From: Crambe crambe
Taxonomy: Eukaryota; Porifera; Demospongiae; Poecilosclerida; Crambeidae
Assembly: GCA_963924555.1 (NCBI GenBank)
Contig: OZ004587.1
Location: 682,001-746,000, forward strand
Length of the DNA: 64,000 nt
Reading direction: 5' to 3'
The translations under genes were made by a program, and so were the position numbers. Below are positions 1 to 64,000 of the stretch, piece by piece (within the stretch, counting starts at the first letter, position 1; each line of letters starts with the position of its first letter). The notes below the pieces were generated by a model that was not told the DNA's origin, searched no databases, and worked only from the letters and a program-made list of their open reading frames with translations.

Positions 1-1068
1 GGTTAAGTAGTTTACGATGGAGAGGTGTCCTTGCTGAGCTGCCATGTGAAGAGGTGTGACGTTATAGTCATCCAGACTGTTAGGGTCACAGCCATGCCTC
101 TGAACCAAGTTGATGACGAGGTGGAGGTGACCCTCTTGAGAAGCATGATGGAGTGGTCGTCTTCCAAACTGACCGGGAACATTAGGACTGCAATGCATGA
201 GATTTATTAAATAGTCTACTACATCACTCTGTCCACAATGGGCTGCATCGTGAAGTGGTGTGCGGTTATGATTGTCTGTACTGAGTGGATGACACTTTCT
301 CTCTTCACATAAATACTTGACAGTAGATAAGTGTCCGAACTGTGCAGCGAGATGTAGGGGGGTGACTTGATTGTTATCTCTACTGGCAGGGTGACAGCCA
401 CACTCCATTATGAAGAACTTGACAATGGACAAGTGACCCTCCTGGGCAGCATCGAAGAGAGGTCCTCTACCATATTTGACATCTGGAAGGTTGGGGTCAC
501 ATCGACAGTCTTTGATGAGATACTTTACGATATCGATGTGCCCCTTAAGAGATGCCACGTGTATGGGAGTGGTCTTGTGTGAGGTGGAGTCTGAAAATAT
601 GTCCTGAATGGACATGTACTGAAGCATCTTCTCCATCAAATACTTTACAGTTTTCAAATTTCCACCATGACAGGCATTATGTAGAGATGAGTAGCCATCT
701 TCATCCTGGTGGAGTGGATCCATTTGATGATTTTCTACTAAATACTCGACTGTCGAGAGATGCCCTGCTTGAGCTGCTCTGTGGAGAGGTGTAGTTCCAT
801 GCCACCCTGAAGGTGCAGGGTTGCATTGAACTTGGTCGATGAGGTACTTGAGCACCTCCAGTCTGCCGTACATGGCTGCAACGTGCAGTACTGTGTCTCC
901 CTTCCTGTCCTTGGTCAGGGGATTGAGCCCCTCTGTGACGAGACGCTTGACTTGTTGTAGGTTTCCTTCTTCGGCTGCATTGTGTAGTTCTTCATTGTGC
1001 TCTGTTGTGGTGTGTGCTTGGTCTAACATGTTGAGACGTGGGTCGTCGAAGTCTCTCCCTCTGTTGTC
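1..1068 (-). CDS. Ankyrin-repeat exon, unit 1 (partial at window edge)
   Basis: Continuous minus-strand frame of 356 codons running off the left edge; about ten ankyrin repeats of 33-34 residues are visible, with the usual TPLHxAA and GHLxxVxYL signatures. Ankyrin repeats are protein-binding scaffolds; the partner is unknown. The exon starts after a good acceptor (pyrimidine tract then CACAG at about 1069-1074), first codons GAC AAC AGA, phase 0. No ATG lies at the 5' edge, so the true start is in an upstream exon or at an internal ATG (MLDQAHTTTEHN). No stop or frameshift is seen. It aligns with 15,783-16,849 and 37,449-39,129. Compared with unit 3 it has only one copy of the 102-residue internal supra-repeat. 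Family call is firm; gene membership is inferred. Confidence 0.85.
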
Positions 1069-1340
1069 CTGTGACGTGAGGAAAGGAAAATGTGACTGTA
1101 GTAGTAATAATTGCGGTTTTGTGTCTAGTTATAATGTGTAAGTTGATTTATTGCTTGTCTGATCTATCTAGCTATGATGGATCGTAGTGGGGTTATAGGA
1201 ATGCACACTGCGCGCGTAAGCGCGCGAGAAATTTTTCAGTTGACCACGCCCACTTCCGATTGACCACGCCCGTTTTGGGTGACCACGCCCACTTTCAATT
1301 CAAAACACCCACGCTCATTAATGAAAGGAAAAAAAATTAT
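1069..1340. other. Intron or spacer 5' of ankyrin exon, unit 1
   Basis: Non-coding stretch, repeated at 16,850-17,180 and 39,130-39,395. It contains a GCGCGCGTAAGCGCGCG palindrome near 1,210 and several short repeats of the form GACCACGCCCACTTYC, arranged in tandem. No exon was found. Confidence 0.5.
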
Positions 1341-1364
1341 GCTAAATAAAAAGGCCATGCTGTA

Positions 1365-2880
1365 CTTTAACAGTTTCTGTCAACAAAAATCAAAATAATG
1401 CTGCCTTCAATAATAATCCCTACATCACTGCTTCCCACCAAGCTGCTTTGAACGAGCATTTTCTATTCCAACCAACAAATCTGAGTTTAAAAGTGTGGAT
1501 GTTATACCAAGGATAAAATGACTCCATCAACCCTGCAAAACCTTTCATCTGCAAGTCAATCGTCTTCTGGAAATTCTACAGTCTGTTTTCATTTGACATT
1601 CCCCTCTACCCTTCAATCAAACAGATGCTCAGGTAAGAAAATAGTACAGTCATCTCTTTTCCCTTTCAGTATAGAGAAACATTTTTTTATAGTATAATAC
1701 CACTCTCACTATACTGACGTATTCCAATTACTGCCAGATACATTATTAACCATATAATTATACCCTTCAAATTTTAAAATAGTACAGTCATCTCTTTTCC
1801 CTTTCAGTATAGAGAAACATTTTTTTATAGTATAATACCACTCTCACTATACTGACGTATTCCAATTACTGCCAGATACATTATTAACCATATAATTATA
1901 CCCTTCAAATTTTCTTTGGATATTATGTAGGACCTACTAGCAACCCACAAAATTATTCTCTACGAGATCCTCCTCTGGTTTCGAACTCTTTAGCTGCAAT
2001 GTATGGCAGCTTAACACAAGATCCTCCTCAATTTCTAGTTCTTTACATGAACATTTATTGGCTTCTCCTTCGCCTTCCAATCATAGCACCCCACTATTAC
2101 AAGAACATCCGGTGAGCTCTTCACATCCATCACAACCCATCCTCAGATATCTCCCACACTGGTGAGCTCTCCACCCACGGTTGCTTCTTCTTCAGGTCCA
2201 ACCCTTTCTCAGATATCTCTCACACTGGCTTCTTCAGTGAGCTCTTTACATCCAACCCTTCCTCAGATATCTCCCACACTGGCTTCTCCTATAGTAAACC
2301 CGTTAGTGCCCGCTGGGTTAATCCCAGAGGACCTCTCTGATATTCTTGCTGCCCCACTAGAGGATGCAGCTATTTCAAAGAAATGTACTAAAAGATTTAC
2401 AGGAGTTAGAGCTCTAACTGCAGATGACTTTTCTGAAATGCTGTTGGAAGAGAGAAAGAAAAAAAGAGAAGAGGCTGAAAAATTGAAGGAAAGAAGAAAG
2501 GGAACGTAAGAAAAAGAAAGGGAAGAGAAGAAAGAAAAGGAGGCAAAGAAGAAAGAAAGGAAGCAGAGAGAGAAAAGAACGCAAAACGCAAACGGAGCAC
2601 TCTGTGACAAGGCTGTTGTGTAGTGATGATGAAGACCCTCCACCTATACAAAGTCCTTCTACATCTCACATGACATCTGCAAAAGATACCAGTGAGTCTG
2701 ACCCGGGAGCAAACATCCGACCTAGTTGAAGTACACATCTTCCTACATGTTTTAGGGATGAAAGTGATGTGCATTGTGTCATCGTAATGAGCCGGAAGGT
2801 CTGGCAGCAAGTATCATCTTTTGAGTCGATCGTGACGAGTGTGGCTGCTGGGTACATAATTTTGCTCAAGCTCCATATAG
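1365..2880 (+). mobile_element. Remnant resembling pogo/Tigger-like DNA transposon 3' end, unit 1
   Basis: Plus-strand, opposite to the host genes. A short frame starting MTPSTLQNLSSAS (about 1,519) reaches a donor-like GTAAG. After an intron-like gap an acceptor (TTATGTAG, about 1,923-1,930) opens a frame rich in Pro/Ser repeats (TLASS, PTLSQIS). It ends with LSDILAAPLEDAA, RALTADDFSEMLLEE and a Lys/Glu-rich tail. That end resembles the C-terminus of jerky/pogo/Tigger transposases: a short hydrophobic motif, ARxLTxEE-like motif, then a charged helix. No DDE catalytic core or terminal repeats are visible. The same segment sits in units 2 and 3 at the same place, so it predates the duplications. 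The frame stops inside the charged tail. The family assignment is tentative; a host exon is possible. Confidence 0.4.
1638..1913. repeat. 138-bp tandem duplication, unit 1 only
   Basis: A 138-bp segment beginning AAAATAGTACAGTCATCTC is repeated head to tail (AGTACAGTCA at 1,643 and 1,781). Units 2 and 3 have one copy (about 17,510 and 40,075), so the duplication followed the unit duplication. Confidence 0.85.
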
Positions 2881-3322
2881 CTTAACAGCCAGTGTAGTTA
2901 TTACTTGTTTAATTGTTTGATCACCCTGATGAAGGCTAGAGTATTCTGGTCGAAACGTTGGTGGCTTGTTTCATAAGCTAATTTTACGAGAACTAATTCT
3001 ATTGAATATGTTTATTGTTTATTAGTTAAAAATAACAAATTGGCGATAATAAGATTATCGCCAAGGGCTGGGCGATAATTGGACAATATCGCCAGTTCTG
3101 GTGTCACTAGTGCACTTAAACATTCAAACAAACAAGGATAGAAAATTGTAAAGGTATAGCTAGTTTAATTTCATTTATCATTTGAATATTATTTCTATTA
3201 AAAAAGAAAAATGTTCTTGGTCTCGATCTTCATCCTTCAGTGTAGATGGAGGAATCTTAATGGTACTAGCAACCTTACCTGTGCTCATAGTTTCATCCCT
3301 AACTACCATGCGACTCGTCAGA
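2881..3322. other. Spacer with GGCGATAA palindromes, unit 1
   Basis: No coding signal. At about 3,040-3,105 two adjacent inverted repeats occur (GGCGATAATAAGATTATCGCC, then GGCGATAATTG...ATATCGCC). The same pair is at about 18,795-18,860. In unit 3 (about 41,395-41,465) it is altered by local changes. It could be the terminal structure of the adjacent transposon remnant. Confidence 0.45.
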
Positions 3323-5997
3323 TTATGCCTTCGACTTCTTGGGCCTGTTGGACTGTAAAGGTTTTGTTTTTCTCCTTTCCCACACTTCGACTGCTGCCTC
3401 AACCTTTCTATTCCTCATGCTGACATCACTTCTGAGCTAGAAACTACAAACCACGAAACTAAACATTCAAAACTGAATAGGAACAGAACAGAACAGCTGC
3501 ACTTCCTAGCAAGCACACGACACTTAATAATAAAATTAATGATACACTTGCATTTGTGACAGACAATAGATAGCTGACAATATAGTAGGTAGTGGGTGAT
3601 GAAAATGAATGATGAATGATGCTAGGCAGAAAGAAACTGACTCATGATTTTTTCTATAATTATAATAATTATTTGCTTTCATGGAGTGATACCCCCCATG
3701 AAAGCTATACGTATGTCCCCTTGCCACTCTGTTTTTTGAATTCAATACTGGACTAAATACTAACATTATTTCAAACAAATCTACGAGGAATAATTGCAAT
3801 GGGAACTTGTCTGCACTAGCTATGACTGATGATCCACAAAAGATGAAATCTTTCCAACGGCAGATTAATTTATCATGACAGTAGCAAGAATTCAACATAA
3901 AAAAGAAAAGCTGCCGAGTTTGATGACAGTGAAACTAGGCAGCTATTTTGAGTAAAACATCTTGAAGAGTCCAACTATGATTATACCAGTCAAATAAAAG
4001 AACCCACTAAATTATTTAGTACCTACAAACAAAAAGTGGATTCACACACTCTGTCATTTGCTCCTTACCTTGGACTCATCAGAGATGTCAGTCCCCAGTC
4101 CTGAAGTTACTATGCTTTCACCATATGTTGAACGAGTGGCCACACTTGTTCCAGTCACGTCACTGATCGTACCAAATGCTGAATCAGCATCATCATCACC
4201 ACCCTTGACTTGAAGGGCAGCCATTTGTTCCTCCAGAGAGAGGGTAGGGGAGGGAGGATCTGGACAGAGAGAGAGAAAATATTTAAATTTTATTTTCCTG
4301 GATTATCACTGTTCATACTTGTGTCTGAACTGTCACTGTTTTCACCTTCACTTTCAGTAACTTCAATAGTGAGATCTGCAACATTAAAATATTTTTAATA
4401 ATACTTCATGCATCTACTTTGTCTACAAATAGAGTTGTTATAGTAAAAGGCACATACAAGAACTAATTTCCCATCCTCTAGCAATTAGTATACCTGATGT
4501 GGTCTTTGTTGACTTTTCATGTTCGGACATTTCTTCTGATGGAGATACAAGATTCAATGTTTGTTCTCCATAGGTGATGCTGAGGACTCCCATGTTCCTC
4601 AGAGCTTGCTGCTCTTCTCTGGTTAGCTTCTGGATCATCTTGTCTGCACTGGGCAAGGCTCTGAAGGTCAGTTGGACACAGCCGGGATCTGTTTTTAGCA
4701 ATCTCAATTTGTAAGAGCCTATTGCTGAGTTGAGACGAGAACAAAGCTTCTTCAATTCACCAACTGTCATAGCTTCAAAGTTGTATTCCTCAATTTTGAA
4801 CACAACAACTTTTCCATTCTTCTTCTCATCCTCGAAGACGTTACTTGGACACTCACATACTCTGCGTCTTGCATACTTTTCAAAACTTGCTGCATACTCT
4901 TTCAGCAACACTTTGAGGTGATGTTGCTCATCTTCAAAGAGACAAAGGATGAGTAACTCAATCAAATCATAGTCAAAAAATGACCAATGCTTCTCTGCTT
5001 CATCAAATAATTTATCAATTGTATCACAATCTTCAAATATCTCACGATATCTATGATTTTTTCTCGTAATGATGCGTATGATTTCTTTAGCCGTTGATTC
5101 TGATCTTTTCAAGGCTCTCCTTAGCTGAAACTCAAGACTTATGAAATCATTTTCAATACTTGCAGTATCTTCTTTCAGACGATAGATGAGGTTGGTTCTT
5201 TCATGATCAGGCATGTCTTTTGATAGATATGGAAAGAGTGCCTTAACATCTGCAGAGTTAAAAATAAAATTATTTGAGTGCTTTGATAAATCATAATAAT
5301 AATAATACTAGATGTACTAGGCTATATACCTACCTGGTGAATGAGAAATCTTGAGGTATTTCTCCTCGATGACCTTAGCTATTGCAGGATGGTTTACTGG
5401 TAGTGCTTTCAGTGCTGAGCAGAGATTCTTCCACGTTGCCTCCAAGCCCTGACCTGCCAGCCAGTCCATCAGCATTTGGCCGAAACACTCTGCTGGATCA
5501 TCTTTGAATTTTTTTCTTATTGCTTCAAGAGAGGAAGGACGCAGTCCCAATTCCACCCCCAAATCAAACCATTTCACTTGGACATCCCAAATACAACTCC
5601 TCACTTCTTTCAGGTCATCCGTTACCAACACAGCTGAAGGACATGATAAATTAATAGCAGTGATTATTGTCTGTTGGCTAACTGAATAATTCATGAGGGC
5701 AGTCCAGTGTAGCATATTGCTGTTATTTTGCTAACTGGACAAAATCATCTTCCAGTAACTATAAGATTTCATCATCTAAAAACAGTGTATCGTTATTTGA
5801 AATTCATTTGAATAATTATTTTTGATTCATAAAAAAAATTACAGTAGCCAGTTATATTAAGCTTAATATTAAATGATAAACTTATTAATATTCATAGCTG
5901 GTAGTAGCATGCAATGAATTTGCCTTATAAATCCAAAGGACTTGCTATATTATTATTCTTGCCAGTTTAATAACTCACTTCCTTGGCCAGGATTCAT
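3323..5997 (-). CDS. Death-domain protein with unnamed central domain, unit 1
   Basis: Five exons join with GT-AG sites and consistent phase: 5997-5979, 5633-5334, 5249-4494, 4259-4069 and 3436-3323, giving 459 aa. Start is ATG at 5997 (MNPGQG). Residues about 10-100 form a death domain (KWFDLGVELGL, CFGQMLMDWLAG, TWKNLCSALKAL), a fold that builds homotypic signalling assemblies in apoptosis and innate immunity. Residues about 107-358 form a conserved domain I cannot name: a helical part with HWSFFDYDLIELLI, then YARRRVCECPSNVF, then an alpha/beta-like end (VQLTFRALPSAD, GVLSITYGEQ). The C-terminus is acidic/Ser-Thr-rich, ending in a basic exon (RRKTKPLQSNRPKKSKA). No signal peptide or membrane segment. 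Exon 4 could instead splice in phase to the ankyrin exon at 1068. The function beyond death-fold signalling is inference. Confidence 0.8.
4290..4375 (-). CDS. Alternative terminal exon with Ser/Asp tail, unit 1
   Basis: After an acceptor (ATGTTGCAG), in the phase left by exon 3 of the death-domain gene, a frame encodes a 27-residue acidic tail containing SEGENSDSSDTSMNSD and then stops at 4290. Using it would end the protein here and give a short isoform with neither the basic tail nor ankyrin repeats. The sequence is conserved at 20,027-20,112 and 42,7xx-42,6xx in the other units. An internal GTGAAA could also act as a donor. Whether it is used is unknown. Confidence 0.45.
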
Positions 5998-6418
5998 CTT
6001 GATGTTAGAGTTTCAAGAGGAAGGGGAGAACTAGCTATGTGTCTGTACAAAGGACAGGTTGAAGGTGGCCACCAGATGAGCTTGGGAGTGGAAGGTGTTT
6101 GGAGTGGGGGAAGAAAGAGCACTGATCAAGAGATTAAAGTGTCTTGACGGAGAAAGTGTGCTCCTTTAATCGAACCCTACGTATAATTCTGTCTTAGTGT
6201 TGATAACGCTCTACAAAGACTGTTGACTTAATGACAAGATGTGGTACGAGCCACGCCCCCTGAATGATACAGTCAAATTCGGGCGCTATACACTCACACT
6301 AGGTTGGATTGAGTAGTGAACTAGTTTTGTGTATACGGTAAACTGTATAACTCAAAGAACGATAGCTATGGCTACACTTAGCGAAAATCTTGGGTGTGGC
6401 TGGGATAAACAAACCTCA

Positions 6419-6431
6419 CGCGCATGCGCAG
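6419..6431. promoter_or_regulatory. NRF1-like palindrome upstream of death-domain gene, unit 1
   Basis: CGCGCATGCGCAG matches the NRF1 palindrome consensus. It lies about 420 bp upstream of the ATG at 5997 and is repeated at the matching place in unit 2 (23,002-23,014). In unit 3 the matching stretch near 45,130 has diverged. Confidence 0.4.
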
Positions 6432-6943
6432 TTAATTAGTGACGATCTAATCATGAATATTATTATTTAATCATAACAATACAACCGAACTATATAATCA
6501 GTGATAGTAGAGTCTGTATTTGTGATTAGTAGGCTGTGTTCTCTACTAACGATTCTTTGTTGCATGCTAGACTGTTAAAATTCTGCTCCATTTGAATGGT
6601 CTTGCAAAATTGAAGATCTGAAATGTAACAGGATGCCACACCATCTTCAAAATGGATGTAATATTATGGGTTGGATCATTGGTTTGCTAGGATTGCTAGG
6701 TTGGCTTGCTGTTGGTGCATCCAGGATCTGAGAGAGATATGTGTGGGGATGCATGCATGGAGTTGAGGAGTTCAAGGTGCAGTATATATAGATCAGGCTT
6801 GTTCCAGTAAACTTGAAATAACTACTGACCTACACAACTTCTCCAATGACTCTACTCAATCTATACTTGAAAAGCAATAAAGTTATAACTGTCACAATAA
6901 TAATGATAAAGTGTGCAAAATCCTTATTCTATATCTACAGTGG

Positions 6944-7083
6944 ACATGGAACCCAACCTTTTGTCCTTTGTAGAGCGGTTGTCCTCTTCTGGAGGCTATT
7001 TATATAGCACTAAGGGATTGCATACACAAAGTTCTTTTAGATTGTCCTTTGTTGAGAGGAAGGTCCTTTACCAAAGGTTCCAT
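6944..7083. repeat. Dispersed GGTCC/GGACA fold-back repeat
   Basis: Built from short phrases such as CCTTTTGTCCTTTGTAGAG, GGTTGTCCTC and GGTCCTTTACCAAAGGTTCC that partly pair with each other. Related copies: 10,866-10,980, 11,340-11,495, 23,497-23,625, 28,644-28,760, 29,132-29,285, 52,608-52,777 and 57,884-58,018. It resembles a short non-autonomous mobile repeat. Frames that open across it are chance. Confidence 0.55.
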
Positions 7084-7295
7084 TGTGTAACTATTCATAA
7101 TAGCTGTATTATAACTCTAGCTTATAAGTTCACCATGCATGGAGACTGTCCTCCACCTGCTGACAGAGTTCCGCAGGTTTTTTTAGTTTCCACTGCAGAA
7201 TTAAATGACCCACATCTCAAATGTAGCCAGAGGATCACGTACAATAGAAGGTAGTCTACCAGCTTATCCTGCACCCTTAAAAGTTGCATCAGCGA

Positions 7296-7309
7296 ATGCG
7301 CATGCGCAG
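7296..7309. promoter_or_regulatory. Second NRF1-like palindrome, unit 1
   Basis: ATGCGCATGCGCAG, conserved at about 23,878-23,891 in unit 2. It lies about 590 bp 5' of the plus-strand leader-like frame at 7,896, so it could serve that gene. Only the motif match supports it. Confidence 0.35.
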
Positions 7310-7895
7310 TCTGCGGCCCAGAATAGGCGGGAAATTCAAACATGGTACACAGCCACACCCAAGGAGAATGGAATGTAGACACCCAAGATGGGGTCTCTAC
7401 AAGAAGAAGCTAGGTCCTAATAGTGTCTATGCATTCAGAGCCATATATAAATCAAGCAAGTTATGAATCATTGCACTGGATGATACAAGGTAGCATGATA
7501 TTATATCAGTACAATAGGTGATAGAATGCTATGGTTGTGATGGCAACTGAAATTGAAGTTTTAGTTATTTGGATGGTCTTGCAAGATTGAAGATTTCTTT
7601 AATCTGTCCTACTCCCTTCAAGGTCTTTACAATTTCTTCTTGATAGACACTCTGAAACAGCATATGAAGGAATTATTATCAACGATGTTGTTGGATATAT
7701 ATTTAGGGTCTGTACAGGAAGACACAGAGTAAATCCACAGATTGAGAAGTAAAAGGTCAAATGATTAAGGCCCTCTCAATTAATGGGAACTGCAAGACAG
7801 AAGAGAGTACTATACGTTCAGTTATTAAGGAACAGGGTCCAACTAATTCATCAGGTAAAGGGTCAGGTCAACACACCTAGTCCCAAAGTGATATC

Positions 7896-8108
7896 ATGGA
7901 AGGGAACAGTCCGACATTAATCTTCTACTGTTGTTATGGAATCATTAGCTTACTGTTAGTATCTGTGATGTTGAGTATCCACACCACAGCTGGAGTCTCT
8001 CCCCAAAACTTTGAAGAGGTGAAGGTCCAGCCATCAAACCCAGTAGATTCACTGCAACACAAAACAGCATGTTTATGTGACATTGAAAATACTATCATGT
8101 ATACATAA
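7896..8108 (+). CDS. Hypothetical secreted/membrane leader frame, unit 1
   Basis: Frame of 70 residues starting MEGNSPTLIFYCCYG, with a strongly hydrophobic stretch (about residues 8-30, ISLLLVSVMLSIHTTAG) like a signal peptide or signal anchor, then VKVQPSNPVDSLQ and TACLCDIENT. A close copy lies at 24,451-24,672. The two copies keep the start, hydrophobic core and length pattern although bases differ. The second half resembles the first strands of an Ig-like domain (compare 57,065). It may be a first coding exon of a plus-strand gene, but no clear donor was identified. Function unknown. Confidence 0.35.
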   Translation: MEGNSPTLIFYCCYGIISLLLVSVMLSIHTTAGVSPQNFEEVKVQPSNPVDSLQHKTACLCDIENTIMYT

Positions 8109-8109
8109 G

Positions 8110-9430
8110 CTATTTTCTCTTTTCCGAGAGACATCTTTGCATGAAGTGACATGTGTATGGTCACAGGTGTGATTGTTAAATGAAATAACAGTTAGTACGT
8201 ACTGAGCTATCTAATGTGTGACCTTGAAAGTACAACAGTGCAATGTGGATGTGTCATGTATACATAGACTATGTTCTATTCACACCACTTTGGCTGCCAG
8301 ATAAGTTAGCCTAAATAATTAGATGTTGGTTTCACCTGTATCTAACCACACAAAATGGCTGTAGGCTATAAGTATAGAAATTAATCAATTTTAGCTACAG
8401 TGCACCATTTTAGCTTCAGGCCTAGCTTGGGAACAAAGGGGTGGGTTGCAACCCCCTCAATACAAATCAAGTATGGCGGTAGAATGGCATGAGAATTATT
8501 GACCTTTGAACTTTACTGCTATAGCTTTATCACATGATTGTAATTTATATGCAAGTATACTGGATCTGACTAATCCTCCCACAAGATACAACACATGTCT
8601 AGTTAACAACATACATTATAATGTCATCTCATGATCTTCACTCTCTGACATTCAATAGCTACTACATTCATGTACCACTGACCATAGGAAGGGGGTTGGT
8701 CCATGCCCCCCATGATGTGGATGGTGGAAGGTGGGGGGTTGGGGTTGTAGGGAACTGCTGGCATTCCCTTGCGACAAACCTTACAAAGGAGGGGCCATTC
8801 TAGTTATGGAGGTTATCAATTTGTTGACCCTTTACCATATGTAGCAGTATGAAAACAGAGTATTAAGGATGCTGGTACATTCCACATGGTTGCCAAGGAA
8901 ACCAATCTCACAAACTAATGACAAGAACTCATACATGTTATAACACATACAAACAAAAGACCCAAGATACGATAAGAAGCTTTACCAATGGAAAAACAAA
9001 AAAAAACTCTCACCAATCGCTTGAAATCAGTGGCTAATTTTTGGTGAACATAATTCTCTACAAAATTACAGAAACTTTTTTTTTTGATCTCTAGCCTCGT
9101 GATATACATGACATGACTTGCTATCTGAAATTCTAGGCAACTTCTGTTCACCTATTCAGATAATAGCTGTATGCAAATTTTTGGCTCACTTGTTTTGGAG
9201 ATACAATGCATTTCATTTAGTCACTGAATTTTAATTAAATAGGGTTCAGCACATAATTTTTGGGGTGCCAGAGCATCAGGCATAATTTGATAATACTAGA
9301 CTCTGAACAAGAACTACAATCCATTTTCTAGTATCCTGTAATAGTACAGACTAGTAACCTAATAGTATACTAACAGTATACTAGTTAGTCAGCAAGTTCA
9401 GCAAGACTAGTCATGTGACTACAGACTATA
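8110..9430. other. Spacer between leader frame and MITE, unit 1
   Basis: No supported gene. It aligns with 24,675-27,170, except that unit 2 has about 1.1 kb extra near 24,940-26,090. The two small plus-strand frames near 8,621 and 26,349 match because the DNA is duplicated; neither looks coding. Confidence 0.45.
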
Positions 9431-9436
9431 TAAGGG

Positions 9437-9715
9437 AAAAAGCATTTAGTGAAATGAAAATAGATGTAGGGATGACCACCGCTCTAAAAAGTAAGGAAAC
9501 AAGAAGGATGGAAATGGGATCAATCTTTGTTCTATATATCCAGCCAACAATCCCCACATACGTATACACACATTACTGCACTATAATCTGAAGCTACCTG
9601 ACGTATATGTAGGGATTGTTGGCTGGATATACAGAGCAAAGATTGATCCCATTTCCATCCTTCTTGTTTCCTTACTTTCCTTGTTTCCTTACTTCCTTAC
9701 TTCCTTACTTTTTTA
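9437..9715. mobile_element. Long-inverted-repeat MITE, unit 1 copy
   Basis: Two arms face each other: AACAAGAAGGATGGAAATGG and ATCCAGCCAACAATCC in the left arm, and their complements in the right arm, around a roughly 60-bp loop with ACGTATA. The right arm is degenerate beyond about 9,680 (repeats of CCTTACTT). Other copies: 27,177-27,453 and 58,107-58,400. No coding capacity, so a non-autonomous DNA element. Confidence 0.7.
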
Positions 9716-10113
9716 CTTAAATTATATCTCATCATGGGAGTGAAGTAGGAATAGTTGGCTCGTAGTTGGTGATGGGTAAGGGGTTACTTGACTGAAGTTC
9801 ACTCTCTTGTTGCTGAACTTTTTTGAACCACACACAGCCATCCCTACTTCTCTTTTTTATTTAGAATAGATATTTTTTCCTTTATATTGAATTTTTGATG
9901 AGGCATTTCAGATAGATATTAAAATTGGTAGAGGCCTCAGCATTTTATCCTTAAGATTTGGTTATCAGTAAAACTGATATTGACTCCCTCCCTCATGGAA
10001 ATCGGAAAATCTTGTGAGGATAAACAGCAAATTTAGTTTAGGTGTCTTAATGTGAGATATTTACTGTATGGTACAAGACATAGATCAGAATTTGCTTGCT
10101 GACATGACATGTG

Positions 10114-10144
10114 TCACATGACAAGTACCAGTCTAGTCATGTGA
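10114..10144. repeat. 31-bp M-box-like palindrome, copy 1
   Basis: TCACATGAC, a 13-bp spacer, then GTCATGTGA. Nine copies occur in the window, each near a Smad-related segment. The arms match the M-box/E-box bound by MITF/TFE-type bHLH-Zip factors. Confidence 0.6.
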
Positions 10145-10230
10145 TCTGATGCTTAATTACCATATTTTACTGACTCACTTGGAGCCAAATGTGACAGGTA
10201 TAGGTCTAGTCATGTGATGCCATGTGATAC

Positions 10231-11820
10231 TCACTTGGTGGCATGAGTGTTATCTGCCTTGCTCTGGAGGTTGGGGGTGGGGTCACTCTCATCATCATAA
10301 AGTCGTAACTTCCAGCTGCATTCTAAAAGGAACATGTACACACTAGAGTGAGGCAAGCACACACATACAATGAATTCTAATAAGTTCAATGAATTTACCA
10401 TGCACAATGAATTCTAAGTAGAGCCTCAAACTGGTTCTGCATTTATATTTTATTGGATTGAATGAGACATGCCCTACATACATACATACATATGCAAAGT
10501 ACTAGGGCAATGTACAACAATTGAGTAGCAGCGAGCTAGCGAGCAAGTATTCCTATAGGCTTTTGTGCTGATAGCTATTCATTTGTCCTTAGAAGATTTT
10601 GATGTGAGTTTTATATGTAAGTGGCAAGCAGCTGCATATAATTATAGAAAACTGTAATGCTTACCTCAAAACACCTAGTGCTTACGATAAGCCTCGAGCC
10701 TGCTGCTCAAAAGGCTGTAGAAATAGTTCATTTGTGCTTTGCTGTTGAGTTATGTAAGTGGCAGGCAGCTGCATGCATAGAAAGCTAAGTACTTACCACA
10801 AAGCACTTAGATATGTCTAGTGCCTACAATCCACTTAGATAAGCCTAGCCCTACTATCCAGCATGCTATAAACAAAGGACACTTCAAAAGAGGACAAGTC
10901 TCTCTCAAAAAAAGAATACCTTTGTATATACACTCTATACAAAATAACCTCCAAAAGAGGATAACCTCTCTACAAAGAAGTGTTAGCTTACCAGTGATAT
11001 ATTCCTGTATCTGTTGCTCGGTAGGAAGGTCATGAAGAACATTGTCCAGGTATTGCAGTCGATGTAGAGTCATTTCTATCCAACATGGTGTTCCTTTGAT
11101 GCTCTGCCTGTGATAATCAAGACCCCAGCCCTTGACGAAACTCAGACAAAGGATGCACAGACACCCCAGGTCATCCACTCTGATCCCCTTGACCATAGCA
11201 TTCAAATTACCTAAACAGAAAGAAGTTTGATTCTCTCTCTTGATAATATCTTACCACATACGTACATACTGTAACAGGTAAATCTGTAATGCAGTGCATA
11301 ATGAAATGGTAAGTGATGAGAGATTACATATTTGTGTGCAGTGGAACCTCCAATTAATGGACATACTTGGGACCATCCTTTGGTCTATTTGTAGAGGTGG
11401 TCCACATTTGGAGGGTATAGTACATACAAAGGTACTTTTAGATTGAGAGGTTTGACACCTTTCAGAGTGTCCTTTATCAGAAGTTCCAATGTACTAACAA
11501 CACTTATTTCTCTTGTTCTTTTTCTGGTGTTACTATGAGAAGTTCATCTGAAGTCTCATCAAATTCACATCATGTAAATGTGCAAAATTATTCCACTGAA
11601 TCTACTCACACATATACATACATACCTCTAACAGCAGCTGTATGGATATCCATGGCAGCACAAGCTTCGGCAGCCTGTTTCTGCATCTTGCCATAGCATT
11701 GGTGGAGATCAAAGACTGCTTTGGGGTGAACAGCATCTCCTGGGACTTGCACAAACACACTATGTTCACTCATGCAATGAATCCACACATCTCCATTATC
11801 CTTCTCTTCAAGAATCGCTC
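10231..11820 (-). CDS. Smad4-like MH2 domain, 3' exons, unit 1
   Basis: Three phased exons: 11820-11626, 11210-10992 and 10322-10231. The joined product reads [89 protein letters not shown], then an unusual tail ([20 protein letters not shown]). Co-Smads (Smad4) use this MH2 surface to join receptor Smads in TGF-beta/BMP signalling in the nucleus. The order and motifs match the C-terminal half of the Smad4 MH2, including the Ala-rich insert before the conserved VDDLRRLCIL segment. The MH1 DNA-binding domain and first half of MH2 were not found in the 3.5 kb upstream, so this is a fragment or has distant 5' exons. The tail exon is longer than in known Smad4. Confidence 0.8.
10866..10980. repeat. 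GGACA fold-back repeat beside Smad exon, unit 1
   Basis: In the intron just after the second MH2 exon: phrases AAAGGACACTTCAAAAGAGG, ACAAGTCTCTCTC and CCTCCAAAAGAGGATAACC. Same family as 6,944-7,083; the match is 28,644-28,760. Confidence 0.45.
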
Positions 11821-12219
11821 CTAGAAAACAAAGCACAAACAGTTTTAATTTGGGGGAGAAAAAGAATGATGTGGACGCCATAAAAACCCATTACAATCAG
11901 GGGATTCCCCTCACCAAGCTGCAAGAGGAAATTTGAATGCAAAGGCCGAAAAAAAAAGAAAAAAAAAGACTTTTCCATTACAGAATGAATTACAGTGAAA
12001 GCAGGAAAGTAGGCAGGGGGAAAATCAATTCACAGTAATTGTTCTTGTTGTTTTTGTTTTGGGGGGACATGGCAGGAGATCCTCCCACTTCCTCTCCCCA
12101 ACCCTTCATTATTTGAATGGATATGTAAATGAAGTGAGATGAAGTTAGCCTTTCAGTGGCTGATGGAAAAGGATAGAACATTGTCTTTGACTAAGGTAGT
12201 CAGGAAAATATGACTAATG

Positions 12220-12250
12220 TCACATGACAAGTACCAGTCTAGTCATGTGA
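12220..12250. repeat. 31-bp M-box-like palindrome, copy 2
   Basis: Same arms and spacer as at 10,114. It lies in the region upstream of the unit 1 MH2 exons. Confidence 0.6.
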
Positions 12251-13380
12251 TCTGATGTTTAATTACCATGTGTATCACATGATGACATTAATATAAATTA
12301 CTCTGATAATCATATCAACTTTAAAGGTACTAATTGATATGAGAAAGACAGAGGTCAACTATTATGACTCCCTTCTTCATGACAATTCCATCAACATTTA
12401 AAAAGTCACGTAAGAGGATTAAAGTGAAAATACCTGACATGCAAATGCCATTGCATCTTCATCAGATTATTGGCTACGTCTTCATTTAATTGGAAGGAAT
12501 GGACTTAGTTATGTGAACAATAAAGTAAGTCCATTTCATTAAACAAATGGTACGTGTTTAGCCAACATTCTTCATTAAAAATGCCTGTCCAGAAAAATGG
12601 ATCAGATTATGGAGTATGTCAGGTACATACTGTCGCTGCACTATTGGTGGGCTTAATATTATAGAATATGATAGTGATGTTATTGATACAGTATGCTTTG
12701 TACATCATAAGAGAAGATCCTATGGATTTCAGTAGGTGAATACTAATCATGACCTCATATATACATACTATGAGGTCTAAGTGTACATTTCAACAAGTGG
12801 GTTCAGTCATACGACATCTTTCCATTAGGATGATATGGGATTAGTGAGGAAGATGAAGTGCTCTACATGATTATGTGGAAGCTTATTGTAAGTTCACCAG
12901 ACACTGCATGTATCTGTAAGCTTTCCACTCCATTACTACTAATCAGAACTGGAAGGGAAAGGGAAGAGATTTTAAGTCAGAGAGTGGACCAGCACTAAAC
13001 TTATTACAACCCAAAAATATGTATTCCTGGAGCCATTACAAGCACACTAAAACACTCTTGATATCCACCCAGAAAAAAAGCATCAAATTCTGCACTTGAA
13101 ATTATTAGCACTTCATGCCACTCCAGCATAAAAATCAACAATCAATCTCTGCCCCCAAGCAATGATATACAACATTAATTAGTAATACCTTTATTGCTAT
13201 ATCATCTTGGCCTGTCATGGGAGTTACCATACTCACTGCATGAAGAGTGAACCATTGGGAAAGTTAGTGGACAGTGTGGCACTCCATTGGTCATAGTGTG
13301 ACTACATCAAAGCAATATGCTGCCACCGGGCACATCACTAATTACAAGATTCTCATCAACCCTTGCTCACATGCCATATG

Positions 13381-13411
13381 TCACATGACAAGTACCAGTC
13401 TAGTCATGTGA
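13381..13411. repeat. 31-bp M-box-like palindrome, copy 3
   Basis: Same arms and spacer as at 10,114, about 50 bp from the duplicated tail exon at 13,462-13,555. Confidence 0.6.
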
Positions 13412-13461
13412 TATTTGTAGACCCAGCCATATAATGCCTAATGGTGAGGTGTCATGTGATA

Positions 13462-13555
13462 CTCACTTGGTGCCATGAGTGTTATCTCCCTTGCTCTGGA
13501 GGTTGGGGGTGGGGTTACTATCATCGTCAATCATTAAAGTCGTAACTTCCAGCTG
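13462..13555 (-). pseudogene. Duplicated Smad tail exon, unit 1
   Basis: Paralogue of the Smad tail exon at 10,231-10,322: a frame reading [20 protein letters not shown], an acceptor-like CCTGCAG and a TGA/GTGAGT at the other end. It lies 2 kb upstream of the MH2 exons, so it is not in a natural position for the Smad transcript. Copies also at about 33,000-33,095 and 62,485-62,575. It may be an orphaned exon or part of the candidate exon pair with 14,371-14,480. Confidence 0.4.
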
Positions 13556-14370
13556 CAGGAACTAGAGTGAGGCAAGAGTAAGTAGAGCCTTAAACTGGTT
13601 CTGTAAACATGGTCATTTATTTTATTGGATTGAATGAGACATGCCCTACATACATACATACATATGCAAAGTATTAGTTGATCCAAAAGTTAACACATGC
13701 TCATTTAGCATATACGTAGGTTGAGTGAGAGGCCAACTCTTCAACACTCCACCTTTCCTCTTAACCAGTGGAAACTCTATATGAAGGAATAAGGTGAAGA
13801 GTTATTCATTACTGAGGCGGTCTATGTCAGCATTGGGTAAGGGGTCTTCACAGTAAAATATCCACAACTTGTAACAGGTCTGGACTGCTCCACATACCAG
13901 GGTCTGTTCATTTAGCAGGGTCTGTTCATTGTTCATTTAGCAAAAAATCTGCTAAATGAATGAATATCATTATGTGACGTATTCTGACGTTTAGTGACGC
14001 GAAATGACGTCACGCGCCACTGGATGATATGACCTCATTTAAAATAGCCACATGCTCGGCAACAACTCTGAAAGATGCTGCCGACAGAACTGCTGTTAGA
14101 TTCGGGTACCAATCCATAGGATAGCGGTTGAAGTTTGAGCAGTTGGATGCTTTTCTATCTAGGAGAGATGTTCCTGCGGTTCTGCCCACTGCGCGCGTAA
14201 TGCGTCATCGTGACACATGAATAATTGGAAGCATCATCCGGCACTTCCTGCCCCGGAACAAGTCCAAGTATTATGTGTCACCAGACCCTCGCGCCTTTGG
14301 CGCTCGGGGCTGGCTACGCCAGATTAGTACCATAGCTAGTCAGGTACATTTGACTATCAGAAATACTTAC

Positions 14371-14480
14371 TGTTCTTGTTCGTGGGTCTTCCTTGGATCG
14401 TGATAGATCCCCCACAATGAGCTCCTCCGTACATCCTCCAGCTACGTAGCTCAGCTGTTTCAGATCTCTCAGATTCGTTC
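14371..14480 (-). other. Candidate 5' exon, unit 1
   Basis: Minus-strand segment with a good donor (ACAGTAAGT) and two open frames. One starts at an ATG (MYGGAHCGGS) and the differences in the copies at 33,6xx and 63,1xx are silent in it (GGA/GGT, ACG/ACC). The other (DLKQLSYVAGGC) joins in phase to the exon at 13,555. The protein is not recognised. It could be the first exon of the gene upstream of the Smad fragment. Confidence 0.3.
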
Positions 14481-14481
14481 T

Positions 14482-15568
14482 AGTCCTCAGCTCAAAATAG
14501 AAAAGGCGGAGCTAGTGGGTGTGGCTGTACGATATGAATAGGTGCATGCGCCAGTTCTCTATCACTGGACTACTACCAATATACTAATAGCGGGTGCAAG
14601 ATGTAGTGCAGAGGATATTTGGATGGTGTGCTGGATTCTGGTGGCTGCAGCAGAGCTTGCTGATATGAGAGCTCAGTATATTCCTCCCCAAATAGATTGA
14701 AGTTACATAGCCCACTTTCCACAACCACCTCTCTTTAACTCAAATCATTTATTCTTTTTTAACTGCATGGACGGCTGTCACACACCCTGACAGACCGACA
14801 ATACAACTCAATATTTTCATTCCTTTTCATTGTGCAAGTCATGATGTAAGAAAGTATTGTGAAGCATTAAAAAAAAAAAAAAGCTAGCATGGCAGTCCTT
14901 GAGATGAGAGGAAGCAGTGGACCTCAGTCTGGCTTGTGCATCATGTGACCATCAATAGCATATGTCATCCATGCAACATCATCTTGAGAAGACTGACAGT
15001 GAACCAAACAGGAAGGGTACTTTGTGCCAACTAAGCAGCCAATCTTGATCATACATAGCTACTTTAGAGAGACATGATATCAAGCTGACACGACCACTTG
15101 ATTTGGACTGGCTTGGAGAGCAAGTTAGCAAGGATCGCATTTATTAATTGACATGCAAGGTCTTCCAGAAATCTGCACACAACTACTTTCTCTGCTGAAG
15201 GATCTCATTTCACATGGCCTTAGGCAATCAGTCTAAAACTTAGTGAGAGATAAGGAAAATATATCATCTTCTTATCCTAAAACCCAATAGAGTACAATTT
15301 ATCATTAAGTCAATATGGAGATATCATAATAATCACATGGTAGCCAGTACCATTCATTTTGCTCTTCCCAATAATCATTTTTAGTCCAAAAAAAGGTCTT
15401 ATCACAAAAAGTACATAATGAATTGTTATGAACAATACAGCATGAAGTGTACAAAAAGCTACAGCATAATTTCAAGATAATTATAGTGACAGAATGAAAG
15501 TGTTGAGTGAGGGAAAGCACAAATGAGCATAACACAATAGTGGTGGATGAGGAGGGGAGTGTCATTGT
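14482..15568. other. Spacer to the next ankyrin exon
   Basis: No gene recognised. It aligns with about 33,800-34,600 and 36,880-37,233, which are separated in unit 2 by about 2.3 kb of other sequence. The last 260 bp are 3' flank of the ankyrin exon and conserved between units 2 and 3. Confidence 0.45.
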
Positions 15569-16849
15569 TTAGTGAGTAAGTAAGTATTTCACCACCTCAC
15601 TGTGACCCTTCTCTAGGGCCAACTGGAGTGGTGTCTCGTCAAACTTGTTCATGATGGTTGGGGGGCAATGGATGTGTTCAATGAAATGCTTGACAATGGC
15701 AAGTTGACCATATTTGGCTGCATAATGGAGCGGAGTCTCTCCACCGACATCTTGACACATCGAGTTGCATCCCTTGTTTTGGGTTAAGTAGTTTACGATG
15801 GAGAGGTGTCCTTTCTTAGCTGCCATGTGAAGAGGTGTGACATTATCTTCATCCAGACTGTTGGGGTCACAGCCATGCCTCTGAACCAAGTTGATGACGA
15901 GGTGGAGGTGACCCTCTTGAGAAGCATGATGGAGTGGTCGTCTTCCTAATTGACCGGGAAGATTAGGACTGCAATGCATGATATTTATTAAATAGTCTAC
16001 TACATCACTATGTCCACAAAGAGCTGCCTCGTGAAGTGGTGTGCTGTTATGATTGTCTGTACTGAGTGGATGACACTTTCTCTCTTCACATAAATACTTG
16101 ACAGTAGATAAGTGTCCGTTCTTTGCAGCGAGATGTAGGGGGGTGGCTTGATCGTTGTCTCTACTGGCAGGGTGACAGCCACACTCGATTATGAAGAACT
16201 TGACAATGGACAAGTGACCCTTCTGGGCAGCCATAAAGAGAGGTCCTCTACCAGCCACACCACATGGGAGGTTGGGATCGCATCGACAGTCTTTGATCAG
16301 ATACATTACGATATCGATGTGCCCCTCCAGAGCTGCCACGTGGATGGGAGTGGTCTTGTGTGAGGTGGAGTCTGAAAATATGTCCTGAATGGACATGTAC
16401 TGAAGCATCTTCTCCATCAAATACTTTACAGTTTTCAAATTTCCACCATGACAGGCATTATGTAGAGATGAGTAGCCATCTTCATCCTGGTGGAGTGGAT
16501 CCATTTGATGATTTTCTACTAAATACTCGACTGTCGAGAGATGCCCTGCTTGAGCTGCTCTGTGGAGAGGTGTAGTTCCAAGCTGACCTGAAGGTGCAGG
16601 GTTGCATTGAACTTGGTCGATTAGGTACTTGAGCACGTCCAGTCTTCCACTGTATGCTGCAACATGTAATACGGTATCACCCTCCCTGTCCTTGGTCAAG
16701 GGATTGAGCCCCTCTGTGACGAGATGCTTGACTTGTTGTAGGTTTCCTTGTTTGGCTGCACGGTGTAGTTGTTGATTGTGCTCTGTTGTGGTGTGTGCTT
16801 GGTCTAACATGTCGAGACGTGGGTCGTCCAAGTCTCTCCCTCTGTTGTC
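15569..16849 (-). CDS. Ankyrin-repeat exon, unit 2 (complete 3' end)
   Basis: One exon of 427 codons (426 aa plus stop at 15,569) with 12 ankyrin repeats after a short N-terminal linker (DLDDPRLDMLDQAHTTTEHN). The exon begins after an acceptor (CACGTTACAG) with GAC AAC AGA GGG, phase 0. The apparent start of the longest frame at 16,831 is a TTG, an ordinary Leu codon. Translation therefore comes from an upstream exon or the internal Met (MLDQAH). The fourth repeat is long and irregular (MLQYMSIQDIFSDSTS), as in all three units. No signal peptide or membrane helix. Its likely role is a protein-binding module, possibly the C-terminal part of the death-domain gene at 19,083-22,575, whose exon 4 leaves the same phase. 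Confidence 0.85.
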   Translation of the reverse strand, partial: DNRGRDLDDPRLDMLDQAHTTTEHNQQLHRAAKQGNLQQVKHLVTEGLNPLTKDREGDTVLHVAAYSGRLDVLKYLIDQVQCNPAPSGQLGTTPLHRAAQAGHLSTVEYLVENHQMDPLHQDEDGYSSLHNACHGGNLKTVKYLMEKMLQYMSIQDIFSDSTSHKTTPIHVAALEGHIDIVMYLIKDCRCDPNLPCGVAGRGPLFMAAQKGHLSIVKFFIIECGCHPASRDNDQATPLHLAAKNGHLSTVKYLCEERKCHPLSTDNHNSTPLHEAALCGHSDVVDYLINIMHCSPNLPGQLGRRPLHHASQEGHLHLVINLVQRHGCDPNSLDEDNVTPLHMAAKKGHLSIVNYLTQNKGCNSMCQDVGGETPLHYAAKYGQLAIVKHFIEHIHCPPTIMNKFDETPLQLALEKGHSEVVKYLLTH

Positions 16850-17224
16850 CTGTAACGTGAGGGAAGGAAAATGTAACTGTAGCAGTAATAATTGTGGTTT
16901 TGTGTTTAGTTATAATGAGTAAGTGGATTGACTGTCTGTCTGATCTATCTATGATGGATTATAGTGGGGTTATAGGAATGCTCACTGCGCGCGTAAGCGC
17001 GCGAAAAAATTTTGGTGAAGACCACGCCCACTTCCGGTTGACAACACGTCCACTTCCGGTTGACCTGGGCAAACCAAGCGCGCTTTTGAAGACCACGCCC
17101 ACTTTCGATTAATCTAGGGCAAACCAAGCCCACTTTTGAAGACCACGCCCACTTTCGATTCAAATCACCCACGCTCGTTAATGAAAGGTAAAAAAAATTA
17201 TGCTAAATAAAAAAACCATGTAGG

Positions 17225-18660
17225 GTTAGTCTGTACTTTAACAGTTTCTGTCAACAAAAATCAAAATAATGCTGCCTTCAATAATCCCTACATCACTGCC
17301 TCCCACCAAGCTGCTTTGAACGAACATTTTCTATTCCAACCAACAAATCTGAGTTTTAAAGTGTGGATGTTATACCAAGGATAAAATGACTCCATCAACC
17401 TTGCAAGACCTTTCATCTGCAAGTGAATCGTCTTCTGGAAATTCTACAGTCTGTTTTCATTTGACATTCCCCTCTACCCTTCAATCAAACAGATGCTCAG
17501 GTAAGAAAATCGTACAGTGATCTCTTTTCCCTTTCAGTATAGAGAAACATTTTTTTTATAGTATAATACCACTCTCACTATACTGACGTATTCCAATTAC
17601 TGCCAGATACATTATTAACCATATAATTATACCCTTCAAATATTATGTAGGACCTACTAGCAACCCACAAAATTATTCTCTACGAGATCCTCCTCTGGTT
17701 TCTAACTCTTTAGCTGCAATGTATGGCAGCTTAACACAAGATCCTCCTCAACTTCTAGTTCCTTACATCAACGTTTATTGGCTTCTCCTTCGCCTTCCAA
17801 TCATAGCACCCCACTATTACAAGAACATCCGGTGAGCTCTTCACATCCATCAATATCTCCCACACTGGCTTCTTCGGTGAGTCCTTCAGGTCCAACCCAT
17901 CCTCAGATATCTCCCACACTGGTGAGCTCTCCACCCACGCTTGCTTCTTCTTCAGGTCCAACCCTTTCTCAGATATCTCTCACACTAGCTTCTTCAGTGA
18001 GCTCTTTACATCCAACCCTTCCTCAGATATCTCCCACTGGCTTCTCCTATAGTAAACCCGTTAGTGCCCGCTGGGTTAATCCCAGAGGACCTCTCTGATA
18101 TTCTTGCTGCCCCACTAGAAGATGCAGCTATTTTAAAGAAATTTACTAAAAGAATTACAGGAGTTAGAGCTCTAACTGCAGATGACTTTTCTGAAATGCT
18201 GTTAGAAGAGAGAAAGAAAAAAAAAGAAGAGGCTGAAAAATTGAAGTAAAATAAGAAAGAAGAAAGGGAAGAAAGGAGGCAAAGAAGAAAGAAATGGAAG
18301 AAAAGAAGAAAGAAAGGAAGCAGAGAGAGAAAAGAACGCAAAACGCAAACGGAGCACTCTGTGACAAGGCTGTTGGGTAGTGATGATGAAGACCCTCCAC
18401 CTATACAAAGTCCTTCTACATCTCACATGACATCTGCAAAAGATACCAGTGAGTCTGACCCGGGAGCAAACATCCGACCTAGTTGAAGTACACATCTTCC
18501 TACATGTTTTAAGGATGAAAGTGATGTGCATTGTGTCATCGTAATGAGCCTGAAGGTCTGGCAGCAAGTATCATCTTTTGAGTCGATCGTGACGAGTGTG
18601 GCTGCTGGGTACATAATTCTGCTCAAGCTCCATATAGCTTAACAGCCAGTGTAGTTATTA
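17225..18660 (+). mobile_element. Remnant resembling pogo/Tigger-like DNA transposon 3' end, unit 2
   Basis: Same structure as 1,365-2,880: MTPSTLQDLSSAS frame, intron-like gap, Pro/Ser repeats, then RALTADDFSEMLLEE and a charged tail. A small deletion near 18,035 (TCTCCCACTGG against TCTCCCACACTGG) breaks the frame in this copy, and a TAA ends the charged tail early. No catalytic core and no terminal repeats. Orientation is opposite to the surrounding host genes. Confidence 0.4.
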
Positions 18661-19082
18661 CTTGTTTAATTGTTTGATCACCCTGATGAAGGCTAGAGTA
18701 TTCTGGTCGAAACGTTGGTGGTTTGTTTCATAAGCTAATTTTATGAGAACTAATTCTATTGAATATGTTTATTGTTTATTAGTTAAAAATAATAAATTGG
18801 CGATAATAAGATTATCGCCAAGGGCTGGGCGATAATTGGACAATATCGCCAGTCCTGGTGTCACTAGTGCACTTATAATTCAAACAAACAAGGATAGAAA
18901 ATTGTAAAGGTATAGCTAGTTTAATTTCATTTATCATTTGAATAATTATTATTTCTATTAAAAAAGAAAAATGTTCTTGGTCTCGATCTTCATCCTTCAG
19001 TGTAGATGGAGGAATCCTAATGGTACTAGCAACCTTACCTGTGCTCATAGTTTCATCCCTAACTACCATGCGACTCATCAGA

Positions 19083-22000
19083 TTATGCCTTCGACATCTT
19101 GGGCCTGTTGGACTGTAAAAGTTTTGTTTTTCTCCTTTCCCACACTTTGACTGCTGCCTCAACCTTTCTATTCCTCATGCTGACATCACTTCTGAGCTAG
19201 AAACTACAAACCACGAAACTAAACATTCAAAACTGAATAGGAACAGAACAGAACAGCTGCACTTCCTAGCAAGCACACGACACTTAATAATAAAATTAAT
19301 GATACACTTGCATTTGTGACAGACAATAGATAGCTGACAATATAGTAGGTAGTGGGTGATGAAAATGAATGATGAATGATGCTAGGCAGAAAGAAACTGA
19401 CTCATGATTTTTTCTATAATTATAATAATTATTTGCTTTCATGGAGTGATACCCCCCATGAAAGCTATACGTATGTCCCCTTGCCACTCTGTTTTTTGAA
19501 TTCAATACTGGACTAAATACTAACATTATTCAAAGCTATTTCAAACAAATCTACGAGGAATAATTCCAATGGGAACTTGTCTGCACTAGCTATGACTGAT
19601 GATCCACGAAATCTTTCCAACGGCAGATTAATTTATCATGACAGTAGCAAGAATTCAACATAAAAAAGAAAAGCTGCCGAGTTTGATGACAGTGAAACTA
19701 GGCAGCTATTTTAAGTGAAACATCTTGAAGAGTCCAACTATGATTATACCAGTCAAATAAAAGAACCCACTAAATTTAGTTCCCACTCTGTCATTTGCTC
19801 CTTACCTTGGACTCATTGGAGATGTCAGTCCCCAGTCCTGAAGTTACTATGCTTTCACCGTATGTTGAACGAGTGGTCACACTTGTTCCAGTCACGTCAC
19901 TGATCGTACCAAATGCTGAGTCAGCATCATCATCACCACCCTTGACTTGAAGGGCAGCCATTGGTTCCTCCAGAGAGAGGGTAGGGGAGGGAGGACCTGG
20001 ACAGAGAGAGAGAAAATATTTAAATTTTATTTTCCTGGATTATCACTGTTCATACTTGTGTCTGAACTGTCACTGTTTTCACCTTCACTTTCAGTAACTT
20101 CAATAGTGAGATCTGCAACATTAAAATATTTTTTAAAATACTTCATGCATCTACTTTGTCTACAAATAGAGTTGCTATAGTAAAAGGCACATACAAGAAC
20201 TGATTTCCCATTCTCTAGCAATTAGTATACCTGATGTGGTCTTCTTTGTTGCCTCTTCATGTTCGGACATTTCTTCTGATGGAGATGCAAGGTTCAATAT
20301 TTGTTCTCCATAGGTGATGCTGAGGACTCCCATGTTCCTCAGAGCCTGCTGCTCTTCTCTGGTTAGCTTCTGGATCATCTCATCTGCATTGGGCAAGGCT
20401 CTAAAGGTCAGTTGGACACAGCCGGGATCTGTTTTCAGCAATCTCAAGTTGTAAGAGCCTATTGCTGAGTTGAGATGAAAGCAAAGCTTCTTTAATTCGT
20501 CCAAAGTCATTTTTTCAAAGTTGCAATCTTCTATTTTAAACACAACAATTTTTCCATTCTTCTTCTCATCCTCAAAGACGTTACTTGGACACTCGCATAT
20601 TCTGCGTCTTGCATATTCTTTGAAATATGATATATAAGCTTTTAGCCGAACCATGAGGGGATGCTCATCTTCAAAGATGCAACCGATGAGCAACTGAATC
20701 AGATCGTAGTCAAAGAATGACCAGTGTTGCTCTGCTTCATCAAGCAGTTCATCAATCGTGTCACAGTCTTTAAATGCTTCACGATATTTGTCATCTTTTC
20801 TGGAAATAATTCGAATGATTTCTTTGGCTGTTGTTCCCAATCTCAATGCTCTGCGTAATCGAGTCTCAAGAGCTATGAATTTGTTTTTGATATCGTCAGT
20901 ATCTTTAGATAAACGAAAGATGAAGTTGGTTCGGACGTGTTCAGGCATGTCTTTGGATAAGTAGGGGAAGAGAGCCTCAATATCTGCATAGTTACAAATC
21001 ATCAAGAAGGGGAATAGATCATGTTTAAATACAGTGTAACATTCTGGTGTTTTACAGTGTCAGCTATGTGGCTATACCTGGTGGATGAGAAGTCTTGAGG
21101 TATTTCTCGTCAATGACCTTAGCTATTGCAGGATGGTTTACTGGTAGTGCTTTCAGTGCTGAGCATAGATTCTTCCACGTTGCCTCCAAGCCCTGACCTG
21201 CCAGCCAGTCCATTATCATCTGACTGAAACACTCTGTTGGATCGTCTCTGAACTTTGTTCTTATTGCTTCAAGAGAGGAAGGACGCAGTCCCAACTCCAC
21301 CCCCAAATGGAACCATTTCACTTGGACATCCCAAATACAACTCCTCACTTCTTTCAGGTCATCCATCACCAACACAGCTGAAGAAATTAATGGCAGTGAT
21401 TATTGATTTATTGTCTATTGGCTAACTAAGTTCATGAGGGTAATCAAGTGTAGCATACTGCTGTTAACTGACTATAATAGTAGCTATGTATTTTGATAGC
21501 TGGACAAAACCATCTTCCAGTAACTATAATTTATAGCTTCTGAGATTAAAAAAACAAAAAACAAAAACAGATTCCAAATGAATGTTATTATTATTATTAT
21601 TATTATTATTACAATAACTAATCAACTATTTGTGTGATCTAATAGTGAATTATTATTCTTCATCCATATAGCTAAAAATAACAAAAAAAGTTACAGTAGC
21701 CAGTTAGCTTAATGATAAACTTATTAATATTCATCAGCTGGTAGTAGCATGCAATAAATTAGCCTCGTTCCCAGGCTCTCAGTGAAACGGGAAATGTGGG
21801 GGCGGAAAGGAGAGCACGCACGGGCGTGTAAATTTTGACCACATAATTATATTCATAACACGATTGATGATGTAATTATTAAGTAAACGTCACAATTAGT
21901 ACAAACGTGCGTATTGCATGTCGCTTGTGTGAGCAGAGTGCAGCCATTGCCTTGTTCAGCAGTTCTGGATTATCATAGAAGTGGGCTTTTAGGATCAACA

Positions 22001-22575
22001 AACTCCTGGATGTCCCTGAGCTAGCTCCAGATGACCCCTTCCCATCACACATCTGTTAAGCTTGCAAGAGGAGAATAGTTTCCTTGGAGAAGGCAACTGC
22101 AAACATTACTAGCTTCAAAGAGCTGGCCAGATCTTCTTTGCGGAGATCCCTTGAGAGCAGGGGCACGAACATATCCTTGCCAGCTTCTGCTCTTCCTTCA
22201 GCAACAGTTCAGGTAAACCAAGCATTGACAGGGCATGAGAAAGCGCTTGCGGATAGTGGGAACTTGAATCGCTTGAAGAAACGCTAGAAGAAACACTCTC
22301 AGAAACGAACTCGCCATCTTGCACAAAAAAAACGCTGATTAGACAAAATAATAATAATTATGATGAAATCAAAAACGGGAAAGTACGGAGGGAATCCAAA
22401 TCCCCCGGAATGTGAGGGATCCGGTCTGCAGTAGAAACCAGGCTCTCCTTTCCGCCCCCACATTTCCCGTTTCACTGAGAGCCTGGGAACGAGGCTAGCA
22501 ATAAATGTGCCTTAAAAATACAAGGACTTGTTATTCATGCCAGTTTAATAACTTACTTTCTTGGCCAGGATTCAT
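19083..22575 (-). CDS. Death-domain protein with unnamed central domain, unit 2
   Basis: Exons 22575-22557, 21377-21078, 20983-20231, 19996-19806 and 19196-19083 join in phase to 458 aa. Start MNPGQE at 22575. The death domain (residues about 10-100) has KWFHLGVELGL, CFSQMIMDWLAG and TWKNLCSALKAL. The central domain differs most from units 1 and 3: EHVRTNFIFRLSKDTDDIKN, HWSFFDYDLIQLLIGC and YISYFKEYARRRICECP. The core W-FFDY and CECPSNVFEDE motifs are kept. The C-terminal basic exon reads RRKTKLLQSNRPKMSKA. Intron 1 holds a 738-bp transposon (21,760-22,497). An alternative exon (20,112-20,027) adds an acidic tail and stop. Substitutions in the central helices with conserved frame and motifs suggest a working paralogue. 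Confidence 0.8.
20027..20112 (-). CDS. Alternative terminal exon with Ser/Asp tail, unit 2
   Basis: Counterpart of 4290-4375: in phase with exon 3, tail SEGENSDSSDTSMNSD, then stop. Length (86 bp) and frame are unchanged between units. Confidence 0.45.
21585..21611. repeat. (ATT)n microsatellite
   Basis: About nine ATT units in intron 1 of the unit 2 death-domain gene; not present in unit 1 at the same place. Confidence 0.85.
21760..22497. mobile_element. 738-bp DNA transposon with 56-bp terminal repeats and 9-bp target duplication
   Basis: Ends read TAGCCTCGTTCCCAGG and the exact complement; the terminal inverted repeats are identical for about 56 bp. GCAATAAAT flanks both sides (21,751-21,759 and 22,498-22,506). 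Unit 1 shows a single GCAATGAAT and no insert near 5,912, an empty site. The identical ends suggest recent insertion. The interior has no transposase. A minus-strand stretch (22,324-22,115) reads ALSMLGL, LLKEEQKLA and, in another frame, GKDMFV, resembling the region around motif I of RecQ-like helicases. That is probably a captured or decayed gene piece. A 9-bp duplication suits Mutator-like elements; superfamily uncertain. Confidence 0.75.
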
Positions 22576-24450
22576 CTTAATGTCACCAAAGAAAGAGTTT
22601 CAAGAGGGAGGGTCTGTACAAAGGACAGGTTGAGGTAGGTGGTCACCAGATGAGATCTTGGGAGTGGAAGGTGGGGGAAGAAAGAGCACTGATCAAGAGA
22701 CAAAAGTGTCTAAACGGAGAAAGAGTGTGCTCTTATAATCGACCCCTACGTATATGTCTTGGTGTTGTACAGCTAAAGAGAGTGTCTACTGTTGTTGACT
22801 TAATGACAAGATTTGGTACGAGCCACGCCCCCTGAACGATGCAGGCAGTCAAATTCGGGCGCTATAGCCTATACACTCACACTAGGTTGGATTGAGTAGT
22901 GTACTAGTTCTACGTACACAGTAAACTGTATAACTCGAAGAACGATAGCTATGGCTACACTTAGCGAAAATCTTGGGTGTGGCTGGGATAAACAAACCTC
23001 ACGCGCATGCGCAGTTAATTAGTGACGATTATAATCATGAATATAATTATTTAATCATAACAATATAACCACACTATATAATCAGTGATAGTAATACTTA
23101 TAGAGTCTGTATTTGTGTCCTGATAGACTATAGCTTCATGTGTGATTCTTTATCGCATGCTAGACCGTTCAAATTCTGCACCATTAAATTTTTAAAGGCC
23201 TTGCAAAATTGAAGATTTTGTCCTGACACCATCTTCAAGTAATATTATGGGTTGAATTAAAGGTTGGTTAGGATTGCTAGGTTGGTTTGCACTTGGTGCT
23301 TCCAGGATCTGAGAGAATGGAGTTGAGGAGTTCAAGGTGCAGTATACATCAATCAGGCTTGTTCCAGTAAACTTAAAACAACTTCTCCAATGACTCTAGC
23401 TATATACTCAATCCATACAAATGAAAAGCAGTAAAGTTATAACTGTCAGAATATCAATAAGAAAGTGTGCTAAATCCTTATCCTAGCTCTACAGTGGACT
23501 TGGAACCCAGCCTTTTGTCCTTTGTAGAGAGGCTGTCCTCCTCTGGAGGCTATAGAGTGCATACACTAAAGTTCTTTTAGATTGTCCTTTGTTGAGAGGA
23601 TGGTCCTTTATCAAAGGTTCCACTGTATAACTATTAGCTATTGGATTCATAATAGCTGTATTATAACTCTAACTTAAGAAGTTCACCATGGAGACTGTCC
23701 TCCACCTGCTGACAGAATTCCTCCAGTCCTAGCTAGCCTTATACCTGTAACCAGGTTCTTCTAGTTTCCACTGCAGAACTAAATGACCCACATCTTGTCC
23801 AGGTAGTCAACTAGCTCACTAGCTTGTCCCTCTCGACTTCTCCATTACATTTTGACACTTAAAAGTTGCATCAGTGAATGCGCATGCGCAGTCTGTGACC
23901 CAGAATGGGCGGGAAATTCAAACATGGTACACAGTCTCACCCAAGGAGAATGGAATGTAGACACCCAGGATGGGGTCTCTATGAGAAGCTGGGTCCTAAG
24001 AGTGTCTATACATTCAGAACCATGTAAAAATCAAAACAAGTTATGAATCATTGCACTGGATGATACAAGGTAGCATGATATTATATCAGTACAATAGGTG
24101 ATAGAATGCTATGGTTGTGATGGCAACTGAATATTATTGACAGTTATTTTGGATGGTCTTGTTCAATTGAAGATTCCTTTAATCTGTCCTACTCACTTCC
24201 TTCAAGGTCTTTAAAATTTCTTCCGCTTCTTGATTGAAGGAAACTCTGAAACAGCATATGAAGGAATGAATATCATTGGATTAAAATATGGTACTTAGGG
24301 TCTGTAATAGCAACAGGAAGACACAGAGTAAATCCACAGATTGATAAACAGAAGAGAGTACTATACATTCACAAGTTATTAAGGAATAGGGTCCAACATA
24401 TTTATCAGGTAAAGGGTCACGTCAGATATAACTAGTCCCAAAGTGATATC
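22576..24450. other. Upstream region of death-domain gene, unit 2
   Basis: No supported exon. Aligns with 5,998-7,895. It carries NRF1-like palindromes at 23,002-23,014 and about 23,878-23,891, and the GGTCC fold-back repeat at 23,497-23,625. Confidence 0.4.
23002..23014. promoter_or_regulatory. NRF1-like palindrome upstream of death-domain gene, unit 2
   Basis: CGCGCATGCGCAG, about 430 bp upstream of the ATG at 22,575, the same sequence and context as unit 1 (6,419-6,431). Confidence 0.4.
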
Positions 24451-24672
24451 ATGGAAGGGAACAATCCGATATTGATCTTCTACTGTTGTTATGGAATCAT
24501 TAGCTTACTGTTGGTATCTGTGATGTTGAGTATCCACACCACAGCTGGAGTCTCTCCCCAAAACTTTGATGGGGTGAAGGTCCAGCCATCAAATCCTGTA
24601 GATTCACTGCAATACCAACACACAGCATGTGTATGTGAGCTTGAAAATACTGTCATGTATACATGCACGTAA
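24451..24672 (+). CDS. Hypothetical secreted/membrane leader frame, unit 2
   Basis: 73 residues starting MEGNNPILIFYCCYG with the same hydrophobic core as the unit 1 copy, then VKVQPSNPVDSLQ and TACVCELENTVMYT. Frame length and start are kept although single bases differ. An Ig-like frame follows on the same strand 850 bp downstream (25,521), so the two could be exons of one cell-surface gene; no joining splice sites were proven. Function unknown. Confidence 0.35.
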   Translation: MEGNNPILIFYCCYGIISLLLVSVMLSIHTTAGVSPQNFDGVKVQPSNPVDSLQYQHTACVCELENTVMYTCT

Positions 24673-24952
24673 GCTATTTTCTCTTTTCTGAGAGACATCT
24701 TTGCATAAAGTGACACGTGTATGGTCACAGGTGCAGGTGTGATTATTAAATGAAATAACAGTTAGTATGTACTGAGCTATCTAATGTGTGACCTTGAAAG
24801 TACAACAGTGCAATGTGGATGTGTCATGTATACATAGACTATGTTCTATTCATACCACTTTGACTGCCAGATAAGTTAGCCTAAATAATTAGATGTTGGT
24901 TTCATCTAACCACACAAAATGGCTATAGGCTATAGTTATTAATTAATACTTA

Positions 24953-25040
24953 TTGCACACTCCTGCGTTGAATATCACGAAATATGCCCAACCGAGGGTA
25001 GTAATAAATCTGATATTCAACAAAGGAGTGTGCAATAAGC
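24953..25040. repeat. Hairpin with 13-bp perfect arms
   Basis: TATTGCACACTCC and its complement face each other around a region that also pairs (GTTGAATATC with GATATTCAAC). It lies at the left end of the roughly 1.1-kb segment that unit 1 lacks. Possibly a mobile palindrome. Confidence 0.55.
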
Positions 25041-25520
25041 ATTTTATTATATATATTATGTGGATTCTACAGTTGGTTCCAGCCAGGCGGCTACATATGC
25101 TGTGTAGGAAGTTGTAATTAAAAGCTTCCCTATCATCTTCAAAAATGTCGGCCAAAAACGTTACTAGGCTAGTCTGCGCATGCGTAGACAAAGGCGTTGA
25201 ATAATGCCATTGAATACCGTGAATTATCCAATGGTAACGGACCAATCAGATGGCTTGAATCCACGTATATATATATTATTATAATCCACCAAAAACAGAG
25301 ATAATAATCAACCGAAACGAGTTCCCTGTAATTATTGTACAGATATTAATTTTTGCTCTGCCCAGTTTTTCAGGGATCCCTTCAGTTATTGTTTGAGCAT
25401 ATATAGTTGGTTGTCAAGTTGCACTTGCTACACGTGTATAATTTTGATGATTTCTACAGCGGATCCACCTATTACTAATACTAATCTACCAAGAGGGTTT
25501 TCCTGTAATTAGAGCAGTTT

Positions 25521-25970
25521 GTGATTTGGAATGAATTTTACCTGTATGTCTGTTCTTGCATTGGTTGGTCCTGTCTGGCGGTAGTAATCGATAGTGAAGA
25601 GGTCAGCATTCTGTTCACGTGGAGGAATAGAGAAAGTAATGGCAACTCTGATGGGGCCAGTTCGTGTGGTGCTCTCAACCACAGGTGCTTCAATTACAGC
25701 TGCATTTTAATTACCACAGAAAAATTTAAAGTTTTATCCCATGAATTTTCCTGCTATAATTATGGTGCTACAGAGAATTATTTTTTTCATGCAGCTAGAG
25801 TTATGGGGCCACGGGGGGCCCCCAATATTTGTATCTTACTTAATTATTCTATGGTAGAAGGGAGAGTTGATCTTACTATTCTGAGTGAAGCGAGTGTCGT
25901 TGAAAAGGATTGCTGGACTCCAGCAGATGGTGGCAGATACAATAATTCGATATGGAACGAATGGCTCTAA
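25521..25970 (+). CDS. Hypothetical Ig-like frame, unit 2
   Basis: 149-residue plus-strand frame. Cys-Trp-Cys spacing resembles an immunoglobulin-like fold: WSCLAVVIDSEEVSILFTWR, then SHEFSCYNYGATENYFFHAA. It ends DCWTPADGGRYNNSIWNEWL and stops. Several N-x-S/T sites suggest an extracellular product. There is no leader or membrane segment in this exon. The segment lies in sequence absent from unit 1. It could be a second exon of the gene beginning at 24,451, or an isolated fragment. Confidence 0.35.
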   Translation: MIWNEFYLYVCSCIGWSCLAVVIDSEEVSILFTWRNRESNGNSDGASSCGALNHRCFNYSCILITTEKFKVLSHEFSCYNYGATENYFFHAARVMGPRGAPNICILLNYSMVEGRVDLTILSEASVVEKDCWTPADGGRYNNSIWNEWL

Positions 25971-25974
25971 AATG

Positions 25975-27170
25975 TCACAGAAAACAAAGTTAGTTTATAT
26001 TCATGGTTCCAAATGGCAGGGATAATTCCAAACACGAGCCTTTTTGACATAGATTTTAGCAATTTTGGTTCACAAGTATAGAAATGGTTGAAACTAATTT
26101 TTAGGGTACTACAGCACACCATTTTAGCTACAGGCCTAGCTTGGGAACAAAGGGGAGGGTGGGGGAGGGGTGGTTCCAACTCCCTCAACCCAAATCAAGT
26201 ATGGCGGTAGAATGGCATGAGAATTATTGACCTTTGAACTTTACTGCTATAGCTCTATCACATGATTGTAATTTATATGCAAGTATACTGGATCTGACTA
26301 ATCCTCCCACAAGATACAACACATGTCTAGTTAACAACATACATTATAATGTCATCTCATGATCTTCACTCTCTGACATTCAATAGCTACTACATTCATG
26401 TACCACTGACCATAGGAAGGGGGTTGGTCCATGCCCCCCATCATGTGGATGGTGGAGGGTGGGGGGTTGGGGTTGTAGGGAACTGCTGGCATTCCCTTGC
26501 GACAAACCTTACAAAGGAGGGGCCATTCTAGTTATGGAGGTTATCAATTTGTTGACCCTTTACCATATTAGCAGTATAAAAAACAGAGTATTAAGGATGC
26601 TGGTACATTCCACATGGTTGCCAAGGAAACCAATCTCACAAACTAATGACAAGAACTCATACATGTTATAACACATACAAACAAAAGACCCAAGATACGA
26701 TAAGAAGCTTTACCAATGGAAAAACAAAAAAAAACTCTCACCAATCGCTTGAAATCAGTGGCTAATTTTTGGTGAACATAATTCTCTACAAAATTACAGA
26801 AACTTTTTTTTTTTTGATCTCTAGCCTCGTGATATACATGACATGACTTGCTATCTGAAATTCTAGGCAACTTCTGTTCACCTATTCAGATAATAGCTGT
26901 ATGCAAATTTTTGGCTCACTTGTTTTGGAGATACAATGCATTTCATTTAGTCACTGAATTTTAATTAAATAGGGTTCAGCACATAATTTTTGGGACTAAT
27001 AGGAGTGCCAGAGCATCAGGCACAATTTGATAATACTAGACTCTGAACAAGAACTACAATCCATTTTCTAGTATCCTGTAATAGTACAGACTAGTAACCT
27101 AATAGTATACTAACAGTATACTAGTTAGTCAGCAAGTTCAGCAAGACTAGTCATGTGACTACAGACTATA
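25975..27170. other. Spacer, unit 2
   Basis: Aligns with about 8,395-9,430 of unit 1; nothing else recognised. Confidence 0.4.
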
Positions 27171-27176
27171 TAAGGG

Positions 27177-27453
27177 AAAAAGCATTTCGTGAGATGAAAA
27201 AAGATGTAGGGATGACCACTGCTCAAAAAAGTAGGGAAACAAGAAGGATGGAAATGGGCTCAATCTTTCTTCTGTATATCCAGCCAACAATCCCTACATA
27301 TACGTATACATACATTACTGCACTATAATCTGAAGCTACCTGACATATATGTAGGGATTGTTGGCTGGATATACAGAGCAAAGATTGATCCCATTTCCAT
27401 CCTTCTTGTTTCATTACTTTCTTTGTTTCCTTTACTTACTTCCTTACTTTTTT
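27177..27453. mobile_element. Long-inverted-repeat MITE, unit 2 copy
   Basis: Same arms as 9,437-9,715 at the same position in the unit, so inherited by duplication rather than a fresh insertion. Confidence 0.7.
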
Positions 27454-27873
27454 ACTTAAATTATATCTCATCATGGGAGTGAAGTAGGAATAGTTGGCTC
27501 GTAGTTGGTGATGGGTAAGGGGTTATTTGACTGAAGTTCACTCTCTTGTTGCTGAACTTTTTTGAACCACACACAGCCATCCCTACTTCTCTTTTTTATT
27601 TAGAATAAATATTTTTTCCTTTATATTGAATTTTTGATGAGGCATTTCAGATAGATATTAAAATTGGTAGAGGCCTCAGCATTTTATCCTTAAGATTCAA
27701 GTAGGTGTTTGGTTATCAGTAAAACTGATATTGACTTCCCTCTCTCCCTCCCTCATGGAAATCGGAAAATCTTGTGACGATAAACAGCAAATTTAGTTTA
27801 GGTGTCTTAATGTGAGATATTTACTGTATGGTACAAGACATAGATCAGAATTTGCTTGCTGACATGCCATGTG

Positions 27874-27904
27874 TCACATGACAAGTACCAGTCTAGTCAT
27901 GTGA
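27874..27904. repeat. 31-bp M-box-like palindrome, copy 4
   Basis: Same as 10,114; about 85 bp from the Smad tail exon of unit 2. Confidence 0.6.
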
Positions 27905-27987
27905 TCTGATGCTTAATTACCATGTGTGTCACATGATGACGTCATATTTTACTGACTCACTTGGAGCCAAATGTGACAGGTATAGGT

Positions 27988-29613
27988 CTAGTCATGTGAT
28001 GTCATGTGATACTCACTTGGTGGCATGAGTGTTATCTGCCTTGCTCTGGAGGTTGGGGGTGGGGTCACTCTCATCGTCATTGACTTCCAGCTGCATTCTA
28101 AAAGGAACATGTACACACTAGAGTGAGGCAAGCACACACATACAATGAATTCTAATATGTTCAATGAATTTACCATGCACAATGAATTCTAAGTAGAGCC
28201 TCAAACTGGTTCTGCATTTATATTTTATTGGATTGAATGAGACATGCCCTACATACATACATACATATGCAAAGTACTAGGGCAATGTACAACATTTGAG
28301 TAGCAGCGAGCTAGCGAGCAAGTATTCCTATAGGCTTTTGTGCTGATAGCTATTCATTTGTCCTTAAAAAATTTTGATGTGAGTTTTATATGTAAGTGGC
28401 AAGCAGCTGCATACATAGAAAACTGTAATGCTTACCTCAAAATACCTAGTGCTTATGATAAGCCTCCATCGAGCCTGCTGCTCAAAAGTCTGTAGAAATA
28501 GTTCATTTATGCTTTGCTGTTGAGTTATGTAAGTGGCAGGCAGCTGCATGCATAGAAAGCTAAGTACTTACCACAAAGCACTTAGATATGTCTAGTGCCT
28601 ACAATCCACTTAGATAAGCCTAGCCCTACTATCCAGCATGCTATAAACAAAGGACACTACAAAAGAGGACAAGTCTCTCTCAAAAAAAGAATACCTTTGT
28701 ATATACACTCTATACAAAATAACCTCCAAAAGAGGATAACCTCTCTACAAAGAAGTGTTAGCTTACCAGTGATATATTCCTGTATCTGTTGCTCGGTAGG
28801 AAGGTCATGAAGAACATTGTCCAGGTATTGCAGTCGATGTAGAGTCATTTCTATCCAACATGGTGTTCCTTTGATGCTCTGCCTGCGATAATCAAGACCC
28901 CAGCCCTTGAGGAAACTCAGATAAAGGATGCACAGACACCTCAGGTCATCCACTCTGATCCCCTTGACCATAGAGAATGTTTGCATTCAAATTACCTAAA
29001 CAAATATGAGATTCTCTCTCTTGATAACATCTTACCACATACGTACATACTGTAACAGGTAAATCTGTAATGCAGTGCATAATGAAATGGTAAGTGATGA
29101 GAGATTACATCAGTAAGGATATTTGTGTGCATTGGAACCTCCAATTAGTGGACATACTTGGGACCATCCTTTGGTCTATTTGTAGAGAGGTGGTCCACAT
29201 TTGGAGGGTATAGTACATACAAAGGTACTTTTAGATTGAGAGGTTTGTCATCTTTCAGAGTGTCCTTTATCAGAAGTTACAATGTACAAACAACAATTAT
29301 TTCTCTCGTTCTTTTTCTGGTGTTACTATGAGAAGTTCATCTGAAGTCTCATCAAATCCACATCATGTAAATGTGTAAAATTATTCCACTGAATCTACTC
29401 ACACATATACATACATACCTCTAACAGCAGCTGTATGGATATCCATGGCAGCATAAGCTTTGGCAGCCTGTTTCTGCATCTCGCCATAGCATTGGTGGAG
29501 ATCAAAGACTGCTTTGGGGTGAACAGCATCTCCTGGGACTTGCACAAACACACTATGTTCACTCATGCAATGAATCCACACATCTCCATTATCCTTCTCT
29601 TCAAGAATCGCTC
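27988..29613 (-). pseudogene. Smad4-like MH2 domain, 3' exons, unit 2 (damaged)
   Basis: Exons match unit 1: 29613-29419, 28995-28767 and 28097-27988. The first reads [16 protein letters not shown] and is intact. The second has 10 extra bases just after its acceptor (GCAAACATTCTCTATG against GCTATG), so the joined frame shifts and stops soon. The MH2 part itself ([37 protein letters not shown]) stays open from an internal Met. The tail exon has lost 7 bases, giving a different 35-residue end ([19 protein letters not shown]) when read in phase with the MH2 exon. The second exon is closer to canonical Smad4 at two sites (DDLRCL and DYRRQS) than unit 1. Probably a pseudogene unless another acceptor is used. 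Confidence 0.65.
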
Positions 29614-29619
29614 CTAGAA

Positions 29620-32600
29620 AACAAAGCACATACAGTTTTAATTTGGGGGAGAAAAAGAATGATGTGGATGCCATGAAACCCATTACAATCAGGGGATTCC
29701 CCTCACCAAGCTGCAAGAGGAAATTTGAATGCAAAGGCCGAAAAAACAACAACAAAAAAAACAACTTTTCCATTACAGAATGAATTACAGTGAAAGCAGG
29801 AAAGTAGGCAGGGGGGAATCAATTCACAGTAATCGTTCTTGTTGTTTTTGTTTTGGGGGGACATGGCAGGAGATCCTCCCACTTCCTCTCCCCAACCCTT
29901 CATTACTTGAATGGATATGTAAATGAAGTGAGATGAAGTTAGCCTTTCAGTGGCTGATGGAAAAGGATAGAACATTGTCTTTGACTAAGGTAGTCAGGAA
30001 AATATGACTAATTTACACGCAGGGTATCTGATATACTTATTTCCAAGTGCCCAGATTATCCTCCAAGGCTTTCAATGGAATCCTACTGAGCATTCAAACA
30101 TTACCAAATAGTTTATACAACACTGACCACTGACGTGTTTTTAAGTGGGTACTGTCCCTACATGTCCTGATGCACACCACAAGGTTATTTTAGTAATGCA
30201 ACATTGTTATTCATTGCATAACATAACATACTCCATTGTATATCTTAAAGTGCAGAGCACTCCAGTGATCACTACCAATCTCTCATCAACTTCAACCAAG
30301 GACCCTCCTACCTTAATATTTATGGGTACGTACAAAATTTAGTGGAGAATCAACCAGTTTAGTCTTAACATGTACTTATTACCAGTTGCCATTCCCAAAT
30401 ACTTCTTCATACTTAAGCTCTCCATAACTCATGACTACTAGTAGCCTTGGGGCTGAAATTTGGTGTGGAGCTAGTCCAACCATTATAGAACACATGACAA
30501 AAGTTTCAGATAATTTCATCAAAGCATGTTTAAGAAATATCTGAATGAACTACTTCACCATTCCATGTCTTTACCATTCAAAGTAATTATGAATTATAAT
30601 TGTATTTCAAGTAGGAACAATATCAGTTTGAACTTTGAACTCAGCTAAAATTTATTACCCATTGATAATAGTGACCTTAAGGTATACCATGTCACTATCC
30701 GTCCCACTTGGCAGTCACTGGCAAAAGCTGTTTCTATATAATGGTCGTACATTTAAGGCTGAGCAAACTTAATACTGAGTTTATCGTCACCTCCGTCATC
30801 CAATTTTGTCAGCAAAATATTGAATTTTGATACGATAAATAGTTTATGTGGCTCAATGCGAGATATTTACTGTATGGTACAAGACATAGGTCAGTATTTG
30901 CTTGCGGACATGCCATGTGTTACATGACAAGTACCAGTCTAGTCATGTGATCTGATGTTTAATTACCATGTGTGACACATGATGACATGATATTTTGAGA
31001 AAAAACTATTACTCTGATATCGGCACTTTATGAGAAAGAAAGCGGTCAACTATTATAACTCGCTCTTCTTCATGATAATTCCATCTACATTTAAAAGTCA
31101 GAGTATATATTGTAGCTGCACTATTGGTGGGCTTAATATAGTGATATTATTGATACAGTATGCTTTGCACATTGTAAGAGAAGATCCTATGGATTTCAGT
31201 AAATCATGACCTCATATATACATACTATGAGGTCTAAGTGTACATTTCAACAAGTGGGTTCAGTCGTACGACATCTTTCCATTAGGATGACATGGGATTA
31301 GTGAGGAAGATGAAGTACTCTACATGATTATGCGGAAGGTTCACCAGACACTGCATGTATCTGTAAGCTTTCCACTCCATTACTACTAATCAGAACTGGA
31401 AGGGAAAGGGAAGAGATTTTAAGTCAGAGAGTGGACCAGCACTAAACTTATTACAACCCACAAATACGTATTCCTGGAGCCATTACAAGCAAAAAACCTA
31501 CACTAAAACACTCTTGATATCCACCCAGAAAAAAAGCATCAAATTCTGCACTTGAAATTATTAGCACTTCATGCCACTCCAGCCTAAAAATCAACAATCA
31601 ATCTCTGCCCCCAAGCAATGATATACAACATTAATTAGCAATACCTTTATTGCTATATCATCTTGGCCTGTCATGGGAGTGAAGTAGGAATAGTTAGCTC
31701 GTAGTTTGGTAATGTGATGGGTAAGGGGTTACTTGACTGAAGTATACTCTTGTTGCTGGGAGTTCTATGGACAATCCCTATCCTATGCACATGGAACTGT
31801 AGGATAGGACGGACACATAGGATGGAGCCTGCCATGGGAGTCCTATGGATAATCCCTATCTTATGTATATGGGACTATAGGATAGGACAGACACAGTCCC
31901 TATATTAAGTACATTGGACTGTCAAATACATAGTAGGACAGAACACACAAACAGGTACCTATGGGAGTTCCTATGTAACTCCAAGGGAAACCACCTTGTA
32001 ACATTGAAGATTATGGGACCCCATAGGACTTTTCTCTGTCCTAGATGATACATCCATAGATACTATCCTCCATAGACAAGGGATTACATATGATGGCGAA
32101 CTTGGACACGAGTGACTTTCACACTATTCAAATTACTAAGCAAAACATAAGTAATGCTTTACACTTTCTTGAAATAACAATTGACCAGTAGTCAGTGGAA
32201 ACAACGTACTCTAGTCTTACCAATTAACAGTGAAGGCGGTGGAGTTGGTATAGCCATCAAAGCTCCAACTGTTGTGCATCTGACCACCATTACAATACAT
32301 ACCCATTTCCAAAGCCACCTACACATTTATAGACAATGAATGATCAAGTGTGCTTTATTTGGAATTCTTACTCCAGCGAGATTCCATGGACTTTTCCACT
32401 GTCCTCTGACCCCCAGGAGCAACTGTAGATCCAGTTGACATGCATCTTGTAGTCTTGTACGTAGATTAAGGGCTGTCTCATCCGTCACCTTCCCATCAAG
32501 CAGACACTGATGCTCCATGTGTCACACCCACTGCACACAGGCTGTTATTGACCACAGCTGAGATCAGTCCAGACTCCTGCACACCCGAACAAAAGGAGAC

Positions 32601-32760
32601 GTAACAATCATTTTGTAGAGATCAATCTATCATGTTGGAAGTCCCAAAGCTCTCCAATTAGTGTTTGATTAAGGGATACTTTAAGGAATCATTGAGTGAA
32701 TGTGCATGGTGGGAGATGAAGATGCGTAGGAAGCTGTACTCTACACGACCTATCTTACCA
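29620..32760. other. Upstream of Smad MH2 exons, unit 2
   Basis: No MH1 exon recognised. Holds an M-box palindrome variant (30,920-30,950). From about 31,745 to 32,090 it is full of CTATGGG/CCCATAGG and TAGGATAGGAC phrases that pair with one another. A minus-strand segment near 32,600-32,490 reads ESGLISAVVNNSLC and THGASVSA then TGA after an acceptor-like GTGTGCAG, and is kept at about 62,060-61,970; its product is not recognised. Confidence 0.35.
30920..30950. repeat. 31-bp M-box-like palindrome, copy 5
   Basis: As 10,114 with one change in the left arm (TTACATGAC). Confidence 0.55.
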
Positions 32761-32915
32761 TACTCACTGCATGAAGAGTGAACCATTGGGAAAGTTAGTG
32801 GACAGTGTGGCACTCCATTGGTCATAGTGTGACTACATCAAAGCCATATGCTGCCACCAGGCACATCACTAATTACAAGATTCTCATCAACCCTTGCTCG
32901 CATGCCATAATTATG

Positions 32916-32946
32916 TCACATGACAAGTACCAGTCTAGTCATGTGA
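32916..32946. repeat. 31-bp M-box-like palindrome, copy 6
   Basis: As 10,114, next to the duplicated tail exon at about 33,000-33,095. Confidence 0.6.
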
Positions 32947-32999
32947 TATCTGTAGACCCAGCCATATAATGCCTAATGGTGAGGCGTCATGTGATACTC

Positions 33000-33095
33000 A
33001 CTTGGTGCCATGAGTGTTATCTCCCTTGCTCTGGAGGTTGGGGGTGGGGTTACTATCATTATCAACCATTAAAGTCGTAACTTCCAGCTGCAGGA
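33000..33095 (-). pseudogene. Duplicated Smad tail exon, unit 2
   Basis: Counterpart of 13,462-13,555, retaining the stretch [16 protein letters not shown]. Bases just 5' of this differ between copies. Confidence 0.35.
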
Positions 33096-33684
33096 ACTAG
33101 AGTGAGGCAAGAGTAAGTAGAGCCTTAAACTGGTTCTGTAAACATGGTCATTTATTTTATTGGATTGACCCCCCTCAGTAATGAATAACTCTTCACCTTA
33201 TTCCTTCATATAGAGTTTCCACTGGTTAAGAGGAAAGGTGGAGTGTTGAAGAGTTGGCCTCTCACTCAACCTAGTATATGCTAAATGAGCATGTGTTAAC
33301 TTTTGGATGAACTAATACTTTGCATATGTATGTAGGGCATATCTCATTCTATGTCAGCATTGGGTAAGGGGTCTTCACAGTAAAATATCCACAACTTGAA
33401 ACAGGTCTGGACTGCTCCACATACCAGGGTCTGTAACAGGTCAGTAAAATCTAACAGGTCTGTAACAGGTCCATATTTTTGGACTGTATCAGACCTGCTG
33501 CCTCACGGACTGCCTACAGATCAAAAATTAGTACTTTGGTGCCTATAGGATGTACTCTTTTTTAATTGTTACATACCTGCTTACAAGTTGGATTTTTCAT
33601 CAAATACACTAGTTCAGGGGTCAGAAAAGTTAAGAGTATCACGTACCATAGCTAGTCAGGTACATTTGACTATCAGAAATACTT

Positions 33685-33800
33685 ACTGTTCTTGTTCGTG
33701 GGTCTTCCTTGGATCGTGATAGATCCCCCACAATGAGCACCTCCGTACATCCTCCAGCTACGTAGCTCAGCTGTTTCAGATCTCTCAGATTCGTTCTAGT
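33685..33800 (-). other. Candidate 5' exon, unit 2
   Basis: Counterpart of 14,371-14,480 with the same donor. The difference GGA to GGT is silent in the MYGGAHC frame and changes Glu to Val in the DLKQLSYVAGGC frame. Unrecognised product. Confidence 0.3.
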
Positions 33801-34236
33801 CCTCAGCTCAAGATAGAAAAGGCGGAGCTAGTGGGTGTGGCTGTACGATTGAATAGGTGCATGCGCAGTTCTCTATCATAGGACTACTACCAATATACTA
33901 ATAGCGGGTGCAAGATGTAGTGCAGAGGATATTTGGATGGTGTGCTGGATTCTGGTGGCTGCAGCAGAGCTTGCTGACATGAGAGCTCAGTATATTCCTC
34001 CCCAAATACATTGAAGTTACATAGCCCACTTTCCACAACCACCTCTCTTTAACTAAAATCATTATTGATGGCTGTCACACACCCTGACAGACCGACAATA
34101 CAACTCAACATTTTCATTCCTTTTCATTGTGCAAGTCATGATGTAATAAAGTATTGTGAAGCATTAAAAAAAAAAAAATAGCTAGCATGGCAGTCCTTGA
34201 GATGAGAGGAAGCAGTGGACCTCAGTCTGGCTTGTG

Positions 34237-34298
34237 CTAGTCTCGCGGGCCCGACCCTTTACCAACCGGTTGTTAAAGGGTCTGGCCCGCGAGACTAG
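34237..34298. mobile_element. 62-bp palindromic mini-element with 7-bp target duplication
   Basis: CTAGTCTCGCGGGCC at the left end and its complement at the right, with GACCCTTTA arms inside, form an almost complete hairpin. GCTTGTG flanks both sides (34,230-34,236 and 34,299-34,305). The same place in unit 1 (about 14,935) has one GCTTGTG and no insert, so this is a real insertion. Confidence 0.85.
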
Positions 34299-34599
34299 GC
34301 TTGTGCATCATGTGACCATCAATAGCATATGTCATCCATGCAACATCATCTTCAGAAGACTGACAGTGAACCAAACAGGAAGGGTACTTTGTGCCAACTA
34401 AGCGGCCAATCTTGATCATACATAGCTACTTTAGAGAGACATGATATCAAGCTCACACGACCACTTCATTTGGACTGGCTTGGACAGCAAGTTAGCAAGA
34501 TTAATTGGCATGCAAGGTCTTCCACAAATCTGCACACAACTACTTTCTCTGCTGAAGGACATATGGCCTTAGGCAATCAGTCTAAAACTTACACTGAGA

Positions 34600-36880
34600 C
34601 GCGCGTTAATTACGTGATCACTTCCTGTCTAGTGGCTTGTACTAGGTCAATGGAGTGGAATTTGACTTTTAACATTACTGTATTTTACCTGTGATATCTC
34701 AGAAATGCTTTCAGCTAGTGCTTTCATTTTTTGATACTTACTAAATGAAAGGTTGGTGATCATTCTCTTTACCTTTAATTCAGCAAAAACTCAGTGCCCT
34801 CTCTGATGTGGCAGGGCTAACTAGTGAGATTTCAGCATGGGTACCTATCTTCAGTACACCGGACATCTCAATGCAAAATGGGTTGGGCCTTTGATACTTT
34901 GCATGTGGATAGCCAACAGTATGAACTATATAATCATGCAAAAAACTTAAGTCTAGCTTGAAAACACACTGAACTGCAGGACAATGAAATGTCACAAAAA
35001 ATCACTTATTTTGGAGTGACACAGCAAACTTTCTACTCATAAAATGTTTCTGAGACTTGAATGGAGGCTTAACTAGCCCTTTCTTTATAATGTGGAGCAA
35101 TCAGACTGTTTGTATGTTAAACCAATAAAAAGTTATACAAGTTTTATTGGCACTACTTTTCCAACTTTCTCCAAACTGGTCAACTTTAGTACACCGGACA
35201 ACTCGATGCAAATGGTCTGTTCCCAAAATTTTAAGTTGCTATATGATCCACACAGTTTGAATTTTAATATGATATGACAAGATATGCACAAAACCTTGTC
35301 ATAAATGAAATATGACTGTTGAAAAGTATAGAAAATATCTGCTTTACAGCTTCAGACCAACTGTTGTGATGTCATCAAAACGTCAGGTGTAATTTGATGC
35401 GTGGTTTGTGGCTAAAGCTCAATAGAACAGGTGGTCATTAAAATAACATGTCCCAGTCTTTACATCACGTGAAGCCTTATGAAACGTCATCTAGTGGTTT
35501 GTAGTGTGGTTTATCAAGTGAGACCAATAAAAAGAATTTTTAGTCTCCTGAGTCTTAACTCCCATAGCAATATGTCTTCATTGTGGTATATCCTACAATG
35601 GCGACAGATGGTCCTCTGCAATCCCCAATACTCTCATGTTATAATTGCGAAATTCAATATCACACATCATTTCCATATAGGATATAAGCAGTGCAACGAC
35701 ATCTCTGCAGCACTCTGGGGTGGAATAATAGTGATAGAGTAGTTAGGGCCTGCATATCATGGAGGGAGAAGTTGAGACAACTTACTATCATGTACACCAG
35801 AAGACAAAGACAGTCATGTAGGAAATGTCAGACCTACATTCCTTTTGATGCTTTAAAACTTAGCTATTGCAGCTTCCGTGAATGGAGTAGATGGATGAAT
35901 AGCCAATGTGCATGGATTTATAGGGAGAACAACAAATACACATGCATAATTGTTCCATAGTTAACTATATGCAGTTACCATGGCTACAAGGGGAGATGAA
36001 GTGGGCAGTCCATAATGCTTGTAACTAGGTATGTTGTGATTTATCCCTTCAATCATGTTAAAGACATCTACTACATCTGTCTGTTTAATTAAAGGGACAT
36101 CCTCATTGTAAAACCATTGTCATACCAGACTACTATGTTCATGGACATTAGTGTTATCAGTAGCTAGTGCTTATTCTCAGGATGGGAAAGGAACGAAAAG
36201 TCAGTCAGGGGAGAGATATAATGTTGCTAATTGCCTTTAGCTCTTGCCTTCAGCCAAATGATGTGATGTGTGGGCAACTGTCAAATAGATAATTCACTTC
36301 TTGCGTGGGTGCATGAACCTCCAACCTCTGTATTTGCATGTGGTCCCTTTTAATAAAGATCATTAGAGGTCAATGGACAAGCATACATCCAGCATCCATG
36401 GAAATAAATAATAAATAACATGCAACAATTCTTCTTGTGTTGGTGCTACATAACTACGTAAGCTTCCAGAATGTCATTCACTTTGTTCAATTGGTTTTCT
36501 ACTGTTTGTCAGGAGATAATGTGGCCAAACTAGTTTCATGATGTAGTTTAAGAGTACGATTTTTATGAAAGAAAGGCATTAGAGCATCATGTCTAATCAC
36601 GGGGCATTCTGGATGATGATAATGTATGAATAAAACTCACTTCATGTAACCGTGCATGCCAGAAAGCCTCTCACAGTTATTCTTGCAATAGATTAAGTAG
36701 AATATGAATAGAATGTTGTGTATGTTTGTGTAATTAGAGTGTGTGCAATTGATTCTTGTGGTTTGTGGTCAGTTAATGTAATTATGGTCTTATGGTTGTT
36801 TTGGTGACTGTATTAGTGACTCTCAGTGTGTGATTGTTTATGATAAATTGATAAATTGTTCTAGTGAGAGATCCTCCACA
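34600..36880. other. Unit 2-specific spacer without recognised genes
   Basis: About 2.3 kb not matched in unit 1. Short frames here (for example 35,479-35,742 and 35,691-35,960) show no family features. Two phrases about 330 bp apart, GTACACCGGACATCTC near 34,855 and GTACACCGGACAACTC near 35,190, hint at an old local duplication. Confidence 0.4.
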
Positions 36881-37233
36881 TAAAAGGAAAATACATCATC
36901 TTCTTATCCTAAAGCCCAATAGAGTACAACTTTGTCATTAAGTCACCATGGAGATGTCATAACCGTATGGTAGCCAGTACCATTCATTTCACTCTTCCCA
37001 ATAGAAAAATATTTAGCTAATAGTCAAAAAAGTTCTTGTCACAAAAATTAATAATTAATAAGTACATTACCAATTAGAATAATTGTCATGAACGATACAG
37101 AAATTGTGTTAGCATGAAGTGTAGAAAAAGCTACAGCATAATTTCAAGATAATTATAGTGACCAAATGAAAGTGTTGAGTGAGGGGAAGCAGAAATGAGC
37201 ACAAGACAATAGTGGTGGATGAGGAGGGAAGCG

Positions 37234-39129
37234 TCATTGTTTAGTGAGTAAGTATTCCACCACCTCACTGTGACCCTTCTCTAGGGCCAACTGGAGTGGT
37301 GTCTCGTCAAACTTGTTCTTGATGGTTGGGGGGCAATGGATGTGTTCAATGAAATGCTTGACAATGGCAAGTTGACCATATTTGGCTGCATAATGGAGCG
37401 GAGTCTCTCCACCGACATCTTGACACATCGAGTTGCATCCCTTGTTTTGGGTTAAGTAGTTTACGATGGAGAGGTGTCCATTCCTAGCTGCCATGTGAAG
37501 AGGTGTGACATTATCGTCATCCAGACTGTTGGGGTCACAGCCATGCCTCTCAACCAAGTTGATGACAAGGTGGAGATGACCCTCTTGAGAAGCATCATGG
37601 AGTGGTTGTCTTCCTTGCCAACCAGGAACATCAGGACTGCAATGAATGACATTTAATAAATAGTCTACTACATCACTATGTCCACGAAGGGCTGCACTGT
37701 GAAGTGGTGTGTTGTTTCTATTGTTTGTACCGAGTGGATCACACTTTCTCTCTTCACATAAATACTTGACAGTAGATAAGTGTCCTTTCTGTGCAGCGAG
37801 ATGTAGGGGGGTGGCTTGATTGTTGTCTCTACTGGCAGGGTCACAGCCATGCCTCTCAACCAAGTTGATGACGAGGTGGAGGTGACCCTCTTGAGAAGCA
37901 TGATGGAGTGGTCGTCTTCCTAATTGACCGGGAACATTAGGACTGCAATGCATGACATTTATTAAATAGTCTACTACATCACTCTGTCCACAAAGGGCTG
38001 CATCGTGAAGTGGTGTGTTGTTATCATTGTCTGTACTGAGTGGATCACACTTTCTCTCTTCACATAAATACTTGACAGTAGATAAGTGTCCGAACTGTGC
38101 AGCGAGATGTAGGGGGGTGGCTTGATCGTTGTCTCTACTGGCAGGGTCACAGCCATGCCTCTCAACCAAGTTGATGACGAGGTGGAGGTGACCCTCTTGA
38201 GAAGCATCATGGAGTGGTCGTCTTCCTAATTGACCGGGAACATTAGGACTGCAATGCATGACATTTATTAAATAGTCTACTACATCACTATGTCCTTGAT
38301 GGGCTGCCTCGTGAAGTGGTGTGTTGTTATCATTGTCTGTACTGAGTGGATAACACTTTCTCTCTTCACATAAATACTTGACAGTAGAGAAGTGTCCGAA
38401 CTGTGCAGCGAGATGTAGGGGGGTGGTTTGATTGTTGTCTCTACTGGCAGGGTCACAGCCACACTCCATTATCAAGAACTTGACAATGGACAAGTGACCC
38501 TCCTGGGTAGCAGCAAAGAGAGGTCCTCTACCATCCACACCACTAGGGAGGTTGGGGTCGCATCGACAGTCTTTGATCAGATACTTTACGATATCGATGT
38601 GCCCCTTCAGTGCTGCCACGTGTATGGGAGTGGTCTTGTATGAGGTGGAGTCTGAAAATATGTCCTGAATGGACATGTACTGAAGCATCTTCTCCATCAA
38701 ATACTTTACAGTTTTCAAATTTCCACCATGACAGGCATTATGTAGAGATGAGTAGCCATCTTCATCCTGGTGGAGTGGATCCATTTGATGATTTTCTACT
38801 AAATACTCGACTGTTGAGAGATGCCCTGCTTGAGCTGCATTGTGGAGAGGTGTAGTTCCCTGCCACCCTGAAGGTGCAGGGTTGCATTGAACTTCGTCGA
38901 TGAGGTACTTGAGCACCTCCAGTCTGCCGTAGTCGGCTGCAACATGCAGTACTGTATCACCATTCCTATCCTCGGTCAAGGGATTGAGCCCCTTTGTGAT
39001 GAGATGCTTGACTTGTTCTAGGTTTCCTTCTTTGGCTGCATGGTGTAGTTGTTGATTGTGCTCTGTTGTGGTGTGTGCCGAGTCTAACATGTCCAGACGT
39101 GGGTCGTCCAAGTCTCTCCCTCTGTTGTC
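37234..39129 (-). CDS. Ankyrin-repeat exon, unit 3 (expanded)
   Basis: One exon of 632 codons (631 aa plus stop), about 18 ankyrin repeats. It starts after an acceptor (CACATCACAG) at GAC AAC AGA, phase 0, like the other units. The extra 204 residues against unit 2 come from two more copies of a 102-residue, three-repeat block. The copies start at ASRDN and end at ERHGCDP; in the DNA they recur exactly every 306 bp (ACTGGCAGGGTCACAGCC at 37,831, 38,137 and 38,443). The cap and first five repeats are the same as in unit 2. The frame is intact throughout, which argues for selection. Probably a ligand- or partner-binding surface of a death-domain signalling protein (41,669-44,775), by phase and position; that link is inference. 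Confidence 0.87.
   Translation of the reverse strand, partial: DNRGRDLDDPRLDMLDSAHTTTEHNQQLHHAAKEGNLEQVKHLITKGLNPLTEDRNGDTVLHVAADYGRLEVLKYLIDEVQCNPAPSGWQGTTPLHNAAQAGHLSTVEYLVENHQMDPLHQDEDGYSSLHNACHGGNLKTVKYLMEKMLQYMSIQDIFSDSTSYKTTPIHVAALKGHIDIVKYLIKDCRCDPNLPSGVDGRGPLFAATQEGHLSIVKFLIMECGCDPASRDNNQTTPLHLAAQFGHFSTVKYLCEERKCYPLSTDNDNNTPLHEAAHQGHSDVVDYLINVMHCSPNVPGQLGRRPLHDASQEGHLHLVINLVERHGCDPASRDNDQATPLHLAAQFGHLSTVKYLCEERKCDPLSTDNDNNTPLHDAALCGQSDVVDYLINVMHCSPNVPGQLGRRPLHHASQEGHLHLVINLVERHGCDPASRDNNQATPLHLAAQKGHLSTVKYLCEERKCDPLGTNNRNNTPLHSAALRGHSDVVDYLLNVIHCSPDVPGWQGRQPLHDASQEGHLHLVINLVERHGCDPNSLDDDNVTPLHMAARNGHLSIVNYLTQNKGCNSMCQDVGGETPLHYAAKYGQLAIVKHFIEHIHCPPTIKNKFDETPLQLALEKGHSEVVEYLLTKQ
37531..38448. 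repeat. Three tandem 306-bp supra-repeats inside ankyrin exon
   Basis: Three near-identical 306-bp blocks (102 aa, three ankyrin repeats each); units 1 and 2 carry one. Exact multiples of three keep the frame open. Confidence 0.85.
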
Positions 39130-39398
39130 CTGTGATGTGAGGGAAGGAAAATGTGACTGTAGTAGTAATAATTGTGGTTTTGTGTTTAGTTTTGTTGTTT
39201 GTCTGATCTATCTATGATGGATTGTACTGGGGTTATTGGAGTGCATACTGCACGCGTAAGCGCTTGCGAATTTTTTGAAGACCACCCCCACTTTCGACTA
39301 ACCTGGGTCAAACCGAGCCCGGCCGCTTTTAGATGACCACGCCCACTTTCAATTCAAAACACCCACGCTCGTTAATGAAAGGAAAAAAATTATGCTAA

Positions 39399-39767
39399 GG
39401 CCACATCAAATCAATTACTTGTTTATCATCCTAATTTCTTCAAAAATTAGGAGAGGGGGGGAGGCTTTTATTTTTATTTTTTATTGGTTTCCATGGCACC
39501 TGTTTAAAAAGCTATCATTATGAAAATATACAAAAAGCTGAAGTTCCACTGAAAACAAGTTAAAAGTAGTAGCTGCACACTTTATTTGAAGAATAACAAA
39601 CACCATAATTTAATAGCAACCAAAACTGAAATTATACTGAAAATCACGCCTAAATTTCAAATAAAGTACACCATGCACATGCTCAGTAGAAATAAAATTA
39701 AAAATCCAGAAGAGCAAAAATTAGGAGAGGGAGGGGATGATAAACAAGTAATTAAGTTGATGTGGCC
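39399..39767. mobile_element. PIF/Harbinger-like MITE with TAA target duplication
   Basis: 369 bp. The left end reads GGCCACATCAAATCAATTAC and the right end its near complement; both then continue TTGTTTATCATCC. TAA is duplicated at each side (39,396-39,398 and 39,768-39,770). Units 1 and 2 have the empty site ATGCTAAATAAA. A 3-bp TWA duplication and a G-rich end are typical of PIF/Harbinger elements. The interior has no transposase. Confidence 0.8.
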
Positions 39768-39774
39768 TAAATAA

Positions 39775-41250
39775 AAAGGCCATGTAGGGTTAGTCTGTAC
39801 TTTAACAGTTTCTGTCAACAAAAATCAAAATAATGCTGGCTTCAATAATAATCCCTACATCACTGCCTCCCACCAAGCTGCTTTGAACGAGCATCTATTC
39901 CAACCAACAAATCTGGGTTTAAAAGTGTGGATGTTATACCAAGGATAAAATGACTCCATCAACCCTGCAAGACCTTTCATCTGCAAGTCAATCGTCTTCT
40001 GGAAATTCTACAGTCTGTTTTCATTTGACATTCCCATCTACCCTTCAATCAAACAGATGCTCAGGTAAGAAAATAGTACAGTGATCTCTTTTCCCTTTCA
40101 GTATAGAGAAACATTTTTTATAGTATAATACCACTCTCACTATACTGACGTATTCCAATTACTGCCAGATACATTATTAACCATATAATTATACCCTTCA
40201 AATTTTCTTTGGATGTTATGTAGGACCTACTAGCAACCCACAAAATTATTCTCTACGAGATCCTCCTCTGGTTTCTAACTCTTTAGCTGCAATGTATGGC
40301 AGCTTAACACAAGATCCTCCTCAATTTCTAGTTCCTTACATGAACGTTTATTGGCTTCTCCTTCCGCCTTCCAATCATAGCACCCCACTATTACAAGAAC
40401 ATCCGGTGAGCTCTTCACATCCATCAATATCTCTCACACTGGCTTCTTCGGTGAGTTCTTCAGGTCCAACCCATCCTCAGATATCTCCCACACTGGTGAG
40501 CTCTCCACCCACGCTTGCTTCTTCTTCAGGTCCAACCCTTTCTCAGATATTTCTCACACTGGCTTTTTCAGTGAGCTCTTTACATCCAACCCTTCCTCAG
40601 ATATCTCCCACACTGGCTTCTCCTATAGTAAACCCGTTAGTGCCCGCTGGGTTAATCCCAGAGGACCTCTCTGATATTCTTGCTGCCCCACTAGAGGATG
40701 CAGCTATTTCAAAGAAATGTACTAAAAGAATTACAGGAGTTAGAGCTCTAACTGCAGATGACTTTTCTGAAATGCTGTTGGAAGAGGGAAAGAAAAAAAA
40801 AGAAGAGGCTGAAAAATTGAAGTAAGATAAGAAAGAAGAAAGGGAACGTAAGAAAAAAGAAAGGGAAGAGAAGAAAGAAAAGGAGGCAAAGAAGGAAGAA
40901 ATGGAAGAAAAGAAGAAAGAAAGGAAGCAGAGAGAGAAAAGAATGCAAACGGAGCACTCTGTGACAAGGCTGTTGTGTAGTGATGATGAAGACCCTCCAC
41001 CTATATAAAGTCCTTCTACATCTCACATGACATCTGCAAAAGATACCAGTGAGTCTGACCCAGGAGCAAACATCCGACCTAGTTGAAGTACACATCTTCC
41101 TACATGTTTAGGGATGAAAGTGATGTGCATTGTGTCATCGTAATGAGCCTGAAGGTCTGGCAGCAAGTATCGTCTTTTGAGTCGATCGTGACGAGTGTGG
41201 CTGCTGGGTACATAATTTTGCTCAAGCTCCATATAGCTTAACAGCCAGTG
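39775..41250 (+). mobile_element. Remnant resembling pogo/Tigger-like DNA transposon 3' end, unit 3
   Basis: Best-preserved copy: an acceptor near 40,223 opens a frame that runs, through LVPYMNVYWLLLPPSNHST, the Pro/Ser repeats, LSDILAAPLEDAA and RALTADDFSEMLLEE, to a TAA in the Lys/Glu-rich tail (about 40,825). The upstream MTPSTLQDLSSAS piece is also present with a GTAAG donor. No catalytic core or terminal repeats. A host exon on the opposite strand cannot be excluded. Confidence 0.4.
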
Positions 41251-41668
41251 TAGTTATTACTTGTTTAATTGTTTGATCACCCTGATGAAGGCTAGAGTAT
41301 TCTGGTCGAAACGTTGGTGGTTTGTTTCATAAGCTAATTTTATGAGAACTAATTCTATTGAATATGTTTATTGTTTATTAGTTAAAAATAACAAATTGAC
41401 GATAATAAGATATGTTGTCCAATTATTATCACCAAGGGCTGGGCGATAATTGGACGATATCGCCTGTTCTGGTGTCACTAGTGCACTTATAATTCAAATA
41501 AACAAGGATAGAAAATTGTAAAGGTATAGCTAGTTTAATTTCATTTATCATTCTATTAAAAAAGAAAAATGTTCTTCATCCTTCAGTGTAGATGGAGGAA
41601 TCCTAATGGTACTAGCAACCTTACCTGTGCTCATAGTTTCATCCCTAACTACCATGCGACTCATCAGA

Positions 41669-44600
41669 TTATGCCTTCGACTTCTTGGGCCTGTTGGACT
41701 TCAAAGGTTTTGTTTTTCTCCTTTCCCACACTTTGACTGCTGCCTCAACCTTTCTATTCCTCATGCTGACATCACTTCTGAGCTAGAAACTACAAGCCAC
41801 GAAACTAAACATTCGAAACTGAATAGGAACAGAACAGAACAGCTGCACTTCCCAGCAAGCACACGACATAAAATTAATGATACACTTGCATTTGTGACAG
41901 ACAATAGATAGCTGACAATATAGTAGGTAGTGGGTGATGAAAATGAATGATGAATGATGCTAGGCAGAAAGAAACTGACTCATGATTTTTTCTATAATTA
42001 TAATAATTATTTGCTTTCATGGAGTGATACCCCCCATGAAAGCTATACGTATGTCCCCTTGCCACTCTGTTTTTTGAATTCAATACTGGACTAAATACTA
42101 ACATTATTCGAAGTTATTTCAAACAAATTTATGAGGAATAATTGCAATGGGAACTTGTCTGCACTAGCTATGACTGATGATCCACAAAAGATCTGAAAAT
42201 CCTTTCCAACGGCAGATCTGATTGACAGTAGCAAGAATTCAGAAAAGCCACCGAGTTGATGACAATAAAACTAGGCAACTATTTGCATATTGAAGAGTCC
42301 AACTATGATTATACCAGTCAAATAAAAGACCCACTAAATTATTTAGTACCTACAAACAAAAAGTAGATTCACACTCTGTCATTTGCTCCTTACCTTGGAC
42401 TCATTGGAGATGTCAGTCCCCAGTCCTGAAGTTACTATGCTTTCACCGTATGTTGAACGAGTGGCCACACTTGTTCCAGTCATGACACTAATCGTACCGA
42501 ATGCTGAGTCAGCATCATCATCACCACCCTTGACTTGAAGGGCAGCCATTGGTTCCCCCAGAGAGAGGGTAGGGGAGGGAGGATCTAGGCAGGGAGGGAG
42601 AAAATATTAGCTTTATTTTCCTGGATTATCACTGTTCATACTTGTGTCTGAACTGTCACTGATTTCACCTTCACTTTCAGAAACTTCAACAGTTAGATCT
42701 GCAACATTAAAATAGTTAAAAAAATACTTCATGCATCTACTTTGTCTACAAATAGAGTTGCTATAGTAAAAGACACATACAAGAACTGATTTCCCATCCT
42801 CTAGCAATTAGTATACCTGATGTGGTCTTCTTTGTTGCCTCTTCATGTTCAGCCATTTCTACTGATGGAGATACAAGATTCAATGTTTGTTCTCCATAGG
42901 TGATGCTGAGGACTCCCATGTTTCTCAGAGCTTGTTTCTCTTCTCTGGTTAGCTTCTGAATCATCTCGTCTGCACTGGGCAAGGCTCTGAATGTCAGTTG
43001 GACACAACCGGGATCTGTTTTCAGCAATCTTAATTTGTAAGAGCCTATAGCTGAGTTGAGACGAGAACAAAGCTTCTTCAATTCACCGACTGTCATGGCT
43101 TCGAAGTTACATTCCTCTATTTTGAACACAACAACTTTTCCAATTTTTTTCTCATCCTCAAAGACGTTACTAGGACACTCGCATATTCTGCGTCTTGCAT
43201 ACTTTTCGAAACTTGCTATGTAATCTTTCAGCAACACTTTGAGATGATGTTGCTCATCTTCGAAGAGACAAAGAATGAGTAACTCGATTAGATTGTAGTC
43301 AAAAAATGACCAATGCTTCTCTGCTTCATCAAGTAATTTATCAATCGTATCACAATCTTCAAATATCTCACGATATTTATGATTTTTTCTCATAATGATG
43401 CGTATGATCTCTTTAGCTGTTATTTCTGATCTTATCAAGGCTCTCCTTAGCCGAAACTCAAGAGTTATGAAGTCATTTTCGATACTTTCAGTATCTTCTT
43501 TCAGACGATGGATGAGATTGGTTCTTTCATGTTCAGGCATGTCTTTAGATAGATATGGAAAGAGAGCCTTAACATCTGCAGAGATACCAGTTAGTAATTA
43601 CATGCACCAACCTCCTATAGCTAAAGGAGTCATGAAGCTATACATATACACTTCATCTAACTTACCTGCCGAACTTGTGTTTGTCTCTGTTGGACAGTTG
43701 GAATCTGATGATTGTGTACCTACGTACGAAAAATTATAATTTAGCTACATAAAATTTAATGTCACATTGACATTTTCTGTCATGCGTTCTAAAATTAATT
43801 CCGGCAGGATTAAAAAGCAAACAAAATATGGGTTCATAATAGATAGTAAGAAAACATGAATGCAGTCAATACCCATATTGTTGAACTCCAAGTATTTAGT
43901 ATAGTTACATAGTTACCTGTTTGACCAGTCTCACAATACTTTTTCTCAATAGCCTCTGATAAAGAAGAGAATTTGATAAGTGGTGCCTTGAGAGCTGTGG
44001 CAAGGTTTTTCCATGTACATGCAGAGCCTTGACCCATCAACCAATCCAGAACGACTTGATTGAAACACTCTGCTGGGTCATTGTTGAACTTGGTCCTAAT
44101 GGCTTCAAGGTCTGAAGGATCTAGTTCCAACTCCACTCCTAGGTGGTACCACTTAGTGTAGGCAGCCCAGATAGAGTTCCTTACTGCCTTCAGGTCCTTA
44201 ACAACTAACAGAGCTACAACAAAAAAAGATCAGTTGCTATGGATTAACAATATTAATACTACAGCCAGCAGTTATCAGTGGAGGAAATGGAAGACCTTCA
44301 GGACTGAATATAATATTTTATCTCCAAATTGAAATTTGTTCAATGCCTAGTGATGCTATAAGGCTAGACATGCCCCTTAATAATTATAAGTGAAGCTTAT
44401 GAATGGCAATAACCGGATAAGAAAGTTCTGGTAATCACAAATATGTTGAGCATGCACATCATATAGGAGAGAGGATTCTTCAACTGGGAAGCTTGGGGGA
44501 GAAAAATCCCCCGCCCCAAGAAAATAAAGCAACTTTTATCCGAAGCTGGAGTTCTTGCCAACTTTCTTGAGAAACATCTGCATAATTCAGTGCCACTCTA

Positions 44601-44775
44601 GCATACCTACCTTTCCTGTAGCTGTGAACATAAAGGTAGTTACAGTAGCTATGCAGTGCATGGTATATAGCTGTTAAATTTTAGCTAGTGCGCATGCTCC
44701 ATATAAGTTATTTCCGGTTCCGGTTAAGAATGTAGCACTTAGATGGCTAGACTTACTCTTTGGACCAGGATTCAT
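41669..44775 (-). CDS. Death-domain protein with unnamed central domain, unit 3
   Basis: Six exons: 44775-44757, 44213-43917, 43719-43666, 43575-42817, 42584-42394 and 41782-41669, all phase-consistent, giving 477 aa. Start MNPGPK. The death domain (residues about 10-100) is the most divergent: KWYHLGVELELDPSDLEAIR, CFNQVVLDWLMGQG, TWKNLATALKA. An 18-residue Ser/Thr-rich cassette (GTQSSDSNCPTETNTSSA) from exon 3 is unique to this unit. The central domain is close to unit 1 (HWSFFDYNLIELLILCLFED, YARRRICECPSNVF, GVLSITYGEQ). The last exon ends KPLKSNRPKKSKA. No leader or membrane segment. Death-fold adaptor or receptor-proximal signalling is the likely role; the central domain is unassigned. 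Confidence 0.8.
42634..42702 (-). CDS. Alternative terminal exon with Ser/Asp tail, unit 3 (approximate bounds)
   Basis: Counterpart of 4290-4375. The tail reads SESEGEISDSSDTSMNSD, followed by a stop near 42,610. It follows a GTTGCAG acceptor near 42,703, in phase with exon 3 of this gene. Confidence 0.4.
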
Positions 44776-45153
44776 CTTGATATCACGAGTTTCAAGGACA
44801 GGTTGAGGGTGGCCGCCAGTGACCAGATGAACTTGGAAGTGGAAGGTGTCTTTATGGAGTGGGGGAAGAAAGAGCACTGATCAAGAGATAAAGTGTCTGG
44901 ATGAGGAAGGACACTCTAAGTAGTCTAGTGTCTTATTAAATGATTACAGCTATGAAAGAGATCGAGAGAGTGGCTGAAAGTTGGATAAAGATCGGTATGA
45001 GTCCCAGCCCCTGAACGATGCAGTCAAATTCGGGCGGTATACACACACTAGGTTTGATCTAGTGCTACGTACAAAGTAGACTGTAATGGCTACACTTCAA
45101 CGGAAATCTTGGGTGTGGCTGGGATAAACATATCTCAAGCAATTGCAGCGAGC

Positions 45154-45180
45154 GAGCTGACTCTCAGGTCATGACTCATT
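45154..45180. repeat. 27-bp inverted repeat, left copy
   Basis: Begins GAGCTGACTCTCAGG and ends GACTCATT; its exact complement lies at 56,990-57,016, on the other side of the talin exons. Weaker similarity extends about 13 bp further outward. Confidence 0.85.
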
Positions 45181-45228
45181 GAAATTTTAAATATTACACG
45201 AGTCAGCGTGAGATATATATTTCGTACG

Positions 45229-45363
45229 TACTGCAGATTTCACTTCCGTTTGAAAATTGAGTTTTGCGTATGACCTTTGACCCTCATTACCACTGTATAA
45301 AATTGCAATACAAAACATGCGCAGTAGCCCACGCAATTTTCAAACGCAAGTGAAATCTGCAGT
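45229..45363. mobile_element. 135-bp fold-back element
   Basis: ACTGCAGATTTCACTT and the downstream complement, with GTTTGAAAATT arms inside, give inverted ends of about 28 bp with one mismatch. No coding capacity; likely a MITE. Confidence 0.65.
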
Positions 45364-45459
45364 AATACGTGTCGTGCAATAGTAGCGCCCTGCGCGTATA
45401 TTTATGCGCATGCTCCAATTGTAATTGCTTGATTGATTTCTACATCGCTTTGTTTATAG

Positions 45460-45760
45460 CGTGGTGGATAGCTAGGCTTATCTAAGTGGATTGTAGGCAC
45501 TAGACATATCTAAGTGCTTTGTGGTAAGTATTTAGCTTTCTATACATGCAGCTGCCTGCCACTCCACTTACATAACTCAACAGCAAGGCATAAATCTACA
45601 GCCTTTTGCAGCAGGCACAAGAGGCTTATCTAAGCGGCTTGTATGCACTAGGCTTATCTAAGTGCTTTGAGGTAAGCATGTATGCAGCTGCCTGCCACCA
45701 TTACATGACTCTTAGCAATATCAAGCACTGAAGCCTATCAGCTACTTTAATTGCTCACTT
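45460..45760 (-). repeat. Inverted copy of Smad intron sequence
   Basis: Carries GGCTTATCTAAGTGGATTGT, AGGCACTAGACATATCTAAG and TGCAGCTGCCTGCCAC, the complement of about 10,640-10,850 (and 28,400-28,620). It marks rearranged array sequence next to the talin block. Confidence 0.7.
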
Positions 45761-46885
45761 CCTCACTGTCAAATGCTGCACATTGCTACAGATACTCAAC
45801 AGCAAATGAAATTATCATGAATAATTAGTCTATGGAGATCGGACTTGAGAGAGTCCACACACCAGTGAGTCAAGAATAAGATACCTATAGCTAAAGTCTG
45901 TAATTATACGTTTCACATGTTCTCTGCCAACAATCTCTGCTGTTCTTTGTTGCTAGACTGTTCCATTTCTCCACCATCTTTTGAAGCACACACTTTTTCC
46001 ATCACCATGGTGAGTGAAAACCAGTTCTTTTGGATGATCTTGCAAGACTGAAGACTCCTTTATTCTGTCCTGCTCACTTCCTTCAAAATCTTCACTAGTT
46101 AATGCTCTTATGTAACCACTTATTCCCTTCAGTCTGCATCATAATCAGTGGAACATAACTGGGCTACAGGGGAACAGGAGTCGCTGCACATGCCTTTGTC
46201 TTACCTCGGCCTCTCCAAAGGACCTCAAGCTTCTTTTTCAACATCACATCCACTAGGTATTTGGAACAGTTTCATTAGAGAACTGGCATGATGTTATTCA
46301 ATCACTTGGAACACACACATTTGATTTGTAGTGGGAGGAGATAGTTGTGGTACTGTTATATAGGAGGTGACCTGATCCTTCCCATCATCTTCGTTTGTGT
46401 CCTCCAAGTACAAGCAGTGGAAGAGAAAGAGACACTCCTTTGCTCCTCCAGCAACAATGTATGCTTGGTGATGAGGAGAGGATCTAGGAGTCTTTAGAAC
46501 AGTGACAGATAGAGAGTAACTTTACAAATCCAATTATTCCAGCAGTCAACAAGTACTTTACGATCATTCAAGCTCCAGCCAAGGAAGGAAAGGCAATTTG
46601 TGTTGGAAGAAGTCCAGCAATCAGGTCAGCATGTGACATCAGATCTAGTTAACTACTACAATCATAGAAAATGAAAATAGATCATAATACATCTACAAAC
46701 AACCATGAAAGATTTTCAAGAGAAAGAAATCTTTATAATTAACCTCTAAACCACTAATACTTTCTCCAACAAAACAAACACCAAAAAAGCATCACTACAA
46801 TAATTATTACTAGCAGTTCCAAAAAGAAAGAGTATTTAGTTAATAATACAAGGATAGTCTATAATGTTGAGGGGATGGGTGTGGC

Positions 46886-49800
46886 TTAGTGCTTGGCTCT
46901 CTCCTTTCGGATCTTGTACAACTGCTCCTTGGCCTGTTCCAGCTCTCGCTGCATTTTAGCCATCCTTTCCTGCACCTCCAGCTCCTTTCGGAAATCCTCC
47001 ATCACACGTCCCTTCACCTGAACCAAGGATATCTTAGTTCACTAGCTGATTGGTTGGTAAAGGGTCATCAGGATGAACTTAATGAGGGTATACCCCCTCT
47101 AATTAAGGGTGGACTATCAGAGCCAGTAGTTCTAATGTATGCATACCTTGATCTTAGTAGCATCTTCGTCAGTTACATTGGCAGAAGCTTGCTGAGCAGC
47201 TTTCACTAATGTTTCAGTGGCCTTCTTCACAGCTGCACCAGCCATCTACAGTATAAACACATTGTTTCAAACACATGGGACACGGAAAAGAGCTGCTACT
47301 TTATAAGCTTTAAAGGGATGGGGATTCAATAGCAAAGTTGTGTCTACCCCTTGCAACCACTTTTCCAATATCAAATTATTTCATGAAGTTCCTGAGGGCA
47401 TTTTACTGGATACATTTTAAGCTTCAATGGCTTGCTTATTTTCAGACTTAGAAACAGCTGAATTTTCTTTATAAGAAATTCTTGTTATGGTAAGGGGTCA
47501 TCAAACGAGTGTTACTCTTACCACTCATGTTTGTACTGTACAAGATTGTGTTGTGAGTATGTACCTGTAATCTCCTATTGTTCTCTGAACGAGCATCAGC
47601 CTTCACCTGACAGGCAATGAGCAGCTGAGCAGTAGAGGAGGCCACGGCCTTAGCTGCCACTACCAGTTTCTCCTCCTTAGCCTGACCTTGCACCACTCCA
47701 TTGGCAGCTTCACACAGATTGCTCGTAGCACTGGCAACCACCTTAGCCTGCACACACAAAAACAGTTCTCAATCACACCAATTGATAAGAGTCTGCATAG
47801 TCACAACTACACCAACCAACCAGTAATAACTCATTCTTCACTATCAATTTTATCAAAAGTAGTGCCATGAATTTTTAACTCTTAGCTACTCACAGCCGAG
47901 ACGAGTCCTTCACTCCATTGGCCATCCTCTGATTTGGGGTTGGAGCTGAGCTTGCCCTGAGCCACCAGTTCCCTCTGAGCTGCAGTGGCTGACCTCACCA
48001 GAGCACTAGTAGCACCTGCGATATTCTTAGCCGCTTCAAGAATCTGTTCCTCAAAGTTGAGATCTTCATCTGCATGCTACGATACAGGGGGAAAAATAAA
48101 TAAAAATTAATAAACAAAATAATAACATATTTTCCTTACAGCTTTCTCTCTTGGTTTCAGTTCGGCCAGTTTCTTAGCAGCTGCTTCGATGGAGGCAGCA
48201 GCCTGTAGCAGCTCAGTCTCAGCTATGACATTGGGATCCTTCGAGTCTACCCAGTCAGCTAAAGTGCACACATCAGCAAAAATAAACCTTGCATCCTAAA
48301 TTTTTATACGTTCGTACCTCTGATGGCTTCAGCAGCTTGGACTACTTCTCCAACACAGTTTGCCACCTCCTTGGAGAACTTGGCCAGTTGTGCTTTCTTC
48401 TCTGGAGTGGGCTTCATCACAATCTGGTGGATAAGTTCCAGCAAAGCCTTGAACGCCTGAGCACAATCCTTCCCAGCACTCAGAATCCTGTATCAAATCA
48501 AAGTGCAGTACATTTTAGCTGGCAAAACTGTGTATTCTATATCACTATGTGCACAACATTGTTGAGGAGTGTTGCCTAGCACCTGTAACTTTTATGTTGA
48601 ACATACATACGTACCTGTCTCTATCATCAGGACTGCCAGCCTGGATGGAGGCAGCTTTGCATGTCTTGAGTAGCTCCCCTACGGCCTTGCGGCCCAAGTT
48701 GGCACAGGCTGACACGTCCACTTGCTTGCAAGAGTTGCCAGCTGCCACAGCCTTAGCTGAAGCCAGTGTGATGCCCTGTGGAGGACATAATATCAGTACA
48801 GTGGAGTGTCAAAGATGAACCAAGTATATTAACTATTATGGAGTCCATATCTAGATTTCTTTCATACCTTTGTGCTACGTATGAGATCTTCAGGGGTGGC
48901 ATCAGAAGCTGGAGGGTCACTGGAGTCATACTTCTCCAACTCGGCATCAATGGCGTCAATCGTATTCTCCAGGGATCTCACTCCCTTGCCAGCCTCTTCC
49001 TCCACATTCTTCACTGTCTTCAACAGAGAAGAAACTTTGGCGACCATAACCTAGGGAAAACAAGGATTCCAATTAATGCCCACCCATTCCAAATAAAGCA
49101 CACCTTTATTTTAATCAAACCAACCTTAGCAGATGTCTTTAGTTTGTCCATGGCAGGGTCCTGGACACTCTTTCCTGAGGCAGTACGAGTGGCACCTATC
49201 AGATCTCCTAAAGCATTGGCCACATCCTTGGCAGCAGTCAGCAGCAACAACTGCAGCAAGGACACATTTTAAAATAAATACACTAACAGATAAACCAACA
49301 CAAGTTGCCTAAATACAAGAACACATACTGAACAGCTATGAAAAAAATAGAGGGAAAGTCCTCCATTTATTATTATTTTCCATAGAACTTGGGTATCTTA
49401 GAGACCTGTGCTTCCATGTCATCAGATCCAAGAGCAGCAGCTCCCAGTTTGACATGCTCAGCTTCCTTGGTGATAGTCTTGATGGCATTGGTGGCCGCCT
49501 CAGCCAGCATTTCCTGTGTTCCTCCAGCACTGCTCACCAGCTTCTTGGTGTCGTCCACGAGCACCTTAGCTGTCTCAAGAATACTGACACGATACTCAGA
49601 AAAGCTACATAAAGGAAAATTATAGAAGCATGAAATCCACTTCAAAATGCAGAACCTCTATATATATCATCAGGACATATTTCAGTGTCCCACTTCAATA
49701 ACTGGTCATTTTCCAACCACTTTAAGGATGTTGCTAACCAGTTTCAGTGTTTCATATGGTGTGTACTCACTTGGCAGTCTGGGGGCCCTCAGCATTGAGA

Positions 49801-51859
49801 GCACCAGCAGTGCAGAACATGGCAGTAGTCTCCAAGTCACCAACTATGCCAGCGATAGAGGAAATGGCTTCGTTGCAGGCCTGTGTACCAATGGCTCCAG
49901 CCTGGATGGCTGATACCACATAAGAAACCTGTATGCATGTATGTACATATGTATAAAAGGTCAATTGAAAAGGTCACGGGAGCATTATACCTTTTCAGTG
50001 ACAACTCTGGCAGCATCAGCTAACTCCCTCTTCGAGCGACCATCGTTCGGGTTCCCCTGGACACTGGCTCCGCAATGGATCAACTCCTTGCAACTCTCTC
50101 CCAGATCATAGCCCGTCTTCCTCAATCTGCTAGCAATCTCAGGGGACTTGATAGTGGCCAGAGCACCACGAGCAGAGTCAACCAGGCAACTGTATGTGGA
50201 TGTAAGCTCACGGGACACATTGGAAAGTTCTCCAGGACTGGAACTGGATTTCAAAACCATGTCCTGAGCATGTTTGGTGAGCCCCTTGCAGTGTTGGAAG
50301 GTGTCTGCTTGGTAGTCAGCATATGTACCCTCAATTTCTCCCTCAGGTGTGGAGCCAAGACGAGTCATGGCCTTGTTGATCTCTTCTGTCATGCCTATGG
50401 ATTAAAAATGCAGTTAATACGCATGCATTGCTGACATTTCACTCCTTACCAGATATGAGTCCAGCCTCTCCTCCTGCCTTCTCCAGTGTGGCTGTGAGTT
50501 CAGAGACTGCTTGGTTCATCAATGTAGAAGCCTCGTCCACTTTATCATGGGCAGCTGTGGACTTGGGGTTGCCTCCAGCATCCTTAGATGCATACACTAG
50601 CTGCAATGCACTCTCTGAAATGAGGGGAAGGGTTTGGATAAACATGACTGTAGCAATGGCATGAATCACACTTATAGCTCTATAGAGAGTTTGTCCAAGA
50701 ATAAGGGATGGTTAAAAAGGTAAATTTCCAATTGATTTTTATGTTGCATTCGTGTCATTTGATATGTCTGACCATCCTATGACTAACTCCAGACACTATC
50801 TGTATATCCCCTGGTCCTCACCAGTGAGTGTCTTAGTCTGCTCCAGGAGATTGCTCTGTATCTGTGAGCTGGAGGTCTTAGAGGCAGCACCAATGGCAGC
50901 TCCAGCGAGACTGGGGAAGAGATTAGCCATGGCTGTCACCTGGTGTCCCAGTTTCTCAGCTTCTCCTTTGGCTGCGGTGGCAAGGGGCACCACTGTGTCC
51001 TTGATGTTGGCTGAAGAGTCCAACATCTGCTCCTGGAAACCCTGAGAGAAGAAATTATTTATTCAGCACAATAGATACATGAATAAAAGTAAATATATGA
51101 ATAAACAAATATAATACGGTACCTGTAGAGTGGAGGAGGCATGGGGCTGCAGTTGCTGACTCATGGCGGCGAGGATGGCCTGGTCCAAGTGGTTGATGTT
51201 CTCATTCAGACAGTCGATGGCCTTATCGCACTCCTTCTGACCAGGACACTTGTCCCTAATGGCTAGGATCAAACTCTTAATAGCATCTGTCACAGCCCGA
51301 GTGTGTGAAGCAAGCAGCTGCCACATATTGGGGTCATTGGGATTAATAGCAAGATTCTTGGCTGAGGTTAGCAAGCTGTTGCTTGATTTGTTGACATTCT
51401 TGCCAGCTTGTATGATGGGTTCTTGAGCCTTGCGAGCAGAAGTGCTGATCTTGGCAGGAGTGCTGGCAAATTGAGGGCTAGAGGCAAAGGTGGTGAGAGC
51501 CTCCACTGCTTCCACAAGAGGTTTGGTGGTCTCTGCACATGCTTCACGGTTGGCCTCAGTCAAATCACCAGCCAGAGCCTGCATAGTTGGAGATAAAAAT
51601 TCATAATATTGGAGGTGAACTTCATTTAAAAATTAATTATATTATATCACAGCTAAAGTGCATCCAGACATGCGAAGACCCACTTCTACCGCTATTAGGC
51701 ATAGGTGCTAGGAACCACCGTTTAACAGTGAGCACGTGCCTATTTTTGGTGTGCATTATTTAGAGTATTGCATGATAAAGCTGCTAATTAGCAGCTATAG
51801 TTCCATACAGAAAGAGACATTTTATTAAATAAGTGAGCTTAGCAAAAGCAGAAAAAAAT

Positions 51860-51891
<32 letters not shown>

Positions 51892-54800
51892 CCAGAAAAT
51901 CAATAGTACATACCTTGATGTTCTTGACCAGGCTAGCAGTGTTGTTGGCCACTTCCTTGGCGGCCTGGACAAAGTGTCTCTTGGCCACAGGGTTGTTTGT
52001 CTTGCTGCTGGCGACCTCGCAGGCATTGCACAGTACGCTGGTGTGTTTGGCTATGACTGTGGCAGCTGCAAGCACTTGCTGCAGGTTGGATGATGGGTTC
52101 AACAGGTTCTGACAAGCCATTGAGATTGCCTGGAGAAAAAAGAAGGAGAATAATCTATGTATTGTGTTGTATGCATCTAGATAAGAGTTTTGTCCAATTA
52201 CGTGGGTTCTCCCCTGAATAGAATGACCATGTTTGAGCAGATTTCATCATGAAAAGATGAATGAAGGCTTAAAAATTACTGGATAATGTGATTCACTTTA
52301 CCTGTGAAGCTCTGGCAAACTGTGTCTGGTCCACGAGTCCTGGAGTGGCAGCAGTACTACTTGAGTCGGCTATTCCCACCAAGTACGCAGCCTGAGCACT
52401 GGCTTCTGTCAGTTGGCACACTGCATTGGCCGTGCTGTCCACTGCTTTGCTGAACTCGTCAATCTCTCCATTCTTGGCATGGGTAGTGATCAAGGCACTT
52501 GTCTCTCCCAAAACCTAAGGGATGTACGTAAATTAAATATTCAATTATCATTATCTCTATTGTGTGTGTAGCACTCTTTAATTGAACACAAATACAATAG
52601 AGTAAGACATTGGAACCTCCGAATGATGGACATACTTGGGACCCAGCCTTTGTCCTTTGTAGAGAGGTTGTCCTCTTTTGGAGGTTATTAAGTACAGAGT
52701 GTATATGCAAAGGTACTCCCATTTTTGTCCTCTCCTCTTTTGGTGTTGTTTATTGGAGGTTCTGAGGTTCTACTGTAGGTAGTGGATTCAGTGGTTCACT
52801 GTACGTACCTTAGATTTCTCGATGACCAGGTCCAAGCAGTCAAAGTATGACAGATCACTAACAGGTTCGTTAGGGTTGTCAAGGACAGGGGCTACAGCCT
52901 ATTGGGGGAATAGACATTGATTATATTGTAAATCTTAGAGAGTCTAAAAAGGGTGAATTACTCTATAACAGGAAATTATAGTTGGGAGGGGAGGGGGGGG
53001 GGGGGTGAAAAAAAACACAAAAATATAAATTTTAGCAAACACATGAAAATTTACTCAACCAAAAATTTGCATTACACACTTTCAGTGAGGATTATAACTC
53101 TTTTGAAATGATCTGACAAAATGTCAGACCAGGGAAGAGTTGATCGGCCATATTATGATATGGTCTTGAAAAGATACATTCCTAAGTGCAATGGGATGCG
53201 TTATGCCAATATGATGTCAGACCAAAACAAATCTTGATCAGACATTTGACCTTTTGACCCATAAATGGCCTGTTATAATCCTCACTGCACTTCATATATT
53301 ATTTTCACCTCAATACTCCTGATGGCACTGTCACATTCCTTCTGTCTAGGGCCTGAGCTAGAACATAAGTTGATTAGAGAGTTTATAGCATCAGTCACAG
53401 AGCGAGCAGCTGCTGCTAATTGGTTCATAACAATAGGAGCATTTGGATCAGCAGAGAGAGCCTTAGCTGCTAGCAAGAGTTTAGAGGAAGACACAGATAT
53501 GGTCCTGAGATAACCCAACATCTCATCACGACTCTCCTTGTTCTTAGAGGCACCGGCAAGAGTCAAACCGGCCGTCAACATCTCTTCAAATTGAGTGGCA
53601 AAAGTTTGTGTGGTGACGGCTTGTACTTCGGGAGTGCTGTTAGCAGCTGAGACCACGTCTGCTCCAGATACATTCAGGGCAGCGGCTGCAGCACTTAGGT
53701 TGTTCTGGAGTGTTTGGTAACTGGCACCACCTGAGCTGGGGAACTAAGGGGGTGGGTAGGTGCATGGAGGAGGGGAGGGGCCAAAAAGGATGATGAAAGT
53801 GAGGAATATCATTATAATTATTACAAAGAAATCTTCATTCAGTTGATTGTATGTACTTCATTGTACACACATCGTAATGATGATGATTCAGATACATAGT
53901 CAAGTTAGAATGAGGTATACAGTGTCATGTCATTAGTCAATTCATCTCTACATTCATTGCCTACATATGTGCTGAATCTGCTGATGCGGCTAACGAATCT
54001 AATTCATACCTGCCACATGACACACGCATGATGACTATTGCATCACTATTTCCATCAGCATGTGTACGTAACCAGGGCAATGTGCAACATTGGCAACTAT
54101 TAAGACCTATAGGAGAAGGAGTGTACCCTTTTCCTTCCAACTGCCTCTCTATATACCTTGCCACTTTGGAGTTTTCGACTAGCTTCAGCTATGGCCTTGA
54201 TGGCATGATCGAACTCAATCTGTCCAGGGAGACAGTTGACCACCTGGTTGAGGGCCTGAGATACAGCTTTGGCAGCTTGGGCAAGACGGAGCTGTTTGTT
54301 GGGCACACTGGGGTCCTGCACAGCTGCCTTGGCCTCCGATATCAGAGTCACACTCTGATCCATAACCTAACAGAATTATAACAGATGTAAATTGCAGTTC
54401 TAAAGAGATATACTGAAGAGATAAAAATTAATTAAGTGTGTATCTGGAAATTGTTTTTATAGCACTTATATAGTACTAAGCTGCATTATGATAGTATTGC
54501 AGTTCTAATTATACTGAACAATATATGTGACAGTTGAGGCAGTTGAGGGTAGAAACAAACTTTATTCACATTTTCTACTTTTGAAAAAAAACAAACAAAC
54601 CAAAAAAACCGAGAAAAAAAAAAACAAAAAAACTTTGGGCAGAAAATTTTATTGTAAAGCATCAGTCATGACAAAAGTAAACTTTGACTAAACACGAATA
54701 ACATTTGATTTCTACCCTCGATTGTCACATATATTTTTTTCATAGAGAAAGAGATTAATTGAAGTGTGCTTTGCATTGTACCTGCTGGGCAGTAGAGAGG

Positions 54801-55755
54801 ATGTATTCCTGAGTCTGAGCATTCTTGGTGCCAGCGGCCACACCCCTGACGGCATGGGCCAACACAGCAAGGGCATTGGCCATGTCTCGTGCTGCTATCC
54901 CTGTGTAGTTCTCATTACCTACATACAGTAGTACATACATACAGTAGTACATACATACAGATACAGTAGTACATACATACAGTAGTACATACATACAGTA
55001 GTACATACAGATACAGTAGTACATACATACAGTAGTACATACATACAGTAGTACATACATACAGTAGTACATACATACAGTAGTACATACATACAGTAGT
55101 ACACACATACAGTATACAGCAGTATATACATATATAGCTAATATTATCATTGTCTGTGGGGATATAATTATCATTCATCAATATTATGTCATTTACAAAT
55201 ATTCAATATTTCATTGCTATCAGCTAATTTTCCCCGTCAATCTTACCATCATCGGACTATATTGAACATTACTACACTCCCCCTCTAATATTGTGCAAAA
55301 AAAGTATAGAATGATTTCATCAAGCTTATGCAATTACTACTTGTTATTGGCAATTATAAAGATCAAACTTGCATCATCATACTATGAATTTTGGCAAGTG
55401 CATGGCAAACATGTGCCGACTAGTACTAAAAGATATGACTGTTGTTTATTATGAATTGCGTGATCTCACCACCATCAGGAGCTTATATAAATAAGAAAGC
55501 AAACCCTGAAAACAATGAGACTAGAATCAAAAGAGCTAGCTAATTATAAATTGCTGCAAGTGAATATGATTTCCTCCTTTTGAGCAATTAAGTAGGCTCA
55601 TGGAGAACCTATGTACATGTGAGGTTATTTGACTGACTGACCTTGGTTAGCAGCTGTTAAGAGCTGAGCCATGGAGGAACCAACCGTCTTTGAAGTGGCT
55701 CCCAACTCCAAAGCACTGATCTCAACACTCTCTCCAGGAAGAGGAAGCAACATAC
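46886..55755 (-). CDS. TLN: Talin, C-terminal rod half (22 exons, 5' end absent)
   Basis: Talin links integrins to actin at focal adhesions. Twenty-two GT-AG exons join without a phase error into 1,456 aa: 55755-55642, 54918-54782, 54366-54157, 53743-53309, 52898-52809, 52514-52302, 52129-51914, 51578-51123, 51041-50822, 50614-50450, 50394-49991, 49928-49771, 49604-49406, 49250-49125, 49050-48868, 48775-48615, 48487-48318, 48258-48140, 48076-47894, 47747-47565, 47245-47147, 47017-46886. It aligns end to end with animal talins from about rod domain R6 (LPGESVEISALELG) through the I/LWEQ actin-binding domain (NFEEQILEAAKNIAGATSAL, TSNLCEAANGVVQGQAKEEK) to the dimerisation helix (QRELEQAKEQLYKIRKERAK, stop). 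The FERM head, early rod and the exon before 55,755 (which needs phase 1) were not found up to 64,000. Frame integrity argues for a live gene or a recent truncation. Confidence 0.93.
51858..51890. repeat. Poly-A tract in talin intron
   Basis: About 33 A on the plus strand, some 25 bp from the donor of the exon at 52129-51914. The frame running through it is not coding. Confidence 0.85.
52608..52777. repeat. GGTCC/GGACA fold-back repeat in talin intron
   Basis: Same family as 6,944-7,083 (GGAACCTCCGAATGATGGAC, GTTGTCCTCTTTTGGAGG). It lies in the intron between the exons starting at 52,898 and 52,514 and shows that the talin block shares the array's repeats. Confidence 0.55.
54917..55125. repeat. 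16-bp microsatellite (AGTAGTACATACATAC)n abutting a talin acceptor
   Basis: About a dozen units. On the minus strand the unit reads CTACTGTATGTATGTA, and the acceptor AG of the exon starting at 54,918 is the AG of the last unit. Confidence 0.85.
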
Positions 55756-56989
55756 CTATAGAAAACAAGATAATATGAAGTTCTGAATCAATACATCGTG
55801 CTCTTCTCACGTACTATCTATGGTACATATGTACGACTTTTTAGTAGCATATGCAAATAATTATGTTTGTGCATGACCTTTAATGTATGACCTTGCAGTT
55901 CAGCTAGCTAGCAAGCAAACGAGCAAGCAAGATAGCTTGAGGAAGTGAACAGTGAGAGCAGAGGTTAAATACATAGTAGGCAAGTTATTGTTCACCTGAA
56001 AAAGCACTGGGAGCAAGAGAACCAATATGAAAGCGAAAGCAGACTGTACAAAGCTTAAGATTTTGTCTCAAAAAAGCAGCAAGAGAGCCTACGAAAAGCA
56101 TTGAACAGCAGAACAGAGGCTACAAAGTAGGCAAGTTAACAATCGTTGAGAAAGCAGCAAGTGAGCCAATAAAACAGAGCAATGGCTACTTAGAAACTAA
56201 TGTGGCTGACTTGGCTGGCTAGAAAGTCATTGAATATAATTATAATAATTATGAAACAATAACGACATTGAGTCTTCAAATAATATCTCTAGTATATGCA
56301 AAAATTTTTTTCGATAAGTGTCAACACATGCATATTATGTAGCTACCAAACTAACCTAAGTCTATTACGTGTGGAGGCATCAAGTTATAATAAATTTCAT
56401 AGTGGAAGGTGATAAGAGGATTCACAGGACACTGGAAACCCCCAGGGAAACCACCTGGGGTAACACCTATTGCATCATCACAGATTCACTATACTATCTT
56501 AAAGTTCTTCCTAGAAGATTCAGTACAATGAAACAATGGCAAAATGTATCAGAAGATTCAGTACAATGAAACAATGGCAAAATGTATCCTGCCTGATGCT
56601 ACTGCTACTACTACTACTACTACTACTACTAATACTACTACAGTGTCCACAACTTGCAGAGTTGATTCAAACTCGAGGTACCAAAATATTAAGTTAAAGT
56701 CCACACAAGAGTTTTGGCTGCCAGTCCAATGGCTACTAGATCAATTATATTTGAAATAGGAGTGTAGTTGCATACCCAAAATTGGGAAATTTTCATTCAA
56801 TTTACACATTAATGTATTTTGGTTGTTACTTGTAATTAGCTTTTGTACATGGTAATTAATTTTCATGTGATTAATTTTTGTTGTTGAACTTGACCATGAA
56901 AATTAATCAACATCAAAAAATTCCCATACTTCATAATGGTCACACAGGACACTTGGCCTGGGGCATTTTGGAGTGTAGACCTATATTTT
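55756..56989. other. Region 5' of first visible talin exon
   Basis: No further talin exon recognised. Contains AGCAAGCAAACGAGCAAGC-type repeats near 55,910, a duplicated phrase GAAGATTCAGTACAATGAAA at about 56,512 and 56,551, and (ACT)n at 56,603-56,645. Confidence 0.45.
56603..56645. repeat. (ACT)n microsatellite
   Basis: About thirteen ACT-type triplets, one interrupted. The small poly-Thr frame across it is not a gene. Confidence 0.8.
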
Positions 56990-57016
56990 AATGAGTCATG
57001 ACCTGAGAGTCAGCTC
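56990..57016. repeat. 27-bp inverted repeat, right copy
   Basis: Exact complement of 45,154-45,180; begins AATGAGTCATGACC and contains the AP-1-like core TGAGTCA. Confidence 0.85.
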
Positions 57017-57064
57017 ACTTGCTGAATTAATTTTTGTTGTTGGTCTATTTCATTCATAACACAG

Positions 57065-57483
57065 AGGCGACAACGAATACTGAATACTGTCTACAACACC
57101 AGGTGAAAATCATGACATGTGGTCTAGAGAATGGAATTGCAGCTCTGAACGTTTGGTGGTTGATGAACAACTCGCGTCTTACAATACAAATGAGGAAGGA
57201 ACGTCACATAAACAGCACCAATAGAGACACGATACTTCATGTGCCCTGCACCTCGGAGTTCCATAACACCAATTTCACTTGTGTATCATCTGGAGGTGAT
57301 GTGGGTTACGATAAAACACTACACATCATAATGGAACCACCTGTCCCAGAAATAATGTCAACACCTCCGTCTCAGCAAGTACCAGGATATTCTCAAGGGC
57401 ACACAGCTAGTGTTTCTACTGGACTTATCTCAGCATTAGTGCTATGTACTATTGTAATAATAAGAACCTTATTATTGAGTTAA
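57065..57483 (+). CDS. Ig-like membrane protein, 3' exon
   Basis: After a good acceptor (CATAACACAG) the frame reads EYCLQHQVKIMTCGLENG, LNVWWLMNNS, TNFTCVSSGGDVGY, a Pro/Ser-rich stalk (PPSQQVPGYSQG), one hydrophobic helix (LISALVLCTIVIIRTLLL) and a stop at 57,483. The Cys-Trp-Cys layout and N-x-T/S sites fit one immunoglobulin-like domain on a type I membrane protein with almost no cytoplasmic tail, or a lipid-anchored form. The exon would start with 2 bases of a split codon; its leader exon was not found, but the 7,896 and 24,451 frames are the type expected. It lies just outside the talin block on the opposite strand. Confidence 0.55.
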
Positions 57484-57883
57484 TATGCTATTCTTATGAC
57501 TACTGTACATTTATTATCATTTTGTGCAGCCGCCATACCATGGATTTTAGGATGGGGAATGAGAAATAGGTACCTAAGAAACTTGCAGCTGTGTAAACAA
57601 ATTGTATCCACAATTTTGGTCCATGCAGTGGTGTACAGGTGTATTGCAGCCATGACTTCTGCACAATTGGGTAAGGGTCGTTAGTTATCAGAGTCTTCCC
57701 TAGCTCTAGCTGTAGTGCTGTAGCTTCAAACTCATGAGAATAAGCATAGACCCAGCCCTGAAATTTCTTCATCCAAACAGGGTGGCCCACCCTGGATTTA
57801 GTATACGTAACTTGGGGGAAAACACCGATTTATACACTAGTTTCAAAGAACTTTCAACCTTCATGGTAAGGTTATACAGTGAA

Positions 57884-58018
57884 GCCTGTCTATACTGACC
57901 AACTCTGGGCTGGTCTCTTAAAGGAGGTGGTCTCTTTACAGAGGTTGATACAAGCATTATGGGGACATAACCAGTGGTCTCTAAAAAGAGGTGGTCTCTA
58001 AATAGGATGGTCTGTACT
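57884..58018. repeat. GGTCTCT fold-back repeat
   Basis: Phrases CTGGTCTCTTAAAGGAGGTG, GTGGTCTCTAAAAAGAGG and GGTGGTCTCTAAATAGGATG pair with each other. Related in design to the 6,944-7,083 family. Confidence 0.45.
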
Positions 58019-58106
58019 ATCTTGAAAATCAAGATACTGTTCATTATGCTACTTTCTAATACTATGTCATATGCACTTTAAGATTATGACTCATTAGATG
58101 ATGATA

Positions 58107-58400
58107 AGGGAAAAAGCATTTCGTGAAATGAAAAAAGATGTAGGGATGACCACTGCTCAAATAAGTAAGGAAACAAGAAGGATGGAAATGGGATCAATCT
58201 TTGTTCTGTATATCCAGCCAACAATCCTCACATACACGTACATTACTACACTATAATCTGAAGTTACCTGACGTATATGTAGGGATTGTTGGCTGGATAT
58301 ACAGAACAAAGATTGATCCCATTTCCATCCTTCTTGTTTCCTTACTTTTTTGAGCAGTGGTCATCACTACATCTTTTTTTATTTCACGAAATGCTTTTTT
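58107..58400. mobile_element. Long-inverted-repeat MITE, most complete copy
   Basis: Both ends preserved: AAAAAGCATTTCGTGAAATG at the left and its near complement at the right, arms of about 115 bp around a roughly 60-bp loop. No coding capacity. Confidence 0.75.
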
Positions 58401-58409
58401 ACTTATGTG

Positions 58410-60180
58410 TACTTCAAGTAGGAACAATATCAGTTTGAACTTTGAACTTAGCTAAATTTGGTACCCGTTGATAATAGTGACCTTAAGGTATACCATGTCA
58501 CTATCCGTCCCACTTGACAGTCACTGGCAAAAGCTGTCTCTATGTAATGATCATACATTAAAGGCTGAATATTGAGTTTATCGTCACTTCCTTCATCAAA
58601 TTTTGTCAGCATAATATTCAATTTTGATGAGGCATTTCAGACAAAATTGGTAGACCTCAGATTTTATACTGAAAATTCAAGTAGGTTTGGTTATCCAAAG
58701 AAACTGATATTGAATAATGACCTCCCTCCCTCATGGAAATCTGAAAATCTTGTGACAATAAACAGCAAATTTAGTTTATGTGACTCAATGTGAGATATTT
58801 ACCGTATGGTACAAGACATAGGTCAGCTGACATGCCATGTATCACATGACAAGTACCAGTCTAGTCATGTGATCTGTCACTTAATTACCATGTGTGTCAC
58901 ATGATGACGTGATATTTTACTGACTCACTTGGAGCCAAATGTGACAGGTGTAGGTCTAGTCATGTGATGTCATGTGATACTCACTTGGTGGTGAACATGT
59001 ACACACTAGAGTGAGGCAAGCACACACATACAATGATTTTACTATGCACAATGAACACAACGAACACATGCACATACTGTGCGAATTATTGAGACATACA
59101 AAAGAATGACAATCCAATTCAATGCTCTCTAATTTTAGCCTGACTCCATGGTACGAGGTATATGGTACTACTCTTATAGCCTGCTCTTCAAGTCATTGTA
59201 CATGAATCCATCCTCTAATAATGATGATCATCATTTAATATGGAAGTGGGCAAGTTGACTGCATTTTCTTTACATGTGCCTCTTCTCTAAGGACTTTTAT
59301 GACTGACAGGATATTGAGGTCAAAGGACATACGAGTCCTACACAAGTACATTCATCTCCTTTGAATTCAATCATTTCTAGAAATACTAAAAGTGTTACTG
59401 GGAGTTGTGATCCACTAGTGAAATATTTCAGTTGGATCAAAGCCACTAGCAATCACGACTTATGGAGCATGAGATGCAGCACCTTGACTGTCATTTCTTA
59501 TTGGGTGGATGTAGAGGCTAGATGAGAGGTACATTGTACTGCACACATGGACAGAGCAAAAAAGGTCAGGGGTATTTGGTAAACCCATCATGACTAGGGA
59601 CTGGCACATTCTGCCAGCAGTTTTGGAATAATAGGTCCATCAAAGCAGGAAGCATAATGCTGGCATAATAGGCTATCGCTAATCATGACTTAGCTATGGG
59701 GTGGGGGGAGGGCAGTGTCCTCCCCCCCCAGACTAAGCCAACTGTTATACTAAACATTATAGGGCTGCCTCCCCAACCAATATTTGCTAGATATGGTCGA
59801 CCCTGATATCTAGAGCAGTGCACTAACACGAATCTCTATGTAACGATCATACAATGTGAGATATTTACTGTATGGTACAAGATGATCCTCTGAACACCAT
59901 TGTCATGAAACAGCAAGGGCTCACAATAACAGTCACACACACAAGACCATAGTTCATCTCTCCATTTATCTGGTCAATTTCTCCCAAATTGTCCAACCAA
60001 AACTGGGCAGGACTGTTCCTAGCAATGGCAAGTGAGGAGTAAAGTTAGTGGACAGTGTGGTTAATCAGTTTGACCAATCAAAGAGGTCATCACCTCTAGT
60101 GGAGTTATAGACACACGTACGTATGAGAAGGGATGGCAATGATAATATTCCCTACATAAGACCCTCATAAGTCAACCTTG
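58410..60180. other. Third Smad flank without MH2 exons, part 1
   Basis: Up to about 59,030 it aligns with 9,870-10,370 (and 27,630-28,150), including the M-box palindrome at 58,842-58,872. Most of the tail exon is missing: the alignment jumps from CTCACTTGGTGG straight to GAACATGTACACAC. From about 59,060 to 60,170 the sequence is unlike units 1 and 2, with no gene seen. Confidence 0.45.
58842..58872. repeat. 31-bp M-box-like palindrome, copy 7
   Basis: As 10,114. Confidence 0.6.
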
Positions 60181-60199
60181 CTTGTTGGCATGCCATGTG

Positions 60200-60230
60200 T
60201 CACATGACAAGTACCAGTCTAGTCATGTGA
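60200..60230. repeat. 31-bp M-box-like palindrome, copy 8
   Basis: As 10,114; aligned with copy 2 at 12,220. Confidence 0.6.
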
Positions 60231-62400
60231 TCTGATGTTTAATTACCATGTGTATCACATTAATATAAATTACTCTGATAATCATATCAACTTTAAAGGT
60301 ACTAATTGATATGAGAAAGAAAGAGGTCAACTATTATGACTCTCTTCTTCATGACAATTCCATTAACATTTAAAAAGTCACGTAAGAGGATTAAAGTGAA
60401 AATACCTGACATGCAAATGCCATTGCATCTTCATCAGATTATTGGCTACGTCTTCATTTAATTGGAAGGAATGGACTTAGCTATGTGAACAATAAAGTAA
60501 GTCCATTTCATTAAACAAATGGTACGTGTTTAGCCAACATTCTTCATTAAAAATGTCCGTCCAGAAAAATGGATCAGATAATGGAGTATGTTAGGTACAT
60601 ACTGTCACTGCACTATTGGTGGGCTTAATATAGAATATGATAGTGATGTTATTGATACAGTATACTTTGTACATCGTAAGAGAAGATCCTATGGATTTCA
60701 GTAGGTGAATACTAATCATGACCTCATATACACATACTATGAGGTCTAAGTGTACATTTCAACAAGTGGGTTCAGTCATACGACATCTTTCCATTAGGAT
60801 GATATGGGATTAGTGAGGAAGATGAAGTGCTCTACATGATTATGTGGAAGCTTATTGTAAGTTCACCAGACACTGCATGTATCTGTAAGCTTTCCACTCC
60901 ATTACTAATCAGAACTGGAAGGGAAAGGGAAGAGATTAAGTCAGAGAGTGGACCAGCACTAAACTTATTACAACCCAAAAATACGTATTCCTGGAGCCAT
61001 TATAAGCACACTAAAACACTCTTGATATCCACCCAGAAAAAAAGCATCAAATTCTGCACTTGAGCACTTCATGCCACTCCAGCATAAAAATCAACAATCA
61101 ATCTCTGCCCCCAAGCAATGATATACAACAATTAGCAATACCTTTATTGCCATATCATCTTGGCCTGTCGTGGGAGTGAAGTAGGAATAGTTAGCTCGTA
61201 GTTTGGTAATGTGATGGGTAAGGGGTTACTTGACTGAAGTACACTCTTGTTGCTGGGAGTTCTATGGACAATCCCTATCTTATGCACATGGAACTGTAGG
61301 ATAGGACGGACACATAGGATGGAGCCTGCCATGGGAGTCCTATGGATAATCCCTATTTTATGTATATGGGACTATAGGATAGGACAGACACAGTCCCTAT
61401 ATTAAGTACATTGGACTGTCAAATACATAGTAGGACAGAACACACAAACAGGCACCTATGGGAGTTCCTATGTAACTCCAAGGGAAACCACCTTAGATTA
61501 TGGGACCCCATAGGACTTTTCTCTGTCCTAGATGATACATCCATAGATACTATCCTCCATAGACAAGGGATTACATATGATGGCGAACTTGGACACGAGT
61601 GACTTTCACATTATTCAAATTACTAAGCAAAACATAAGTAATGCTTTACACTTTCTTGAAATAACAATTGACCAGTAGTCAGTGGAAACAACGTACTCTA
61701 GTCTTATCAATTAACAGTGAAGGTGGTGGAGTTGGCATAGCCATCAAAGCTCCAACTGTTGTGCATCTGACCACCATTACAATACATACCCATTTCCAAA
61801 GCCACCTACACATTTATAGACAATGCATGATCAAGTGTGCTTTATTTGGAATTCTTACTCCAGCGAGATTCCATGGACTTTTCCACTGTCCTCTGACCCC
61901 CAGGAGCAACTGTAGATCCAGTTGACATGCATCTTGTAGTCTTGTACGTAGATGAAGGACTGTCTCATCCGTCACCTTCCCATCATGCAGACACTGATGC
62001 TCCATGTGTCACACCCACTGCACACAGGCTGTTATTGACCACAGCTGAGATCAGTCCAGACTCCTGCACACCCGAACAAAAGGAGACATAACAATCATTT
62101 TGTAGAGATCAATCTATCATGTTGGAAGTCCCAAAGCTCTCCAATTAGTGTTTGATTAAGGGATACTTTAAGGAATCATTGAGTAAATGTGCATGGTGGG
62201 AGATGAAGATGTGTAGGAAGCTGTACTCTACAGGATCTATCTTACCATACTCACTGCATGAAGAGTGAACCATTGGGAAAGTTAGTGGACAGTGTGGCAC
62301 TCCATTGGTCATAGTGTGACTACATCAAAGCCATATGCTGCCACCAGGCACATCACTAATTACAAGATTCTCATCAACCCTTCATTTCCTTGCTCGCATG
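60231..62400. other. Third Smad flank, part 2
   Basis: Aligns with 12,250-13,380 and 30,950-32,915, sharing with unit 2 the 1.1-kb segment that unit 1 lacks (61,160-62,240). Small frames here are not supported as genes. Confidence 0.45.
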
Positions 62401-62407
62401 CCATATG

Positions 62408-62438
62408 TCACATGACAAGTACCAGTCTAGTCATGTGA
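62408..62438. repeat. 31-bp M-box-like palindrome, copy 9
   Basis: As 10,114; next to a third duplicated tail exon. Confidence 0.6.
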
Positions 62439-62484
62439 TATTTGTAGACCCAGCCATATAATGCCTAATGGTGAGGTGTCATGT

Positions 62485-62575
62485 GATACTCACTTGGTGC
62501 CATGAGTGTTGCTCTGGAGGTTGGGGGTGGGGTTACTATCATCGTCAATCATTAAAGTCGTAACTTCCAGCTGCA
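62485..62575 (-). pseudogene. Duplicated Smad tail exon, third flank
   Basis: Counterpart of 13,462-13,555, with ATCTCCCTT lost from the middle (an in-frame 9-bp loss). Confidence 0.35.
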
Positions 62576-63180
62576 GGAACTAGAGTGAGGCAAGAGTAAG
62601 TAGAGCCTTAAACTGGTTCTGTAAACATGGTCATTTATTTTATTGGATTGAATGAGACATGCCCTACATACATACATACATATGCAAAGTATTAGTTCAT
62701 CCAAAAGTTAACACATGCTCATTTAGCATATACGTAGGTTGAGTGAGAGGCCAACTCTTCAACACTCCACCTTTCCTCTTAACCAGTGGAAACTCTATAT
62801 GAAGAAATAAGGTGAAGAGTTATTCATTACTGAGTCTATGTCAGCATTGGGTAAGGGGTCTTCACAGTAAAATATCCACAACTGGTAACAGGTCTGGACT
62901 GCTCCACATACCAGGGTCTGCAACAGGTCAGTAAAATCTAACAGGTCTGTAACAGGTCCATATTTTTGGACTGTATCAGACCTGCTGCCTCACGGACTGC
63001 CTACAGATCAAAAATTAGTACTTTGGTGCCTATAGGATGTACTCTTCTTTCGTTTTTTTTGTTACATACCTGCTTACAAGTTGGAATTTTCATCAAATAC
63101 ACTAGTTCAGGGGTCAGAAAAGTTAAGAGTATCACGTACCATAGCTAGTCAGGTACATTTGACTATCAGAAATACTTACT

Positions 63181-63290
63181 GTTCTTGTTGGTGGGTCTTC
63201 CTTGGATCGTGATAGATCCCCCACAATGAGCTCCTCCGTACATCCTCCAGCTACGTAGCTCAGCTGTTTCAGATCTCTCGTCCTCAGCCA
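63181..63290 (-). other. Candidate 5' exon, third flank
   Basis: Counterpart of 14,371-14,480. A 12-bp in-frame deletion and one substitution (ACG to ACC, silent in the MYGGAHC frame). Same donor. Unrecognised product. Confidence 0.3.
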
Positions 63291-63599
63291 AGTATTATTT
63301 GGATAAAAAATTAGGCTAGGACCCATTTCTAAGGACCTAAATGACGTCATCTTTAATTTATTTAACCCCATACATTCGGATTAAACGAGCTACTTGCAGT
63401 GCTACTTGCAGCTACTCAATAAGCTACTGGACTAAAATCTAGCTAAGTGGCATGGATCCAGGCAAGTGTAATATATCTAATACATTGAGGAAGGAGTATG
63501 AAGTAACCTCAGAGCATCTCACTTACTTCCATCAATGTAAAAGAGTAATATAATATTCAAGAAGAAGAATGGTCAAAAAAAATTAAGGATCCATGGCCA

Positions 63600-64000
63600 T
63601 TACTGTCCTAAACGATAAGGTGCATTCTGTTCCAATGGTCACCAGTATCCTCTATGCTAGTACAAACTATATATAATTTATATCACTATTCCTAGTTGAG
63701 GAACATTGTTTTCTAGAAGAGGAGTTGATTAAGGACCCATAGCCGTTACTCTCCAAATAGATACGGTGCGTTCTGTTCCAATGGTCACCAGTATCCTCTA
63801 TGCTAGTACTAACTATATCTGCACTTGATGATGTATATCTCTATTCCTAGTTGAGGAACATTGTTTACTAGAAGAGGGGCTGATTAAGGACCCATGGCTG
63901 TTATTCTTTGAAAAGATAAGGTGCATTCTGTTCCAATGGTCACCAGTATTCTCTATGCTAGTTAAAACTATATCTGCATTTGACGATTTATATCTCTATT
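63600..64000. repeat. About 150-bp tandem repeat running off the window
   Basis: TCTGTTCCAATGGTCACCAG recurs near 63,626, 63,772 and 63,928 (spacing about 146 and 155 bp), with TAGTTGAGGAACATTGTTT and TTAAGGACCCATGGC between. At least 2.5 units are present; the extent to the right is unknown. Confidence 0.8.

Follow-up and report, generated by a model that had tools for sequence, protein, structure and literature searches.

A 64,000-nucleotide stretch of Crambe crambe DNA (the window) carries three related genes on its minus strand. From their sequence and by analogy with described proteins, they are likely (at a probability of about 0.7) to be a tandem array of intracellular sensor or adaptor genes of the NCOA6-clade kind found in the sponge Amphimedon, with a Death domain, a helical and possibly DED-like module, a TRADD-N domain, a Ser/Thr-rich linker and ankyrin repeats in that order. 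The exons and their frames, the Death and ankyrin domains, the mosaic make-up of the copies and the way their differences gather at ankyrin contact positions can be read from the DNA directly or are well supported by it, and the mosaic exons together with the contact-position differences offer a testable case for recognition of varied ligands.

Organisation of the array

The three genes, A (5997-4069), B (22575-19806) and C (44775-42394), keep intact frames and share one exon order, in which an ATG exon with 19 coding bases is followed by a Death exon, a central exon of 753-759 bases, a small acidic exon of 57 bases, a Ser/Thr-rich linker exon of 191 bases and an ankyrin exon, all on the minus strand. 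The coding part of the first exon occupies 5979-5997 in A (from the ATG, MNPGQG), 22557-22575 in B and 44757-44775 in C, with the ATG and the gtgagt donor at corresponding sites in all three copies. The small acidic exon lies at 4319-4375 in A, between a GCAG acceptor and the donor ACAA/gtatga, which is our choice and the least certain splice site, and at 20056-20112 in B and 42642-42698 in C; if it is read through, a stop follows the residues NPGK in all three copies, ahead of the linker and ankyrin exons. The linker exon (4069-4259 in A, 19806-19996 in B and 42394-42584 in C) ends in phase 0 at AAG/gtaagg, or TCCAAG/gtaagg in A, and in B and C both the small and the linker exon were placed by their splice sites and the joined frame. 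Matching exons and open frames in all three copies, with an ankyrin exon downstream of each, bear out the first-pass annotation in its claim of three frame-intact death-domain paralogues lying next to ankyrin exons. The lengths that it gave (459, 458 and 477 aa) were not reproduced, the five pre-ankyrin exons coding for 441 (A), 440 (B) and 441 (C) aa.

Talin-like exons adjoin the array on the minus strand at about 47469-54366 (an extent taken by eye from the list of open reading frames), and one of them, when searched, matched solved talin-1 at E 3e-59. Both inter-gene intervals hold SMAD4-like MH2 exon fragments (10807-11890 and 28657-29818, minus strand), inside the duplicated block; all four ORFs scanned in these intervals gave Pfam MH2 matches, two of them below cut-off, and the one SMAD4-like exon searched matched SMAD4 at E 5e-20. 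By these talin-1 and SMAD4 homologues, the window is read as animal-type DNA. A short plus-strand ORF at 57031-57483 has weak immunoglobulin-domain matches (best E 0.0022, below the Pfam cut-offs) and an apparent hydrophobic tail.

Probable joining to the ankyrin exon

The ankyrin exon most likely belongs to the same gene as the Death and TRADD-N exons, as judged from its splice acceptor and frame. All AG sites were listed in a stretch that starts 60 bases after the last donor and reaches about 130-170 bases into the ankyrin exon, giving 235 sites in A, 234 in B and 237 in C, and an acceptor was called strong if it read CAG or TAG, had at least 70% pyrimidines and had no AG in the 14 preceding bases, which left 4 (A), 6 (B) and 7 (C). 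The ankyrin acceptor, with 84% pyrimidines, is the sole strong acceptor that opens a long phase-0 frame (356, 426 and 631 aa in A, B and C), the next-best strong acceptors opening only 22 (A), 85 (B) and 22 (C) aa. The same ankyrin frame can also be entered from a weaker CAG 27 bases upstream. The joined frames run without internal stop in all three copies (797 aa in A, where the window edge cuts the exon, 866 in B and 1072 in C), although, because the copies are duplicates, in-frame joining in three of three comes close to one independent observation. The gene had earlier been ended before the ankyrin repeats, at a terminal exon (stop at 3323 in A) whose acceptor is AAG, with 32% pyrimidines, and which would add 26 aa. 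That exon is probably not real, and the strong in-phase acceptor and open joined frame make a single protein that includes the ankyrin repeats the most likely product.

Death domain and helical module

Each Death exon (5334-5633 in A, 21078-21377 in B, 43917-44213 in C) matches the Pfam Death family PF00531, with E-values of 1.7e-7, 4.4e-6 and 6.4e-4, respectively. The exon of C is divergent (53% amino acid identity to A) and its score of 20.2 bits is under Pfam's cut-off of 22.6, whereas A and B score above it; the death domain claimed at first pass is thus recovered over the cut-off in two copies and slightly under it in the third. Searched against the PDB, the Death profile gave five matches, all weak (E 0.27-0.75), with ankyrin-1 among them.

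The N-terminal 140 or so residues of the central exon are modelled as helical and are possibly a DED-like module. Neither the Pfam scan nor the PDB sequence search of this half returned a DED match. A separate model of 112 residues contains six helices at a pLDDT of 54.7, and among its 30 Foldseek matches the top TM-scores (0.45/0.50) belong to the DED of PEA-15, which yet ranks 13th with a non-significant E of 6.9. The likening to a DED is made because published architectures and the PEA-15 TM-score favour it.

Probable assignment of part of the central exon to TRADD-N

The central exon (4494-5249 in A, 20231-20983 in B, 42817-43575 in C) encodes about 251 residues in the alignment, and the three motifs noticed in the first-pass annotation, HWSFFDY, CECPSNVFEDE and GVLSITYGEQ, are indeed identical in all three copies. 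The length of roughly 250 residues that it gave for a single domain fits the exon, but the exon is better read as two parts, in copy A a helical module at residues ~1-140 and a TRADD-N domain at residues ~146-232. Profile matches and a predicted topology make it probable that the C-terminal ~95 residues form a TRADD-N domain. In each of the copies the best-scoring Pfam entry is PF13820 (Nuclear receptor coactivator 6, TRADD-N domain), with E 0.023 (A), 0.0047 (B) and 0.022 (C) for the whole exon and 0.0046 (A), 0.00061 (B) and 0.0038 (C) for the C-terminal part, where the scores of 17.2-20.0 bits are all below the Pfam cut-off of 22.5. A domain that could not at first be assigned to a named family is therefore weakly but consistently assignable to NCOA6/TRADD-N.

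An AlphaFold2 model of the whole exon, built from three sequences, is weak (pLDDT 58.9, with block means of 54-81 over residues 141-230). Its predicted order is strand 147-152, helix 162-175, strands 181-186 and 192-197, helices 199-207 and 210-218, and strand 221-226, then strand 229-232, which is a β-α-β-β-α-β order with the second helix split in two and a short extra strand, at low confidence. TRADD-N has been described as an RRM-like fold with a tiny-Ser motif conserved in the β2-β3 turn, the Ser being occasionally Cys (Kaur et al. 2021, PMC8195603); the low-confidence model matches the strand and helix order of that description, and a Gly-Cys pair (Gly189-Cys190 in all three copies) falls between strands 181-186 and 192-197, where the family has Gly-Ser/Cys, although residues 188-190 have pLDDT below 50.

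Foldseek searches of the central-exon model against the PDB gave 501 matches at E up to 10, none below 0.001, and TRADD is absent among the 50 of these that were listed. The first of the listed matches are translation-factor chains with rmsd above 13, and several ferredoxin-fold proteins among those listed carry higher probabilities (up to 0.63). PDB sequence searches with the central exon or its halves found no TRADD, only hemerythrin-like proteins, Kit, annexin and SKA1 at E of at least 0.085. The profile search and structure prediction that had been proposed for this domain point weakly to TRADD-N, with PF13820 on top in three of three copies and a low-confidence β-α-β-β-α-β order, at sub-cut-off scores and without TRADD among the listed Foldseek matches or in the PDB sequence searches. 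A scan of viral contigs for the central alignment found 261 pattern stretches and no relatives. In genome contigs, the TRADD-N part of copy A picked out 37 stretches and one match (25 codons within a 642-aa ORF of a Bacteroidales MAG), which was rejected as chance; by its motifs the ORF looks like a peptidyl-prolyl isomerase.

Mosaic structure and selection

The copies are, on well-supported sequence evidence, mosaics in which the death exon groups A with B and the helical module groups A with C. Sites at which two copies agree against the third, counted in the order A+B, A+C and B+C, number 96, 5 and 10 in the death exon, 13, 77 and 20 in the helical half of the central exon, and 16, 22 and 6 in its TRADD-N half. 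A chi-square over the death, helical and TRADD-N modules gives p 1.5e-27, a value that assumes independent sites, which conversion tracts are not. Counted in the same way, the last intron gives 51, 41 and 37, and the ankyrin stretch that was compared gives 25, 30 and 28 over its first three quarters. In the death exon, synonymous divergence between A and B is 0.16, and against C it is saturated or near saturation; in the helical half it is 0.30 between A and C and about 1.0 for B against either, and over the last 84 central-exon codons it is 0.15-0.34 in all pairs. Such patchy divergence is not what copies of one age would show; the mosaic pattern would be accounted for by gene conversion or by unequal recombination within the array.

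Intron DNA next to the coding exons is mostly 97-99% identical over long stretches in all three copies. The last intron (1400-4100, 16.9k-19.8k and 39.2k-42.4k), also mostly 97-99% identical, is more alike than the upstream coding exons, a likeness that suggests recent homogenisation or insertion. Frames at 18812-19174 (minus strand) and at 2087-2729 and 40181-40825 (plus strand), which we take to resemble the ends of pogo/Tigger transposases, were considered as the transposon source of the earlier terminal exon and set aside for want of Pfam support, which a transposon origin of the last intron likewise lacked.

The two large exons look like parts of functional genes under purifying selection, a reading supported by dN/dS values well under 1. 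The comparison of dN/dS across the three copies that had been proposed at first pass gives 0.24, 0.16 and 0.18 for the whole central exon (Nei-Gojobori), a range of 0.16-0.24 over all three pairs, and 0.05 to 0.49 in 42-codon slices. For the death exon it is 0.29 between A and B and 0.12 between B and C, the latter unreliable at a dS of 2.7, with A-C not computable. With 0-4 changes in the small exon and 6-10 in the linker exon, neither allows a firm dN/dS.

Ankyrin repeats and contact positions

The ankyrin exon was delimited by its repeats and its acceptor, which is in phase at CAG/GAC in A. It holds 10 pattern-matched repeats in the in-window part of A (1-1068, cut by the window edge), 12 in B (15569-16849) and 18 in C (37234-39129). 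C owes its six additional repeats to a three-repeat unit present in two more copies, which show up as self-matches at offsets of 306 and 612 bases.

Differences between copies were counted at repeat positions 2, 3, 5, 13, 14 and 33, which we take to be those randomised in designed ankyrin proteins, using only codons in the 33-residue register and excluding C repeats 9-14 from the comparisons with A and B. Designed ankyrin proteins bind through randomised positions on their concave surface (PMC8229355). Between A and B, the amino acid differs at 23 of 59 contact codons as against 13 of 262 others (Fisher 8e-11), and among 1,107,568 possible six-position sets only 50 cluster the differences equally or better. 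The corresponding counts are 17/59 against 23/262 for A-C (Fisher 1.2e-4) and 25/71 against 21/318 for B-C (Fisher 2.6e-9), the three pairs not being independent and the test covering the ankyrins of this array alone; among the repeats within C, 19 of 54 contact codons and 23 of 243 others differ (Fisher 9e-6). At contact codons dN/dS is 1.10 (A-B), 1.04 (A-C), 1.86 (B-C) and 1.05 (within C), with bootstrap pN/pS ranges that include 1, and at the remaining ankyrin codons it is 0.22, 0.46, 0.41 and 1.31. Because the other codons within C also exceed 1, dN/dS does not separate the two classes, whereas amino acid differences do. Positive selection on the contacts is not proven, all bootstrap ranges spanning 1, and the elevated change there may be relaxed constraint. 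What the differences show is that the putative binding face is the part of the repeats free, or pushed, to change.

Alternative explanations

One alternative, which we regard as unlikely, is that two separate families lie side by side, an adaptor gene of 400-470 aa with Death and TRADD-N domains and a distinct ankyrin gene, and that duplication copied both as one block. An ATG stands in frame 13 codons into the ankyrin exon, and the first gene would have two possible earlier ends, at the NPGK stop with the small exon unspliced or at the 26-aa terminal exon; the poor AAG acceptor of that terminal exon and the strong ankyrin acceptor, in phase in all three copies, count against such a division, as does the frequency of ankyrin repeats in sponge TRADD-N proteins, where they are reported to be among the two most common C-terminal partners (PMC8195603). 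A reading not exclusive of this one, and one that we hold to be improbable, makes the product a scaffold or transcription-linked protein whose ankyrin repeats anchor it to a fixed partner, as in NCOA6 or the ankyrin-type Death proteins. NCOA6, a coactivator, bears the same Pfam domain, PF13820 (PMC8195603), and ankyrin-1 is one of the five weak PDB matches of the Death profile, but a fixed partner predicts neither differences chiefly at contact positions nor tandem copies with altered repeat number.

It would be most surprising if the copies were partly non-functional duplicates or an assembly artefact of uncollapsed haplotypes, as the intron identity of mostly 97-99% over long stretches might suggest, since open frames and splice sites are kept in all three copies and dS in the death and central exons, which starts at 0.16 and reaches 0.66 or saturates, is too large and too patchy for alleles. 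An array of single sensor or adaptor genes, each running from Death domain to ankyrin repeats, is the reading that we prefer.

Proposed mechanism

In such a sensor, the ankyrin stack would serve as the input and bind a ligand. Binding would alter the contacts of TRADD-N, which, in the model of Kaur et al. (PMC8195603), otherwise keeps the flanking domains inactive; that TRADD-N acts as a switch was proposed there from its position and from motif conservation. The freed Death-fold end could then seed homotypic assembly, in which its partners would be FADD-, caspase- or kinase-like, and the assembly would trigger a cell-death or inflammatory response. In a study whose protein set included FADD, the adaptor tested from Amphimedon was reported to be supersaturable, as was the human counterpart (PMC13012725), which supports ancient Death-fold assembly. 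What is sensed would be diversified as genes duplicate, recombine in patches and change the contact surface of their ankyrin repeats.

A more far-reaching proposal, tentative and rather doubtful, is that the array is a repertoire-making locus, in which ectopic recombination that breaks at the signalling exons or inside them would place old Death and helical modules in new combinations on gene bodies shared more recently, while gain of the three-repeat (306-bp) unit and selection on contacts would alter recognition. If true, a sponge would diversify both the input and the output of its intracellular sensors, like NLR or VLR systems.

Comparison with known systems

Among the titles listed by literature searches, we recognised none as describing this array. 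The closest parallel is the expansion of NCOA6-clade TRADD-N proteins in Amphimedon, 357 in number, most of whose architectural types have one to three Death-like domains, then TRADD-N, then a variable C-terminus, with ankyrin repeats or SH3 plus LRRs as the commonest C-terminal domains (Kaur et al. 2021, PMC8195603). The Crambe genes probably share with these the order of Death-like domain, TRADD-N and ankyrin repeats, as well as the many paralogues and the variable C-terminal part, a likeness drawn at the level of architecture. The first-pass suggestion of an expanding innate-immune or apoptosis family fits this published expansion and the ankyrin divergence, its sensor function being argued from analogy.

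Vertebrate TRADD also combines Death and TRADD-N domains, and an adaptor role would be expected here as there, but in TRADD the TRADD-N domain comes first and the Death domain follows, the reverse of the order in the array, and ankyrin repeats are lacking; TRADD is moreover placed in a DEDD2/TRADD clade, other than the NCOA6 clade (PMC8195603). Cnidarian DED-TRADD-N-ankyrin (Fem1-like) proteins (PMC8195603) have the same order of Death-fold, TRADD-N and ankyrin, although a PF00531 Death domain is present in the Crambe genes and the likeness is drawn at the level of domain order. The Death-TRADD-N-ankyrin plan predicted for the array is thus already known from sponges, and what appears to be new are the mosaic copies, the extra ankyrin units of C and the contact-position divergence, of which the mosaic exons and ankyrin contact divergence are not mentioned in the portion of PMC8195603 drawn on here. 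That portion works at the level of protein architecture, and the array adds the genomic anatomy of one cluster of the sponge-type TRADD-N expansion.
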